Below are positions 1 to 64,000 of a stretch of 64,000 bases of DNA, one piece after another. Location of the stretch: assembly GCA_947184155.2 (NCBI GenBank), contig CAMXCT020001648.1, forward strand, positions 62,001 to 126,000, given 5' to 3'. The DNA is from Cladocopium goreaui (Eukaryota > Sar > Dinophyceae > Suessiales > Symbiodiniaceae). The first letter of the stretch is position 1. The number at the start of each line of letters is the position of its first letter. The notes below the pieces were generated by a model. It did no database searches. It was not told where the DNA came from and was given only the letters and a program-made list of their open reading frames with translations. A program made the position numbers and the translations under genes.

Positions 1-2342
1 AAAGTCAGCTGGGACGAAGGCTTTGGGTTCGCCGGATCGGTCAACGGCCAGTAGTTGGAGTCCTGCAACGGACAGGGCGCGGGGAGACATATGGAAATAT
101 CATGAATTTCCAATGCATGCTTTAAAATTCCAAAATCCTGAACAATCCACATGCAAATGGTGGTTGCTGCAAGATAAACACATCTGACGATGTTTCTTTA
201 GAAACCCACGCATCTGTCCTGATGCCACACAATTTCCTTGCCCGTACCGGGTTCTTTGCAGAGGATTCGTGAGGTGAAAACGCTCAGGTCCTCACCAGAG
301 AAAATTTTGGAATCCGCCCGAAGCGAAGGTGCCAAGGCGTTTTGTTGTCCACGTGTGGGTTGGAAGCAAGCACAAGCATTTCAAGTTCTGCGTGAAACAT
401 CGACCAGAAAAAAATGTAATCTTCTGTAAAGCACTGTTAAGGGCTTCATTGTAACCATCATTTGGCAAAGCATGTTACCAAAAATATTCATGATATGCTT
501 GAAAAGGCACGTCACTTGAATTCCTTCCGAAAACTGCTCCCACACAAGATGTCCCTTCCACATTCATGAAACAAGCACCCTTCCTAGCAAAACGCCCTTC
601 ATTTTGATGTTTCCAACTCCCAGCAACAAATTCATGGTTTTGTATGCCGGGATACCCAAAAAATCCAATGTTTTACCAATAAAATGATCATCAGCCATGA
701 GATGTTCACCAAGAATTAGACATATTCCCCCCCTCAACCAGTCCACAGATCCCCAACCGGTCCTCAGTTCCCAAAATGAGCGCAGCCAAACGCAACACGG
801 ACGGCTCCCGGCAAAGCTCCAGCACCTCCTCAATTTTTGTGGAGCTGGCAGTAAGGGTACATTGTTATATGTTACATCTTTGGGTGTGACACATTCCTTT
901 GGGGTTTTAATCTTTTATGGAGGTCAATGGAGGTCATTTGTTGAGATCATTTCTTGCAAGTGTCAGTTGATATTGCTAGTAGCACAGTGCGAATTCATCC
1001 ACAACATGTTGCATGCCACTTGCTATTGAAAGACTCCGCAGACAGCCAAAAGCATTGAATCAGAATCCCAAAAAATGGCACTGCAAGAGATAGCCAGGCA
1101 AGCAGCATCCCACTTCAGGTCTCCCCGTCATCCGTCTCCTTGCATGTGAGATGCAAGTTCAACAAATCCTCCGGGGCCAAGTTTTGCTCATCGCCTTTCT
1201 CCACCTCGTGATGATGACGAAAAAGAACTCCTGAAAAACATCTTCTGTTGGATGTGACGATGTATCCAAGTCATGTTTGAGATTTGTTTGGGCACTAATC
1301 AAAGGATATCAAAGGTGCATGCTGCATCAAGCTGCATTTCTTCTTAAGTCTTAATCTTCCTTCTCTCGGGGGTTACAGTATGTCAGATTTCTTGATCAAG
1401 TTCGTGGACCCACAAAATTGGTCATGATTCGCATCAAACAGCCCGTTTCGGATTGATCCAACCATATAAACCATCCGTTCTCAATCCATCCATGGGGGTC
1501 CCATCCCTTTATAAACCATGTGAAACCGCTACCCTCTGGTTACTTAACATATGCAAAATTGCCCATTTAGTTCGATGATTTGCCTATTCAAAAATTGTGA
1601 TTGTCCAGTCCGCAAAATGTTGAAATACGAGATTGTATCAGAATCGGTTGGTGAAATCCCATCAAAGTACATCCGATTCGTTGTGCATTCTAATCCTATC
1701 AAATCCATTCAAATCATGGATTAGAATAGGATTCGAATGCACGATGTGATGGGATGATTATGAAAATGGGATGATTATAATCCCCATGTAGTTCGATGAT
1801 TTTGAGCAATCCTCACATGCCCCACCTGTGGTCGATCCGCCACCAACTTGGACAGCAAGGCATCGATCTCATCCAAGCGCTCGGCGGAGCACAGGCCCTT
1901 CACCTCGTTTCGGCAGCCCGGGGAGTTCCCCGCGTATTTTTTGGGATGGGGAAATCATCTGCAAATGTTGTTTTTTTTTAATAAATACATATACATTGTG
2001 TATATATATATATTATATATATACACAGACATATTACTATAATATGAATATGTATATATGAATATGTATGTGTGTGTATCCATATATCGTGTATGACTGT
2101 ATGACTGTCAATGGTAGATTTTCATGAATTGGATACATCAGGGCTTATCAATGGGGAATCTCATGGATTTTCTGCCGGGTTAGATTGAGGGTAGCTCACA
2201 TCCCCAAAATGGCAGGCGAGAATTCAGAATAGACATTCCCAAGGTTCATCCATATCAATAATTCAGCTGTCTGATGTCGCCAAGGAGCTGGAAAGATGCA
2301 ACCATCAGCCTGGTACTCCTCCAGCAAGCTTTCCAGCTCCAT
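1..2342 (-). CDS. phytanoyl-CoA dioxygenase (PhyH)-like gene, partial, multi-exon
   Basis: Fe(II)/2-oxoglutarate-dependent oxygenase of the PhyH family, cut by the window edge. Exons on the minus strand that I can join in frame are 763-844, 219-290 and 1-62; two further exons at 1826-1903 and about 2313-2342 look like the N-terminus. Joining 219-290 to 1-62 gives TGKEIVWHQDSNYWPL, with the HxD iron-binding motif in the expected PhyH context. The 1826-1903 exon (26 codons) reads SAERLDEIDALLSKLV, typical of the N-terminal helix, and 2342 is a plausible start (MELESLLEEYQ). Exon phases agree for the joined exons. Two introns appear to use GA donors, with AG|GAC at both ends. The second iron-binding histidine and the C-terminus lie outside the window. 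Substrate is unknown; the family includes many non-phytanoyl oxygenases. Confidence 0.72.
1976..2085. repeat. TA/TATG microsatellite in an intron of the PhyH-like gene
   Basis: A run of alternating TA, TATG and TGTG units follows a T-rich stretch. It lies between two predicted exons of the PhyH-like gene. I see no coding potential. Confidence 0.8.
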
Positions 2343-2349
2343 TGGCAGC

Positions 2350-3310
2350 CAGTCACAGCTTCATGTGTTTCTGTCACATGAGATGCTTCAACTTATATGG
2401 TTGTAGAATGGTTTTAAGGGCTGCTGGTTGTTGGGAAGTAGTCATGATTCTCAATCTTGAAAAGTGTTTTGTTGGAATGAGCTTTCTGGTGAAGGTAAGT
2501 GTGGTCTCGGGTAAGCTTGCGTTGCACGGGCAATTCTACCAACCTTTGTGGCAAGCATCTGACAAATCGAAGGGGTTCAAAGTTCAACTGAACTGATATC
2601 CACAAAAATGTGTCCAACTGTTCTTTTCATGGTGGCTGTTGCTGATGTATCCTGTTTCATGGGGACTGGCTATGTGCAAGCTGTGAAACCGAGTGCAAGA
2701 AGCAGCAATCACTCTGCGAAACAAGAAGTCTGCTTTCACCAGAAGTCAGAATACATCTACCGTCTACCTGAGTCTACCTGTCTGTGTTTCATTCACATGA
2801 GTCAAAGAGAAATTTAGACCTTGGATAGCCAACAACTCTCTGTCTTCAAACCAACCTTCAAATTCAGAAGACAGCGGAAGCCGTCCCATCCGTCCCATTG
2901 CTGGCCTGGTTACCCGAGTTGAAAGCACCAGTCCTCAGTCGATTTGGATGCCAGGTATCAAATGGGCATTGTGTTATTTCAATGAAAATACCCTGGTGCA
3001 GCCCCATCGTCCCAACATATGGCACCCAAGAATAGATGAAATGTCGGGATGTAAACTCCCACAAGACCAGTTTCATAAGCATTTGCAAGCCCAGTCATAC
3101 CCCCAGTGATCAGCGAGTTTTCCATGCCGCTTGTTTGAAGGGAATTGCCTGAATTGTATTAAATTGCGTGGCACACCCCTTCTCGTAGCCCTTTTTGGGG
3201 CGCACATGGATTTGGATCAGCATGTCAGAATGTAGGAACCACTGATCATTTCGATATATGTTGATCACATGTTTACATGTTTTTACCGAGTATTACTACA
3301 TTGACTACAT
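2350..3310. other. stretch without a recognisable gene
   Basis: Short open frames exist on both strands (for example minus strand about 2864-3088), but none shows clear splice borders together with a family signature. It may be the 5' flank of the PhyH-like gene or intron sequence of the RRM gene on the same strand. Confidence 0.4.
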
Positions 3311-3324
3311 CCCCAGCCACGACG

Positions 3325-4530
3325 GCCAAGGGACTGGAAGGCGCTCAATGCTTCATTGGCCCCACTGGCGTCCACGAAGGTGATGAAGCCCCACCTGCGC
3401 GGTCCCGAATCACTCAACATCCAACGAGAAATATATGGGGAGTCAACATCCAACAAGCCTGGGGGGGTATATTACGGGCATATAAATGAACCATGCGGGC
3501 AGTATGAGCGAGTATGGGGATGTAATCAAAACACAGTGAGAGATTAAATGCCTGTTAGTGATTCAACTAACAAGAAATATGGGGATCGAATCGAAAAAAG
3601 TATGATCATATAACCGAACAACAATGGCGATCTCTTCGAAACAAACATGGCAGTTTGGTTCGGGACAAAAATCGTTGGGTATCCAAACAATGGGGTGGCT
3701 TACAATCCCAAAAAATCCAGTTTTGCTTCAATTGGAATGATAATAATAATAATAATGACAATCATAATACAATCATAATACAATCGTAACACAATAATAG
3801 TGCAATCAGAATACAAAAATAATACAATAGTAAAACAATAAAAATACAATAGTAAAACAATAATAATACAATAATAATAATTTTGATCAAGACCAGAACT
3901 GCCAAAAGACTGCCACCCAGGGACATTCGTCCGTAGACCTTGCCATCATCTCTTATGTAGACGTCTTGGACCTAAGGACAACATGTTTCCATCTTTCCTG
4001 CCAAAAGATGCCAAAAGCAACTTCAACAGTAGCACTTTCACAGGGCATTTGTGGTTCAACCATGTTCAACCCACCTTTTTTGTGTCCCTTGTGGGTTTTG
4101 AAACGTTCACGGCGAACATTGCTGGAGTTTCGGGATCCCCGGGCAGGACCAAACTTGGTGAACTCGTGCCACAACACGTCCTGATCGACGTAAGACAACG
4201 CCAACATACGCCAACGAAAGAAAAGCTTGGAGTTTTACCAACAATGATGCCATATTATGCCTATGTCACTATGTATTGGAGATCTAAATATTTTATGTAT
4301 ATAACTATAACCAAAATGAAACTATTGATATTCCGAATATTCCCATCAACCTTACGGATTTGTGAAGGATTTTCATGGGATGCATCAGCAACACAAGTCT
4401 GGGTCCTTGCTGGTTCCCAATGGGATCTGTCCCACCCAAAGCTTATTTCCAGCATCATTGGTGTGGGTGGCCAGTTTGATCTCCAGGCCCGCCAAGAAGT
4501 TTCCGGGCCTCAGCCAGCTATGGCATTGTG
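3325..4530 (-). CDS. RNA-recognition-motif (RRM) protein gene, partial exon model
   Basis: Three minus-strand exons together spell most of one RRM. Exon about 4406-4530 ends with NKLWVGQIPLGTSK, the first strand with its RNP2 motif. Exon about 4128-4180 continues DVLWHEFTKFGPAR, the first helix. Exon about 3325-3394 gives RWGFITFVDASGANEAL, RNP1 plus the second helix. The first two exons join in frame through a GA donor (AAG|GAC) and a CAG|GAC acceptor. A short piece between FGPAR and RWGF is probably on a missed exon. RRM proteins bind RNA and often act in splicing or mRNA control; the target here is unknown. Upstream exons at 5-10 kb on the same strand could belong to the same transcript. 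Gene ends are not determined. Confidence 0.68.
3736..3885. repeat. AATA/ACAATA low-complexity repeat
   Basis: About 150 bp made of AATAAT, ACAATAATA and ACAATCATA units. It falls in an intron of the RRM gene model. No coding potential. Confidence 0.8.
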
Positions 4531-4863
4531 AGATCTTCAGGGCGCTCGAGGCACAGGGGTCTTTCAAAACATCAGAAAAATTGGAAATCATTTGAATATA
4601 TTTGAATAACATGATCTTCGGTGGAAGTGGAGAGTCTCAAGTAAGATCTACTTAACATACATATACATATATATATACTCTATCCCATGAGGAACGTCAC
4701 ATATGCTGAACCCTCACAGAGGCGCCCCGCTGCGGTTGGTCATAAGGCGATTGACGGTATGCACCCTACGCAGCGGCATCGAACCGATGCCGGGGGCCAC
4801 AAGACAGCGAGGAATCCTATATGATATGTACCTATATTTGGAGTGACCAAGGTAGATCATGCG

Positions 4864-5190
4864 GCATAACATGTATATATATATATATGTGTATATATAT
4901 ATATATATTATGTGTGTGTGTATGCAATGTAATGTAATGTAATGTAATGTAATGGAATGTAATGTAATGTAATGTAGTGTAGTGTAGTGTAATGTAATAT
5001 AATGCAATGTAATGTATGCATGCATGCATGTATGTGTGCATGGATGTGTGTATATATGTATGCATGTATGTATGCATGGATGTATGTATATATATATATA
5101 TGTATACATATATGTATATATATAATGTGTATGCATGTATGTGTATATATATATATATGTATGTGTGTATATTATGTGTATGTATTTCCT
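4864..5190. repeat. TA, ATGTA and TGTATG microsatellite block
   Basis: Successive arrays of TA, then TAATG pentamers (about 4924-5015), then TGCATG/TGTATG units. Apparent open frames here of up to 140 codons on both strands encode only tandem repeats and are artefacts. Confidence 0.85.
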
Positions 5191-5429
5191 GCAACTAGAA
5201 ATGTTACAAAATGGGGTGGGACCATCAAAACACTAACCATGTTGTCTCGAAATGGGCTATCTGAGGCTCTCGAAATCCCAGGGTTTATCATAGCATTGCC
5301 CATTGAAATTCCCCCATTTTGACTGATGAAATCCCATTTAGTGGCATTGAATCCCCATTGAATCCCATTGAATCCCATAAAAATCCTGGTAATTAACCCA
5401 AAAAAAGACCTGGTGAAAAAAAGTCGCCT

Positions 5430-6960
5430 TGCCCCGCTGGGACTGGGAGAAGACCACTTTGATGGGTGAGGTCAAACCGGCCGGCGTGTTCCTGGCGCAA
5501 AATTTGGTGACTCAGCCTGCCTTAGCCAAAAAGGGCAGGATCTGCTCAATAAAAGCTGGAGTTTCGCACAGCATTTTTTTTGAACCCAAGAATTCCTAAA
5601 TTTGCACAGCGGAATCTCCTGCTTGTGGGTCAAATGTCTAACCTCGAATCGATGGCTGAGTGAAAATGACCAACTCTGTGGGTCCATTGGTACTCCATGA
5701 CCCATACCTGAAGGACATGCCGGCGTGCACCCGTTCAGGTTGTTCACGATCCAGGCCGCTTGCCCCTTAGGGACCAAGGTCGGACCAAGAGGACCACCGG
5801 TGGTTGATGTTGAGCAATCCATCTCAAGAATATTGAAGAATATTGAAGTACTTTGTGTAATAATCCCATGGAAAAACAAGAATTTGAGTTGAACATGCTG
5901 AAATCACCAGGACACACTCATGGCTTTTCCAACAACCATCAAGGTATGGATCCGAGAAATTGCTGCCCCTTAAAGTTCGCCCTATGCATCGATTCCCCTT
6001 CCCAGTTTCCATCAGTCCAAGGGTCTACGTCAATCATCTCCACCAACCCCGCACGGTCCATCTGGCCCTTGTTGGGCAAGACCTTGCATCTTACCACCTC
6101 GGCAATCCACGAGGCCAACTTCACAGGTGATTCGTTGGTCATCCTGTCATCCTCTTTCATTGTACCGAAGGTCAGCATCCAATGGTTTGCAGGGCACCCC
6201 AGGATTTGTTGGTTCCAGGATCCAAAATTCTAACTTTTTGTGGCTTCTTTTTTCCCACTGCTGGAAGCTCCAAGGGTATCAGCATCGGATCAAACGACCC
6301 CACTGGTTCCCTGGCCGTTCCGTAGTAGGTGAACAATTCCCTCAAGCCCCTCTCGTCAATCTCAGGCGGCCTCAGTTGGCCATCCAACTCTGCAGCAGTT
6401 GGTGCTAAACAACCCTCAGTCTGAAACACTTCTGCTAAGTCCTGTTCTCCCAAAGTTCAACTGCTGGGTTATGCAGAAAAATCCTGCAACATCGGGATAC
6501 CCAAAAATCCGCAACATAGCAACCTTAGTGGGAAAGTGATGATAAACCGAAACAACTGGATTTTTGGAGCACCTCCAGCCAGCTGAGTGCCCCTGACAAT
6601 CCAGTCACAAAAAGGTTCTCGCAGGGATCGTTCCTGAAAGATGGGAGTGACCCTGGCGAGGGGCGAACAGTAATATGGGTCGTGGATTGTCAACCATCAA
6701 TGGCGGACGGTTGAAGGTTGATTCACTCAGAGCAGTGACTTTTGGAAGAGGATGGAGTGATCGCCACTGATTTATCTATACAAACATACCTTGTAGAAAT
6801 CCACTTGCCAATGGGAGGGAAAACTCCATGCTCCACTTTGGGTCGACTTTGGCCGTCTCACATCCCCGGATCCGCGGCCTGCCAGGTGGACCGGCCTTGC
6901 CGTAGCCACTGGACCCTTTGCCACCTAAGAAGTCGAAGTTATTCCAAGCGTTGCTACAAA
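5430..6960 (-). CDS. cluster of unassigned coding exons
   Basis: Several minus-strand segments have spliced-exon character: G/C-ending codons, AG acceptors and GT or GA donors. The clearest are about 6350-6410 (DERGLRELFTYYGTAR), about 6083-6140 (MTNESPVKLASWIAEVV, donor AAG|GTC), about 5713-5775 (GQAAWIVNNLNGCTPACPS, donor TCAG|GTATGG), about 5518-5565 (FIEQILPFLAKA, GC donor) and about 5412-5485 (ending at CAG|GTC). A Gly-rich segment near 6880-6932 (GGKGSSGYGKA) follows a TTAG acceptor. I do not recognise a family. The Gly-rich segment and the nearby RRM exons fit an RNA-binding protein, which is inference. They may belong to one gene or two. Confidence 0.4.
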
Positions 6961-6994
6961 TGGTCAAAATCAACAGGTTCTCACGGTTCTGATG

Positions 6995-7720
6995 TCATGA
7001 ATACAGGAAAGGTCTCATGAAACTGAGGACGGAACCCATGCCGCTCATGCAGGCATTGCCCATTTGCTGCATTCCTTGCATGCCCTGCATGCCTTGCATG
7101 CCGCAACCCATGTCATTGCCCATGCAGCCGCAGCCATATCCACATCCACAGCCGCCGCAGCCGCCGCAGCCACAGCCTCCACATCCTTGGCAGCCACAGC
7201 CTCCACATCCTTGGCAGCCCTGGCAACCTTGACATCCACAACCACCACAGCCACAGCCACCGCATCCTTGATAGCCTTGGCAACCGCAGCCTCCACATCC
7301 TTGGCAACCGCAGCCGCAGCCACAGCCATCGCAGCAACCGCCGCAGCCACAGCCACATCCACCGCAGCAGCCTCCCCCATCACAACCACCGCCACATCCT
7401 CCGCAGCCGCAACCACATCCTTGGCATCCACAACCACCACATCCTTGGCATCCACAACCGCCACATCCTTGGCATCCACAACCACCACATCCTTGACATC
7501 CACAACCGCCACATCCTTGACATCCACAACCGCCACATCCTTGACATCCGCCGGCACATCCTTGACATCCACAGTTGCCACCACATCCACATTGGCCACA
7601 GCCACCGCATCCTTGACATGCGTTGCAGCCGCAACCACATCCTCCGCATTGGCCACAACCTCCACAGCAGTTTCCGCCATAGCCTGCACAGCCATTGCAG
7701 CCGTCTGCTTGTACTTGTCC
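6995..7720 (-). CDS. Gly/Cys-rich repeat protein exon (242 codons including stop)
   Basis: The minus-strand frame from a CAG|GGA acceptor to a TGA stop is open throughout and encodes repeats of GCQGCGGCGC type, ending in a Met/Gln/Gly stretch (GMQGMQGMQGMQQ) and FMRPFLYS. The two other minus frames and one plus frame are also open, but repeat units differ mostly at third positions of this frame (GGA/GGC/GGT, TGC/TGT), which supports it as the coding one. A possible GT donor 25 bp before the stop (after MSGM) would let the exon join the Gly-rich segment at about 6932 instead. Function is unknown; cysteine content near 30 percent suggests metal binding or disulfide cross-linking. It lies downstream of the cold-shock-like exon on the same strand. 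Confidence 0.55.
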   Translation of the reverse strand, partial: GQVQADGCNGCAGYGGNCCGGCGQCGGCGCGCNACQGCGGCGQCGCGGNCGCQGCAGGCQGCGGCGCQGCGGCGCQGCGGCGCQGCGGCGCQGCGGCGCQGCGCGCGGCGGGCDGGGCCGGCGCGCGGCCDGCGCGCGCQGCGGCGCQGYQGCGGCGCGGCGCQGCQGCQGCGGCGCQGCGGCGCGGCGGCGCGYGCGCMGNDMGCGMQGMQGMQGMQQMGNACMSGMGSVLSFMRPFLYS

Positions 7721-8277
7721 CTGGCATGGAGGTGATTGAACTGGTGAAAGGGTCCAAAGGGTCTATCAATTCCTGCTGTCACTAGGGCGAGGTGGAGGAA
7801 GCAGCACTGAGACGAAACATGTAGAGGAAAGCAGGAAAGCATGGCTTTACCGATGATGTATGGTTTGTAAGATGTTCATCGAACCCAACCTGCGACTCGT
7901 GGGAGCCCCTATAACATCAACACAGCAGTTCCCTCTTCACGGCAGAAGGCTTTAGTTGGCCCACCCAGATTGAGAAGCCAAGTCAAAATCAGTGGACCCA
8001 CTGTTTTAATGGGTGACTGGATAGAATTAAAAACACATATAATTTTGGTTCGACCTTCGACCCACCATAGGACCATCCACCACCTGCTGGGCCATCATGG
8101 GTGCTCCAACCACCACACACTTCGTGGCTTCGTAGCTCGATTTGGCCTGGCGGCGATCTAGGTGGAACCAGCGTCCTGGACGACGTGGCCAGCACGAAAA
8201 CTGAAAAATCATCAGATTTGCGAATGGTACCATGAAATGTCATATGACAGAAATGTGCAATCTAGATGTATGTAACG

Positions 8278-8385
8278 TATGTGCATGTATGTGTATGTAT
8301 TATATATATATATATTAATAATATTATTATTATGTATAATATTATTGTATATATAATAGTGTTGTATATATAATATTATATATAC
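8278..8385. repeat. TATG/TA/ATT microsatellite
   Basis: TATA, ATT and TGTATATA units directly abut the donor of the exon ending at 8386. Intronic. Confidence 0.75.
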
Positions 8386-8541
8386 GGCGAGTACATTGGC
8401 CGATGCAGCAAAAACCCGCCACGCCTCGGAGAGATCTGCCTCCAACTGCACGGTGCAGCCGGGGCAGATCTGCTGGTCGCCCAGCACCTGATATCCCACC
8501 ATCGACCGGGCACAAGACATCGACCGGGCGTGAAGAGAATG
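8386..8541 (-). CDS. unassigned coding exon (52 codons)
   Basis: Bounded by a long pyrimidine tract plus CAG acceptor and a GCC|GTATAT donor; exactly 156 bp, phase 0 on both sides. It encodes a segment with QQICPGCTVQLEADLSEAW, including a CPGC pair. The splice borders and codon bias make it a convincing exon; I do not recognise the family. It lies between the cold-shock-like exon and the Gly/Cys-rich exon on the same strand and may be part of that transcript. Confidence 0.5.
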
Positions 8542-9045
8542 CTGAAAAAAAAAAAATGAAATTTTGGGTGATCTAATTTTTGGATCCCACGAATTTTCTA
8601 TCAAGGGAAAAACCCGGAAACATGGATGGAATCATCGATGTTCAAAGGAAAATCAAGAATGGAAATCAATGGCTTTGAGGACCTCCAAGGACTTCCCCAA
8701 ATCCCAGATATTTTTTCCAGAGCACCATTCGACGCACGATGATGTCAAGGGCTCCGTCCTGGGTCAGTGGCCCGTTTCAACCATCGGGTGATGCTTTCCA
8801 AATTGCCCAAAGCATATGGGAAGATCTACAAACCCTTGCGAACTCCGATGCCTCCGACTGTCAATGCACAAAGATTGACCAGTTTAGCTTTGGATGCAAG
8901 ATGTCAGCTCATGGCCCCAATGCCCGCAACTTGGCAACTTGGATGTGCGTCCCAGTCGGTAAAGTGCTGACACTGATATCCCAATCGAAAATGCGGTTTA
9001 TCCCATTTAGAACTGTGTGAACTATCAATAAACATCGTTTAAAAT

Positions 9046-9112
9046 TGGATTTATATATCTATATACATAATTATACATAATTATACATATATAATTATAC
9101 GTATATCCTATC
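9046..9112. repeat. short TA-rich microsatellite
   Basis: TATATC/ATAATTATACATA units. No coding potential. Confidence 0.6.
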
Positions 9113-9164
9113 CATGCTTACTAATTACATACGCACTGGGAATTATATCCAACACCCCCATAAC

Positions 9165-9253
9165 CCGATGCGGACAAAGGCGCCTGAACCCCATCCGGCT
9201 TCACTAGACCATAGCCCTGACTCTCATCCCAGGCGGTCACGATACCATTGAAC
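9165..9253 (-). CDS. cold-shock-domain-like exon
   Basis: Acceptor CCGTAG|G and donor ATCGG|GTTATG bound an 89-bp exon. It reads FNGIVTAWDESQGYGLVKPDG followed by VQAPLSASG, matching the N-terminal half of a cold-shock domain (G-x-V-x-x-W, then GYG-x-V/I-x-P-D-G, then the position of the F-V-H-x-S strand). Cold-shock domains bind single-stranded RNA or DNA. The fold call rests on a short piece, so it is moderate. Nearby Gly-rich and RRM exons on the same strand are compatible with one RNA-binding protein gene. Confidence 0.5.
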
Positions 9254-9465
9254 CTACGGTGGCAGGGTAGGAATCGGCAACGAAAAAACAAGTCGGAAAG
9301 GAAAGACAAACTCCAGTTGGGATGGGAATGGATGGGAATCGATTTTTTTCTGGAGATGGGATGATGGGAATTCAGAATTCACATAGTTTTTCTGTGGTGA
9401 GGAAATCTATTCCCCCTATCCATCTATTCCTCGCTGTTGGAGGTCTGCTTCCAATACCTTTTACT

Positions 9466-10793
9466 GGATGAAGCGCTTAAGTCCCAAACGTTTGCGCCAT
9501 TCCTGCAGCGGCCCAAAGGAACCATCCGCAATGTTCTCGAACTTGTGACAAAATTTGAGAGGATGAAGGCCAAATGTGTTTTTTTGCGGACTGTCTGGGC
9601 TGTCAAAAGGATCCCTCAGCATTTGCGAAATATTAACGGATGTGAAGGCTCAATTGCGCAACACGAAAACTTAACTGGCTATCGTGCTGTCTGACCTCTG
9701 GTAACAGGTTCTGTAAACATCAAACAGCCATCTTCGACCGACTCTTTTGGCACAATGACACATTCTCAACTCACAGTCCTCACAGGTGGATGCGGCCGGA
9801 GATTGGCCAAGCAATCAAGGATTCGCAAGATCTGCTGTGTGCCACTGGCAGTTGTCATCTCGTGTCGCTGTAACCTTCTTCTGCTGAAGCTGGATTTACG
9901 AAAATCAAACATGGGGCATGTAGGTTGGGTGAGAATGAAAGTTAGGTGATGTTAGGTGTACACTCTTGAGTATTGTATGAAATCGAAGGTTTGACTCCGA
10001 TGTGTTCGGCTCCAGTCCGGTTTCACCTCCAGGGGCTATGGCTTTTCTCCAGGATTGCGCTGAGCGGTGTAAGTTCAGAAGCTGCGACATGGAGGTTGTC
10101 ACATGTCTTGGTGACCTGACAGGTCCCATCCCCTAATGATGAGAAACTCCCAGAACCCCTGCTTTTGTACTGGATCTCTCTTCAGCGGTATGGGGTTGCT
10201 AGATATCTTTTTTCCAAATATATGTCATGTGCACTGTCCGACGTCCATGCCACAATTCCTCCAGTATAGCTGCGGTCGTTGCGCACCAGAGATTTGCATC
10301 TTCCCGGACCTAGGCAAAGCCAGAACAGGAACGGGCCCCAAAAGTCAAACGCCACAATGGTTCTCCGTTTCCAAAATGCCGTCAAATGGTGGCTATAGAT
10401 ATAGGTTGTAATACTTTTCGGAAAAACTACGTTGTTTGGTAGTTACAACATATTTTGAAAATGTAAGAAATATTCCTCCACTTACAGCAGAACAGATATG
10501 AGTTGCCGGCTGTTTTGGACTCTTCGGAGCTCCTGGACGGTCGAAGAGACATTTATAATCATTTGTATGCGTGGCTAAAAAATGGGGTATCCTAAAATCC
10601 AATAAGTATCCCAAAAATCCAGTGGCTTATCATCATTTTCAGATGAAATTTGCTATATCTTGGGGGGAATCCCGAATTCTCCAGTTTTGAGACCCAAATT
10701 TCAAAGGGATTGGAATGAATCCATATTCACTGCATCTGCCTCCACAGCCTCTTTGGCCACAGCCTCTTTGGCCACAGCCTCTTTGGCAGCCCG
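9466..10793 (-). CDS. three unassigned coding exons
   Basis: About 10,735-10,793 reads SGCSGCQRGCGQRGCGQRGC after a CCTCAG acceptor, the same composition as the large Gly/Cys-rich exon. About 10,218-10,309 follows a GCCTAG acceptor and reads VREDANLWCATTAAILEELW. About 9,466-9,550 reads ADGSFGPLQEWRKRLGLKRF and ends near ATCCAG. Splice-like borders and codon bias support them as exons; the grouping into one gene is not established and no family is recognised for the last two. Confidence 0.35.
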
Positions 10794-11040
10794 AGCAGCC
10801 TGAGGTGTTGATGCACAGATTTACAATGGACCTGACCCCAAGAAGAAATGGCTATAGATGAAAATTGATCATATGGGGGTATGGGTCAAAATTGGGTATC
10901 CCAATAATTGTATGGTATATAAGATTATATAAGTATATAAGTATACTATACAATACTATACATTACTATAAAATGAATAAAAAAATAGGCTATAGATGGC
11001 TAGTGGGGTTAGTGTGGTCGGTAATGACAGGCCAGGCCTC

Positions 11041-12130
11041 TTGGATCATCCACGATGGCGGCATTGCGACCTGGGTCGCTGGCACCGCAGCGCTCCTGCG
11101 CCGCGGCGGCCTCGGCGATGCCAGCGGCCACCGATCACCCACGGCCCTGCCCCTATCCCCTGAGAAGCCCCACATGTCGCTTTCACGGTGCAGGCACGAG
11201 GGCTGCTCAGTGACACTGAAATATTGACACAAATACTCTGCTCAGTGCTTAAACTGCAAAATATTGACACAAATACTGACTGATGCCAATCCGTTGGTGT
11301 CGTTTCAGCTGTTGATTCAATGATGATTTGCCATCTCCGCACAGTCCCTCGCGCATTCCAACACCATGTTGGGGTGCTGTGAACCATGGATGCATCAGGA
11401 CGTTGAACGGTCAAACAACAAATCCTTTTACTCCAATGATGCCCAGCTGCCACACAAGGAAACTTCAAAAGCTCGGTGGTGGCTGTGCCCTGTACTGTCA
11501 GAAACTGCAGCTCCTTTTTCCTTCCTTTCCGTACCCGTCAATCCACATAAACAGCTGTCCTGACATCTACTCTTGCTAGGGAGGATGAAATGGGTATGGT
11601 CCGAATCCAATCCTTCAAGATTTGGTCGTCATTTTGACCTCCATGCCATGCCATTCAATGTATTTCTAGCTTAATTACATGGCCAACGGCCACTTTGGAT
11701 TTGCTCAGTGCCATGCCGGCGCAACACATGAAGGCTCGCGAGCGAACTCAGGAAGACACTTCTACAGCAAAAATTGATGTGACAAGCTCCGATGTCTTTT
11801 AAAAATGCCAGAAACATCTTCTCCAGCTTCACAAGCGGAAAAGTGTTGGATGTTTTTGGCATTCGCACATTCCCATTCCATGTATTGGAAGATATAGCAG
11901 TGTGTCAAAACCTTGTACCCCTTCTGTTCACATCAAAATAGCTGGTAAATGGATGTTCATCCCACTAAAAATGGTATTAATAGGTATTGATCCATAGCCA
12001 TATTCCATGCATCATGGAATCATCCGCGGCCGGGTGCTGGGCCAGGAGATGCTACTTTTGGGACACCCCATGGCCAACTTTTCTAGGACCTGGGCGGCAC
12101 CAAGGCGGCGGCAGTACGTGTTTCCACATC
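11041..12130 (-). CDS. scattered unassigned exons
   Basis: About 12,084-12,127 follows a GCAG acceptor and reads RCGNTYCRRLGAAQ before CAG|GTCCTA. About 11,710-11,765 follows TTGCTGTAG and reads KCLPEFAREPSCVAPA before a GC donor. About 11,050-11,125 contains VAAGIAEAAAAQERCGASDP in G/C-ending codons, but an in-frame TGA lies just upstream and no good acceptor is visible, so it could be decayed. No family is recognised. They lie downstream of the metallopeptidase-like gene on the same strand. Confidence 0.3.
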
Positions 12131-12179
12131 TTCTGCATTTTAAAATCTTTGAAAGGCGATGATGGATAGTATACCATGA

Positions 12180-12285
12180 TACATGCATGTGTATATATAT
12201 ATATCATATTTGCATATATATATATATACATAGTATATATATAGTATATACTATGTATACATATGCGATATATGATATATGTGTG
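12180..12285. repeat. TA-rich microsatellite
   Basis: TATATA, CATATATA and TATGCGATA units over about 100 bp, followed by a T-rich TTTTG/TTTCT stretch. Confidence 0.7.
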
Positions 12286-12739
12286 TTTTGTTTTGTTTCT
12301 TTTTCGTTCTTTTTCTATCCCATTTCGGCCTCCATGTGATTGAAAATCAGGGAGATCTGCCCCAGAACTTGGGGTTGTCGACCCACTTGCAACTGGAATA
12401 AATGGTTCCGTAGCCATCAATGCATGAAACAGAAGCTGCATGTGGATACAACCAACTTTGAACTAGTCGAAGTTTCTTGTGGCAGGGATGACCTAAGGAG
12501 CCTGAGAAAACTGGGCCATGGCTGGGGATAAAATGCACTGACTGTATCTGAAAAAAATGATACTCGATGCATCTTGATGCACCCCTCTCAAACTGTGTGA
12601 TGATGCCAACAGCTTCCGCAAAGGATTGTCCCGAGCAATCCATGAAATCGACCCAGTCCTGCCCAGAATTTCTGTGGCACCGCACGGGTTTGCAAAAGCG
12701 TTGAACTTCACTCAGATCCATCTTCCGATTTCCATGGCT

Positions 12740-14773
12740 GGCCCAGGGTTCCAAGGTCTCATCCGGGTTCCAAGCATCGTCCGCACGAAAAATGCTGGAC
12801 AAAATGCAGAAGGCCTTTGGATCCTCGGAGCTGTCTATGAGTTCAACAAGGTTCAAAAAAAACACATCGGCTTAGTTAAGCACTATGACTCACGACCATG
12901 ACTATCTATTACAGCAACAAAGTCTTCAACAAGCCCCAATCAGAAATGCCACTAGACACCCCTCCGGTCCTGTTCCTGGAGCGCTTGCCGGCCCGTGGCA
13001 TCTGCGGTGTTTCCCGGAACCTGCGAAGCACAGGATCCAAACCACCAGGATCCATCAAGATCCATCAAGTCTTAAGTCTTAAAGGAAAAAATGAGTTGAA
13101 CTCCCTCACAACATCGCGACCAGGCAAAGATTCAGTTTTGCAGTTTTGCAGTTTTGCAGCAGTTTTGCCCCAAAATGGCAGCCATTTGGCAGCACATCAT
13201 GGATCATCATGGCACCTTGTATTCATTCTTCCCATCCACACTGCCAAACCATCGATGCATCGCCATGGCCAAATATTCATCGGCTTGAACGGTAGGCACT
13301 GGCTCGCCATCCACTTCCTCTGCGGAGCCATCAGTGGTGTAGAGGTGATGCCGCATGGCATGCTGATAGGCCTTGTGGTACATGCACACGCTGCGGGGAG
13401 ACAGCGCACAATACCTGCAAAGATCAGAGCGTTGGGTCAAATCAGTGGCTTGAGAATGAAAGATTTACAAGTATTTTGCAACTATTTGAAATACATGAAA
13501 ATACAGCTGGTGAGTTTTCCTCTTAAATCTGCGACTTTTCAGAACCAAAGCTTCAATCTCTCGACCCAGGCACTGAATGGTATGCAAGAGTTCCTCCACC
13601 AAAGTCACTTGGCTCTCATCTTGATAAACTCCGGTGGATGGAAAGAGGGGTGAGCCACCTCCAAGTCCAGTGGTGAAATGTTTGCTGCACTCTGGATGTC
13701 TCAACCATGGATCGTTTTCATCGTTTTCATCGTTTTCGTCTTCGTCGCCTTGGATTTGCGGGCCAGGGGTTCATTTTTTTATGTATCAAAAAAAAACCCA
13801 ATAGATTATAATAGATTCCCCAAATGGTGAGTTAAATGAGTTAATGAAAGAGAAAATACAACATCTTCGCTTTCAGCAAATCCAGGTCGCCATCGTTGGG
13901 TCCGGCGATCAAGACGCGGACCCCGGTGTGGGCCAAGCTGCTCAGGGTGTCGCTGGACAGCGCGTCCAGCAGGATATGCCGCAGCGTCCGGGCGGCTCGG
14001 TGGAAGTAGTCCGGTGACACGTCGGGACCGGCCAGCAATGGAACCCCCAACAGCTGGTCCTCCGGATGATGGATCAGCAGGTACTGGGAATAGAAGCCTG
14101 CCAGGGAAAAAATCAGAATTCGGCCGAAAATTGCAAGCTGCCCTTTCCAGGGCCAAGAAAACTATGATCAAACATCATCAAGCATCATGACTTAGTTCAA
14201 ACATTGTCCATGTCTATCCCAGTTTTTCCCGACAGTTCAGCCCTTAACACATCACCATCGTCACCATGTGCCTCTCCCCACATCTTGTGCCCAGCTCTTC
14301 AAGGCCGGTTGCTCCCTGGGATCCATCGCGACACCGGGGACCAGGGGCGGAGGCGCCATAGCCTTGGCGCCCAGTGGCAGCCGGGGCTCACAGGTGAGCC
14401 CCTGGCGCTCGTAGGCTTCCGCATAGCTGGGTGGAGATAGGAAGCCTCCAGAGGCCGCCCTATTTTGGCCCGAAAATGGGGTGAAAAGGTGAAAAATAGG
14501 TGAAAAATTCAGGTGTGAAAGCAAGTCACAGAATCTGTGGTGTAAAAGTGGAGACAGATGATGATCATCCTATCGCACAAGGAGGAACGACAGTGCGGCC
14601 CCACCTTCTGGCTCACAAATACGAAGACCACGATTCAAAGCCAAGCATGTGCACTCTAAGCCGTTGGGGCAGTTCCCATCGCATACGGACCCCTGCTGCG
14701 GCAAGCGCAGTAGTTCTCCTACGGGCAACAGGGTCAGGGTCAGCAGCCCAAAGGATGCTAAGCTGATACGCAT
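12740..14773 (-). CDS. secreted metallopeptidase-like protein with degenerate HExxH, multi-exon
   Basis: Exons on the minus strand: 14,605-14,773, 14,272-14,459, 13,871-14,097, about 13,545-13,760, 13,216-13,414 and about 12,740-12,830. The start at 14,773 gives a signal-peptide-like MRISLASFGLLTLTLLPV and then a Cys-rich segment. Exon 2 joins exon 3 in frame through a GC donor (DVGRG then FYSQYLL). Exon 3 encodes a helical stretch ending GVRVLIAG; exon 4 has an acidic DEN repeat, then TTGLGGGSPLFP and SQVTLVEELLHTIQ; exon 5 has QADEYLAMAMHRWFGS; exon 6 has DPKAFCILSSIFRADDAWNP. The order and spacing resemble bacterial and eukaryotic secreted proteins carrying an HEFAHTI-type zinc site followed by EY-x-A-E...WF. 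Here the first zinc histidine appears replaced (VEELLHT), suggesting a pseudoenzyme. Phases at exons 4-6 are not resolved. Confidence 0.5.
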
Positions 14774-15122
14774 CGGCGCGAAGAAGATCGCAGCCAGTGG
14801 CTTTCGTTTGGGTGATCGAAAGCCAGGTTTGCTACATGATGTTGAGTATACAGTAAGAGGCGTGATTGTCCCTGGCAGCCAAAAGCATCGGTCGCAAAGT
14901 AGTCTTCTCCACGGCCAAGCTGCGTCCAGAATGAGAAATGCTATTAACAACGAATCGTAAGACTGTGTTATGGATCTGTCCAAAAATGGCGGATGCCCCA
15001 TTTATGACCACTTTAATCCAGAATGATGATGACAAGCCATCTATTTTTGTGATGTTCTTCAGATTTTAGACGCACCCATATCCCAGCCAGTATGATTCCT
15101 CTGGTTCGATGATTTTCGCTAA

Positions 15123-18100
15123 CAGCCGCGGATCAGCAGGTCTGCAATGCGCTGGCGGTCCCGCGCAATGCACTCCTGCAGAAAAATGAGATCACGACAA
15201 GAAATCTGCAAACCATTTTGTCACGGAAAATTGGAAAGCTGGATTCCTGGAAGTTTTTTTTTTATTTTCCATGGAAAGTTGGTTTCAAAAAAAACATGAC
15301 ATCATCCTGGAAAAACTTTATCCGGCCTCCACCGCTGTGAGACGATTCTCCGAGCATTGCATCTCCTGGGATGGACCCCAAAATCCATGGGAAAAAACGA
15401 GAATTTGACTCACAGAGAAATGGGCATATGGTGGGATAAATCGATAAATCACTAACCAACTTGATGTGATAGGGTCTGAAAATCGATGGTTTCACCCCTA
15501 TTTGCAGACACACCCAAATGATATCTCTGTCTCATTTCCCAACGGCCAGAACAATGTATGGAAAGTGGACTGGCATGGAAGCGTCAAAGTTGGGTACCCC
15601 CCAAAGGGATGGTTATGTAATACATTATAATACTAAAGCCGACCAAAATGTGTAGTCCGGAGGGTCTTAAGTTTTGGCCCATGCCCATACAGCGGTACAC
15701 CCAAACACATAAATCATCTCCAATTTTACCACAAGTACTTGTGGGGATGTCAAGCAACCCCAATTCTTGGAGGTCGCTTTAGCACATCAATTTCCCAGAA
15801 TTGGATGGGAACATTTGCGGTAGAACCTTGGTCTCCTGCCGGGAAAAAAACAAAAACACCAAATCCATTGCACCTGGAAGTCCAGGTACTCGGACACTTT
15901 GGACCGAGCAACGTCCAACGCTGTGTGACCTGCGAGTTGTGGCACCGAAAAACATCCTCCAAATCCTCATATTTCATCTACAAGTCTGACCTTTTGGAGA
16001 GTTCTATCAGCCACAGCCTCTAGCGTTCATTTGTTGAGGATCTGCTCTGAGCTCCATCAGAAGCTCAACTCCAAAAACGTGTCCAAAACGCGTCGCCTCC
16101 GCCGAGATCAAACACTTGAACGCCCACTGTCAGAGACCCTTATGCAGTATGTACATGCATATTCCCAAGTCACCTTCATCTTTGGAAGCATGACAACGGT
16201 GCAGTTGGTCAAGGTTCACAGAGCTTCAAAGACAAACCCTCCAACCTCCATCAATGGAGTCATGCCGGAGGCGCTCGCGCGAAAATTGACGTCAAAATTG
16301 TGCCTGCGAGAGGATCTGCCCGACCCATGACTTTTCCCTGGTCGCCACGTACCAAAAAAAAAACGGGTCCCTCGGCATTGCTAGAAAGCACCACATGAGG
16401 ACAGCAACTCACCAATACACAAATGCTATCCCACCATGCTGCAATGCATCAGATTGATTCTCATTAAGGACACAATGTAGAATCTAAGCTCCAAAAACAA
16501 AAAAAAGACTTGCATTGATTCTGTGAAGTGATTTTGGCACCAAGCAAGCGCAGGTCTCAACACCACGCCAGGTCTCAAAAATCATCGTAAGAATCTATCT
16601 TTACTTGGATGTGCATTCTACTTTCTTGGGAACTGACTGAGGGATAAGGTTTGAAAATGCAAAAATATTAATTATGACAATAAGTACAATTATATACTAT
16701 TACTATTGTTAGTATTATTATTGTTGCTTATTATTACTATTATTATTACTATTGTTATTACTATTCTTATTACTATTGTTATTACTATTATGATTGCTTA
16801 TTATTACTTTTATTCTTACTATTGTTATTACTATTATTATTACTTATTATTACTATTATTATTATCATTATCATTATTATCATTATCATTATTACTATCA
16901 TTATTATTATTATTATCACTATCATTATTACTATTATTATATACTATTATCATTATCAGTATCTATCTTTATTGCGATTCTTACTATTACTATTCTTATG
17001 ATTATCATCATTGTTATCATTACTATTGTCATGATTATCATCATATTTATTTATACCTGTGTATGTCTATGTATGTTCCAACCATAATCTTCAGCAGATC
17101 CGGCCCCTGCCTGGTCACCAAATATCTGGGCACCTCGTCCCACTGTGTGGCAGCACCCAGGAGCTTCTTTGCGACGGCCGCGGCCGAGGCTTGCGCTTGG
17201 CCTGGCCAAAAAAGTTGGACCTAGGAGAATTCCAGGAAGCTGGGATTTGAATGGGATGTGAAATGGGTTGGCATGTTATGGCAACTGGGATGTTTAATTA
17301 AAATGGAAATGGGATGGTTAAATTGGGCAGAAAATTAGGATGTTAAATGGTTTTTAATTACACACTGTGAATGCAATCCGGTAATCAAACATGGCTGGCC
17401 AGGAAATCCCCCCAACTTTTTTGGGATGTTAATGGGAAAATCATCGAACTAAATGAGGGCATTTCCAGCAAGCCATGTTTGATTACCGACGGGTATCAAC
17501 TTGGGATAATAAATTGGGGATACTGGGATAATTGGGGTAATTGGGAGAATGGTTGATTCTTAAGTGCATATACAAATATACATGTATTGATATCATATTT
17601 TATCTTATATACATATATAGGGATATGTGTATATCGTATAGATTTTCACATAATTGGGATGTTTACATTACATAAAAATCATATAAATAGAGATATGATT
17701 CATATTATTATAAATGATATACTGTTTGATTACTGTATAATTGGTGATAACCGGGGTAGCCACCCAACTTTTGATTGGGGATACTGAATCCTTTGTTGGG
17801 ATATGTGTGTACCCAAAGTGCATATTGGGACCATAAACCATCAAATTAAGGGTACCCTATTGGGACAAATGGCATATTTAAGTGGTGAATCACAAACATA
17901 TAAGTTATAAAACTATATTGGTAAATGATTGGCAAGATTCTGGTTAGACTGGGACAACGGCCACCTCCATAAAGCTTTGAGGGCCTCCATCATCGCGATT
18001 TCCGCGAACTGCGTAGAACAGCAAGGTTCGCCCCTGCTCATCCAGGCCGCAAATTGACCGCCTGCATCCAAGCCGCGATCCGTTTTGGAACTCTTGGGGA

Positions 18101-18735
18101 TGTCTAAAAATATTAAATATATCAACCCGTGTGCTTCCCCAAAAGAAACGTACCTACAGTATCGATGAAATATCAGCGAGGTATCTCCCAGTGTCTCCCA
18201 GTCTTGGGCGCTTTAATGTCAAATATGCACCAGGAAGGATTTCCTAAAAATGTAGTACATCGACGTTACATTAAACGTTACACCGCCGCCATCGATCCCA
18301 TGGATCCCATGGATCCCCCACTTCAAGAGCGTCGTCAACAGCTCCAGGCTCTCTGCATCATCTTGACGAGCGGCGATCCGAGCCTACGGACGTCACGGAC
18401 ACAGAGTTCACCGGGATAATGTCATGAAAATGTCATGTTTCCAATGGTATTTCCAATGGTATTCTTGGTATTGGTAGATTGAGTTTCCAATTCTGTAATT
18501 GATGGTACTTGTGTGGGAAAAAAAATCAAAGGAAATGTGTCGAAAGAAACGTTTTTTCATGATGAATATGATGAATGTGATGAATTATCACTGATGCAAC
18601 TGATGTAAATATGATCAATTTCTGACCTTCCCAACTCCTCAGGAGTTTCAACCACCCAGATGTCCTCCAAACCCAAAGGCTCTGCCACAGGCTGCCCATT
18701 GAGTTTGGTTCCTTTGGGGGTCAAAACGTTGCACC
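15123..18735 (-). CDS. ankyrin-repeat protein gene, multi-exon
   Basis: Minus-strand exons each carry ankyrin-like signatures: about 18,323-18,383 (ARQDDAESLELLTTLLKWG), about 18,000-18,057 (GRTLLFYAVRGNR), about 17,093-17,205 (AKKLLGAATQWDEVPRYL), about 16,230-16,311 (FDVNFRASASGMTPLMEV), about 15,882-15,932 (GHTALDVARSKVSEYL) and about 15,123-15,180 (ECIARDRQRIADLLIRG). An exon at 18,627-18,735 upstream (PLGLEDIWVVETPEELG) may be its N-terminal part. Acceptors are AG|G, donors GT, GC or GA. Ankyrin repeats form protein-binding surfaces; partner and pathway are unknown. Exact exon joins and gene limits are uncertain, and the metallopeptidase-like gene follows on the same strand. Confidence 0.55.
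16660..17085. repeat. long ATT/ACT trinucleotide-type repeat
   Basis: About 400 bp of TATTATTACTATTATTATCATTATC units inside an ankyrin-gene intron. Translations are Leu/Ile/Tyr repeats and not genuine. Confidence 0.85.
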
Positions 18736-18739
18736 CTTG

Positions 18740-19990
18740 GTAACAAAAATAGCTGGCAAACAGATTTTCATCCCACAATTGCATGTTTATGCATGGATAT
18801 TGATCCACAGCGACATAAAAAATAACCATAAGAATCAAAGAAACAACAAAAACAAACAGTCTCCACACAAACACAGTGACAGCATTGTGGCGAAAGTCCA
18901 ACTCAGATTTGTTGGAATGCAAATAATCCCAAATTAAACAAGTTCAATGGGTCCTTCTGCCACGACATCTTCCACAAAGTTCTGTTTGCCTTGCCAAACA
19001 TGTCTCAAACCAGCATTTGCACGAGTGAAATCATAAAGTTCAGCATGCTAGTTCAAAGCATCAAAAAGCACCCGACCTGAAAACAAGAACTTGAAACACC
19101 CATGGCATGAAAATGATTTTGGCATTTATTGTCTGGTTTTGTGCAATGTTGAACACCTTGTCAAGGAAACATGTTTTTGCAAAGTTGTCCCGATATTTTT
19201 CTACATGTTCTACTCGATTTGGTGCAATGCAAAGAATCGAGAGAAAACACTGAAAAACCTGTGTTTGAGCGCATTACTTTTCAGAATAGAGCCGGTCACA
19301 GGACTGGTGCTATTGGATTGACAAAATGCAAACTGACTGGCAACGGTTGAGCAAGTTCCAACAATGCAATGGAGTAAAAAAAAACTAGACGAAATGAAAG
19401 GCGAATGATTTAATTTATGGTTTTGGCATCTTCTAAAATGGCAAATCTGCAAGTTGCCTCCGTTGGAGACACATTTTTGGACACGTTCAAGCGTTCAACG
19501 CAGTCATCGCAAATTTTCATGCCAAAAACCCGACAAGACTCTCACGGTTGAAATGAAACCCAATGCAAAGCTAGAAAATCTGTTGGCCACAGCTGCAACT
19601 ATCAAAGTTTTTTCAGGGATGCCATCGAATGCACGGTAAGAGTGAAAAATGATATCATGTTTTTTAGCGACAGGAAACAAATCTACAAGTGTCAACCCCG
19701 GATCAACAATTTTTGACTATTGATTTGTTGGGTTACTCCAATTCGTGATAAATTACTTGTAAAATGTTTACCCCCTACAAAACATTTGGGGGCTTATCAA
19801 TTTGGAGTCAACATCAGCCACTGTCCACAGTTTTGACCCCGGTCTTGCATGGCAATTGGAAACGTCGAGCAAACGTTTCCAAGTGAAGGAAACGAAAAAC
19901 AAAGGGACAGTCAGCACGAAACGATGCAAAAACAAAATGCCATTTGGACCACGCATTCTTCAAAAAAAACAAGAACGGGAACCAATAATT
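18740..19990. other. stretch without a recognisable gene
   Basis: Open frames of about 60-80 codons occur on both strands but show no family signature. This is the gap between the host genes and the first retroelement block. Confidence 0.4.
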
Positions 19991-19999
19991 TGTTCATGT

Positions 20000-20297
20000 G
20001 AGCGGGAGCGCACTTTTCTCGAACCTGAAAGGCCTCACCATTGTACATGGGTTTTCCATGTAACTGCATTGAAACTTGTTACACTTCTAACATGATTTGT
20101 GCATGTCATCCTGGCATCAAGTGTAGTCAAAAATGATTTGCACTCCTCCTCGGCACTGTGCAGACTTTTGACTCTCAGTGCCCTCTGCCATTTTTGTAAA
20201 TTTCCAGCGCACATCCAGCCACATTTTCGCTGAATGTTCACCACGAAATTCCATTGAGTTCTCATGCATCTCCTCGAAAGTGTCCACATCTACGTCC
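20000..20297 (-). pseudogene. 3' end of an older copia-type element
   Basis: The segment about 20,040-20,125 aligns with the inner part of the adjacent element's LTR (shared TGTGC-TGTCATCC context), and 20,140-20,290 aligns with that element's C-terminal coding and 3' region at about 20,490-20,640, with many differences. It is the displaced 3' part of the decayed copy at 27,725-29,110; the intact element inserted between the two halves. Confidence 0.6.
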
Positions 20298-20302
20298 GTA
20301 GT
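20298..20302. repeat. target-site duplication GTAGT, left copy
   Basis: GTAGT directly outside the 3' LTR, matching 27,720-27,724 outside the 5' LTR. Five bp is the usual copia duplication. Confidence 0.88.
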
Positions 20303-20486
20303 TGTGAAACAACAGCCGTAACGCGCGCTGTTTTGTGCCTAAAGGGCCTGGCGATGCAAAGTCAGACATGATTTCATGTCCATGTGAACTGGAATGGATT
20401 CCTACACTCACGTCTCGTTTTGTGCGTGTCATCCTTGCTTCCATGACTGCCATGCCACATGTGAGCACTGTCCAAAGTCTTTCGTA
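20303..20486 (-). repeat. 3' LTR of element 1 (184 bp)
   Basis: Same length and, by eye, the same sequence as 27,536-27,719. Inner border is marked by the purine tract, outer border by the target duplication. Confidence 0.92.
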
Positions 20487-20497
20487 CTCCTCCTCAA
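20487..20497 (-). other. polypurine tract of element 1
   Basis: On the minus strand TTGAGGAGGAG directly precedes the 3' LTR; this is the position and composition of a plus-strand DNA primer. Confidence 0.7.
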
Positions 20498-20604
20498 AAA
20501 GGCTGAGTCTTTGACTTGCCTCTTTTGTAAATTTCTTGGCCTCCATGACAGTCTCTCCAGCGCTTCTTTCTGAAAAGCCATCATTTTGAAAAACCATTGA
20601 ATTC

Positions 20605-23600
20605 TCATCCACGCATAATTCCATGAAGGTCCTCCACATATCGTAGGTACGATCCTGCACGGTCATTGTGTCCACGGTTTCGTGCTGACCGATGCAGTCT
20701 CTGAAAAACACTTCTGATTCTCTCAATCACGCCCATAGTCATCCCAACAGGATTTGTTCCAGAACTTGCATCCAGAATTGTAATCAACGCCTGTTGGATC
20801 ATTGAGGCGTCCTCCCATGCTTCTCTTGTCAATGCAATGTTTTGTTCTCTCCTCATTGCTTCCATCAGGTTGCCCATACCTTCTGTGGATGAAGGTTCGA
20901 CCTCATCATCTGTCAATTTTTCCTCCTCTGCATCTTCTAAAGGGTCGGTGTCATCTGGTCGATTCCTCTGCATGTTCCATAGGACAAAATTTGCCCTTTC
21001 CTGAGTAAACATATGGGTCCTTTGTTGTCCTGTGAGGCTTTGGTTCCTCACAAATCCTCCAAACTCCATCAACCCATAGCGCACAACGTCAGTTGCATCG
21101 TCCAAAACAGTCAATGCATCTCTTGTATCATCTGCATTGGTTGCAATGCGATTTGCCAACTGATCCAATCGTTCACCCAGGGCATGGATTGCATCTCTCA
21201 TCCATGTCATATTATCCAACCTCTCACAAAGCCATGCGGCATACTCATAGTGGTCTGCCAATTGAGTTTCCACGTTCTCCATGTCTTTTCTCATCTGCAT
21301 CCATTTGCGCCATCCAAACCGGCAAATTGCCGCAAGAAAAATCACCAGAAAAATTCCCAGCATCCACCAAGCATTTGTGCCATTGCCTGGCTCTGAACAC
21401 TGCTGTGCATCAGCGACCACCGGCCCAAGGCCCATAGCAACGCTCATGTTGAAAATCGTTTTGGCAATCCTTTTGATTTGTTGGCTATTGGCGCTTTTCT
21501 CCTTTTGCTGTTGTGCTTCCTCCCATCCAACCTCTTCACCAGTTGCAACATAGATTAAACCACTTTCATTCATCAAATAAGAAAGCCTTTGTTTTGCCAA
21601 GCTCTTCGTCCCAATGTCAGCCAAATTCACCGCTGTAGGCAGTTGCCTGAGTATCACCAGCTTATCGTTCACCATCTGTTGTACCCACAAAACCTTTCCA
21701 GACAAGTGTCGAACTTTTCCAACACCTTGACGACTGGCCAGCTGTCGGGCACTGCTGCTGTCTGTGAACTGAACATGGTGAATTGATTCTCCCAGAACAA
21801 ACTGTGCACATGCTATGATGAAAAGGCCATCGCACATTGAGCTTACCAGGCTATGAAGTTCACTTTCACAAGAAGACAATGAAATTGTTTTCTGAGTTCT
21901 GCTGCTGCCGTAGAGGAAGGAATTGTTAAGGAAATGCATCCCACACGATGTGCTGCGCCTGTGGGATCGATTTGCACTCCAATCAGCGTCACTGTATGTT
22001 TCCAGAACCCAAAAGTGTTCACCATCATTGGAAAACTTTCCTTGACCTGGGAGAGGCGTCACAAGTTTTACACCAACGTCACCAATATGCTTCATGTACC
22101 CTACCAGCTTACGCAGCCGTTGAAGTCCTGTCAATGTTGGGCTTGACATTCCACTAGCCAACTCCTTAATTGTAAACATCAGGTCAGGACGTTCTCGACC
22201 AATGTACAGGCACAATCCAACAATTGATCGATATGCTGTAGTATCTCTTGGGTTCAACTTTTGAGAAACATCTTCCATTTGAATTTCAGCACTGCATGGA
22301 ATCTTCTGAGCTCGTGCAACACCAAATGATTCTTCGAAAACCTTCACCACTTTGGAGATACTGATGCCTGGAGTTAGCATCAGCCAATCACCCATATCTG
22401 TCACTTTTCGTCTCAAGAAACTCACGCTTGTTCCAACTCCATCCAACTGAGAATGTGAAATTGAAAATTTCTCACTCATGCGTTTCAGGAAAACATCTTG
22501 CCAGTAAGTTTTGCTTCCAACAAACATGATGTCATCCACGTGAATGATGATCGTGCAGCTTTTGTTCCTGGCAAGACACGGTTGTTCTTTGCAAAACTCA
22601 AACTCAAGTTCCTTGCTGAGGAAATCACGCAGACATTCATACCAGGCTCGAGCACCTAATCTTTGACCAGGAAGATTGCATTGTATCACATATTCCTCCC
22701 CATGTATGGTCACAAGAATTGGCTCTTGTTGTGCCACTTGCAAAAACGCATCTTTCACATCCAAACAACCAAGCACCACCTCATATGCTTTTCCCTCACT
22801 CATTTCTGCAGCCAATTGTTTCTGCCACAGATACTTCAAAGGAAGTAAGTTCGAAGTGTGAGCTCCTGTTGCTGGACTGAATGTATCCCATCTGCGCACA
22901 TTTGCAAACTCTCGGGCAACATAACGGGATCTGCGCATCCAACGTTTAACAACACCTCCATTGCTGTCAACATAGTCCTTGAGTCGCCAGTCTCTCACGA
23001 ACTTGGTACTCAAACTGCCAGTTACTGCACCATCAAATTGATTTTCTACCACCAGCACTCCCATCTCCACCAGCCTTTTCACTTCTGTCTGGTCAGCCAG
23101 CTCGTCAATCCAAGCAGCTGGCGGTTCTGCCGGTGTAGACTCAACAGGAAAGTCTGCCCACAGTTGTTCTGGAATACCAGTCAGTTGAATCTCATCCTCT
23201 CCAATCCAATCATCTTGCTCCTCCTCTAAACCATGCTCAACATCAAGGTCGGTTGAGTAGTCATCCATGGTGAAGTACTCTTTGTACTCGATTTTCACTG
23301 CAGAAAGTCTGTCTTCATACTCCTGTCTCAAACGGTTAATACGTTGTTTCTTTGCATCTTCAACTCGAGCCCTTTTTGTAGACTCATTCTCATCACCTTC
23401 ATTGGGTCTTGTAGATGCAGGAAGACGGGGACTTTCCAACTCAACATAGTCACGAGGAGGTGTGACCGGAATCATCAAACCAGGATCTGCAACTGAACTG
23501 GGAGCAGCACTAGCTCCTCCTGCCTCACCAATCACCTGAGCAGTTGATGTGTCAATGGGAATGTGGTCATCAAAAACCGTAGGATTCGCCACTTGCTGTT

Positions 23601-26600
23601 GCTCTTGCTGTTGTTGAAACTGCAAAGCCAAGGGGTCATTCTTGCCCATCGCAAACTGTTCTTCTTCAGCACGTTTTTCCTGCTCAGCATACTTGATCAC
23701 TGCTTCAGCTTCTTCATCATGAAGTTTGCTTCCTTCCACAGGTCCAATGGGAACCTCAAAGCTGACGGCTTTTGGTACCGCCTTTTTCATGGTTGGTAAC
23801 ACCCTTGCTCCGAAGCCAGATTTGTATTGCCATGAGTAGCACTTGCAGTGAAGATAGTAAGCCATGTGGCTTCTCCATGTCGTTTGAATCCTTCTGACGT
23901 TCTTTGACAACACCACTGCTTGCCCATCAAACAACACAAAACTGTTTTGGTCCTCTGACTTGCCCAGAAAGAGTGCACGTCTCCATTTGGGTGTAGCTTT
24001 TGTCCCAGGGTGGATGAAAGCAAAAACCGGTTCACCATATTCACACAAAGTGCCAGTAAATTGTCTTCCATACGCAAGCTCATATGGGGTGGCTCCATTG
24101 ATCACTGAAAATCTACTCACCAGAAATGCAGCATGTCTGAGTGCCCAAGACCACAACGCGCTTGTTGTTGAAAGCTGAATGCCCAATCGTCCATGAAGAT
24201 GATGCATCAGTGAGCACGCAAGAGACCTCACACGTGAAATTGCGTTCTCAGCTAGGGCATTCCCATGGTCATAGGCCACTGAGCTCGTCATTCTGGTTTT
24301 CAATCCCATTGCTTGTCTTGTTTTGGTTGCTAACCTTTGCAGTTGAAGAATTGCAGGCTCATTGTCACATCTGAAAATCACTTCTCCATGTCCCAGCCTC
24401 TGTGCAAACTGCACCAGTTCCCTGTTCATCAAATCCAACTGGGACTTCCCTTGCAAAGGCACGCATGCAACATATGAGGTTTGACTGCACACCATGATGA
24501 GCGCCAAAATTGTATCTGGAGCATCTTCACCAGGCGCTTCTCCATCTGCTTTTGTGTAAAAGAAATCAAAACTGATCGTGGGTACTGCGTTGGCATGTGA
24601 TTCACCTGTTCTTTCATGCCTATCTGGCCTGCTTCTGTGAGCTATGCAACTGGGGCACCCACTTGCAAAAGGCATATGGGTCAGTCGATGAGCTGCTTGC
24701 TCTGCTTCTGAAGGGACCTCTGCAGATGGCGGTCCACGTGGCTGCCTACCAAGTTGTTGCAAGGCATCCTGTGAAGCAGCAAGCACCATGTCAAGTTCCA
24801 ATTTCTTTTGATGATCCAGCATCCTCTGAAAGCAACGTTGTTTGGAACCTGAGCTCGAAAGACCATAGAACGCACAACCTGCCCTCAGTGCTGCAAGCCC
24901 ACTGTCAGGTTTCAACACAGTTCCATTGACATTGATTTCTTCTTCTGAAGACTGCTGAACTGTAATCTGTCCCTCTGGAATCTCAACACCTACAACTTCA
25001 TCAGCCGGTTCAATCTCCTCTGAGATCTCCACATCACCTTCATCAGCTTGCACTGGAAACGCTTGGGGCTCTGCATCCATCAATTTGAATCCCATCACAA
25101 GAGGATCTTTCTCACCATCAGTCAAAATGGTAATAATGTTGCGCTTGCCACTCATCTCATAGAATTCTGCATCATACTGAATCAAACCATCCAGTCTCTC
25201 GCACAATTCAACAACATACCATTTCTTGTCATCGCCCTCAATCAGCGTGGTTCTGCAGAAACGTCCAGGCAAATCAGGCTTTACCAGACTGGGGTCCTGG
25301 TACTTGTTGTCGAAGTGCCTTCCAAGTCCTTGACCATAGGCATCTAAGTCCCATCCAACACGTCCTTCAACAACATGTTCCATGACATCAGCTTGAATTG
25401 CCCTGACATGCATGTCAACAACATCACATGACTCACGCAAAACACGTATTGTCCCTTGCACCATCAGAGATTTGTTTTGCAACTCCACTGGAATGTTGGC
25501 CCCTGCATGGTGGGTGAGCGCTTGCTGACATCCATCAATTGACCAGCCTCCTTCGAGAAGACGACCAAAGCTCAGAATTGGTTGGCTAACATGCTTTGAA
25601 ACCGCAACCCTTTCACGCAAAATCACTGTGCTTCCACTCACATCTTTCAACCTGATTTCCATGTCTTGGACAGCATCTATTGGTATCTCAGCTCCCTGCG
25701 CATCATGCAACCTCCCAACAACACCTTCTGTCGGTCTACCTTTTCCAAGCAAGGTCACAGGGAAAATGGATGCATCAGCTCCTGAATCCAACAAAATGTT
25801 GAACATCTCTTCACCGCTGTCACTCATCTCATCAATGACTGCTCTGACATGTCCCATGCTTTGAAAATCATCATCACCATCACCAATGAAGTAATGCAAA
25901 GCGTTGACATTGCCACTGAAATGTGAAGACCCTGAACTACGTAGGTCGAAAACCAGTTCATCATGCTTAACATCATCACCAGTTTCCAAAATTCTTGCAA
26001 CACGATGTTGGGTGGCCTGGGCAGAATTGCTTGGCTGAGACACAGGCTGAGAGTGTGACACGCTCGACATGCCACCTGCTGATGACGCAGGAGATCCCTG
26101 CACCGTAGATCCTTGTCCACCATCTGTGGAAACATTTCGAACCTGTTGCCAGCAATCCCGTGCATAGTGTCCTGTATGGCCACAAACATAACATTGTTTC
26201 TCTCCTTTTCCTTTGCCCTTGGATTGTTTTCCAGCTCCTCCTCCCTTTGATCCCTTTTGGTCACCTTTCTGACTCTTGCCTTTTCCATCTTTTCCCTTCT
26301 GTTTTCCTCCAGCTTTGCCCTTTGAAGAGCCTTTGTCCTTGGACTTGCCCTTGCCATGGTGTTTTCCTTTGCCCTTTCCCTCAATGCGATCGATCTCCAT
26401 GGGGACCGGGCCATCTGTACTTGGAGAACTGTTGTCAATCCCCAGCACCATCTGTTCAGACCATCTCGTCGTAGAAGCATCGTAAGCCATTATCATCTCT
26501 CTCACTTTTGCATAGGTTGTTGTCTCTGACACCTGCAGTTGCAACCATGTTTTGAGCTGACCTGTAATGCTGCGCATCAACACAGCTGTTTTCAGATCGT

Positions 26601-27255
26601 CATTCAACCTTGTACCCAACTTCTCATACTCTGCATAGGCACGTTCCAGCTTTAGGATCTGCTGCATGTATGACATCTTACCTGAAAACGTAGGCCAGTT
26701 CATGATCACGTTCAACAAGCCCATACTGCGGTTCTTTGACAGAGGTTCGTTTTGTTGAATCAGCAACCTGTAGGCCTCGAAGCCATTTGAGCCAGAAACC
26801 TGTCGAACAACCAGTAATGGTCTCTGCCGTAAAAGTGAAGACAATAAGCTGTAGAAAAAGCTATTCCTTTGCTTCTCACTGTCTGAAAAATCCACTGGAT
26901 CCACCATTGTGTTCAAGTTGGACCGTATCTGCTGGACGTCATCTGAAAATCTCGTATCAACAGATGCAACATATTGTTCAAACATCCAACTCCATTCTTT
27001 CCAACCTGCTATCTCTGACTCCCTTGAGGAGTGGTCAAATACTGGAGGCCGTGGAAGTAATTTCCACCAAGATTTTCCCTGATCCTCTGAAGTGCTCCTT
27101 GAAGCCAGATTGGTAGCTGCCCTTGCAGCTTCAGCTGCCGCTTCTGCCGCTGCAACCATACGCATTGCAACGTTCACATCCATGAAACCACCTGCTGGTG
27201 GAGATCCATCTCCTGCAGCTTGTGCCACCGCGCTCCCATCAGGCGCAGTCGCCAT
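20605..27255 (-). CDS. copia gag-pol polyprotein with C-terminal membrane/coiled-coil extension (2216 aa)
   Basis: One open frame. Gag occupies about residues 1-380 with a Lys/Gly-rich basic stretch and a CCHC knuckle (CYVCGHTGHYARDC, about 352-367). Protease has LLDSGADAS at about 487. Integrase has an HHCC zinc region near 860 (HRLTHMPFASGCPSC) and the acidic residues in SFDFF, RCDNEP and HGNALAENA (about 895-1000). RT spans about 1400-1650 with active site HVDD near 1575. RNase H has SDADWS near 1755, SSCESELH and FTDSSSA. After RNase H the frame runs about 300 residues further, with one hydrophobic segment (about 1960-1980, GIFLVIFLAAICRF) and heptad-like Leu/Met spacing. That tail sits in the position of env-like genes in some plant copia elements; its role is inference. 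Much longer than a usual copia polyprotein (about 1300-1500 aa). Confidence 0.92.
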   Translation of the reverse strand: MATAPDGSAVAQAAGDGSPPAGGFMDVNVAMRMVAAAEAAAEAARAATNLASRSTSEDQGKSWWKLLPRPPVFDHSSRESEIAGWKEWSWMFEQYVASVDTRFSDDVQQIRSNLNTMVDPVDFSDSEKQRNSFFYSLLSSLLRQRPLLVVRQVSGSNGFEAYRLLIQQNEPLSKNRSMGLLNVIMNWPTFSGKMSYMQQILKLERAYAEYEKLGTRLNDDLKTAVLMRSITGQLKTWLQLQVSETTTYAKVREMIMAYDASTTRWSEQMVLGIDNSSPSTDGPVPMEIDRIEGKGKGKHHGKGKSKDKGSSKGKAGGKQKGKDGKGKSQKGDQKGSKGGGAGKQSKGKGKGEKQCYVCGHTGHYARDCWQQVRNVSTDGGQGSTVQGSPASSAGGMSSVSHSQPVSQPSNSAQATQHRVARILETGDDVKHDELVFDLRSSGSSHFSGNVNALHYFIGDGDDDFQSMGHVRAVIDEMSDSGEEMFNILLDSGADASIFPVTLLGKGRPTEGVVGRLHDAQGAEIPIDAVQDMEIRLKDVSGSTVILRERVAVSKHVSQPILSFGRLLEGGWSIDGCQQALTHHAGANIPVELQNKSLMVQGTIRVLRESCDVVDMHVRAIQADVMEHVVEGRVGWDLDAYGQGLGRHFDNKYQDPSLVKPDLPGRFCRTTLIEGDDKKWYVVELCERLDGLIQYDAEFYEMSGKRNIITILTDGEKDPLVMGFKLMDAEPQAFPVQADEGDVEISEEIEPADEVVGVEIPEGQITVQQSSEEEINVNGTVLKPDSGLAALRAGCAFYGLSSSGSKQRCFQRMLDHQKKLELDMVLAASQDALQQLGRQPRGPPSAEVPSEAEQAAHRLTHMPFASGCPSCIAHRSRPDRHERTGESHANAVPTISFDFFYTKADGEAPGEDAPDTILALIMVCSQTSYVACVPLQGKSQLDLMNRELVQFAQRLGHGEVIFRCDNEPAILQLQRLATKTRQAMGLKTRMTSSVAYDHGNALAENAISRVRSLACSLMHHLHGRLGIQLSTTSALWSWALRHAAFLVSRFSVINGATPYELAYGRQFTGTLCEYGEPVFAFIHPGTKATPKWRRALFLGKSEDQNSFVLFDGQAVVLSKNVRRIQTTWRSHMAYYLHCKCYSWQYKSGFGARVLPTMKKAVPKAVSFEVPIGPVEGSKLHDEEAEAVIKYAEQEKRAEEEQFAMGKNDPLALQFQQQQEQQQVANPTVFDDHIPIDTSTAQVIGEAGGASAAPSSVADPGLMIPVTPPRDYVELESPRLPASTRPNEGDENESTKRARVEDAKKQRINRLRQEYEDRLSAVKIEYKEYFTMDDYSTDLDVEHGLEEEQDDWIGEDEIQLTGIPEQLWADFPVESTPAEPPAAWIDELADQTEVKRLVEMGVLVVENQFDGAVTGSLSTKFVRDWRLKDYVDSNGGVVKRWMRRSRYVAREFANVRRWDTFSPATGAHTSNLLPLKYLWQKQLAAEMSEGKAYEVVLGCLDVKDAFLQVAQQEPILVTIHGEEYVIQCNLPGQRLGARAWYECLRDFLSKELEFEFCKEQPCLARNKSCTIIIHVDDIMFVGSKTYWQDVFLKRMSEKFSISHSQLDGVGTSVSFLRRKVTDMGDWLMLTPGISISKVVKVFEESFGVARAQKIPCSAEIQMEDVSQKLNPRDTTAYRSIVGLCLYIGRERPDLMFTIKELASGMSSPTLTGLQRLRKLVGYMKHIGDVGVKLVTPLPGQGKFSNDGEHFWVLETYSDADWSANRSHRRSTSCGMHFLNNSFLYGSSRTQKTISLSSCESELHSLVSSMCDGLFIIACAQFVLGESIHHVQFTDSSSARQLASRQGVGKVRHLSGKVLWVQQMVNDKLVILRQLPTAVNLADIGTKSLAKQRLSYLMNESGLIYVATGEEVGWEEAQQQKEKSANSQQIKRIAKTIFNMSVAMGLGPVVADAQQCSEPGNGTNAWWMLGIFLVIFLAAICRFGWRKWMQMRKDMENVETQLADHYEYAAWLCERLDNMTWMRDAIHALGERLDQLANRIATNADDTRDALTVLDDATDVVRYGLMEFGGFVRNQSLTGQQRTHMFTQERANFVLWNMQRNRPDDTDPLEDAEEEKLTDDEVEPSSTEGMGNLMEAMRREQNIALTREAWEDASMIQQALITILDASSGTNPVGMTMGVIERIRSVFQRLHRSARNRGHNDRAGSYLRYVEDLHGIMRG

Positions 27256-27523
27256 CTACTTCCAGCACTGAGCACAAATGAAAATTCCACTCACTGAAAT
27301 TTCACCTCAAAGAAAATCACGTGGCAACCAAATTGTTTCTCTCACGTTTGCAGCCAGGAATGTATATAGATCCACCAACGCACCTGTTCAGAGACACCTG
27401 TATTGGATCGCAAAATCCCCAGTATGAAGTCCCAAAGCCAGTATTGCAATTGTATTTGGACCTGTCCAGTTCCAGCAGCTCCCAAAAGGTAGGATCAAAG
27501 GGATTGGCGTGAGCCGGTCTTCA

Positions 27524-27535
27524 GCTCCGCTACCA
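27524..27535 (-). other. primer-binding site of element 1
   Basis: On the minus strand TGGTAGCGGAGC begins directly after the 5' LTR. TGG pairs with a tRNA CCA end, and the sequence resembles the complement of an initiator tRNA-Met 3' end. The same 12-mer occurs in element 2. Confidence 0.75.
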
Positions 27536-27719
27536 TGTGAAACAACAGCCGTAACGCGCGCTGTTTTGTGCCTAAAGGGCCTGGCGATGCAAAGTCAGAC
27601 ATGATTTCATGTCCATGTGAACTGGAATGGATTCCTACACTCACGTCTCGTTTTGTGCGTGTCATCCTTGCTTCCATGACTGCCATGCCACATGTGAGCA
27701 CTGTCCAAAGTCTTTCGTA
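27536..27719 (-). repeat. 5' LTR of element 1 (184 bp)
   Basis: Identical by eye to the copy at 20,303-20,486. Adjacent to the primer-binding site on the inside and GTAGT on the outside. Confidence 0.92.
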
Positions 27720-27724
27720 GTAGT
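27720..27724. repeat. target-site duplication GTAGT, right copy
   Basis: Pairs with 20,298-20,302. Confidence 0.88.
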
Positions 27725-29110
27725 AGAGACTGCTTTGCAATCTGTTCTGACTTCTGGCTGTCTCTAGATTTGGAAGAACAGATCCGCAATCCTTCTGTTG
27801 TAGTTTTCCACCATCTCATTTGTTACTCCATTTCTGATATCATTCAAAGGATTCTCACTGCATCGTTTGGCTCATTTCTTTGCTGAGCCAATCTGAACTC
27901 TATTTTCAATTCCTCCTTGCAGTCTGTCATGCTGGGATCGTGTGGAGGTCTTGCTGCTGTCACTTCGTCATCTGTTGCATTTTCACTCTCTGCTGTCTCT
28001 TCTGTATTTTGGTTTCCACTCATCTGCAAAGAAACCATAGAACCAGCAAAATGAAAATCACCAACCACATTCCAAAGTGCTCCTGGCGCTCGACCGCGTC
28101 AAAGTTCACGCTGGAGCATTGTTCATCCACCTCAGCACTCTCTGCAACCAGAGGCCTAAGGCCTTGCACTGTAAGAAGTTGTGATCTTTCTCATCATCTT
28201 TGCCAGCTTTGTGATTTCCTTCTTGTTGGTTTCTTGTTCTCTCACATTTTTGTACTCATTCATTCCCAGAGGTTCAGCTGTTGCAGCATCAACCATACCA
28301 ATCCCACAAAGTAGAAAGCCTTCCACGTGGTAGGCTCTTCGTTCCAACATCGCTGAAGTTCCATAGGGTTGGTACTTGATGAATAACAACACTGCCATCC
28401 ATCCATGACCTTTGATTGCATCCAAAGAAGCTTCCCTGACAGGTGTCTGATTCGTCCAACTCCTTGCCTTGAAATCAGCCGTCTTGCCGCTGAATTGTCA
28501 GTCAACTGGTGGTGTTCAACTTCTCCAGACACAAGAAACTGCAAACAGTTTTCGAATGAACATTCCATCGCAACAACCACCAACCATACTGTTCCATTCA
28601 GGAAGTGAAATGAGCAGCTAGTGCTCCTCCTGTGTGCTTTGTTTGAACTCCAGTCTGCATCCGTGTATGTTGCAAGAAGCCAAAACACTTCTGTGCCCTG
28701 CTTGAATTTTCCAACTCCATGTTCTGGAAACGGCAGCTTGACACCAATGTCACCTGTGTGTTTGATGAACCCGATCAGCTTCCTGAGTCTTTGAACTGAG
28801 CATAGGGACGGTAAGGACATAGCTGACGCAAGCTCTTTGACCACAAACATGATGTCAGCTCGGTCACGTGATAGGTACAAGAGCAATCCTATCACACTTC
28901 TGTAGTTCTTTGCATTTGCTGCTGAAAGCTTTTGCGCATTGTCTTCTTGTTGCAGAGCTGAATCACTGGGCACCTTCTGCAAACGCGCATGACCAAGTGT
29001 TTCTCAAAACATTCAACCACTTTTGTTGCTGAAGTTCGTGGCAGTACAAGGGAGGCCCCAACTCCGTCTCCAAAAACCATATCAATTTCAGGTGCAAAAA
29101 ACGAACCCAA
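27725..29110 (-). pseudogene. decayed copia pol fragment (RT end, RNase H, C-terminal tail)
   Basis: Minus-strand frames of about 28,260-28,982 match element 1 in order: YRSVIGLLLYLSRDRADIMF, RLRKLIGFIKHTGDIGVKL, TYTDADWSSNKAHRRSTSC and RHLSGKLLWMQ. Several frameshifts and a deletion around the second RNase H motif show it is broken. Downstream pieces at 28,156-28,425 and 27,844-28,068 correspond to the Lys-rich and acidic tail. Its 3' end is at 20,000-20,297. It is the host copy into which element 1 inserted. Confidence 0.8.
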
Positions 29111-29476
29111 AAACTAGCCCCTTGTACCTTCTTGCCTAAATCATGACAACCTTTCCCCATCTTTGCAATCGAGGCGCTTCGAGGCTCAGCAAGGCCTGGC
29201 CGAGGCCACGCCTCTGTTTTTGGTTCTTTGTGTTTCGGGTCTTGTTCTTTGGAACGTGACAAGGAAATAGGACTATGTATCGGTCCTCTACCAGTTGACT
29301 TTTGCGGTCCTACAGCTTGGCCCCTGCGTGAATTAGTTAATTAATCTCACATGCAACATGATTGGAAACATGTTGAACGACCTGGCGGAAGCCATACGGC
29401 GTTGGACGGAAAAAAAAACTGGCCGAGGCCACGCCTCGGACGAAACGCATTGGCACAAGGACAAAGCGAAGCGGGT
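29110..29476. other. spacer between the old copia fragment and the fold-back
   Basis: No convincing gene. A TGGCCGAGGCCACGCCTC motif occurs near 29,195 and again near 29,421, so part of this spacer is repetitive. Confidence 0.4.
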
Positions 29477-29822
29477 TGGGACGCACAAAGAGAAAAGATA
29501 TGTGTTGACATTCATGTTCAAGCTGCTGGGTCGCAAATCTGCTTGCAAAACATTTGCGGGCAGCAACGAAACTTTGATGGCTGACCCCATTTTTGGGTCC
29601 AAATATGGACCCCAAAATGAGGTCCAGAATTGGATCACATTTTCATTCCTTCTAGGTCTTTGTCTTGGGCCCCGTTTTGGGTCCAGATTTGGACCCAAAA
29701 GTGAGGCCAGCCATCGAAAAATTTTGCTGCTGCCCGCAGATGTTTTGCAAGCAGATTTGCGACGCACTAGCATGAGCGTAAAGTGTTAACACATGCTTTT
29801 CCTCTCTGCGCGTCCCAATTTG
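29477..29822. repeat. fold-back (inverted repeat) element
   Basis: Two imperfect inverted arms, about 29,477-29,610 and about 29,680-29,822, share GTCGCAAATCTGCTTGCAAA, GCGGGCAGCA and TTGGGTCCAAAT blocks around a short centre. Mirror-image reading frames on both strands here are products of the palindrome. It resembles a MITE or foldback transposon; terminal duplications were not identified. Confidence 0.65.
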
Positions 29823-29954
29823 TTTCTTGTACAGTATTGTTGAAGTCCCAGCAAGGCTGACCTTGAAGTACTGGGGAGTACCACCTTTGGGAGTCCAAAA
29901 TCTATATACATTTCCAACCCCAAAAACGGGCATCAAACAAATCGAACAATTTAA

Positions 29955-30749
29955 TATGTCGCCCGGAACTACATTGGAAGACAACCTGAAGCTGCGCTGC
30001 CCGTAGCGCTCCAAGGCTCTGCCGAGTGGGCCTCCTGGGTCCTTTCCCTCTCAGAAGTCTGGCAAGATGACGCCCCAATGCAAGACCGACCCCTGGAAGT
30101 GCACTGCAGTGGATTAGGGGGTGGCCTACTTAATGGCGAACACGACTATGATATTTTCCTGCAAAATCTTGCGCAAACAAAGGTGTATGGCCCATCGCTT
30201 GCGATGACAGATGATTGGGAAGCACATGTCACCCAATTGGGCCTCACCAAAACAGTGCATGAATATGCGGTATACCAGCTACACTCCACTGCAGAAGGAT
30301 GGACAGCTTGGCGAGATTTCCTCCCTGAACAGTTCTCCGATCAACAACTGCTGCTCACGAGAGCGATTCGCCTCATTGAGGCTGCGAATATCCGGCCAGC
30401 CCATGCCAGGCCACCACACCCGACTTGGTCAACAGCAATTATGCAGATCTTCCGTTGCTACCATCCGCAAGGGAAACATCTATTTTTGAAGTCGTGTTTT
30501 CCACACTTAGTCACGACAGCGGATACAGGAGGTGTCAGGGACATCAACGTTTATGGTTTCTCGGCAGGGTCCTATACGGGCCTTGCAGTCCACGAGATCC
30601 TGAGTGAATTCGCTGCGTTCCCTGGCCTCACCAAAGTTGCTGCGATTGCGACGCCGCCAGAGATGATGCGACTTGCCACGGGCGAACGCAGAGTCACACT
30701 GGTGCATTGTCTGGAAGACCGGCTATGTGTGTGGAACCTGACTCCTTAA
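29955..30749 (+). CDS. alpha/beta-hydrolase-like reading frame, 5' end unclear, frame-shifted into the helicase
   Basis: The frame is open from 29,955, but its first ATG is at 30,078. It carries INVYGFSAGSYTGLAVHE, a G-x-S-x-G nucleophile elbow followed by a helix, and then VTLVHCLEDRLCVW, which resembles the strand and acid/histidine region of alpha/beta hydrolases. Just after LCVW the frame hits a stop, while the helicase frame continues as PDSLTEFNYQVVL; a one-base change at about 30,733 would join them. So hydrolase and helicase may be one protein damaged by a frameshift, or be linked by ribosomal frameshifting. Substrate unknown. Weak alternative: an unrelated GXSXG protein. Confidence 0.5.
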   Translation, partial: YVARNYIGRQPEAALPVALQGSAEWASWVLSLSEVWQDDAPMQDRPLEVHCSGLGGGLLNGEHDYDIFLQNLAQTKVYGPSLAMTDDWEAHVTQLGLTKTVHEYAVYQLHSTAEGWTAWRDFLPEQFSDQQLLLTRAIRLIEAANIRPAHARPPHPTWSTAIMQIFRCYHPQGKHLFLKSCFPHLVTTADTGGVRDINVYGFSAGSYTGLAVHEILSEFAAFPGLTKVAAIATPPEMMRLATGERRVTLVHCLEDRLCVWNLTP

Positions 30750-33700
30750 CAGAATTCAATTATCAGGTTGTTCTTATAGAAGGGCACCCCACATGGAGTG
30801 GGCGTGCCAAACACTCCTATGGCCACTTGCTTTTCATTGACCTTGATGAAGGAGTCCATGAAATCCAACGATTGCAAATCACCACCCCTCAAGTCATTCC
30901 TCATGGAGTGCGGTGCGAGGGATTGCTGCGTGTACTTTCGTGGGTTAGCTTTGACCTTCCTGAACACCTCAAGACGACTCTAAGTGCTCTGTTAGTAGCA
31001 GCGGGAGAGGGGAACACTGAGCTACAAACAGTACCCATTGTCGGACGGGACATTCGGGATGGTCAGCCTGATACGGAAGCTGAACTACAAGCAGCTCTGA
31101 TTGCGATGATTCCTACACCGGGAGGATCCCATGATGAGGGAGGGTTGCTGGTTCGCAACTTACTGGCGGAATTCCTGCGTGGTTTTTCATTACGTACGCT
31201 CATCTTCCTACTGGACATGGTGCTTCCGCAACTTGACGCTTATCATGCGGGACGGCAGCTCCAACATCTCCAGCCCTGGGTTAGTGTAAGTGTAGAACTA
31301 GCTCAGCAGAAGAAGCGAGGACAACCGGGAACACGGTTACAGGTTACCTACCAATATGAGGCGTATGCTGGCTTTCATGTCATTCACCTACATACTGACG
31401 GTGCCCCGCTCCTGCTCTTTAGTGCACCTTCGGAAGTTCCAACGACCTCGCCGCGTGCTCTCTGTGAAGCTGGGAATCTAGGCAACTTGGAAGCCAACGT
31501 GATGGCGGGCAGAGCACTACTGGGAGTACTCCAGTTGCCAGACACTCAGCAGCGGTGTGTCATATTACTGGTACATGAAAAGGTGATGCCTAGCGGAACC
31601 AGCAAGAACCCTGCTCAGCGAGCGCTCAAGCGCATTGCCCCTAAGTTGCTGGAGCTTGTTATCGTCTCGCTACCCATTGCTCGGACCTTTTGTGGGCGAC
31701 TTTTGGACCAGTATCTCAAAACAATGAGTTACTTTGATCCTGCACAGGACTGGCCGAAACCCATCGAAGACCATGTGTCCATGGCCGTAGTGTGGGAGGA
31801 GCTAGCCTTTCTGGGAGACACACGCAGCCGCCATGAACTCTTAGTGTTTGCACAAGCTAACCAGTCGCGCCTACCATTGGCAATGGGCATCGTGCAGCCG
31901 CATATACCTGTTCGCCGCATGGCCAGCGAGCGCAAAACGCAGCTGACTGATGCATTAGTCAGAATCTTGAGCCGGTTTTTGACACCAGCCGCGATCTCGA
32001 TGGAAGGGGCCCATGACAGTTATTACCGTGAGCATCTACTTCCACTAGCAGCCCACGGTGATGGACATATATTGACTGTCTCAATTGCACTGTTGCTGGC
32101 CATTTTGACAGGAAGATCTGACTTATGTATTGCAGGGGTCTTTGGTGCTGGCAAAACGCGGTCCCTTGCAGTCTTGCTCATTGCCCTGAGCTGCGAACTC
32201 AAGGACTTTGTTGCGATCATCTATACGAAAGAAAATGTAGCTGCCAAAGCACTTGCGGATCAGTTAAGTGACCTCGCGCCCCCCACAATCCGGAACTTTG
32301 GTAGGCTAATTGGTCGCATGGAGGAAGGCAAAGGAGACGCATATGCCTCCAAAATTGACGTCCGCTGCAGTGACCGCAATAGAATCATCGCTCACAAGAA
32401 TGTACTCATTGCAACAGGTGGCTCAGCCACGGCGGAAATGGCGATGCGCTATTCCACTTTTGGCCATTGGATCTCTCGCACCTGGCTTGCTTTCATGGAC
32501 GAAAGTCAACAGTATGGCAATTACCATGAAATTGCAGCTCTCGCTGCCATTCAACAACCAACCCTTACAGTCTTCATTGGAGATCACAGGCAAACACCAG
32601 GAGGGCTGTCCAAAGGCCGAGCAGCGGCTGTCAATCGACGCAAACTGTTGCAACGGCCGTTAGGGCTCCGAGCGCTTGAGAAGCCAGGAGACTATCTTCC
32701 GCCGGCACGAATGGCAGCCCTTGTAGCTCAACTTTGGCCTGATGCGAGCCAAGATCCGGAGTCAGATCTCTATAAACTGCTGAGACTTGCAAATAAGCCG
32801 CATAGTGGCCCATGGACATCCACTCCGCAAGACTACGAGCTGCCTGTCGCCCTAAGGCGGGTGTTCCACTGCCGAATCTCTTGTCAGTTGGATGCACATA
32901 GCAGCCTCATTGCAGCAGCTCTAGCAGTCCTGCTGATTGCCACAGCACCAGAGGAGTTTGGAGTACCTGAGTGTACCACAACCCTTGAAGCAGCCGGGCT
33001 ATGTGGTCCTCATCGATGGGGTATCATTCTCCCTAAGAGCTCACGGGTCTCAATGCTGACATACCAAGCGATCGTTGCAGTTCGCTACCCTGAATTAGTC
33101 CTTCACGAGCCCAATCACATCTACATTGGACACTTCGTGCCACATGAGGCCACTGTGGCACAAGGAGGTTTCCGTACAGTACTGTGGAATGCACCCAAAG
33201 ATCTAAGAGCTGCGGTTGAAGATGTGGTTGCCTTCTGCACCTACCTGAAGAATTATTATCGCAACTTGCAACAGGGAGCAACCTCGCAGCTGCTTGTCTT
33301 ATGCAACCGTACAGCGGTGCACAACTTGCTGCTCCAGCATGGCTTTCAGTCCGCGTGGTATGGCGGGCTGAGAGTTTCCACCACTTCTTCTGCTGCAGGG
33401 GCGACAGCACGCATTGCGGTCATTGTTCAAACAGGTGTCGGGTTTCTAAGTGGAGGACGTCGGGATGCAACAGCAGACAAGCGTGAGGACTGCTATGGAA
33501 GAGCAACTGTAGCGCTCACAAGAGCCATTGAACATACCTATATTGTCTCGCCTCTCGATATGGCAGGCATGATTGGCATGGCTCAGACAATAGGAGTGTA
33601 CCATTACGGATACTTCACGCTGAAAGGCCGAGACATTCAGTACCATGGCCCTACAAGCTACCCCAGCGACAAAAGTGCCATACTGGACTGGGGATTAAAG

Positions 33701-34447
33701 GCACCTTTCATTCCCCAAGATAAACCCCCCCTTGCTATTGCCATGATAGTGACCACTAATGGAACACGAGCGTGGCGGCGATATCGGTTGGTTGTGGCAT
33801 GCAGAGACAAACTACGTCTTCCCCCTGATGTCCTCGCAGCGCTAGAGTCCCGCACACGTGACCATGTGCTGACGGCCAGCGGGTTTTTCCCCTGCTCGAT
33901 TGATCGTGAATACTTGTATGGTTACGCTGCTGATGGCTACAGATCTCCCCTCTGGCTATGTGCAGCCTATAATGGGTCCCCAGCACTTGTTCATCGACAT
34001 AGAGGCCACAAAGTCTTCTTTCACGTGGGTATACAGGATCGGCAACTTGTCGTAATCCCGGGTATCCATTACTTCGATGCACATCGGTTGCAGCCGGACC
34101 TTTTGGCCACATTGGATCGCCAATTTGATCCAGGGTCTATGCAACTCGCAAGCCCTGAGGGTGCAGGAGACACAGTGAACGACCCCTCCTCGGATGAGGA
34201 AGCAGCCTCTACTGATGGCGAGAGCGATCCAGAAGACCCTACAGTTGCGTGGTGCCCACCCATACCTGATGCAGCTGAAGATCCCTCTGAGGACGAGATC
34301 GCGAGTGCAGCTGACCAGCTCGCAATTCTGATTACTAATGTCCAACCTAACGGAAACCCTTTTTGCATACCCGAAAACCTTGGGATTCTCCCGCCGCTGT
34401 GGCTACAGGCGAGATCATCTTTTCATGCTCGTGCCTCCCCACTTTGA
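30707..34447 (+). CDS. superfamily 1 helicase-like protein (1246 aa)
   Basis: Long intact frame. Walker A GVFGAGKTRS at about residues 477-486, Walker B/DEAQ-type FMDESQQYG at about 596-604, motif III FIGDHRQTPGG at about 624-634 and motif VI VALTRAIEHTYIV at about 935-947. This set and order fit UPF1/DNA2-like SF1B helicases. The N-terminal about 450 residues are unassigned and the first residues continue the hydrolase-like frame; the C-terminal about 200 residues are acidic. The gene is intronless, unlike the host genes in the left third. It is followed within about 10 bp by the start of the methyltransferase frame. The listed start (30,707) is only the first ATG; if fused to the hydrolase the real start is upstream. 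Confidence 0.75.
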   Translation: MSGRPAMCVEPDSLTEFNYQVVLIEGHPTWSGRAKHSYGHLLFIDLDEGVHEIQRLQITTPQVIPHGVRCEGLLRVLSWVSFDLPEHLKTTLSALLVAAGEGNTELQTVPIVGRDIRDGQPDTEAELQAALIAMIPTPGGSHDEGGLLVRNLLAEFLRGFSLRTLIFLLDMVLPQLDAYHAGRQLQHLQPWVSVSVELAQQKKRGQPGTRLQVTYQYEAYAGFHVIHLHTDGAPLLLFSAPSEVPTTSPRALCEAGNLGNLEANVMAGRALLGVLQLPDTQQRCVILLVHEKVMPSGTSKNPAQRALKRIAPKLLELVIVSLPIARTFCGRLLDQYLKTMSYFDPAQDWPKPIEDHVSMAVVWEELAFLGDTRSRHELLVFAQANQSRLPLAMGIVQPHIPVRRMASERKTQLTDALVRILSRFLTPAAISMEGAHDSYYREHLLPLAAHGDGHILTVSIALLLAILTGRSDLCIAGVFGAGKTRSLAVLLIALSCELKDFVAIIYTKENVAAKALADQLSDLAPPTIRNFGRLIGRMEEGKGDAYASKIDVRCSDRNRIIAHKNVLIATGGSATAEMAMRYSTFGHWISRTWLAFMDESQQYGNYHEIAALAAIQQPTLTVFIGDHRQTPGGLSKGRAAAVNRRKLLQRPLGLRALEKPGDYLPPARMAALVAQLWPDASQDPESDLYKLLRLANKPHSGPWTSTPQDYELPVALRRVFHCRISCQLDAHSSLIAAALAVLLIATAPEEFGVPECTTTLEAAGLCGPHRWGIILPKSSRVSMLTYQAIVAVRYPELVLHEPNHIYIGHFVPHEATVAQGGFRTVLWNAPKDLRAAVEDVVAFCTYLKNYYRNLQQGATSQLLVLCNRTAVHNLLLQHGFQSAWYGGLRVSTTSSAAGATARIAVIVQTGVGFLSGGRRDATADKREDCYGRATVALTRAIEHTYIVSPLDMAGMIGMAQTIGVYHYGYFTLKGRDIQYHGPTSYPSDKSAILDWGLKAPFIPQDKPPLAIAMIVTTNGTRAWRRYRLVVACRDKLRLPPDVLAALESRTRDHVLTASGFFPCSIDREYLYGYAADGYRSPLWLCAAYNGSPALVHRHRGHKVFFHVGIQDRQLVVIPGIHYFDAHRLQPDLLATLDRQFDPGSMQLASPEGAGDTVNDPSSDEEAASTDGESDPEDPTVAWCPPIPDAAEDPSEDEIASAADQLAILITNVQPNGNPFCIPENLGILPPLWLQARSSFHARASPL

Positions 34448-34457
34448 CTTTAGTGCC

Positions 34458-34742
34458 ATGCTAACTGCTGATACTAAAGTTGAAGCCATTGCGGCATAGA
34501 AATTTAGTACATTCGACAACAGCGGTACCAATGGGAAAACTACCGCGGTACCCTCTACAAGCTCCACACAGCACCAGCCGCTCACGAAGGACAAACGAAC
34601 TGACCATGATGCTAAACTGCCTAGGACCCCGTCTGTCCCCCCCAGCAGCAAGAAAGAAATTGACCAGCTTCCGGCTTACGCAGCGTTAGGCACCACCCCC
34701 CCGCCAACTCCGCCCTCCCAACAGGTCAACCCTTATCAAAAC
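34458..34742 (+). pseudogene. displaced N-terminal part of the DNA methyltransferase reading frame
   Basis: An ATG at 34,458 opens a frame that, apart from one TAG at 34,497-34,499, runs as Ser/Pro/Thr-rich sequence (TPPPTPPSQQVNPYQN) to the copia insertion point. The same NPYQN-S peptide occurs at 59,231-59,248 in the methyltransferase frame. Removing the copia element and the short SINE-like insertion puts both parts in one frame. So this is the original 5' end of that gene, separated by 24.4 kb. Confidence 0.65.
34738..34742. repeat. target-site duplication AAAAC, left copy
   Basis: Matches 59,119-59,123, directly outside the two LTRs of element 2. Confidence 0.85.
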
Positions 34743-35540
34743 TGCGAAAATCCAACTGGACCTAATTACAACCACTAGTCGCGCTCCTAACGTCGCAAGG
34801 GGTCGGCTTAACTCCGCGTCGAGCGTTTAACAAGTTAAAACCCAAAACACGACGGCTTCACTGCAAAACTCAATTCCCTTTTCCACACAGGAAGACACGA
34901 AAAGCGAGCAAGCTGTCTATCCAGCTATGTCTTGCACATGCAGCATCTATGTTTGACTTCTCTTGTTCTGGCTGGTCTGCTCTGTTGTAAAAAGGCAGCG
35001 GCGGCATGCAAAAACAACTTCAGAATAAAAACGGTCTCCACAAACTTCTTCTCACTCAAAGGCGGTGAATTCGACTTGTTCGAATTCACCATGTTGTTCC
35101 AAAAACATCAAAAACGTTGTCAAAAACATTTGGCAACTTCCAGAAACAAAAATGCAGTCCAGTTGAGAAAACATTCTGTTGGGATTGTTGGAAAACGTCA
35201 TGCACATGGAGTTGAAAAACGACGTCAAACTTCACCTCAAAACGTTCGCACCAAAAACTCATCCCAAATTCATTTGCTGTCCAGATTGCATCAAGTGCAA
35301 ATGAATTTCACAGAAAAACGAAGTTCTTCTCCAAAAAGTTGATGTCAAACATCATCATCCAAAAATAATCAAATCTCCATGCTTCTGTATTCAAATTCAG
35401 ATGTCTCCACATCGTTCTGCATCATTTCCAGAGTTCTGTTCAACCGTATTGTCAAAAACATCAAATCATAGCCACCATGCCAGTTACATGCAGGAAACGT
35501 AGCACATGCCCACTGTATGCACGGGAGTGTATATTTCCAT
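34743..35540 (-). repeat. 3' LTR of element 2 (798 bp)
   Basis: Near-identical to 58,321-59,118; two differences seen, near 35,117-35,124. A 136-codon plus-strand open frame occurs in both copies; both differences change its residues, so I do not treat it as a gene. Confidence 0.92.
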
Positions 35541-35553
35541 ACCCCCTTTTGCT
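35541..35553 (-). other. polypurine tract of element 2
   Basis: On the minus strand AGCAAAAGGGGGT directly precedes the 3' LTR, which fixes the element's orientation. Confidence 0.78.
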
Positions 35554-35972
35554 GCGTTTCCCATCCATCCAGATCCAGCTAAATTCAGTCGAAGTCAAAA
35601 GGCTCATACCTGCTGTCCATATGTATCAAATTGCTGTCATCTGTTCAACCTCCCAGTGAGGACTTGCACACGAAGTCGCGTCTTCACACCAGTTGCAGAT
35701 GTATTGCAAAAATACCTGTGTACTCGAATTAATCCTGTGTTTATATCCATTGACCGTGTCCACATTCTCATTGATGTAGAAAGAAAACGAAAAGGTTGTG
35801 CAAAAATGCCACATTGAAATTGCTTCAAAACGAATTCCCTGCAGTCCAGCTCATCACCAAGGAAGCCCAAAGATTCTGCAGAGAGCATTCATCGCAACAC
35901 ATTCCAGGCACATTGCGCATGCAAAAAAAAATCGCCACATCCAGCTCCATGTTGGCATCCGCAATCACTCCA

Positions 35973-37547
35973 TTAGCGCCAAGAGAACTCACGCTGGTAG
36001 ACATAGCCGGCATTGAGGAATGCGTCTACCCTGCAGTGAATTAAGAATGCACAGAAATCCGGACCCTGTGTCCTTGGCGTTGGAGTTAATTTCTTGCGGA
36101 ACTGGCCAATCATCTTCTTTGCGTAGCGGCACTCCTCCATGCTTTGGTTGAAGACCCTCACAACAAAATCATGGTAGGTGATGGGCTTTTCGGCAAAACG
36201 GCCCATCTTGAGAAGCGTGCATGACCAGTGATATGTATCTTTGATCCATGCAGGCTGTGGCACATTGAAATCGACCTCCTCATAGTCGATTGTGGCATCT
36301 TTCCAATTGTCATCCCACTTGTGGGTTGCTGGCAGCCCTGATTGCACCTTTGGAAATAGTGGCGGGGAGTCGCCGGTGTCGGAGATGAATGAAAAGCTCC
36401 CCAAAACGCTGCTGGCACTCTCTGCATCCGAATTTGACTCGACAGCTTCATGCCGTCTTTTGGAGCCATCGGTCATAGCGCCATTGTCATGCATTTTGTT
36501 CGAATTGCCTTCCACAATCTCCGGAGGCTCTTCGGAGATGCGTGCACACTTCGAACCAGAAGCTTTGGGAGGAGGCAGAGTTGGTCCTTTAGGACCCTGC
36601 TTCCCCTTCTCTCCATCCTTTCCTTTGAATTCACCTTTGAATTCTCCCTTTGCCACATTCTTGCCACCTTTGTCATCCTTGCCACCCTTCTCATCTTTGC
36701 CACCTTTCGCAACTTCCGGCTTGCCACCTTTGGTATTGTCAGGCTTCCCACCTTTGTCATAGCTCTTTCCCTTGCTCTTCTGCTCCTGGAACGCTTTCTC
36801 ACTTCCAATTGCAGATGCAGGCAAAATCGGCGGGTCTGCCTTCGCTGCAGGAGGTAGAGGAACCTGTGCCTTGAATTTTGGAAATCCTGCAGGCTGTCCA
36901 TCAGCATCGGCACAGTAGCGGTTGGCAATCTCAGCAATGGCTGCAGCCGCAGCTTTAGCCTCTGCAATATCCGCATTCTTTTGCACAACATTTCCAAAAA
37001 GTTGTATCACAGGTTTGTCATTCTTTGGGTCTTTGGCATCCTCCTCAATCCAAGGGTCGTCATTGGGATCATATGGCCTGTCCTGCCATTTCTTGTGGTA
37101 TTCCCGTGCATCGACGATCCCTGAATTCCCTCCAGCTTGCAAAGTAGGCGGCGGTGTCGTCGGAGGCACCTTGTATGCATTCTGGCTGTAGGCATCCGGC
37201 CATAGAGCACCAGACGGTGCAGCCGATGCAGCAGATGAATTCGAGCCTGTCGGAGCATGCACTTTGGAGGGACTTGGAGGCACATGCGATTCCATGCAGT
37301 CCTTCCAATCATCATCATCTGGTGGATATGGTCTGTTCATAGGTGCGTTCTTGACCTCTTTCTTGTGGACGGTCAATAATTCATTCATTTTTCCACCAGC
37401 TTCTGCTTTGCGCATCAACTCGCGCAATTGGTCCCATTCTCCCTGTGTCATGTCCGTACCCAAGACTGGATCACTTGGGCTGTAAGGCATCGAATTCTCC
37501 TTCTGTCGATACCATCCAGAAGCATCACTATGCTTGAGTGTTATCAT
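35973..37547 (-). CDS. accessory protein gene of element 2, 3' of pol, 5' end split by the TIR element
   Basis: About 520 residues with acidic PYPPDDDDWKDC-type segments, an Ala-rich helix, and a KGGK/KGEFKGE basic repeat (about residues 255-310) like the gag basic regions. No recognised enzyme motif. The apparent first four codons (MITL) come from the end of the inserted TIR element. The original start lies at 49,806-49,808, where ATG GCT TCA AAA and three more codons (to 49,785) lead into the duplicated target CACTATGC and then, in frame, into HSDASGWYRQ. So the gene lies between pol and the 3' LTR, the place where some copia and gypsy elements carry extra genes. Function unknown; nucleic-acid binding is a guess from the basic repeats. 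Confidence 0.6.
   Translation of the reverse strand: MITLKHSDASGWYRQKENSMPYSPSDPVLGTDMTQGEWDQLRELMRKAEAGGKMNELLTVHKKEVKNAPMNRPYPPDDDDWKDCMESHVPPSPSKVHAPTGSNSSAASAAPSGALWPDAYSQNAYKVPPTTPPPTLQAGGNSGIVDAREYHKKWQDRPYDPNDDPWIEEDAKDPKNDKPVIQLFGNVVQKNADIAEAKAAAAAIAEIANRYCADADGQPAGFPKFKAQVPLPPAAKADPPILPASAIGSEKAFQEQKSKGKSYDKGGKPDNTKGGKPEVAKGGKDEKGGKDDKGGKNVAKGEFKGEFKGKDGEKGKQGPKGPTLPPPKASGSKCARISEEPPEIVEGNSNKMHDNGAMTDGSKRRHEAVESNSDAESASSVLGSFSFISDTGDSPPLFPKVQSGLPATHKWDDNWKDATIDYEEVDFNVPQPAWIKDTYHWSCTLLKMGRFAEKPITYHDFVVRVFNQSMEECRYAKKMIGQFRKKLTPTPRTQGPDFCAFLIHCRVDAFLNAGYVYQREFSWR
37526..37533. repeat. 8-bp target-site duplication CACTATGC, left copy
   Basis: Identical to 49,778-49,785 just outside the opposite inverted repeat. 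Confidence 0.85.
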
Positions 37548-37640
37548 TTGGCTCAGAAAATTTATTTAAAGGTTTATTTTTTTTTGCGATTTCGATATGA
37601 TTTTGTTATGATTTTGTTATGGTTTCGATATGGTGGAAAA
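37534..37640 (+). repeat. left terminal inverted repeat of the TIR element
   Basis: First 17 bp match the right end perfectly; similarity continues imperfectly through TTATTTT and GATATGATTTTGTTATG units. Confidence 0.75.
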
Positions 37641-39690
37641 TATGGTTTTCTTATGGTCTGAAACCACCTCCTGAAGAAGATATGAATTTCGATATGGTTT
37701 TGTTATGGTGTGGACATGTCTCCAGCCTTCATATTTTGATAGAACTTTTCAAGATATGTATTTATATTATTGACATATATTTGAACTATTACTAAATTTA
37801 CTTAAGAAAAAAATACAGATTTAAAAATGAAAAAATGAAAAGAGAAAATTACTATATATATTTGTATATTATTGGAAAATGCATATTTCAATGAAAGACT
37901 GAGTACAAATTGAAATATAAGAAAAGGTGTAAAGATTTATTTTACTTTTACTAATATTACTTTATCTTTGGGGTCAAGAAAATTATAAATTGAAATATGA
38001 GAAAAATATAAAGATAGTTTTACTATTTATATTTGAGTTAAAGAGAAAAGAATTATAAATTGAAATATAAGATTAATTGAAAAGAATTGCCTAATGAATG
38101 CCAATTTAAAAAAAAAACATATTTTTTAAAAACATGATTTAACATTGAAAATCTGCAAGGGCTGTTGGAAAAAGTCAAGGATATCGGATAAGAAAGCTGG
38201 ATTTTCAAATCAACAATTCTTAGCTGTAGTTCAAAGACGATAAGTGGAAATCAAATGGAAAAATAATTAACCAAATAACTACCGAAACACTCATATGTTT
38301 AATTTAAAATTTTAAAGAGCTTCCAGATTGGATCACTGAGGCAAGAGAGCCATGATGCTTTTGTTGACTAAAGTGACTGACTAAAGGCGGTTGGCTGCCA
38401 AATAGACACGGAATCCTTAACATTGGACACCATGGTTCAATCACGGACTACGCTGACACTGCCACACACACAGCACATGGGTTTAGCCAGGTTTGCACTT
38501 AAACTGTTTTTTAAAGTCAGCCCTCCTTCCTTCTGAGATAGTAATGGTAACCACCCGGAACAGCAGCCGTCACAAAGGACGCCGTGGGTTTCTGAATGGC
38601 TGTGCCCGTGATTAATGATTCATTAACGAATAATGCCATAGGCCATAGGCCATCAACCACAGGCCCTAGGCCATGGGCATAGGCATAGGAGCTCAAAAAC
38701 TTTGTTTAGCTGAGATGGTTTAGCTTAGCTGAGCTGTTTAGCTTAGCTCAACAACTTTGTCTGGTTCTTTAAAGAAGTAATTTAAAATGAAACACGACAT
38801 ACATCACATACGCAAGAGGAAAACTGTAAAGCAGGAAACATGCTTTTTGTTTCAAGTACATGCACATCGCTCGCGTTTACGCCCGCCTACGCGACGCATA
38901 AACCCCAAACATGTGCCATGCAAGGTTTTGAGATAAACACAGGTTTGAAGGTTTTTGGCTTCTAAGACCCTAGGAAAGTTCACATTGAACTTTCAAAACT
39001 GCAACTCTCTTTGTCATTATACATTACGAGTTTGCACACAAAGCGCAGATGCGTCACCGATACCAGTTCAGATTCTAGGGGAGCCAAACATGTGTCAATC
39101 AATGATTGCTTCATCAGTTCGCTGTTGGCGCATTGTTGCCCCTACTTTTCCTGTTTCATCCCACGCTGTCACTGTTCACTTTAGTCACTAGCCGTTAGTC
39201 ACTCACTAGTCAGTTTTCAATACCACTTTGCCCCGTTCTGCTCTGAAAAAGGGCAAGTTAGGCCCAATGTTAAAATCAAAGACATCCAAGTCAACTGCCC
39301 CGCACCTTTTTCCCCTTCTCAGGCTTCTCAGAGCGATGTGCCAAGACTTCCCAGAAAGAGCCTACATGGCCTAACGGGGATGATGCGAGTCAAACGCGAA
39401 TGACAGATACAGAGATATATGATTTGATTTTTCTGTGCTTGTGACTTAAGATCACTGCCGTCCATATTCCAGGATTGAGAATGCGACTGCTGCGGGGGGA
39501 GCCAGGTTCCGTGTTTGTTCGCTGTTGTGGGTTTCCGGTGCTGCGTCGCACGCGTGGGGGCGGGGGGCCCACACACGCAGAAACGAAGGGCTAAGAAAAA
39601 AACCATAGCGCAACTCGGGATCGGAGATGGGGCCTTTGGTATTGTTGTGGTGGGGGTGACTGAAAACATAAGGTTCCTGTGACAAAGTCA
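37641..39690. other. AT-rich interior of the TIR element
   Basis: No convincing gene. Contains A-rich AAATTGAAATATAAGA repeats (37,900-38,070) and a CCATAGG/TAGCTGAG-type short-repeat patch at about 38,635-38,760. Confidence 0.5.
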
Positions 39691-39699
39691 GAGCACGAA

Positions 39700-40135
39700 A
39701 AATCAACCATATCAAAACCATATCAAAATCATATCAAAATCATATCAAAATCATAAAATCAACCATAACAAAATCATATCAAAATCATAAAAATAAATCA
39801 AAACATATGTTTTTTATGATTTCGATATGATTTCGATATGATTTCCATATGATTTTGATATGATTTTGATATGCCAAAGTTTATGATTTTCTTATGGTTT
39901 TGGAGTCTCTCCGTTTTTTTGATATGATTTTGATATGATTTTCTTATGGTTTTGGAGTCTCTCCGTTTTTTTGATATGATTTTGATATGATTTTCTTATG
40001 GTTTTGGAGTCTCTCCGTTTTTTTGATATGATTTTCTTATGGTTTTGGAGTACCTCCGTTTTCTTGATATGATTTTCTTATGGTTTTGGGGTGCCTCCGT
40101 CTTTTTGATATGATTTCGTTATTGTTTTCGTCCGG
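39700..40135. repeat. GATATG satellite and palindrome
   Basis: About 39,710-39,800 consists of ATATCAAAATC units; from about 39,815 the complementary GATATGATTTTGATATG units follow, forming a large palindrome centred near 39,806. From about 39,913 a unit of about 50 bp (GATATGATTTTCTTATGG plus GGAGTCTCTCCGT) is repeated about four to five times. Confidence 0.7.
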
Positions 40136-40352
40136 CCACATCTCCCACCCCCGTCGCCGGACCCCGGCCACACCTCCCACCCCCCCCTCGTCGGACCCCA
40201 GCCACACCTCCCACGCCCGTCGCCGGACCCACCTCCCATCCCGTCGCCAGACAGTGGAACCACTGAGGAACTCTCTGATTTCAAACTTTGGTTTCTTTCT
40301 GATTCTTTTGGATCTCCAGGCACGTTGCAGCATGCTACAGACCTACAGAGTT

Positions 40353-40661
40353 GTCTTTTGAGCCCTCAAGGTTGTTTAGAAGGTAACACTTCCAAGTTAC
40401 ACCAAACGTCCTAAACTACGCACGCGCAAACTTAAAAATTTAAAACAACATTAAAACTTAAACAGTTCGAAACATCGACTGCAGTGACATGCAATGCACA
40501 ACTGAATGCGACGGTCTCTCTCTTTTTGCTGCCGGTCGGGGGATGAATCACCTGGCAATCGGACTTAGGTTGCTGGATCGCCTTTTCAAAGGCCTCAGCT
40601 TTGAAGTTATTATCCACTGGATTGTTTCGTTTGAAACCTGTGTATCTAGTTGTCATCCTTT
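40353..40661 (-). repeat. split direct repeat B2
   Basis: 309 bp, near-identical to 40,951-41,261 (a 2-bp indel and a few substitutions). Confidence 0.88.
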
Positions 40662-40695
40662 TTGGGGGTGGGGATGACTGAAAGGAATGGGTGGG

Positions 40696-40950
40696 AGCAA
40701 AAAGGAAAATGGTTGCACAATTTTGTGCTCCCTCCCACCGCTACCCTTGAGTGGTAAGTCCGGTACAAATAAATAATTCAAATGACACAGAGTGATCAAG
40801 ATTTTATTTATTTATTTTTTTTTTTTGGTTTGACGTTTGGTGTTGTTACTAGGAAGTCTTGTTTACCTTTAACCTAAACAACCTTGTACGCTACGTTCCT
40901 ACGCCGGGCACGAAAAGACAAGGCTTTCATACTTCCTATGATGCACCTAC
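40696..40950 (-). repeat. split direct repeat A2
   Basis: 255 bp, near-identical to 47,808-48,060 apart from poly-T length and single substitutions. It abuts B1 directly at ..CACCTAC|GTCTTTTG. Confidence 0.88.
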
Positions 40951-41261
40951 GTCTTTTGAGCCCTCAAGGTTGTTTAGAAGGTAACACTTCCAAGTTACAC
41001 CAAACGTCCTAAACTACGCACGCGCAAACTTAAAAATTTAAAACAACATTAAAACTTAAACAGTTCGAAACATCGACTGCAGTGACATGCAATGCACAAC
41101 TGAATGCGACGGTCTCTCTCTTTTTGCTGCCGGTCGGGGGATGAATCATCTGGCAATCGGACTTAGGTTGCTGGATCGCCTTTTCAAAGGCCTCAGCTTT
41201 GAAGTTATTATCCACTGGATTGTTTCGTTTGAAACCTCAGTGTATCTAGTTGTCATCCTTT
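40951..41261 (-). repeat. split direct repeat B1
   Basis: Copy of 40,353-40,661; joined without spacer to A2. Confidence 0.88.
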
Positions 41262-42437
41262 GCCTTCCCCCGTTGTGAAATGACCCATGTTAGGTCCGAT
41301 TCCACCCGAGCAACTTCTGGAAATGAAACGCCGTCGACTATCGCTGTTAGGAGTTCTGGTGGCAAAACAATATCGCCTGCAAATTGGAGATTCCAAAGGT
41401 GGCATGCCTCAGGGGCCTTCTGTCTCAAAGGGAGGTCTGCAGAGTTAGAGTAGGATGGTATCCTTTCGTACCAGATGAAGCAAGGTATGGCTGCCGCCAT
41501 GCAGGCTCACGCATGGGGCATCCGAAACAAAGGGTCCGACGCCGAACGCCCTTTGATTAAAGCATATCTGCAAGGTTCATTGTCAATGAACAAAATCAAG
41601 CGTTGTCCCTTCAGTAAATGTCTCGTCCTCCATCTGATGCACAGCACCGCAAACCTTTCTATCTGACATATCAGTTGATCTCCCACCAAGGTTTTCCAAG
41701 CAGCCAAAAGGAGCATGGGTACTGCCCCCGCAAAGCCGAGTCTTGTTGAAGTCAAGGTGTCCACCACGATGGCACCCCAGGTGGCCCGCTCTGAGTCAAG
41801 GGCACCATCAGTACAAATTACACACTGACGCAATGGATCCAAAGGGAAGGGATTGGCTGGTGTAAAGGTGCCACTTCCCTTCTGCACTGCGAGCACCCAG
41901 TACTGCATGCTGTAACTTCCCTTGCTGACTGCCATCTGTTTGGGATAGTTCGACCAGTTTAATTGCATGTGGCCGCGCATGTTCAGTTAATGGCCTCGCC
42001 ATGGCCCGGCTCCTGTTCATCGCTGCAGTCATCTCCAGTTGTTCCACTGTCATAGAAGCCGGTTGAAACTTCTCCCCGAAAAGTGGGGAGAAGGATTCTT
42101 CCCCCACCAAGGCTACTCCATGCTTGAAATCTTCCACCACTTACAAGTCAGGGAAGGCGGTGGCTTTCAACCTTTCTTCCAGCAATAAAATGCGCTTCCC
42201 TTGGACTACCTCCCTGACATGATCAGGCAGGGAGTGATGCATCTCATGTTCGGCGTGTTGTAGCTCCTCCGCACGCCACCTGTAAAGCTTCAGCATTTCC
42301 AGTCGCTCTTTTGCAAGGTCTGAGGGTTCTGTTGTGAGCATTTTGAACATGGCCTTCTTGAGGAGGTCTGGCAATATTTTGCAGTGGTATGGATGTTTGA
42401 GTTGTAGCGCTAACTCCGAATGATCGGCCGGTTCCAA
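41246..42437 (-). pseudogene. RT/RNase H polyprotein remnant of the DIRS-type element
   Basis: Three minus-strand frames: 42,141-42,437 and 41,808-42,140 share one frame split by a TAA; 41,246-41,980 lies in another frame and has an in-frame TGA at about 41,506. RNase H-like residues are visible in CVICTDGALDSERATWGA and LILFIDNEPCRYALIKG, followed by WYERIPSYSNSADLP. No RT palm motif (YxDD) was found, so the RT core seems deleted. Confidence 0.6.
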
Positions 42438-42568
42438 AAGACCCCCACTTTGATCATCTCATCTGAGTTCTGTTCCTCATTGCATTGGTTGTCCACCTCG
42501 TTCTATTCCCCCGCAGTCTTAGGTGGTGAACATTTCTCGTTTTTCGCTGGTGTATATGGAAGTTTTGC

Positions 42569-43404
42569 CTAGAAGAACGAGGCAAAGTCTGGGATCAATT
42601 GTTTCAATGATTTGTGTTGTCGCCCCTGAACCTGCAAGCTGGTCATACGCAGGTTGTTACGTTGACCGTTGAGACAGCTCTGTGGTATGTGTCGCACTAG
42701 GCAAGCGTCTGCTGCAGTGTCAAAAACCCATCCGTGGTGAATTGTTTTGGTGGCTGACCACGCTTGATGTGAATGAGATTTGTCACATCTGATACCCAAA
42801 GATTCGAACACGCCTTGGGGAGCCAAGGATTGTTGTACTCTTGTCTCTTGTTGAGCCATGCATGCATGCAGTCAAACATCGTGCTAACCAGAGAAAAATA
42901 CCACTGAATAAAAGCGGTACGGCCAGTCTCTTTGACCAGAGTTGCAAGAAGGGGCCAGAGCCAGCTGCGTGCTGGGTTCTCTATTAAAACTATGCATTTC
43001 AGTCCAAAGCAAATTTGCAACAACAAAATGGCATTGGCGTAAATTTGATTGGCTTTTTCCACCTTGACCTTGTCATGGGGCTTCAAATTGGGCTTCCCCA
43101 GCAAATGCTGTTCATCTCGCAGTGGGGCTGGTTCAGGAGCCCCTTGTCGATGCAGGGATATTGCCAAGGAACGATCCCTAGCACGGGAACAAGTGCCGCA
43201 CATTAAACCAAAATTGACTGCCTTGGGCGTTGTGAAGCGCAGCAATTGTTCTGCAACTTTGACTTCATCGGTGTTGCCTAAATCAATGGTGAAAGTTGGC
43301 ACCCTTGGTGTAAATCTATTTGAACTATGATCCACTGGAAAAACATTGCAGCCTGCCTGTCTCATGGCATAAGATAAACTACCTGAACCAGAGAAGAATT
43401 CCAC
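42569..43404 (-). pseudogene. methyltransferase-like domain of the DIRS-type element
   Basis: Starts MEFFSGSGSLSYAMRQAG, a Rossmann-type F-x-G-x-G SAM-binding loop, then FPVDHSS, MCGTCSRARDRS at the position of a P-C catalytic loop, and VLIENPARSWLW resembling an E-N-P motif. This pattern is between cytosine-5 and other Rossmann methyltransferases. DIRS elements are known to carry a methyltransferase domain. A frameshift near 42,700 separates the C-terminal piece (FDTAADACLVRHIPQS). The frame is the same as the upstream gag-like frame, separated only by a TGA at 43,453. Confidence 0.6.
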
Positions 43405-43452
43405 GAATGACGCATAACGCGACTCATGTGGCTGTTCTTCCGTAGACCTTTG

Positions 43453-44679
43453 TCAGTGTTCACATTGATTATATGGCCGCTTTGCTCCGCACTTGAAGCA
43501 CTCATGGATTCCAAACTTGCACTTGTTTTCCTTCTGCTTGTTGCAAAGTCCCCACTGATATTTAAGGCAACGCCATCCATTCTGCCCTTTACGCTGACAG
43601 CCTTGAGGAAGCTTTCTCCAGTTGCTACCGGAAGGCGCTGCCGGCGCCTTTGGGGCGCCTCCACTCGCTTCTGCTGCCGGCTTTGGCTTTTTAGGAGCCG
43701 GTGCTGCTGATGATTCGTTGGCTTCACGTTTTTGGCCTGGAAGTGGAGACAAAAAGCCCAGCACCTCTGGGGACGTTGTCAACTGCTCGATCAAGTTGTC
43801 CAGAGGATAAACATCTGGATGAAGAGAGTGCAAGCTTCCTCTGCTCTGCTGGGAAAGCAACATCCAAAACTCTTTGTCACATTCGCAAATCTGCTGGGTT
43901 GAAATGTATCTGTAACCTGAAGGCGGCTCTTTGAGCTTTGCCAGCATCAGCTTCGTTGCCCACTTTTCCAGTACGACAAAGCTTGCCAAACCAGCCTGGT
44001 CAAATGCTAAGTTTCGGCGTGTCCATGCGTTCCTCAGGTTCAAGTCTCCATTGGTATCACATTTCAACTCCTCAGCACGCTTGCCCATCTTGACATTCCC
44101 AGCAGCATCGAAGGTTAAAGCAACCTCGTGTTTCTCTTATTGGATCTCCTGGATGCGGCTGATGCACTTCTGAGGCGGAATAAACACTAAAGTGCCATCT
44201 TCCTTCATGGTCAAGATCTTGTCGACCAGCTTATGAGCTGGCTCCAGCTCTGCTGTCCAGGTAACTCCAATCAGCGTTGATTTCTGCCTTTCTATGCGAG
44301 CCATCCTTTCAGCCAGCGGCATCACCCGAGGTTTGTCATCAGCACTGCGGTCAATACGAGCTTGCATATCTGATACTGCATAGGTTTTGCCCTCAAAGAA
44401 AAGCTTGCGACAGTAAATCATTTCTTGGGGAGTCACTTCTCTGCCAATTAGGGTCTGGACTGCCTCTTTGACTGGCGTGTCATCTGCACTGCTAGGGTCA
44501 GACGCGCAGCAGAAAGCCCATTGTCCAAATGTGTCCAAACTGGCGTCTCTCAATTCTGAAATAAAACCATCTGGCACCCCAATTGCTCTTGCACGTGACT
44601 CCCAGGCAGCTTTGGATTCCAAAGACACCATCGCAGCAAAGCAGATCAAGCTAAATGGACTGAAGTGAAGTTGCGACAT
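43453..44679 (-). pseudogene. gag-like zinc-finger protein of the DIRS-type element
   Basis: Two pieces in one frame, split by an in-frame TAA at 44,137-44,139. The N-terminal piece is helical and unassigned. The C-terminal piece has a Pro/Ala linker and ends in a cysteine cluster (RCLKYQWGLCNKQKENKC, then HECFKCGAKRPYNQC), which can be read as a CCCH finger followed by a second knuckle. That is typical of nucleic-acid-binding gag proteins. Confidence 0.6.
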
Positions 44680-45299
44680 AAAACTGACATGTTAAAATGA
44701 TTCAATGGAAGATTGTGAAATTCTGCACAAATTGTCAACGCATCCGAGACTCCAAACGCATGATAAGAAATGCACAAACACCGGCTTAAATACTGAGCCT
44801 GATGATGTCAGCAAGAAGCTCAGTTGACAGTTGCAATTGCTCACAAGTGTTTGGATCACGACAAATGTCGCCTCAAACTGTGTGGCGTGTTTGACAACTG
44901 ATTCCATGTCAAGTTGGATTGTGAGATGCTCACCTCAACTTCTCATGGTTATCTTCTCGATGATGTACCATCGAATTACGGTCTCAAATTGTTTGCAAGA
45001 GTTTGGATTGCGACTTTCATGGGCCGCCTCAAACCTGTTTGCAATGAAAACAAATCGACCACATGCATGCCCTACGACATTAATTCATATACCTACAAGT
45101 AAGTATATATATATATATAGGTTTGTATGCCAATGCAGAATGCTGATTATGAAAAAAAGAGAAACTTGTCGACCTGATTGGACTTTGAAAACATTTCCAA
45201 CTTGGCCAGCTGCGTTCCTCTTTTTCTCTAAGGTTTGGACTTGTCGCACTGTTGGCACACCAGCAGCTGCTCCCCGTCATGGTCGCCGATCTGCCACTC

Positions 45300-47911
45300 T
45301 CAGTAGTTGGCTGACTTCTTGCGGCCACACCACAACGTCTGCTGATCTCTTGCCATATGAACGACCGTGGACTCTCTGTGAAGGAGTCTGTCAACACAAA
45401 CTTCACTGGCATGTGTTTGATGGTCCCTCATGAAATGTGACTCCTCTTGCAAACTTTCATCTCCAGAAACATCTGACTCTGAGGCAGCCCAGTCGCAAGG
45501 CGGCTCTGTCACCTCTTCTGGACCCTCAAACAAGTCTGCATTATCCTTGAAGATCCTGGCAGCATTCGAAGCATCTGGGTCAAACTCAAAATTTCTTATT
45601 ACTGTGAGCATGCGGAAGATTCTGGAATGCAAAGCAGTGGGGTTGTCTCTCGAATAAGTCAGCGGCATCATAGACCCCGCGTCCATATGATGAGTCAGCA
45701 TCCGTCTCTCATCAATTGAAAAACTACCAAATTTCCCAGCCCAAGTTGGAATGGTTGCCTTGCATGAATGTGTACTGCACCTGCAAGCTTCTGACAACGT
45801 AAGGCCAACACGCATGAGGATCTCTTTGAGCCACATGTTCGCTTCTGCCGTCGTCAAACGCCTGTCCAGGAACTGCCTGACACTTCAGGAAACGCTGGCA
45901 TGATCGTGACATGTCTCTCTGCCTCAAGTTGCATCTTCCGTTTGATGCTCCATGGGTTTGGGTACACACCCCAACCTACTGCAGTGAAAGGCAACAACAT
46001 TCTCCTACGTTCCATGGTTGCATTGTTCTTGGCTTCCGTTGTTGCAGCCTCCACAAGACACACCTCTTGGAATTGAGAAAAAGTCACCTCTGTAGTCTTC
46101 GAAGCATCTCCAACACGGCAACTAGAGAAAATGCAAAAGAGGATGAAGTTGACAAATCTGGTATCCACGACGTTTTTGGTCAGAAGTGCATACTCCTCCA
46201 AGGCTCGGACCACCTGTGCAGGAAAAGCTGGGGCCTGCTTCAAGGTCCTTCTCCGCATGAACATATCTCTGCAGACTCCTGTAATTCTTAATGAAAACAT
46301 GTCAGCATGGAAACCAAGGAAACCTGCCGTTGAATGCATGAACCAAACTGCTTTCACCGTTGCATCCGTTAAGGTCGGGGCTGACCCTGACTCTCTCAAA
46401 AATGAGAGGTACTGATAGACCACATTCCCAGACACCTGCATTGGTCTGAGGTCCAGCTGTTGGTCCACCCAGACTGCCATCTTGTAGTAGTCTATTGACC
46501 GCTTCACCAGTGGTGATGTTGCACGGCTTCTGAAAGCATCTGCAAAAACACTGGAAATGCGATCTTCTCCAGGGAGCTGTCCAGAAACATCCAGCAAAGC
46601 TCTTCCCAACCCAGACTGATCAGGAGCCACCAAAACCAAGTCCCTCAAGCGTCGCAAGGCTTTCGCTCTGAGCTGGTCATCTGTTTGAGCCAGTCGAGTT
46701 GTCAACAAGCGTCTGTAATGAAAAGGTGTTCGCAGGGCTTTCTCCTCCGGTGGCTCTTCCAAGGGAGTGGCGCCAATCAAACTGTCTCTACGACCCACAC
46801 TTGGTAAAGCATGCCAGGGCATAGGAAGCCTTGGCTGTGAAGCACCGCAAATCTGGGCCATGACCCCTTTCTCCCAAGGTTGTTTCGAAGCCTCCTGAAG
46901 CTTCTGCAGTTTCACCCTGTGGAAAAACAAATGGCTATCGACACCCACATGTTGCTGTACCAACGCATTGTCAAGGACCCTCTTTTTGGGCAACCCCAAG
47001 GTTGCTGCAGTTTCACCTTCATAGTGGGTTGCAGATGGCACTTCCGATTCAAGCTCCAAATTATCACCTGTTCCAAAAAGAGGGGATGTATACTGTCCAG
47101 ATTCCAAGAAACCCATTTGTTCTGACTCTACCAGACTGTCATCCCATCCATGTAAACCAGTGTTGGGGCCTCGTGCATCCGAAAACCCACCTGGCGAAGT
47201 CTGTCCTCCTGGTGAGGCCTCGACCGTGTTTTCACCATTTCCATATGGCTCTCCCACATTTGATCTCCAGGGCATGCTGCTTGGGTCTTCTCCCCCGCAC
47301 AACAAGCACAGAAAATCTGGAAAAGCGTCAAGCTTGAAGTACCCACAAAACAGCAAAATGAAAAGTGAGGATATGCCCATAATGTACCCGCAGGGAAATG
47401 AAGGCCAATATGCAAATTGTTTGGTCTGATGTCCCAGAAAAACAGGCACGTGGTAGGCAATATGGCGGTCAGTAATAGATTGTTGCCGTCGCATCCAGCT
47501 CAGTGGCAAGGTAACCTCGCTTGAACTGGTACTGGAGGATGAAGATGCACCTGGATCTGAAATTGGACCAAAAGGAATGGCTACTCTGGGTGTTGAAACT
47601 TCTCGCACTGAAATGCTACTCAAGAAGCAGCTGACGCAAGATCGGCACCAGCAAATCCAAGACGATGAGTCCAGAAATGAGTGCAAACAGGTACGAATAG
47701 TTGAAGCACCAAAACCCTGCCAAAAAGTCCAAGCAATAACTGTATGAAGACGTGCTCTCAGCACCACAGTGAAATTGCGAAATCCAGGTTGTAAGAAAGT
47801 TCGCGACAGCAAAAAGGAAAATGGTTGCACAATTTTGTGCTCCCTCCCACCGCTACCCTTGAGTGGTAAGTCCGGTACAAATAAATAATTCAAATGACAC
47901 AGGGTGATCAA
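45300..47911 (-). pseudogene. tyrosine recombinase of the DIRS-type element, frame-shifted
   Basis: The 685-codon frame (45,854-47,911) holds a SAM-like N-terminal helical part (about KRSIDYYKMAVWVDQQLDL onward) and the first catalytic arginine in FSSCRVGDASK. After a frameshift at about 45,855 the frame 45,300-45,857 supplies THSCKAT, LTHHMD and MPLTYSRD, the H-x-x-K/R, H and Y of the catalytic site. The recombinase would insert the circular element. Its first codons lie inside repeat A1. Position at the 5' side of the ORF set is unusual; in described DIRS-order elements it is normally last. Confidence 0.72.
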
Positions 47912-48060
47912 GATTTTATTTTTATTTTTATTTTTTGGTTTGACGTTTGGTGTTGTTACTAGGAAGTCTTGTTTACCTTTAACCTAAACAACCTTGTACG
48001 CTACGTTCCTACGCCGGGCACGAAAAGACAAGGCTTTCATAGTTCCTATGATGCACCTAC
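47808..48060 (-). repeat. split direct repeat A1
   Basis: 253 bp, copy of 40,696-40,950. Confidence 0.88.
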
Positions 48061-49639
48061 CAGTTTGAATATAAGCTTTACCATTTTGTGGGTGAGGCTG
48101 GCAAGAAGAAGAAGAAGTTTTCAATGTTGCTGCAGACTGACTGAATTTAGGGTTTAGTCACTCGTTCCACATTCCACGGACCAGTTCATTTCATGCTGTC
48201 GTGTCTTTGCACTGTTGCAGACTTCATCTCATCGCTATTCCAGTGCACAAGCCATTCCTACCTACAGGCAGTCCTTTCCCTATTCATATTATAGCGTCGC
48301 GTCCCTTTTTCAAAACTCCTGTCCCGGTGTTTGTGTGCCATGCGCTCACTACTATAACTACTACTACTACCGATGATGACTTGACTTTATCCGAACTGTC
48401 TTGATGATGTCATGGACCGCAGAAGCTATGACAGCTATGACAGACTAACTGCCTTGAGTAACTGACTATCTGAACTTGAACTATGACTGTGACTATGTCT
48501 ATGTCACGTGACTTTGACTATGACTATGATGATGGCTATGGAGGCAATTCAACTGGACCTTGCGAATGGATCCATACACAGTGTACAAAGCCTTACATTG
48601 CTTATGGGCTTATTGGGCTATTGGGAAAATAGTTTCATGTGATCTTCCAAAGGATATGTCGGTAAGGCACGGCTAAGGAAAGTGTGACATTAGACATGTC
48701 TTTGGTTGCCAGCATGACTAGCACGAGATGGCAAGTGTGACAAGGGTACTCTCTGGAGATTTTGTGAACATATCGCAGAGCTGATAAACAGGAAGGATAG
48801 GCTAATATGCTGACGACAGAAAAGAGATTAGAATCAGAATGATCGAGTAGAATGAGTATAATTGATTTGACTAGAAGAGATGATAATAGATTTAGATCAA
48901 AATGTTTGTTTATGATGAAAAAGCAATGCCGGATGCCAGATATGACATCAGGCAAAAATAGAACTGAATAGAAAAGGATACATGACAACAAAAAAGAATC
49001 GAGTTGTGTGATCAAGCTGCTAGGTACTAGTGACTGCTAGCAGCTAGCTAGCTGCCTGTTGCTAGCTGCTAAGCTGCTAGCTGCTAGCTGCTAGCTGCTT
49101 GATCAACAGGGGCTACACACCAGAACCCAAGAATATATGTCAAGTAAAAATGTCAGATAGGACAGGAAAGAAGAAAATACATCTCATAGAAAACTTTGAA
49201 ACATCTAATGAATCTGTGGCTTTGTGGACCAACCAAAAGTGAAGATCAGTTTCAATATCATTCGCTTCCTTTCGTTCTACTAGTTACTAGTTACTTTTTA
49301 CAATTATATTTAGCTTAGCGTCAAAAAATCAAACAAAGTGAAACATCAAGCAAAACTGAAAGAAAAACTAATAGATTTTGAATTATGATACGGATAAGGC
49401 AAGGATTTTGTTCAGTCTAAAATCTAAAAGTCTAATGTGTTAGCAGCTAAAGCATTTTTTGCTTTTGATTCAAATTTTCTTATTTTTTAAATACAAATAA
49501 TTTATGTTTTTTTCCATTCTGAAATGTCCAAAACATGACCAAATATTTTTTTTACAAAAAAGATACGACCAGCCATAACAAATTTCATAAGAAAAAAATG
49601 AAGCACTCCAGGACCATAACAAAACCATATCGAAATCAT
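48061..49639. other. non-coding interior of the TIR element, right side
   Basis: No convincing gene. Contains a CTATGACTGTGACTATG low-complexity patch (about 48,430-48,540) and a CTGCTAG/AGCT array with strong self-complementarity (about 49,018-49,100). Confidence 0.5.
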
Positions 49640-49777
49640 AACTGTTTTGAGGACAGGCAAAAAAAACATAAAATCAACCATAAGGAAACCATAACAAAAC
49701 CATAACAAAATCATATCAAAATCACAAAAAAAAAATATTTTATAAAATAATTTCTCTAGGCAAATGATAACACTCAA
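49640..49777 (-). repeat. right terminal inverted repeat of the TIR element
   Basis: Outer 17 bp are the exact reverse complement of the left end; inner part has CATATCAAAATC and CATAACAAAACC units complementary to the left end. Confidence 0.75.
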
Positions 49778-49785
49778 CACTATGC
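49778..49785. repeat. 8-bp target-site duplication CACTATGC, right copy
   Basis: Pairs with 37,526-37,533. Confidence 0.85.
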
Positions 49786-49808
49786 CATTGCTGTGGTTTT
49801 GAAGCCAT

Positions 49809-50493
49809 GGCGTCACGTCAGAACCGAATTCCTAATTGTGAACTGTTTCAACCCTCACACACACACACGCAGGAGTCGAGTGCAGCAGTTTGGCCGTTTC
49901 AGGGGTTCCTAATTGTCCGCAACTGCTGAGTTGGGCGTGTGAGTGAATTCTGAAACCTGACATCCTTAGTTCTCCAGGCAGTGTTCTGACTTGCATTCTG
50001 TATCCAAAACGTTGCAAACGAAAACAAACTTCTGTCCAACCCTGTCCACATCAGTCCAATGCAAAATCAACTGAACATGCAGACATGACTGAACAAAAAT
50101 CACTGTGTTTCTACATCAATGCAGTTCTTTGACAACAACTGTCTCTCACATCAAAAAAACTGTGTTTCGCGTACGCCAGTGCTTCGCAAAAGGAAAACAA
50201 CTGTGCTTCACAAGACTGCAGTGCTTCACATCACTGTCGTTTGGTTTCAAATTTGTTTGAAATAAGACATGCAAAACATCTTTGGTTCCCACATGCCAAA
50301 AAAAAACTTTCCTTCACACATCACACGTACCCCTTTTAAACTGGCGACGTCCGGAGACGTGCAAAGCAAAACAAAAACAGTTCCACCTGCCACGCACATT
50401 TCTTCAAGAAAATCATGCATCATGCAGGTCAAAAACAAAAACGTTTGTTTGGTTTTGGTTGTTCCATGCGACATGCAAAAAAAACGAACATGC
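49809..50493. other. spacer between pol and the accessory gene of element 2
   Basis: Open frames on both strands without family signature. Contains repeated ACTGTG/CTTCACA motifs at about 50,090-50,230. Could hold 3' signals of pol or a promoter for the accessory gene; nothing specific seen. Confidence 0.4.
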
Positions 50494-52725
50494 TCAGGGG
50501 TCCTTTCGTCCAGCACGAACTGCAGCCAAAATGGCTTTTGCCAGTTCTTTGTTATACACACCGGTTGCTGTCCAGTTGACATCGTACATCCCTGCATGTT
50601 TCTCACACTCGCACCAACCCAAACGCCTTGTGAGCAAATTGCAAAAACCAGCTGACGCACTACAAAAGATAAGCACTTTACCAATAGGCAATCCATTCGG
50701 TGCTTGCATACCGGTTTGACATAAAAACACCTCAGCATCAAACTGCAAACCACATTGTTTCAAAACTCGTTTGGTCTCTTCGCGTTTCCATATGTTGTTG
50801 TTTCGGGGCAGCTCGAAAGACCTCGAATTCCCAAGCAATAAATACTTAGAGACGTTCTCCATGATACCTTTCCATGACCTGTCTGCCTCTGATTCGATCG
50901 TTGCAGAGAAATTCTTGAGTGGAGACCCTGAGCTACAAGGAGTAGAAGCGTGCACATGCACCCAACGGTAGCCTAACTGTTGGTGAACCTCAACAAACTC
51001 TTTCACCTTTTGAAACATGTCCGGAGTTTCCATTCGTTTGACTATACCGATATAGGGCATGCGTGCAACTCTGCAGGCTTCTCTCAAAGCTGAATTAGTC
51101 CCACAACAAACTTCCACAAACGCAACATCTTGCTTGTGATCAACCCTACTGTTGATGAGCATGACGTCACGAACTCTGTGCAGGTCTTGCATAGGCACTT
51201 CAGAAGTCTCAAACCCTAAGCTTGTGCGGTGTCTCAGGAAATCTTTGGTCCCCAAACACTTGGTAAACAAATCTGCCACATTGTCCGTTCCGGCCCTGTG
51301 TTCAACCAAAAGTTCGTTTGAGCTAATTTTAGCTTTCATCCAGGCCATACGAATTTCCACATGTCTACTTCGTTTGGGTATATCCTGTCCGACCAACAAT
51401 TGCAAGGCTGAAGAGCTATCTGACTCCAGCAAGATTTGTGGCACATCTCTCTCTCTCATTTCACCAATCCCTGTGTAAACACGATGGCAAAAATTGCTAA
51501 ACGCAACAGATTCTTGGGCAACCATTTGCAACGCATACAACTCTGCTTCACAAGAGGACAATGACACAGACTGCTGTTGTCTAGCCAATGACCTAACCAA
51601 TGCACCTTCACAAAACACAACTCCACCAGAAATTCCTTTCCTACCATTGAATCTGTATGGAGCAAACGATGCATCAGAGAATGAATGCAAAATTGAATGT
51701 CTTGCAGGCCCAATCATTAAATTCTCGTATTCTGGGGATGGTAACCTCCAACATGTTCCCACATCTTCAAACAGAAATCGCAGCAAAGAACGAATGGCAG
51801 CTTCAGTGCCTTGGTTGGGCTTTGCTTGCTGACTTCCAATTAGACTGAGATACAGTTTCAGGTCGTGCCTTGACTGAGCCATCCACAGAAGTTTGCCAAG
51901 TGCTCGGCGAAATCGTGAGTACGCAGAGGGAGAGAGTTCTTGCAATTGATTCTTGTCGCCCATGGCCTTGTCCAAAATGCCGGCCACATCCGGCACAGAT
52001 GCAGATCCTTTCGTGATGTTGAATTCAGTAAAGGTCGTATCCAAAAACTTTGGGTCCACGCCAATTGTCAAAGAGTCGTCATCAATTCCACGATGCACAT
52101 GCCTGCCAATGAAAATCAGACGTCCACCTCCATGTCGTGCAGGAAGGATGATTCCGGTCTCCTTCAAGGGCACGGCTTTGCCAATTGCTTTCTCCACGAT
52201 CTTCTCAGCTTTCTCAGATTGGCAACAAAGGAGTAGGTCGTCCACATATGCGACAAGCAGTGCAAGTTCTCCATTCACGACACCTTGATAAATGCATGGT
52301 TCGACCTCGTCAGAAGTCAATCCAACACCACGGATGCTGTCACTCAGCAAATTCAGCCAGTGCAGCGATGCATCTCGAAGACCATTCAAGGCTTTGTAGA
52401 GCAACAAGTAGGCTTGTGAGCCATCAGGCATAGAGACGGAGAGGGGCAGTTTCAGCACAATCACAAGTCCATGAGGAAGGGGTGAATGCATGAAGGCATG
52501 AGAAACATCAAGTCCTTTCAGTCGAAGAGCACGTTGGGCAGCAAGAGTGAGAACGAAATGCAAGCCCTCAATGCTCGGTGTCGGGCTCGAAATTCCCAGC
52601 TTTCGTGCACTAATTCCTTTATTCAAGTCCTTTGCAACTATTCGGACTCTGACTCGTGATTCACTTTTGTACGCTGAAACCCATCTACTTGGAATCACAC
52701 GCATGAGCGGGTGTTTCTTTTTCAA
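50494..52725 (-). CDS. copia RT-RNase H with C-terminal methyltransferase-like domain (element 2)
   Basis: 743-codon frame. RT starts at IPSRWVSAYKSE, with LKGLDVSHAFMHSPLP and active site LVAYVDDLLL (about residues 165-175). RNase H has FSDASFAP, SSCEAELYAL, LLESDSSSAL and HVEIRMAWMKAK and should end near residue 515. The remaining about 220 residues read DVAFVEVCCGTNSALREAC (F-x-E-x-x-x-G SAM loop), HVHASTPCSSGSPLKNF (P-C loop like cytosine-5 methyltransferase motif IV) and RSFELPRNNNIW (motif VI-like), then a C-terminal Cys-containing part. So a divergent methyltransferase domain appears fused to pol. Catalytic activity is unproven; the motif VI glutamate is present but ENV is not. Confidence 0.75.
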   Translation of the reverse strand: MKKKHPLMRVIPSRWVSAYKSESRVRVRIVAKDLNKGISARKLGISSPTPSIEGLHFVLTLAAQRALRLKGLDVSHAFMHSPLPHGLVIVLKLPLSVSMPDGSQAYLLLYKALNGLRDASLHWLNLLSDSIRGVGLTSDEVEPCIYQGVVNGELALLVAYVDDLLLCCQSEKAEKIVEKAIGKAVPLKETGIILPARHGGGRLIFIGRHVHRGIDDDSLTIGVDPKFLDTTFTEFNITKGSASVPDVAGILDKAMGDKNQLQELSPSAYSRFRRALGKLLWMAQSRHDLKLYLSLIGSQQAKPNQGTEAAIRSLLRFLFEDVGTCWRLPSPEYENLMIGPARHSILHSFSDASFAPYRFNGRKGISGGVVFCEGALVRSLARQQQSVSLSSCEAELYALQMVAQESVAFSNFCHRVYTGIGEMRERDVPQILLESDSSSALQLLVGQDIPKRSRHVEIRMAWMKAKISSNELLVEHRAGTDNVADLFTKCLGTKDFLRHRTSLGFETSEVPMQDLHRVRDVMLINSRVDHKQDVAFVEVCCGTNSALREACRVARMPYIGIVKRMETPDMFQKVKEFVEVHQQLGYRWVHVHASTPCSSGSPLKNFSATIESEADRSWKGIMENVSKYLLLGNSRSFELPRNNNIWKREETKRVLKQCGLQFDAEVFLCQTGMQAPNGLPIGKVLIFCSASAGFCNLLTRRLGWCECEKHAGMYDVNWTATGVYNKELAKAILAAVRAGRKDP

Positions 52726-52745
52726 TGCATCAACCTCTGCCTGTC

Positions 52746-55154
52746 CTATGACTCTACCAGCACCACATTTTCTAAATTACCAATTTCTTCTTTCATACCC
52801 TCAAAACCTAAGTCCACGTCAAGTTGCATGAGTGAGCTGTCATCAATTACTTCATCTGGTTTCCATAGCAGCACTTCTGAACCACCAAGTTTCACCTTCA
52901 CACACTGGTGATCCTTCCCATGTGCAAACCTAATTGAATTAAGCTCGGCATCAAACAACTCAGGACTCGTGGCTCGTGCATTCTCTGGTCCTTGTTCCAA
53001 ACACCATGCAACAGGTCCTAAGGCATGACATGCATTGTCCATGTGAAAAAGATCAAGAGTCATGGGTTCTTGAGTTCCAGCCGCACGTTCAGCAGCCATT
53101 TCATCCTCTAGATCTTGCACAGACTGTTCTGCTTCTCTCTTCACGCCTGAACCTTCCGTGTCCATACTTAGACCAACCTCCTCAGAACCTGCGCCAACCG
53201 GAGTTGGGCCATTCTCAGTCTCAACCTCCATATCTTCATGTCTCACCTCAAGTCTCGGTCTTGCAACATTAGGCACAACATCTGGCATTACAACGGGAGT
53301 TTCACTCGCCTCAAATGCAGCACGTTTTCTCTTACATTCAGCATTATGCCTAATTCCAGGTACATCCATTCCAGAATCACATGCAGGACACCGGGGTGTC
53401 TTTGGGAAAACACGCACATCTGACCTAGCAACATCTGGAGACGGAGACGGAGACTTTGGTGACACTTTCGGAGACGCCTTAGGCAATGCAGGTCCATCAG
53501 AAGTAGATGCACGAATTGGGTCTTGTCGGGCAATCTTCAATTCACCTGGCTTTCTCGGTTGAGATGGAGCTGACTCCACCGGTCTCTTCTTGGGCATAGG
53601 GGCTCGGAAGCCTGGATCAGGTTCTTTCATTTCTCGCACTAAGTCACCTGGAGCACCATCTGGGTACTCAACAACATCATCATGCATAGGTTGCTCAACA
53701 TTGGCATCAGGCAATCTTGGTCTTTCAACATTCGGGGCAGCCGGCTCAATGCGAATTCCTTCGCGTACTGGCAATGGTTCTCCTTGAACTTGTCCACCTT
53801 CAATCTCAGAAAACAACTGATCACCAATGACTTGATTCCACACGATTGGTGTGATTGGCTTGACATTCCTTGCAACAAAGCGCTTCAGAACTAATTCACC
53901 ATCAATTCTGACAGCACCTTGCACAACTGGTCCAGTATCCAAACCTGAATGCACAAATGCAGCTTCAATACTTCTCGTCTCATTCGGTGATTGGGCTCGC
54001 ATGCTGCTGGGCAATTCGGCAAGGACAGTTTGACCAAACATTGCAAAGGAAGGTCGAGACAACTTTCGTTGTGTGGAGTATTCCAATGGAGAAAAGTCAG
54101 TTCCATGAGCTTTGGAAAAATGGTTGTGGCTCAATGCAATGTAGGTTGCAACATCTTGCAGTCCACGTGCAGTAAAACAGACATCAGCACCACCCTGGTT
54201 CATCTCAGCACGCAACACAGCAAGGGATTCCTTAAGTCTTCTCACAGCTCGTTCAGCTCCTCCATTGCTTTGGTGTTGTTGAGGTCGTGCACGTCGAACC
54301 AAGAAGGTATATTTGTCAGAACTAGTTCCAACTAATTCAGAAACTGCACGCTCGGCATCTGTATGCAGGACTACCGACGAAGTCGATGACGCAAGACCGA
54401 AGTGGTCTAACCATTTTTGAATTAAACTCTTCACCGATCTTGCTTCTGGTCCCACAACAACATAGCCCACACAGTTTGTAGACAATTCCGTTAAAGCCAA
54501 AATCTTGATAGTTCCGTCTGTTTCGTCCTCAACCAATTCTCCACGAGTGGTTAGAAAACCAAAATCGGCTTGTACCTCAGTCTCAAGCGCGCCTTCACGA
54601 CGGCGTCGATGTTGAAAGGTTGATTTTCCTCGTGCACATATTGTGCATCTTGGATCATAAGGCACATGTCCCTGCAACCTATGGGCTTCAAGCGCAGCTT
54701 CTGCCGCTCTGCTCAATGGATTCAAATTCCCATGCACCGCATGCAAACCCTCTGACATGATGAAATCATCATCATGCCGTGCAGATCCATCAGAATCATG
54801 GTACATCCATGCAGGGTCAAGCTTAACCCATGGACATCCACCAAAGTTGCAAATATTGTCAAGTCTTAGACCTGACGCACAGTGAGTAACCTCGGCACCT
54901 TCTGGATTCTGATTGAATTCCCATCCGCACTCACAGAGAGTGTTGGTTGAAATGATGTTGTGGCTGATGCCACCAACTAAACACTTCAACTTTGCCTGTC
55001 GGTACACTGGGAATCTTCCCAAATTATCATTTTTCTTCTTGAATCCAACCCAAACAGAAACAGTAGTTGATCCATCTATGTTCACCTTACTGCCATTTGC
55101 CGCTCGGAAGCGGTCACTTTGTGAATCAAACAACCCATGCACCATACGATGCAC
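52746..55154 (-). CDS. copia protease C-terminus and integrase (element 2)
   Basis: 802-codon frame, shifted from the gag frame inside the protease (overlap 55,126-55,154) and again from the RT frame at about 52,750. After the protease remainder (CLVGGISHNIISTNTLCECG) come the integrase zinc region (HRLQGHVPYDPRCTIC) and the core acidic residues in QADFGFL, VVLHTDAERAV and QSNGGAERAVRRLKE. The last about 350 residues are Pro/Glu-rich linker with a CPAC...H-C zinc-like pair. The two frameshifts either inactivate this copy or reflect programmed frameshifting. Confidence 0.82.
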   Translation of the reverse strand: MHRMVHGLFDSQSDRFRAANGSKVNIDGSTTVSVWVGFKKKNDNLGRFPVYRQAKLKCLVGGISHNIISTNTLCECGWEFNQNPEGAEVTHCASGLRLDNICNFGGCPWVKLDPAWMYHDSDGSARHDDDFIMSEGLHAVHGNLNPLSRAAEAALEAHRLQGHVPYDPRCTICARGKSTFQHRRRREGALETEVQADFGFLTTRGELVEDETDGTIKILALTELSTNCVGYVVVGPEARSVKSLIQKWLDHFGLASSTSSVVLHTDAERAVSELVGTSSDKYTFLVRRARPQQHQSNGGAERAVRRLKESLAVLRAEMNQGGADVCFTARGLQDVATYIALSHNHFSKAHGTDFSPLEYSTQRKLSRPSFAMFGQTVLAELPSSMRAQSPNETRSIEAAFVHSGLDTGPVVQGAVRIDGELVLKRFVARNVKPITPIVWNQVIGDQLFSEIEGGQVQGEPLPVREGIRIEPAAPNVERPRLPDANVEQPMHDDVVEYPDGAPGDLVREMKEPDPGFRAPMPKKRPVESAPSQPRKPGELKIARQDPIRASTSDGPALPKASPKVSPKSPSPSPDVARSDVRVFPKTPRCPACDSGMDVPGIRHNAECKRKRAAFEASETPVVMPDVVPNVARPRLEVRHEDMEVETENGPTPVGAGSEEVGLSMDTEGSGVKREAEQSVQDLEDEMAAERAAGTQEPMTLDLFHMDNACHALGPVAWCLEQGPENARATSPELFDAELNSIRFAHGKDHQCVKVKLGGSEVLLWKPDEVIDDSSLMQLDVDLGFEGMKEEIGNLENVVLVES

Positions 55155-58100
55155 GCGATGCTGTGGCCATCACTGTGGCAGCAGCACCAGAGTCTAGTAA
55201 CCACCAGTGATCTTTCTCATCACCCATCATGATCTCTGAAAGCAATGGGTGCAAAACAGGTGAGTATCTATGCAGTTCAAACTCATGAGAAACAGTATCA
55301 TGCACGTTCAGAAAAGTCGAAGTTCCAACTGTTTGCAACTGGATTCGATGACAGTTTGAAGAAATTAAGTCTTGGGAAACCGCAACATCACCTGACACCT
55401 CTGAACCTTGCAAACCACACTCAAAGGTAACCGGACGGTGTAGAGCTCCATGCAAAGTCCCTGAAAGGTCGGTGGTCCCTGTTGCAGACATGCCACACAA
55501 CAAATTGGAATCTACCTGTGGTGTTGTTTCATGCAACCATCCAAAGTTTAAATTCCAAAGTTGACATGTTTCTGTTTCCGTTTCCGTTTCACTGTCACTG
55601 TCATCAAACTCGTCTCCAAACATGGTGTCCATGACAACTGAACATGCAGATTCACTGTCAGAAAATGGAACGAATTCTCCACTGATGAAAAACTCAGGTT
55701 CAGAAATAAAACATGCTGGTGGCAACCTGTTGAAAAAGATTCTCAGTCTCACGTTTCGAAGTTGGCAGCACTCTAAGTTCGCTGCAAAATCATCACTAAT
55801 AGTCATGCAGTTTTGACACGTGCAGAAAAGTCGATTCGACTCTAAACACTGCAAACCTGCAATTGAGACATGAAAAACAGTTTCATCGGTTGAAAAATGA
55901 CTGCAAACATCATCAAAAACGTCGGAAATTTCAGTTTCAAGTGTCAAACTTGTCGAAAAACCTGAAAACATCTCTGAAATCAAGGGACTCAGCACTAAGG
56001 ATTGGACACCTTGGGTTGTTCCACCTGCACTTGCACTAGGTTGCTGCTCATCCGTCACAGGCCAACTCCAAGATTCGTCCCAATTCTCCTGTCCTTCTTG
56101 CCACGTGCAATCCCAAGATTCATTCCAACTGTCATTCCAGACCTGTGCAGTTTGATACCATGACTGGTCCTCCCACCAAGAACCATCGTCATGCCACCAC
56201 ATGTCCGCACTGTCCCATTCTTCATCGTATCCTACTTCGTTCATTTTTCCTTTCTTGCCAAAACCTTTACCTTTGCCTTTGCCTTTCTTCCCTTTCTGCT
56301 TTCCTTTGCCCTTAATTACTCCTTTTCCTTTCTTTCTCTCTGGGCAATTTGCAGAAATGTGGCCAAATTTCTGGCATTTGAAACACTTCAGTTTTGACAA
56401 ATCAACATCACATGCATTTGAACTGTGTCTCCTACTTCCACAGGTACCACATCGCACACCCCCTACTGCATCTAAATTCCAGTTTCCATCACCATCACTT
56501 GCAGACATATCATATTGCACAGTGGATTCATCTGAACCTTCCACCTGGGTGACCTGGTATAGATTTTTCTTGGGGTGGAACTCAGCGAAAGCACGCTGCT
56601 GCTGTTCCCATCTCAGTGCTGTGGCCCTAAAAGCTTGGTACGACTCACCTCCAGTGTGATGCAAACAAAACGTCCTGACTGCTTCAGGCAAACTACGTAG
56701 CAAAACAGCTACCAAGTCAGCTTCGGCTACATGCAACCCTGTGGCATCAATTCTACTTGACAGTGTTCCCAGCAACTTAGAATACCTGGCCATTTCAAAG
56801 TCTATCTTTCTGATTGTATCTGTCACAATCGTACTTGCACTCGTTTCGTTTCCATGCAGTGCAAAAGACTTTCCTGCCAATGCCGTTCTAAAACTAAGTG
56901 CCTCACTCCTCGTCCTGATGCTGTACTCGAGGGTCAGCTGTCTCACCAGCTCAAAGCCATTCGAAGCTTGCAACTCTGCATTCACACCAACATCCGCATT
57001 GCACAAGTTGATCCCTTCACTGAATGCATTGATCAACGTCAAAGTTCTCGGGTGATTTCCAAATGCACTTCTCAAAATAGCAAGCAACCTTCTGCTTCTT
57101 GCACGTTGCGGCACAGCTAATTGATTCCAGTGCAACGGATCTGGCCATCTACAGGCATGCTCGATTTCACTTCCGAACTCAAGGCTGGCTTGCATCGCCC
57201 AGGCTGTTAAATCATAGATGTAAGCTTGCCACCCTAGGATTTCTGCTTCTCTACTGGTCCACTTTGCACAATCCGGTGTTGGAGGCGTTCCCAGCCATTT
57301 CTCACTTTTAGCAAATACGTCACCTACGTATTCCCCGGATGTTCCTGGTACGTGCATTGGATCCATACTTTGAGGAAACCCATTTGTGGCCCTTTGTCCA
57401 AACATCTCAGGTACACCTCTAGCCTGGCCAACCTGTTCACCTATCACCTGTCTGACTTGCATTAACTGCATCGGTTCCAAACCTCCCATCAGCCTCAGCA
57501 CATCTTGCAACCTCTGATTCTGGGGTGTTACTCCGCCAATGTCCGGTCCCATGCACATGCCTCCAGTTTGACCTTGTCCTACCTGACCTTGTCCTCCTTG
57601 ACCTGGGGCACCACCGCAATGACCTGACATCCATGGCATTCCATAACATGCATTCCCCTGTCCAGGTTCTTGACTTCTACCTGTGCTAGCTTGGGCACTT
57701 TGACCTGCAGTTCCCATGCAACCTTGTCCTGGCATCCCTTGTCCGTGCAGACCTTGTCCTACCTGACCTTGTCCTGTCAGACCTTGTCCTCCTTGACCTT
57801 GTCAGAACTGACCTTGTCCTAACAGACCTTGTCCATGCACACCCTGACCTGGATACCCTTGACATGCAGTACAACCACTACATCCATGACCTTGACATCC
57901 CAGAAAACCCTGATTCTGACTATAGTTCCGTGGATCCATCAAACTACCACGCATCGGTCCGTATGACCCAAAAACATTCATTGCAGGAGGTAGCATCTGT
58001 ACAGTTCCAACTAAGCTTCCAGCTTGACCAACTAAGCCCGGAGCCGCTTGTGTCGCTGCTGTCCCAGTTCCTACTGCTGCTTGCGTGTTGCCTTGCATCG

Positions 58101-58275
58101 CAGTACCTGTGGGCGAATTACCTGCAGCACCTGTGTTTCTTTCTACGCCTTGCTCACCTCCTCCTTCCATTCTGTTCATTGTTGGCGACCCTACTGGTCC
58201 TACATGCAGTGAGTTCATTCCTAGCGCACTTCCTTGGCCATTAGGTCCTTGTCCCTGGTTACTTCCTGGCATCAT
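55126..58275 (-). CDS. copia gag and protease N-terminus (element 2), one in-frame TGA
   Basis: Starts MMPGSNQGQGPNG just inside the primer-binding site. A Gly/Gln repeat (GQGQVGQG type) is interrupted at 57,802-57,804 by a TGA; the same frame continues on the other side through more GQG repeats, so the stop is either a mutation or read through. The gag core follows (about 57,290-56,550), then two CCHC knuckles (CGTCGSRRHSSNAC and CFKCQKFGHISANC), a KGKGKGKGFGKKGK basic run, a Trp/Asp-rich segment, and finally the protease site LLDSGAAATVM, after which the frame stops. Confidence 0.82.
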
Positions 58276-58308
58276 CGCGTCTACTTACACTACGCGTGGA
58301 GCACAACC

Positions 58309-58320
58309 GCTCCGCTACCA
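58309..58320 (-). other. primer-binding site of element 2
   Basis: TGGTAGCGGAGC on the minus strand directly after the 5' LTR; the same 12-mer as element 1. Confidence 0.78.
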
Positions 58321-59118
58321 TGCGAAAATCCAACTGGACCTAATTACAACCACTAGTCGCGCTCCTAACGTCGCAAGGGGTCGGCTTAACTCCGCGTCGA
58401 GCGTTTAACAAGTTAAAACCCAAAACACGACGGCTTCACTGCAAAACTCAATTCCCTTTTCCACACAGGAAGACACGAAAAGCGAGCAAGCTGTCTATCC
58501 AGCTATGTCTTGCACATGCAGCATCTATGTTTGACTTCTCTTGTTCTGGCTGGTCTGCTCTGTTGTAAAAAGGCAGCGGCGGCATGCAAAAACAACTTCA
58601 GAATAAAAACGGTCTCCACAAACTTCTTCTCACTCAAAGGCGGTGAATTCGACTTGTTCGAATTCACCATGTTGTTCCAAAAACATCAAAAACATTGTCA
58701 CAAACATTTGGCAACTTCCAGAAACAAAAATGCAGTCCAGTTGAGAAAACATTCTGTTGGGATTGTTGGAAAACGTCATGCACATGGAGTTGAAAAACGA
58801 CGTCAAACTTCACCTCAAAACGTTCGCACCAAAAACTCATCCCAAATTCATTTGCTGTCCAGATTGCATCAAGTGCAAATGAATTTCACAGAAAAACGAA
58901 GTTCTTCTCCAAAAAGTTGATGTCAAACATCATCATCCAAAAATAATCAAATCTCCATGCTTCTGTATTCAAATTCAGATGTCTCCACATCGTTCTGCAT
59001 CATTTCCAGAGTTCTGTTCAACCGTATTGTCAAAAACATCAAATCATAGCCACCATGCCAGTTACATGCAGGAAACGTAGCACATGCCCACTGTATGCAC
59101 GGGAGTGTATATTTCCAT
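58321..59118 (-). repeat. 5' LTR of element 2 (798 bp)
   Basis: Near-identical to 34,743-35,540. On the coding strand it begins ATGGAAAT and ends TTTTCGCA. Confidence 0.92.
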
Positions 59119-59123
59119 AAAAC
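59119..59123. repeat. target-site duplication AAAAC, right copy
   Basis: Pairs with 34,738-34,742. Confidence 0.85.
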
Positions 59124-59128
59124 AGTCC

Positions 59129-59230
59129 ACGCGGACAGACTACCGGTGGTGGTTCGATTCCCCGCTGGTCCGCAGGTAAGCCTCAAGTGTGGTGACCAGT
59201 CGAAAGACAATGGCGCCGGCCACCAAAAAA
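59129..59230 (+). mobile_element. short tRNA-half-derived (SINE-like) insertion
   Basis: 102 bp containing GGTTCGATTCC, an exact polymerase III B-box/T-arm sequence, and ending in A-rich ACCAAAAAA. In the pre-copia arrangement it is flanked by 20-bp direct repeats AACCCTTATCAAAACAGTCC: the left copy is 34,728-34,742 continued at 59,124-59,128, the right copy is 59,231-59,250. Direct repeats plus an A-rich 3' end are the signature of retroposition. There is no A box, so only the 3' half of a tRNA is represented. It lies in the methyltransferase reading frame and supplies that frame's present ATG. Confidence 0.65.
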
Positions 59231-62200
59231 AACCCTTATCAAAACAGTCCCCCCCTCACTGATGCTGTCGCTGGGGCAAGCGTCCATGACACTGCGAAGC
59301 CACATGCAGAGCGGTCAAGCAGTCAAGGTGAACTCAAAGGTGCTCAGCGTGCTTGTAAAGTTCCAGAAGGGCAATTAACACCTAGTGATGCACGCACTGA
59401 CCCCCCTACTGTCAGCCCAACCATCCCATGGACCAACCTACCTGCTAGTCACCCAGCTGGCACCAGTGAGCAACCAATTACTGATATGGTTGTTGATCAA
59501 GACTATCACGGAAATAATATACGCAAAACAGAGGAGGAAGATAAAGAGATGCTACCTCCCCAACCTGCACTTCTCTCCACCCCCATCAAGAAACCCCCTA
59601 CATGTGAAGGAGAAGCTCTTAGCAGTCAGAAAACTAGCCTACAAGAGCTCAAATCTACTTGTGGAGAAGTGAAAGGTGGGTTTGCAAGCAAAGGCAGACT
59701 GTCTAATGAACTTTCTGACCCTGTTATCACTCCGTCCTCCCCACCCGGTGTCTCCCCTCCCTCACAAAATGACAATGCGAAACCGGAGAGCAGTGACCCC
59801 ATTGTACATACACTTCCAAGTCAATGCCAGCCTCCAGATGCTGCCTCTAAGGCCCCTATTGGAAATGATCCTTTACCAGAAAAACAGTCAGTGTTACCTG
59901 ATGACGCTGTTGTCGTAGAAATCGGTAAAGATCCCCCTGGCATTGCAACCCCCACAAAGACCAAGTCGTCCCAGGCTTCTTCCTTACATCAAGGAGAAGC
60001 ATTGCCCCCTATCCAGGCTGCCCTTCAACGAAGTTCTGTCCTCCCGGCTAACGACAAAACGCGTGTGTGCATTGATATCACTGGGGAAGATGACCATACT
60101 GAGCAAATTGACCTCACACAGCCATCCTTTGAACGTGAGACTCAAAGTCAGTCCCAACAATTTCGTTTTGCCTCTCTCTCTCCTTTTGCTGAATCTAGCC
60201 GAAAATGGTTCCCGACCCTTGATGCTACCGTTATTGCTGCCTTAGCTAACAAAGCCCAAGACATTGCGATCCACTGTAGTCACATGTCTAGCATGAATAC
60301 TGCATTGTACCTCCTATCAAGAGGGCCTTGGATCCCAACACATGTTAGTATACATGTTCGACAAGCAGCCCTTGCAGCAGTAGGTGTAGGGTGGAGCTGG
60401 GTCCATCAAGTACCCACGGTTTTTCCCTTTACATGTTTTGACGCCTGCCTATCCTTAGCAACACTTAGCACCATTCCCCCCAACGTCACTACACAAAATG
60501 ATGCAGTGTATGAACTATATTCAATTGTATGCGCTAACCTTAGTCAGAGTACTCGTAGTTTTCTTTTCTCAAGATTTGTGTTACAATGTCAGGCGTGCTT
60601 ACGGTCTAGCGCAATACCAATTGACACCTTCACTGCGACAATCAAGCCTAATACAGGTATAGATGAACTTTGTGACTCGTTAGTTCCAATCTGGAATACT
60701 GATGAATTGACAGAGTGTCAAGCTTGTTCATGTCTAGACGCTGCCAAAGCCAAGTGGAAGTGCGGCAAATTCGGCCCTTTGATCATCGTTCGAATCAAAG
60801 TACCTCCAGGATGCTCCTTTCCGAAGCTCGAGGAAGAACGACTCCCACTCAGGCACAAATTTATGTTCCAAGAAAGAGAGTATGAAATCCAGTGTCTCAT
60901 AGCCACCACTAGGCTTGACTTTGACAGCCAGCTCATAGTCCTGCATACTAGTCAGCCTGGAATGATAAGTATGTACGACCATAACAATGGTATACGAGTT
61001 GCGGACTACAAGCATGTCAGCGGGAAGCTCCTCATCAGTGGGCTTGTCATACTGCCAGTCAAATCACCCAAAGCAATTCTAATGACAAAGCAACTTTCTG
61101 AAGCAGCAGAAGGTGGTGAAGTTGCGCAGTATCGCAGAAGACAATTAAAGGTTGTCAAAGGCTTTCTCAAATCGCCTCGGAAGCAGAAAAGAACACGAAC
61201 CTCGCAGCTCTCTCACCCTTCATGCAAGCACAACGCTAAAACCAAGTCGAGCAAGAAGAAGGCGAAGGCGACCAGACATGGACCCCCTAAAGATGGTAAG
61301 AATGAGGATATAGTTGAAGAGATTGACCCTGAAGGATTACCTAGGATTATCGCACACGAAACGCTGGCCAACATTGGTGTTATCTCGATGTTTGATGGAG
61401 TCGGATCTGTCTATCACATCATTAAGAAAAAACTAGGTAAACCCCCTACTATTTTCATCGCAGCAGAAATTGATCCTGTCTTACGTCGGCTTGTTGCTGC
61501 TGAAATAGGGCTGCGTGAAGACCAACAGTGGGGATATACGATTGAAGGGGTTGCTACCATCTACGTTAAAGATGTCTGGGATTTAGTTGCCCGTGACTCT
61601 CTGATCCTTCGTCAAGCCAAGGCAATGCACCCTACAATCAAGTGGATTGTTGTTGCAGGATCTCCCTGTCAAGATCTTACTTATGCAGGTTATTTAAATG
61701 GATTGCTTGGGCTGACAGGTCAGCGAAGTATGCTCTTCTTTATAGTTTACCTTGTTATTCTGCATCTTCAGAAGCTCTTTGGAACTGAATCGATCCGATA
61801 CTTGACAGAGAATGCTGGAAGCATGCAAATTGTACAAACTGACCGCAAACCTAAAGGTATGCAGCGCCTTGAGCAGTCTGAACACTTCCAAATGTTTCTA
61901 TACTGTCTTGGACTTCCTAGGAAGCAACCAACCTACCGGTGGGTCTGGGACACGAGTCCCTACTATGGCATTCAGCGAAAAAGGGTATTTCTACGAAGCC
62001 ACATGGACACAGAGGAACTTGCCAGTGTTCCACTTACATTTCTCGATGAATGGGGCCCATTAGTGACCTTGAATGGTGAAAACTTACCATTGGCTCCATT
62101 ACTCCGAACAAGAGGGCTGTCAAACAGTGGAATCCTGAAGCTCTCCTGGACAGGCTACCAGCCCAGTGCACTTCTATGGGATTATTCCTTTTTTGGTGGG

Positions 62201-63490
62201 AGGAAATCTTTCATGTTGTTAACCCAAATGGCTGAGGGAGTTAGAGTCCCAAACCTGCCATGGGCAAGCTTCATCCCTGCTCACTTTCTCCCTATATGGA
62301 AAAGTTTCCTTATCACTCTTCAAACAGACAGAGCGACCACATCCAAAAAAGATGAACTCATCGAACAACTAGTGCCTATCTTTCATAACCCAAATATTGT
62401 ACTGCCAATGAGAATTCTGACGGTCCAAGAAGTACGCAAATTAGCAGGACTTGAGAATATCTTAACGACAGAAAGACATGGGCCTTCCCTTCTCACGGAT
62501 AAAGTGATTCGAGACTTTTGTGGAAATAGTTTTCATCCATCTCTCATCAGCGCGGCCCTCGGTACCGATGATCAATTACAACAGTGGGTTGAGGGAAACA
62601 ATGATGCGCAGCCGTACCACAAGGACCTACCGAGTATCCAAGAAGTTTATTCTAAATACCAAGACTTGCTGAAGCTGGTTTTAGAACAAGCAGCCGCTCG
62701 AGGAGTTCAACTCAGAGATGATAAAGTGGATTTTGAAGCTAAATGGCGGCACTACTCTCTTAATGACAGCGTCGAATCAGCTTGCCCCCCAGTAGTGCAC
62801 CAGCCGACAGTCTTCGCCTTTTTACAAGGATCCAACCCTCCTAAGTATTATGGAGCCCACAGTGAGGATAAACCCCCCTTTGGTGATAAAGAGTTGAGCA
62901 ATATTATGACCCAAACTGGGATTGATTGGGTGCTAGAGTCCTCAAACACATATGAAAATGTTACCCTATCAGCGCACATGCTTTACTTGGCTGTTAAAAA
63001 TGGTCTTGGATTTCATTCTGAAGCTCAAGAGATCAAAGCAAAGCATATTGAACTGTTGAAAGAATATACTGGTGCTGAACAACTTACTGCTATCAAACAA
63101 CTATTTGTTGTTTTCCAGATTGCAACGCTCAGTGTAAAGCACCAATTTCCCTACGGTTTTATCATTTGGGCACCAAAAATTATGCAACCTCCCCTTATCT
63201 ATGTTGGGGTACAACGACCTTGCCTGCTATTCCTGTTGCTTTCTCATGAGCCTGATCAACCGTTTCGCTTTGGAACGGTCGCATTTGACTATCGACAAAG
63301 TAAAGACCTTCTCATTCATGCCAACATGCCAAAGATATTTGCTGATGTGGTGCAAGTTTCTTATCATACATTTGCGACCTACCCGATACTTGCTCGAATT
63401 GATAAAGGACAACACTATATATTGGTTCGGGCACCTGCCTCTATCTGTGTTATGGCACACGTCCAATGTTGTCCTCGATGTTGTAAGTGA
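59210..63490 (+). CDS. DNMT3-like cytosine-5 DNA methyltransferase with large N-terminal region
   Basis: About 1426 codons from the ATG at 59,210. Residues about 1-340 are low-complexity Ser/Pro/Glu-rich. Residues about 380-640 hold two CQAC pairs and a beta-rich stretch ending LIVLHTSQPGMISMYDHNNG, faintly like the zinc finger and palm of ubiquitin-specific proteases (low confidence). The methyltransferase domain follows: motif I VISMFDGVGSVYHIIK, motif IV VAGSPCQDLTYAG with catalytic Cys, motif VI TENAGSM, motif VIII YGIQRKRVFLRS, then LAGLENI and motif X DFCGNSFHPSLISAAL. The P-C-Q and E-N-A forms fit the DNMT3 side of the family. About 330 C-terminal residues are unassigned. The present ATG lies in the short tRNA-derived insertion; the original N-terminus is at 34,458-34,742. 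Intronless and directly downstream of the helicase in the undisturbed locus. Confidence 0.85.
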   Translation: MAPATKKNPYQNSPPLTDAVAGASVHDTAKPHAERSSSQGELKGAQRACKVPEGQLTPSDARTDPPTVSPTIPWTNLPASHPAGTSEQPITDMVVDQDYHGNNIRKTEEEDKEMLPPQPALLSTPIKKPPTCEGEALSSQKTSLQELKSTCGEVKGGFASKGRLSNELSDPVITPSSPPGVSPPSQNDNAKPESSDPIVHTLPSQCQPPDAASKAPIGNDPLPEKQSVLPDDAVVVEIGKDPPGIATPTKTKSSQASSLHQGEALPPIQAALQRSSVLPANDKTRVCIDITGEDDHTEQIDLTQPSFERETQSQSQQFRFASLSPFAESSRKWFPTLDATVIAALANKAQDIAIHCSHMSSMNTALYLLSRGPWIPTHVSIHVRQAALAAVGVGWSWVHQVPTVFPFTCFDACLSLATLSTIPPNVTTQNDAVYELYSIVCANLSQSTRSFLFSRFVLQCQACLRSSAIPIDTFTATIKPNTGIDELCDSLVPIWNTDELTECQACSCLDAAKAKWKCGKFGPLIIVRIKVPPGCSFPKLEEERLPLRHKFMFQEREYEIQCLIATTRLDFDSQLIVLHTSQPGMISMYDHNNGIRVADYKHVSGKLLISGLVILPVKSPKAILMTKQLSEAAEGGEVAQYRRRQLKVVKGFLKSPRKQKRTRTSQLSHPSCKHNAKTKSSKKKAKATRHGPPKDGKNEDIVEEIDPEGLPRIIAHETLANIGVISMFDGVGSVYHIIKKKLGKPPTIFIAAEIDPVLRRLVAAEIGLREDQQWGYTIEGVATIYVKDVWDLVARDSLILRQAKAMHPTIKWIVVAGSPCQDLTYAGYLNGLLGLTGQRSMLFFIVYLVILHLQKLFGTESIRYLTENAGSMQIVQTDRKPKGMQRLEQSEHFQMFLYCLGLPRKQPTYRWVWDTSPYYGIQRKRVFLRSHMDTEELASVPLTFLDEWGPLVTLNGENLPLAPLLRTRGLSNSGILKLSWTGYQPSALLWDYSFFGGRKSFMLLTQMAEGVRVPNLPWASFIPAHFLPIWKSFLITLQTDRATTSKKDELIEQLVPIFHNPNIVLPMRILTVQEVRKLAGLENILTTERHGPSLLTDKVIRDFCGNSFHPSLISAALGTDDQLQQWVEGNNDAQPYHKDLPSIQEVYSKYQDLLKLVLEQAAARGVQLRDDKVDFEAKWRHYSLNDSVESACPPVVHQPTVFAFLQGSNPPKYYGAHSEDKPPFGDKELSNIMTQTGIDWVLESSNTYENVTLSAHMLYLAVKNGLGFHSEAQEIKAKHIELLKEYTGAEQLTAIKQLFVVFQIATLSVKHQFPYGFIIWAPKIMQPPLIYVGVQRPCLLFLLLSHEPDQPFRFGTVAFDYRQSKDLLIHANMPKIFADVVQVSYHTFATYPILARIDKGQHYILVRAPASICVMAHVQCCPRCCK

Positions 63491-64000
63491 TGTTGTGAAT
63501 TTCTCGTTTTTTTTCCACGTAAATTTTGATGTTTTAAATTTGGCGTTTTTTTTTCTCACGTAAATTTTGATGTTGTAAATTTGGCGTTTTTTTTCTCCCA
63601 CGTAAATTTTGATGTTTTAAATTTGGCGTTTTTTTTTCTCACGTAAATTTTGATGTTGTAAATTTGGCGTTTTTTTCTCACGTAAATTTTCATGTTGTAA
63701 ATTTGGCGTTTTTTTTCTCACGTAAATTTTCATGTTGTAAATTTGGCGTTTTTTTTTCTCACGTAAATTTTGATGTTGTAAATTTGGTGTTTTTTTTCGC
63801 GCGCAAATTTTGATGTTGTAAATTTGGCGTTTTTGTTTTCCTCACGTAAATTTTCATGTTGTAAATTTGGCGTTTTTTTCTCATGTAAATATTGATATTG
63901 TAAATTTGGCATATTTTTCTCACGATTTCTCACGGAAATTTTGATGTTGTAAATTTGGTGTTATTTTCTCCTCACGTAAATTTTGTTGTAAATTTGGTGT
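63491..64000. repeat. minisatellite, about 40-45 bp unit
   Basis: About twelve copies of CTCACGTAAATTTTGATGTT plus GTAAATTTGGCG and a T8-T9 run, starting just after the methyltransferase stop and running off the window. Apparent frames in it are repeat artefacts. Confidence 0.85.

Follow-up and report, generated by a model that had tools for sequence, protein, structure and literature searches.

What kind of genetic unit would place hydrolase, SF1 helicase and DNA methyltransferase (DNMT) genes head to tail on one strand? The question is posed by a 64,000-nucleotide stretch of a Cladocopium goreaui contig, termed the window, for which an initial annotation proposed a large undescribed mobile element that couples a helicase to DNA methylation. 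That proposal came close to the reading developed here, in which the genes of the window and of a second contig, C1135, belong to one giant APE-type dinoflagellate LINE and the window holds two nested copies (A and B) of it. We place the probability of this reading at about two in three. The proposal requires amendment in two respects: LINEs that unite a DNMT with a reverse transcriptase (RT) are already published, and the adjacency of the helicase and DNMT genes is better read as a junction between copies. The features of the window are collected in Table 1.

Table 1. Features of the window, with strand and the basis of each assignment.
Feature	Position	Strand	Basis
Copy A, hydrolase part of helicase protein	29964..30737	+	tblastn of P0001 and P0029
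Copy A, SF1 helicase part of the same protein	30725..34414	+	P0001 574-1802 at 96%; AAA_19 below cut-off
Helicase-gene site GTGGCTACAGGCGAGA, followed by DNMT sequence; proposed integration site	34399..34414	+	Window and L029 interrupted here
Copy B, DNMT from ~residue 449 of P0034	34416..34742	+	tblastn; stop codon at 34497-34499
15-bp duplication AACCCTTATCAAAAC of SINE-like insert	left copy 34728..34742, right copy 59231-59245	+	
Copia LTR retrotransposon at edge of SINE-like insert	34743..59118	-	LTR alignment; RVT_2 E 1.3e-15
DIRS-like element nested in copia	40353..48060	-	Split direct repeats, tyrosine-recombinase-like frame, by eye
SINE-like insert	59124..59230	+	tRNA T-arm-like stretch, short A-run, 15-bp duplication
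Copy B, further DNMT part	59233..63423	+	P0034 552 onward at 96%; alignment A5
Fold-back insertion of ~41-bp repeats, first arm	63424..64000	.	Inverted match to 63416-63953; second arm past window in L048

The Helicase Protein of Copy A

The open reading frame list of the window includes two long plus-strand frames without introns (30608–34447 and 59180–63490), both unbroken. Judged by their length and by protein matches of 93–98%, these frames are genuine and not products of chance. The separate hydrolase gene that had been proposed did not survive comparison with relatives P0001, P0029 and P0032, in which hydrolase and helicase form a single protein: the hydrolase makes up the N-terminal portion of the helicase protein, and in copy A a frameshift near 30730 parts the two stretches. 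Copy A begins at about residue 321 of P0001 in tblastn comparisons, that is, it is 5′-truncated. A GFSAG motif was read off the hydrolase part at ~30555, and GFSAGS, HCxED and GHLxF stretches containing Ser, Asp and His are invariant in alignment A4 of this part. We take this pattern to be compatible with an α/β-hydrolase triad.

The helicase core of copy A lies at ~32123–32600. AAA_19 was the best Pfam match (E 5e-4), under the Pfam cut-off for the window protein and over it for the relative P0003. The aligned relatives display the motifs GAGKT, DESQQ, GDHRQ (GDHRQT) and VALTRA, with P0004 as the single deviating row (GAGKA), and the SF1 assignment made originally is upheld by this match and these motifs. 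The protein search yielded 33 clusters with 3,478 member sequences among the ~8,000 best candidates scored. A distant helicase relative, 29% identical to P0003 across ~1330 residues, was encountered on the opposite strand of locus L060 (1347–5435), which suggests another family of this kind.

The DNMT Protein of Copy B and Its Continuation Beyond the Window

The full DNMT protein comprises ~2,250 aa, and relatives P0034 and P0045 carry ~450–600 residues ahead of the point at which copy B starts. The FDGVG, PCQ and ENAGS motifs of copy B are located at ~61391, ~61664 and ~61808, respectively, and the PCQ, ENA and GNSF stretches are almost or wholly invariant among 17 aligned relatives. Nine of these 17 matched PF00145 weakly (best E 0.0079), and the window protein gave no PF00145 match in Pfam up to E 0.1. 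Matches in PDB were weak (DRM2 at E 0.52 and E 1.1), and an NCBIfam search produced a weak dcm match plus one RT match. The motifs indicate that the window protein is a very divergent C5-methyltransferase. The protein search gave 33 clusters with 1,342 member sequences among the ~8,000 best candidates scored, and scans of viral_contigs and genome_contigs for relatives confirmed none, although PCQ-type methyltransferase matches turned up at 15 loci. The label ‘DNMT3-like’ found no support: the main text of de Mendoza et al. (2018; PMC5890265) assigns LINE-borne DNMTs to an orphan lineage and Dnmt3 to DIRS elements.

The DNMT continues past the window. In locus L048, after the fold-back insertion, the last 160 DNMT residues occupy 2358–2837 and an APE-RT frame starts at 2841, with 96% likeness to P0071 across residues 1–713; locus L057 extends the RT homology as far as residue ~1586 across a ~2.6-kb interruption. 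In the RT relative P0067 a single frame matches PF03372 and PF00078 above the cut-off and the RNase H-like RVT_3 below it, and AP endonuclease and RT of the P0067 type were matched in both L048 and L057. The DNMT end and APE-RT start are contiguous also in contig C1135 and gene model P0062, and the order DNMT-then-RT recurs in model P0058. Besides two fused models, DNMT clusters and close-clade RT clusters had exactly the same source-contig size in three cases, and none of the 79 distant-clade RT clusters with known source-contig size coincided with DNMT clusters. The arrangement is that of SymbioLINE-Dnmt, described in the main text of de Mendoza et al. (2018; PMC5890265) as a very high-copy Symbiodinium LINE with an intronless DNMT frame upstream of an Exo_endo_phos and RVT_1 frame. 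It differs in the further frames, the hairpins and the short A-run at helicase-side ends considered below. The reported CpG depletion also was not seen in this copy (CpG observed/expected 0.70 and 0.55 versus 0.48–0.64 for other stretches; one locus, minisatellite left out), although depletion is a statistical family trait for which a single copy is not decisive.

Helicase Copies Share a 3′ End

The search of the assembly (1.166 Gb, with the window at C1648:62001–126000) returned 4601 first-look helicase candidates of which 36 were scored; 34 of these 36 were without an internal stop, with open frames of up to 2,562 aa. Thirty helicase loci, including the window, were fetched with 1.5-kb flanks that reach ~0.3 kb beyond the helicase stop. 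Within this distance DNMT sequence follows the helicase in the window alone and in none of the 29 other loci, contrary to what recurrent pairing of the two genes, as initially envisaged, would predict. The sequence runs on into the C-terminal part of the helicase in 28 of the 30 loci (in part for L019 and L042, and as far as residue 387 for L030), and the ~300 bp after the stop are conserved in 25 of the 26 loci in the 3′-flank alignment, which omits the window, L019, L029 and L042; L030 is the exception. All nine copies followed further (eight 2.5-kb stretches and contig C34) have in common ~2.6 kb and one 3′ end, which bears eight or more A residues in every copy except L056. Six of the 30 stretches, the window included, start inside the gene and hence are 5′-truncated. 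In the 18 kb downstream of the C34 copy neither DNMT nor RT was matched; a weak helicase-like fragment on the opposite strand was all that appeared. In L055 another helicase fragment (2324–2500) lies ~60 bp beyond the 3′ end of a helicase copy; helicase copies may cluster.

Sequences Upstream of the Helicase and Recurrent Hairpins

Contigs C1164 and C1135 have at least 6.8 kb in common upstream of the helicase (91–96%), with frames of 258, 409–421 and 353–393 aa. The last of these in C1164 matches ankyrin (Ank_2, E 1.4e-8), and the 258-aa frame had a sole match to PF02053, below the cut-off. Contig C5978 shares just the last ~2.5 kb of the region, and the homology of C1164 stops at L061 8927 in a 5′ truncation. 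C1135 displays, in the same orientation and in order, the DNMT end, the RT, small frames, the ankyrin frame and the helicase, as read on either side of 31601–32801 (1.2 kb) and short of the 3′ end. Its RT homology covers residues 1–2007 of 2018 in a broken frame with an insert of ~1.05 kb, and a repeat of ~1.05 kb (97%) is present in both the RT and the ankyrin region of the contig. C1135 additionally holds an inverted DNMT segment, as in twin priming. Gene model P0151 (symbB, which we take to be Breviolum minutum) fuses a LINE RT with a helicase relative.

Short hairpins recur in these sequences. The pattern C(N)AAGACGT with 5-base arms occurred 13 times in the main set scanned, and 11 occurrences pair at all five positions when G-T is allowed; because some sites among the 11 recur from copy to copy, approximately seven are distinct. 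Five stem types were present (CTGTC/GACAG, CCGAC/GTCGG, CTGGC/GCCAG, CTGGC/GTCAG and CTGAC/GTCAG), and the two remaining matches (in L060 and on the window's minus strand) pair at two of five positions. Hairpins with these covarying stems recur ahead of frames and beyond the helicase, and they flank the C1164 truncation point on either side. In the other helicase loci CTGTC/GACAG was counted 28 times, 25 at the post-helicase site and the other three at another site close to it. Five loci together held nine perfect hairpins, whereas 200 first-order resamplings gave none, a partial control as the pattern was derived from the same data. Between DNMT and RT no hairpin was present in L063, L048 or L057. 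At the protein level, traces of the motif were apparent in two of 160 proteins: P0054, where the trace precedes the DNMT frame, and P0026, where it precedes the helicase frame. A search for spliced-leader remnants gave three matches with two to three mismatches, near chance.

The link from RT to helicase is drawn from C1135, the shared hairpins and model P0151. The most serious alternative, which we regard as rather unlikely, posits two separate LINE families: a DNMT-RT family of the SymbioLINE-Dnmt kind that terminates shortly past the RT, and a helicase-ankyrin family dependent on an RT supplied in trans, with the window and C1135 as chance neighbors or nested copies. An RT lies upstream of the helicase in a single contig, C1135, where a DNMT-RT LINE beside a 5′-truncated helicase LINE is conceivable because L062 5305–7134 is known in one copy. 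Moreover, no helicase cluster matches any RT cluster in source-contig size, and GC content differs between helicase (0.53) and DNMT (0.46). In the main text of PMC5890265, SymbioLINE-Dnmt has a conserved 3′ UTR and is transcribed across ORF2 and the 3′ UTR without poly-A tails, which favors an element that stops shortly past the RT over a longer one, whereas the helicase copies end in an A-run. No A-run of seven or more was found after the RT stop, which proves little because the published DNMT-RT LINEs lack poly-A. The one-element reading is further weakened by the missing DNMT and RT downstream of the C34 copy, the lack of hairpins between DNMT and RT and CpG values that reveal no depletion. 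Set against two families are the hairpins on either side of the doubtful boundary, the motif trace upstream of the DNMT in P0054, the shared orientation of the frames, and P0151 in which RT and helicase are joined.

The Junction of Helicase and DNMT Sequences

Helicase homology extends to 34414 and DNMT homology starts at 34404 in a different frame, the two meeting within ~10 bp in tblastn comparisons. The DNMT sequence enters mid-gene: the ATG that lies 10 bp past the helicase stop encodes a methionine internal to the DNMT, and a stop follows 13 codons further. The close stop and ATG, which had been taken as compact packing, are thus by-products of the junction. In locus L054 the A-run of an element is followed by GTGGCTACAGGCGAGATTGACG, which is the helicase site where the window breaks, and L029 is broken at the same site by sequence that matches nothing among the sequences compared. 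Because the L054 A-run adjoins this site and L029 breaks there too, we read the window as a 5′-truncated copy B, starting within the DNMT, that was inserted in the helicase gene of an older 5′-truncated copy A. The contig ends before the other half of copy A, which counts against this nested insertion.

An original order helicase-DNMT-RT, with ~3 kb deleted internally from the window copy at the junction, would account for the shared orientation and direct mid-gene join, but is very improbable. All nine helicase copies that were followed reach the fixed 3′ end without an intervening DNMT, and other contigs break at the junction site too; an internal deletion as cause of the junction was rejected on the helicase loci without DNMT, the fixed 3′ end and the recurrent break site. 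The occurrence of helicase P0029 and DNMT P0034 both on contigs of 167,993 bp accords with such an order, and was dropped as strong proof since chance alone can bring two such abundant families together within 168 kb. It is scarcely credible that the genes form a viral or large DNA-virus-like mobile unit or a head-to-tail array of ordinary host genes: the long intronless frames and PDB searches that revealed no close relative of the helicase would fit, but an APE-RT adjoins the DNMT, the copies show 3′ A-runs and 5′ truncation, first-look helicase candidates are very numerous in one genome, and scans of viral_contigs and genome_contigs confirmed no helicase relative.

Later Insertions in Copy B

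The copia element noted originally between the two genes was verified by LTRs of ~798 bp (34743–35540 and 58321–59118) and a direct repeat, AAAAC, at 34738–34742 and 59119–59123. We interpret the adjoining short insert as SINE-like; it had no second copy within the window and no tRNA or Rfam match, and the first ~50 bases of the frame at 59180–63490 (before 59231) derive from it. The DIRS-like element had no Pfam match. Its frame at 42697–43452 (minus strand) includes FSGSGS and ENP motifs, with CGTC in place of PCQ, and is possibly a degenerate cytosine methyltransferase-like domain by eye. The last ~200 aa of the copia Pol frame (50494–52776, minus strand) resemble SAM-methyltransferases by eye (EVCCG, TPCSSG), with RVT_2 as the only Pfam match. 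Inverted arms of 119 nt (37534–37652/49659–49777), 80% complementary and 12 kb apart within copia, perhaps mark another nested element. Elsewhere in the window, a second copia-like element (20303–27719) has a 2216-aa frame (20605–27255, minus strand) with weak RVT_2 and zinc knuckle matches between identical 184-bp terminal repeats, and a fold-back inverted repeat (29511–29782) lies immediately upstream of copy A.

Discussion

The proposed giant LINE would encode, in order, the DNMT (~2,250 aa), an APE-RT (~2,018 aa, with probable RNase H), small frames, frames of ~258 and ~409 aa, the ankyrin frame and the hydrolase-helicase (up to 2,562 aa), and would close with a 3′ UTR of ~2.6 kb and a short A-run. 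Summed frames and spacers from partial copies give an estimated full size of ~33 kb. RT and helicase would form one transposing unit that spreads by target-primed reverse transcription (TPRT). Copy B is presumed to have entered the helicase gene of copy A at GTGGCTACAGGCGAGA, with the SINE-like, copia and fold-back elements landing in copy B later. The helicase may assist reverse transcription by unwinding RNA or DNA of such great length, and the hairpins may tag individual frames of a polycistronic RNA to be processed or translated. The DNMT could methylate new copies to match the CG-methylated genome, an idea put forward in the main text of PMC5890265.

LINEs usually possess one or two frames and measure under ~10 kb. 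That the element is the largest LINE known to us (~33 kb), polycistronic with six or more frames, that a covarying hairpin ahead of its downstream frames signals processing or translation, and that it prefers to integrate within its own helicase gene, we rate at slightly better than even odds. The Terminons or Athena elements of rotifers, which are Penelope-like and telomeric, also are giant retroelements with several extra genes, but are not APE-type LINEs. Insect TRAS and Jockey LINEs carry a viral SF1 helicase (Morozov et al., 2017, PMC5563155; PMC6338049) and are alike in that respect; in them the domain resides within the ORF2 or ORF1 protein, whereas here the helicase stands on its own as a ~2,500-aa protein that includes a hydrolase part and is located 3′ of the RT, and the element encodes a DNMT as well. 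A literature search found no report of a dinoflagellate LINE with a helicase, and the main text of PMC5890265 makes no mention of helicase, ankyrin, hairpin, hydrolase or ORF3. The DNMT-plus-RT LINE has been described already; what seems new is its helicase part and its great size.

If the reading is correct, it would raise the questions of how TPRT copies an RNA of ~33 kb, how a trans-splicing organism translates several frames from one RNA, and whether the DNMT marks new insertions. Such an element, with 4601 first-look helicase candidates in one genome, could also explain many unannotated intronless proteins of dinoflagellates.
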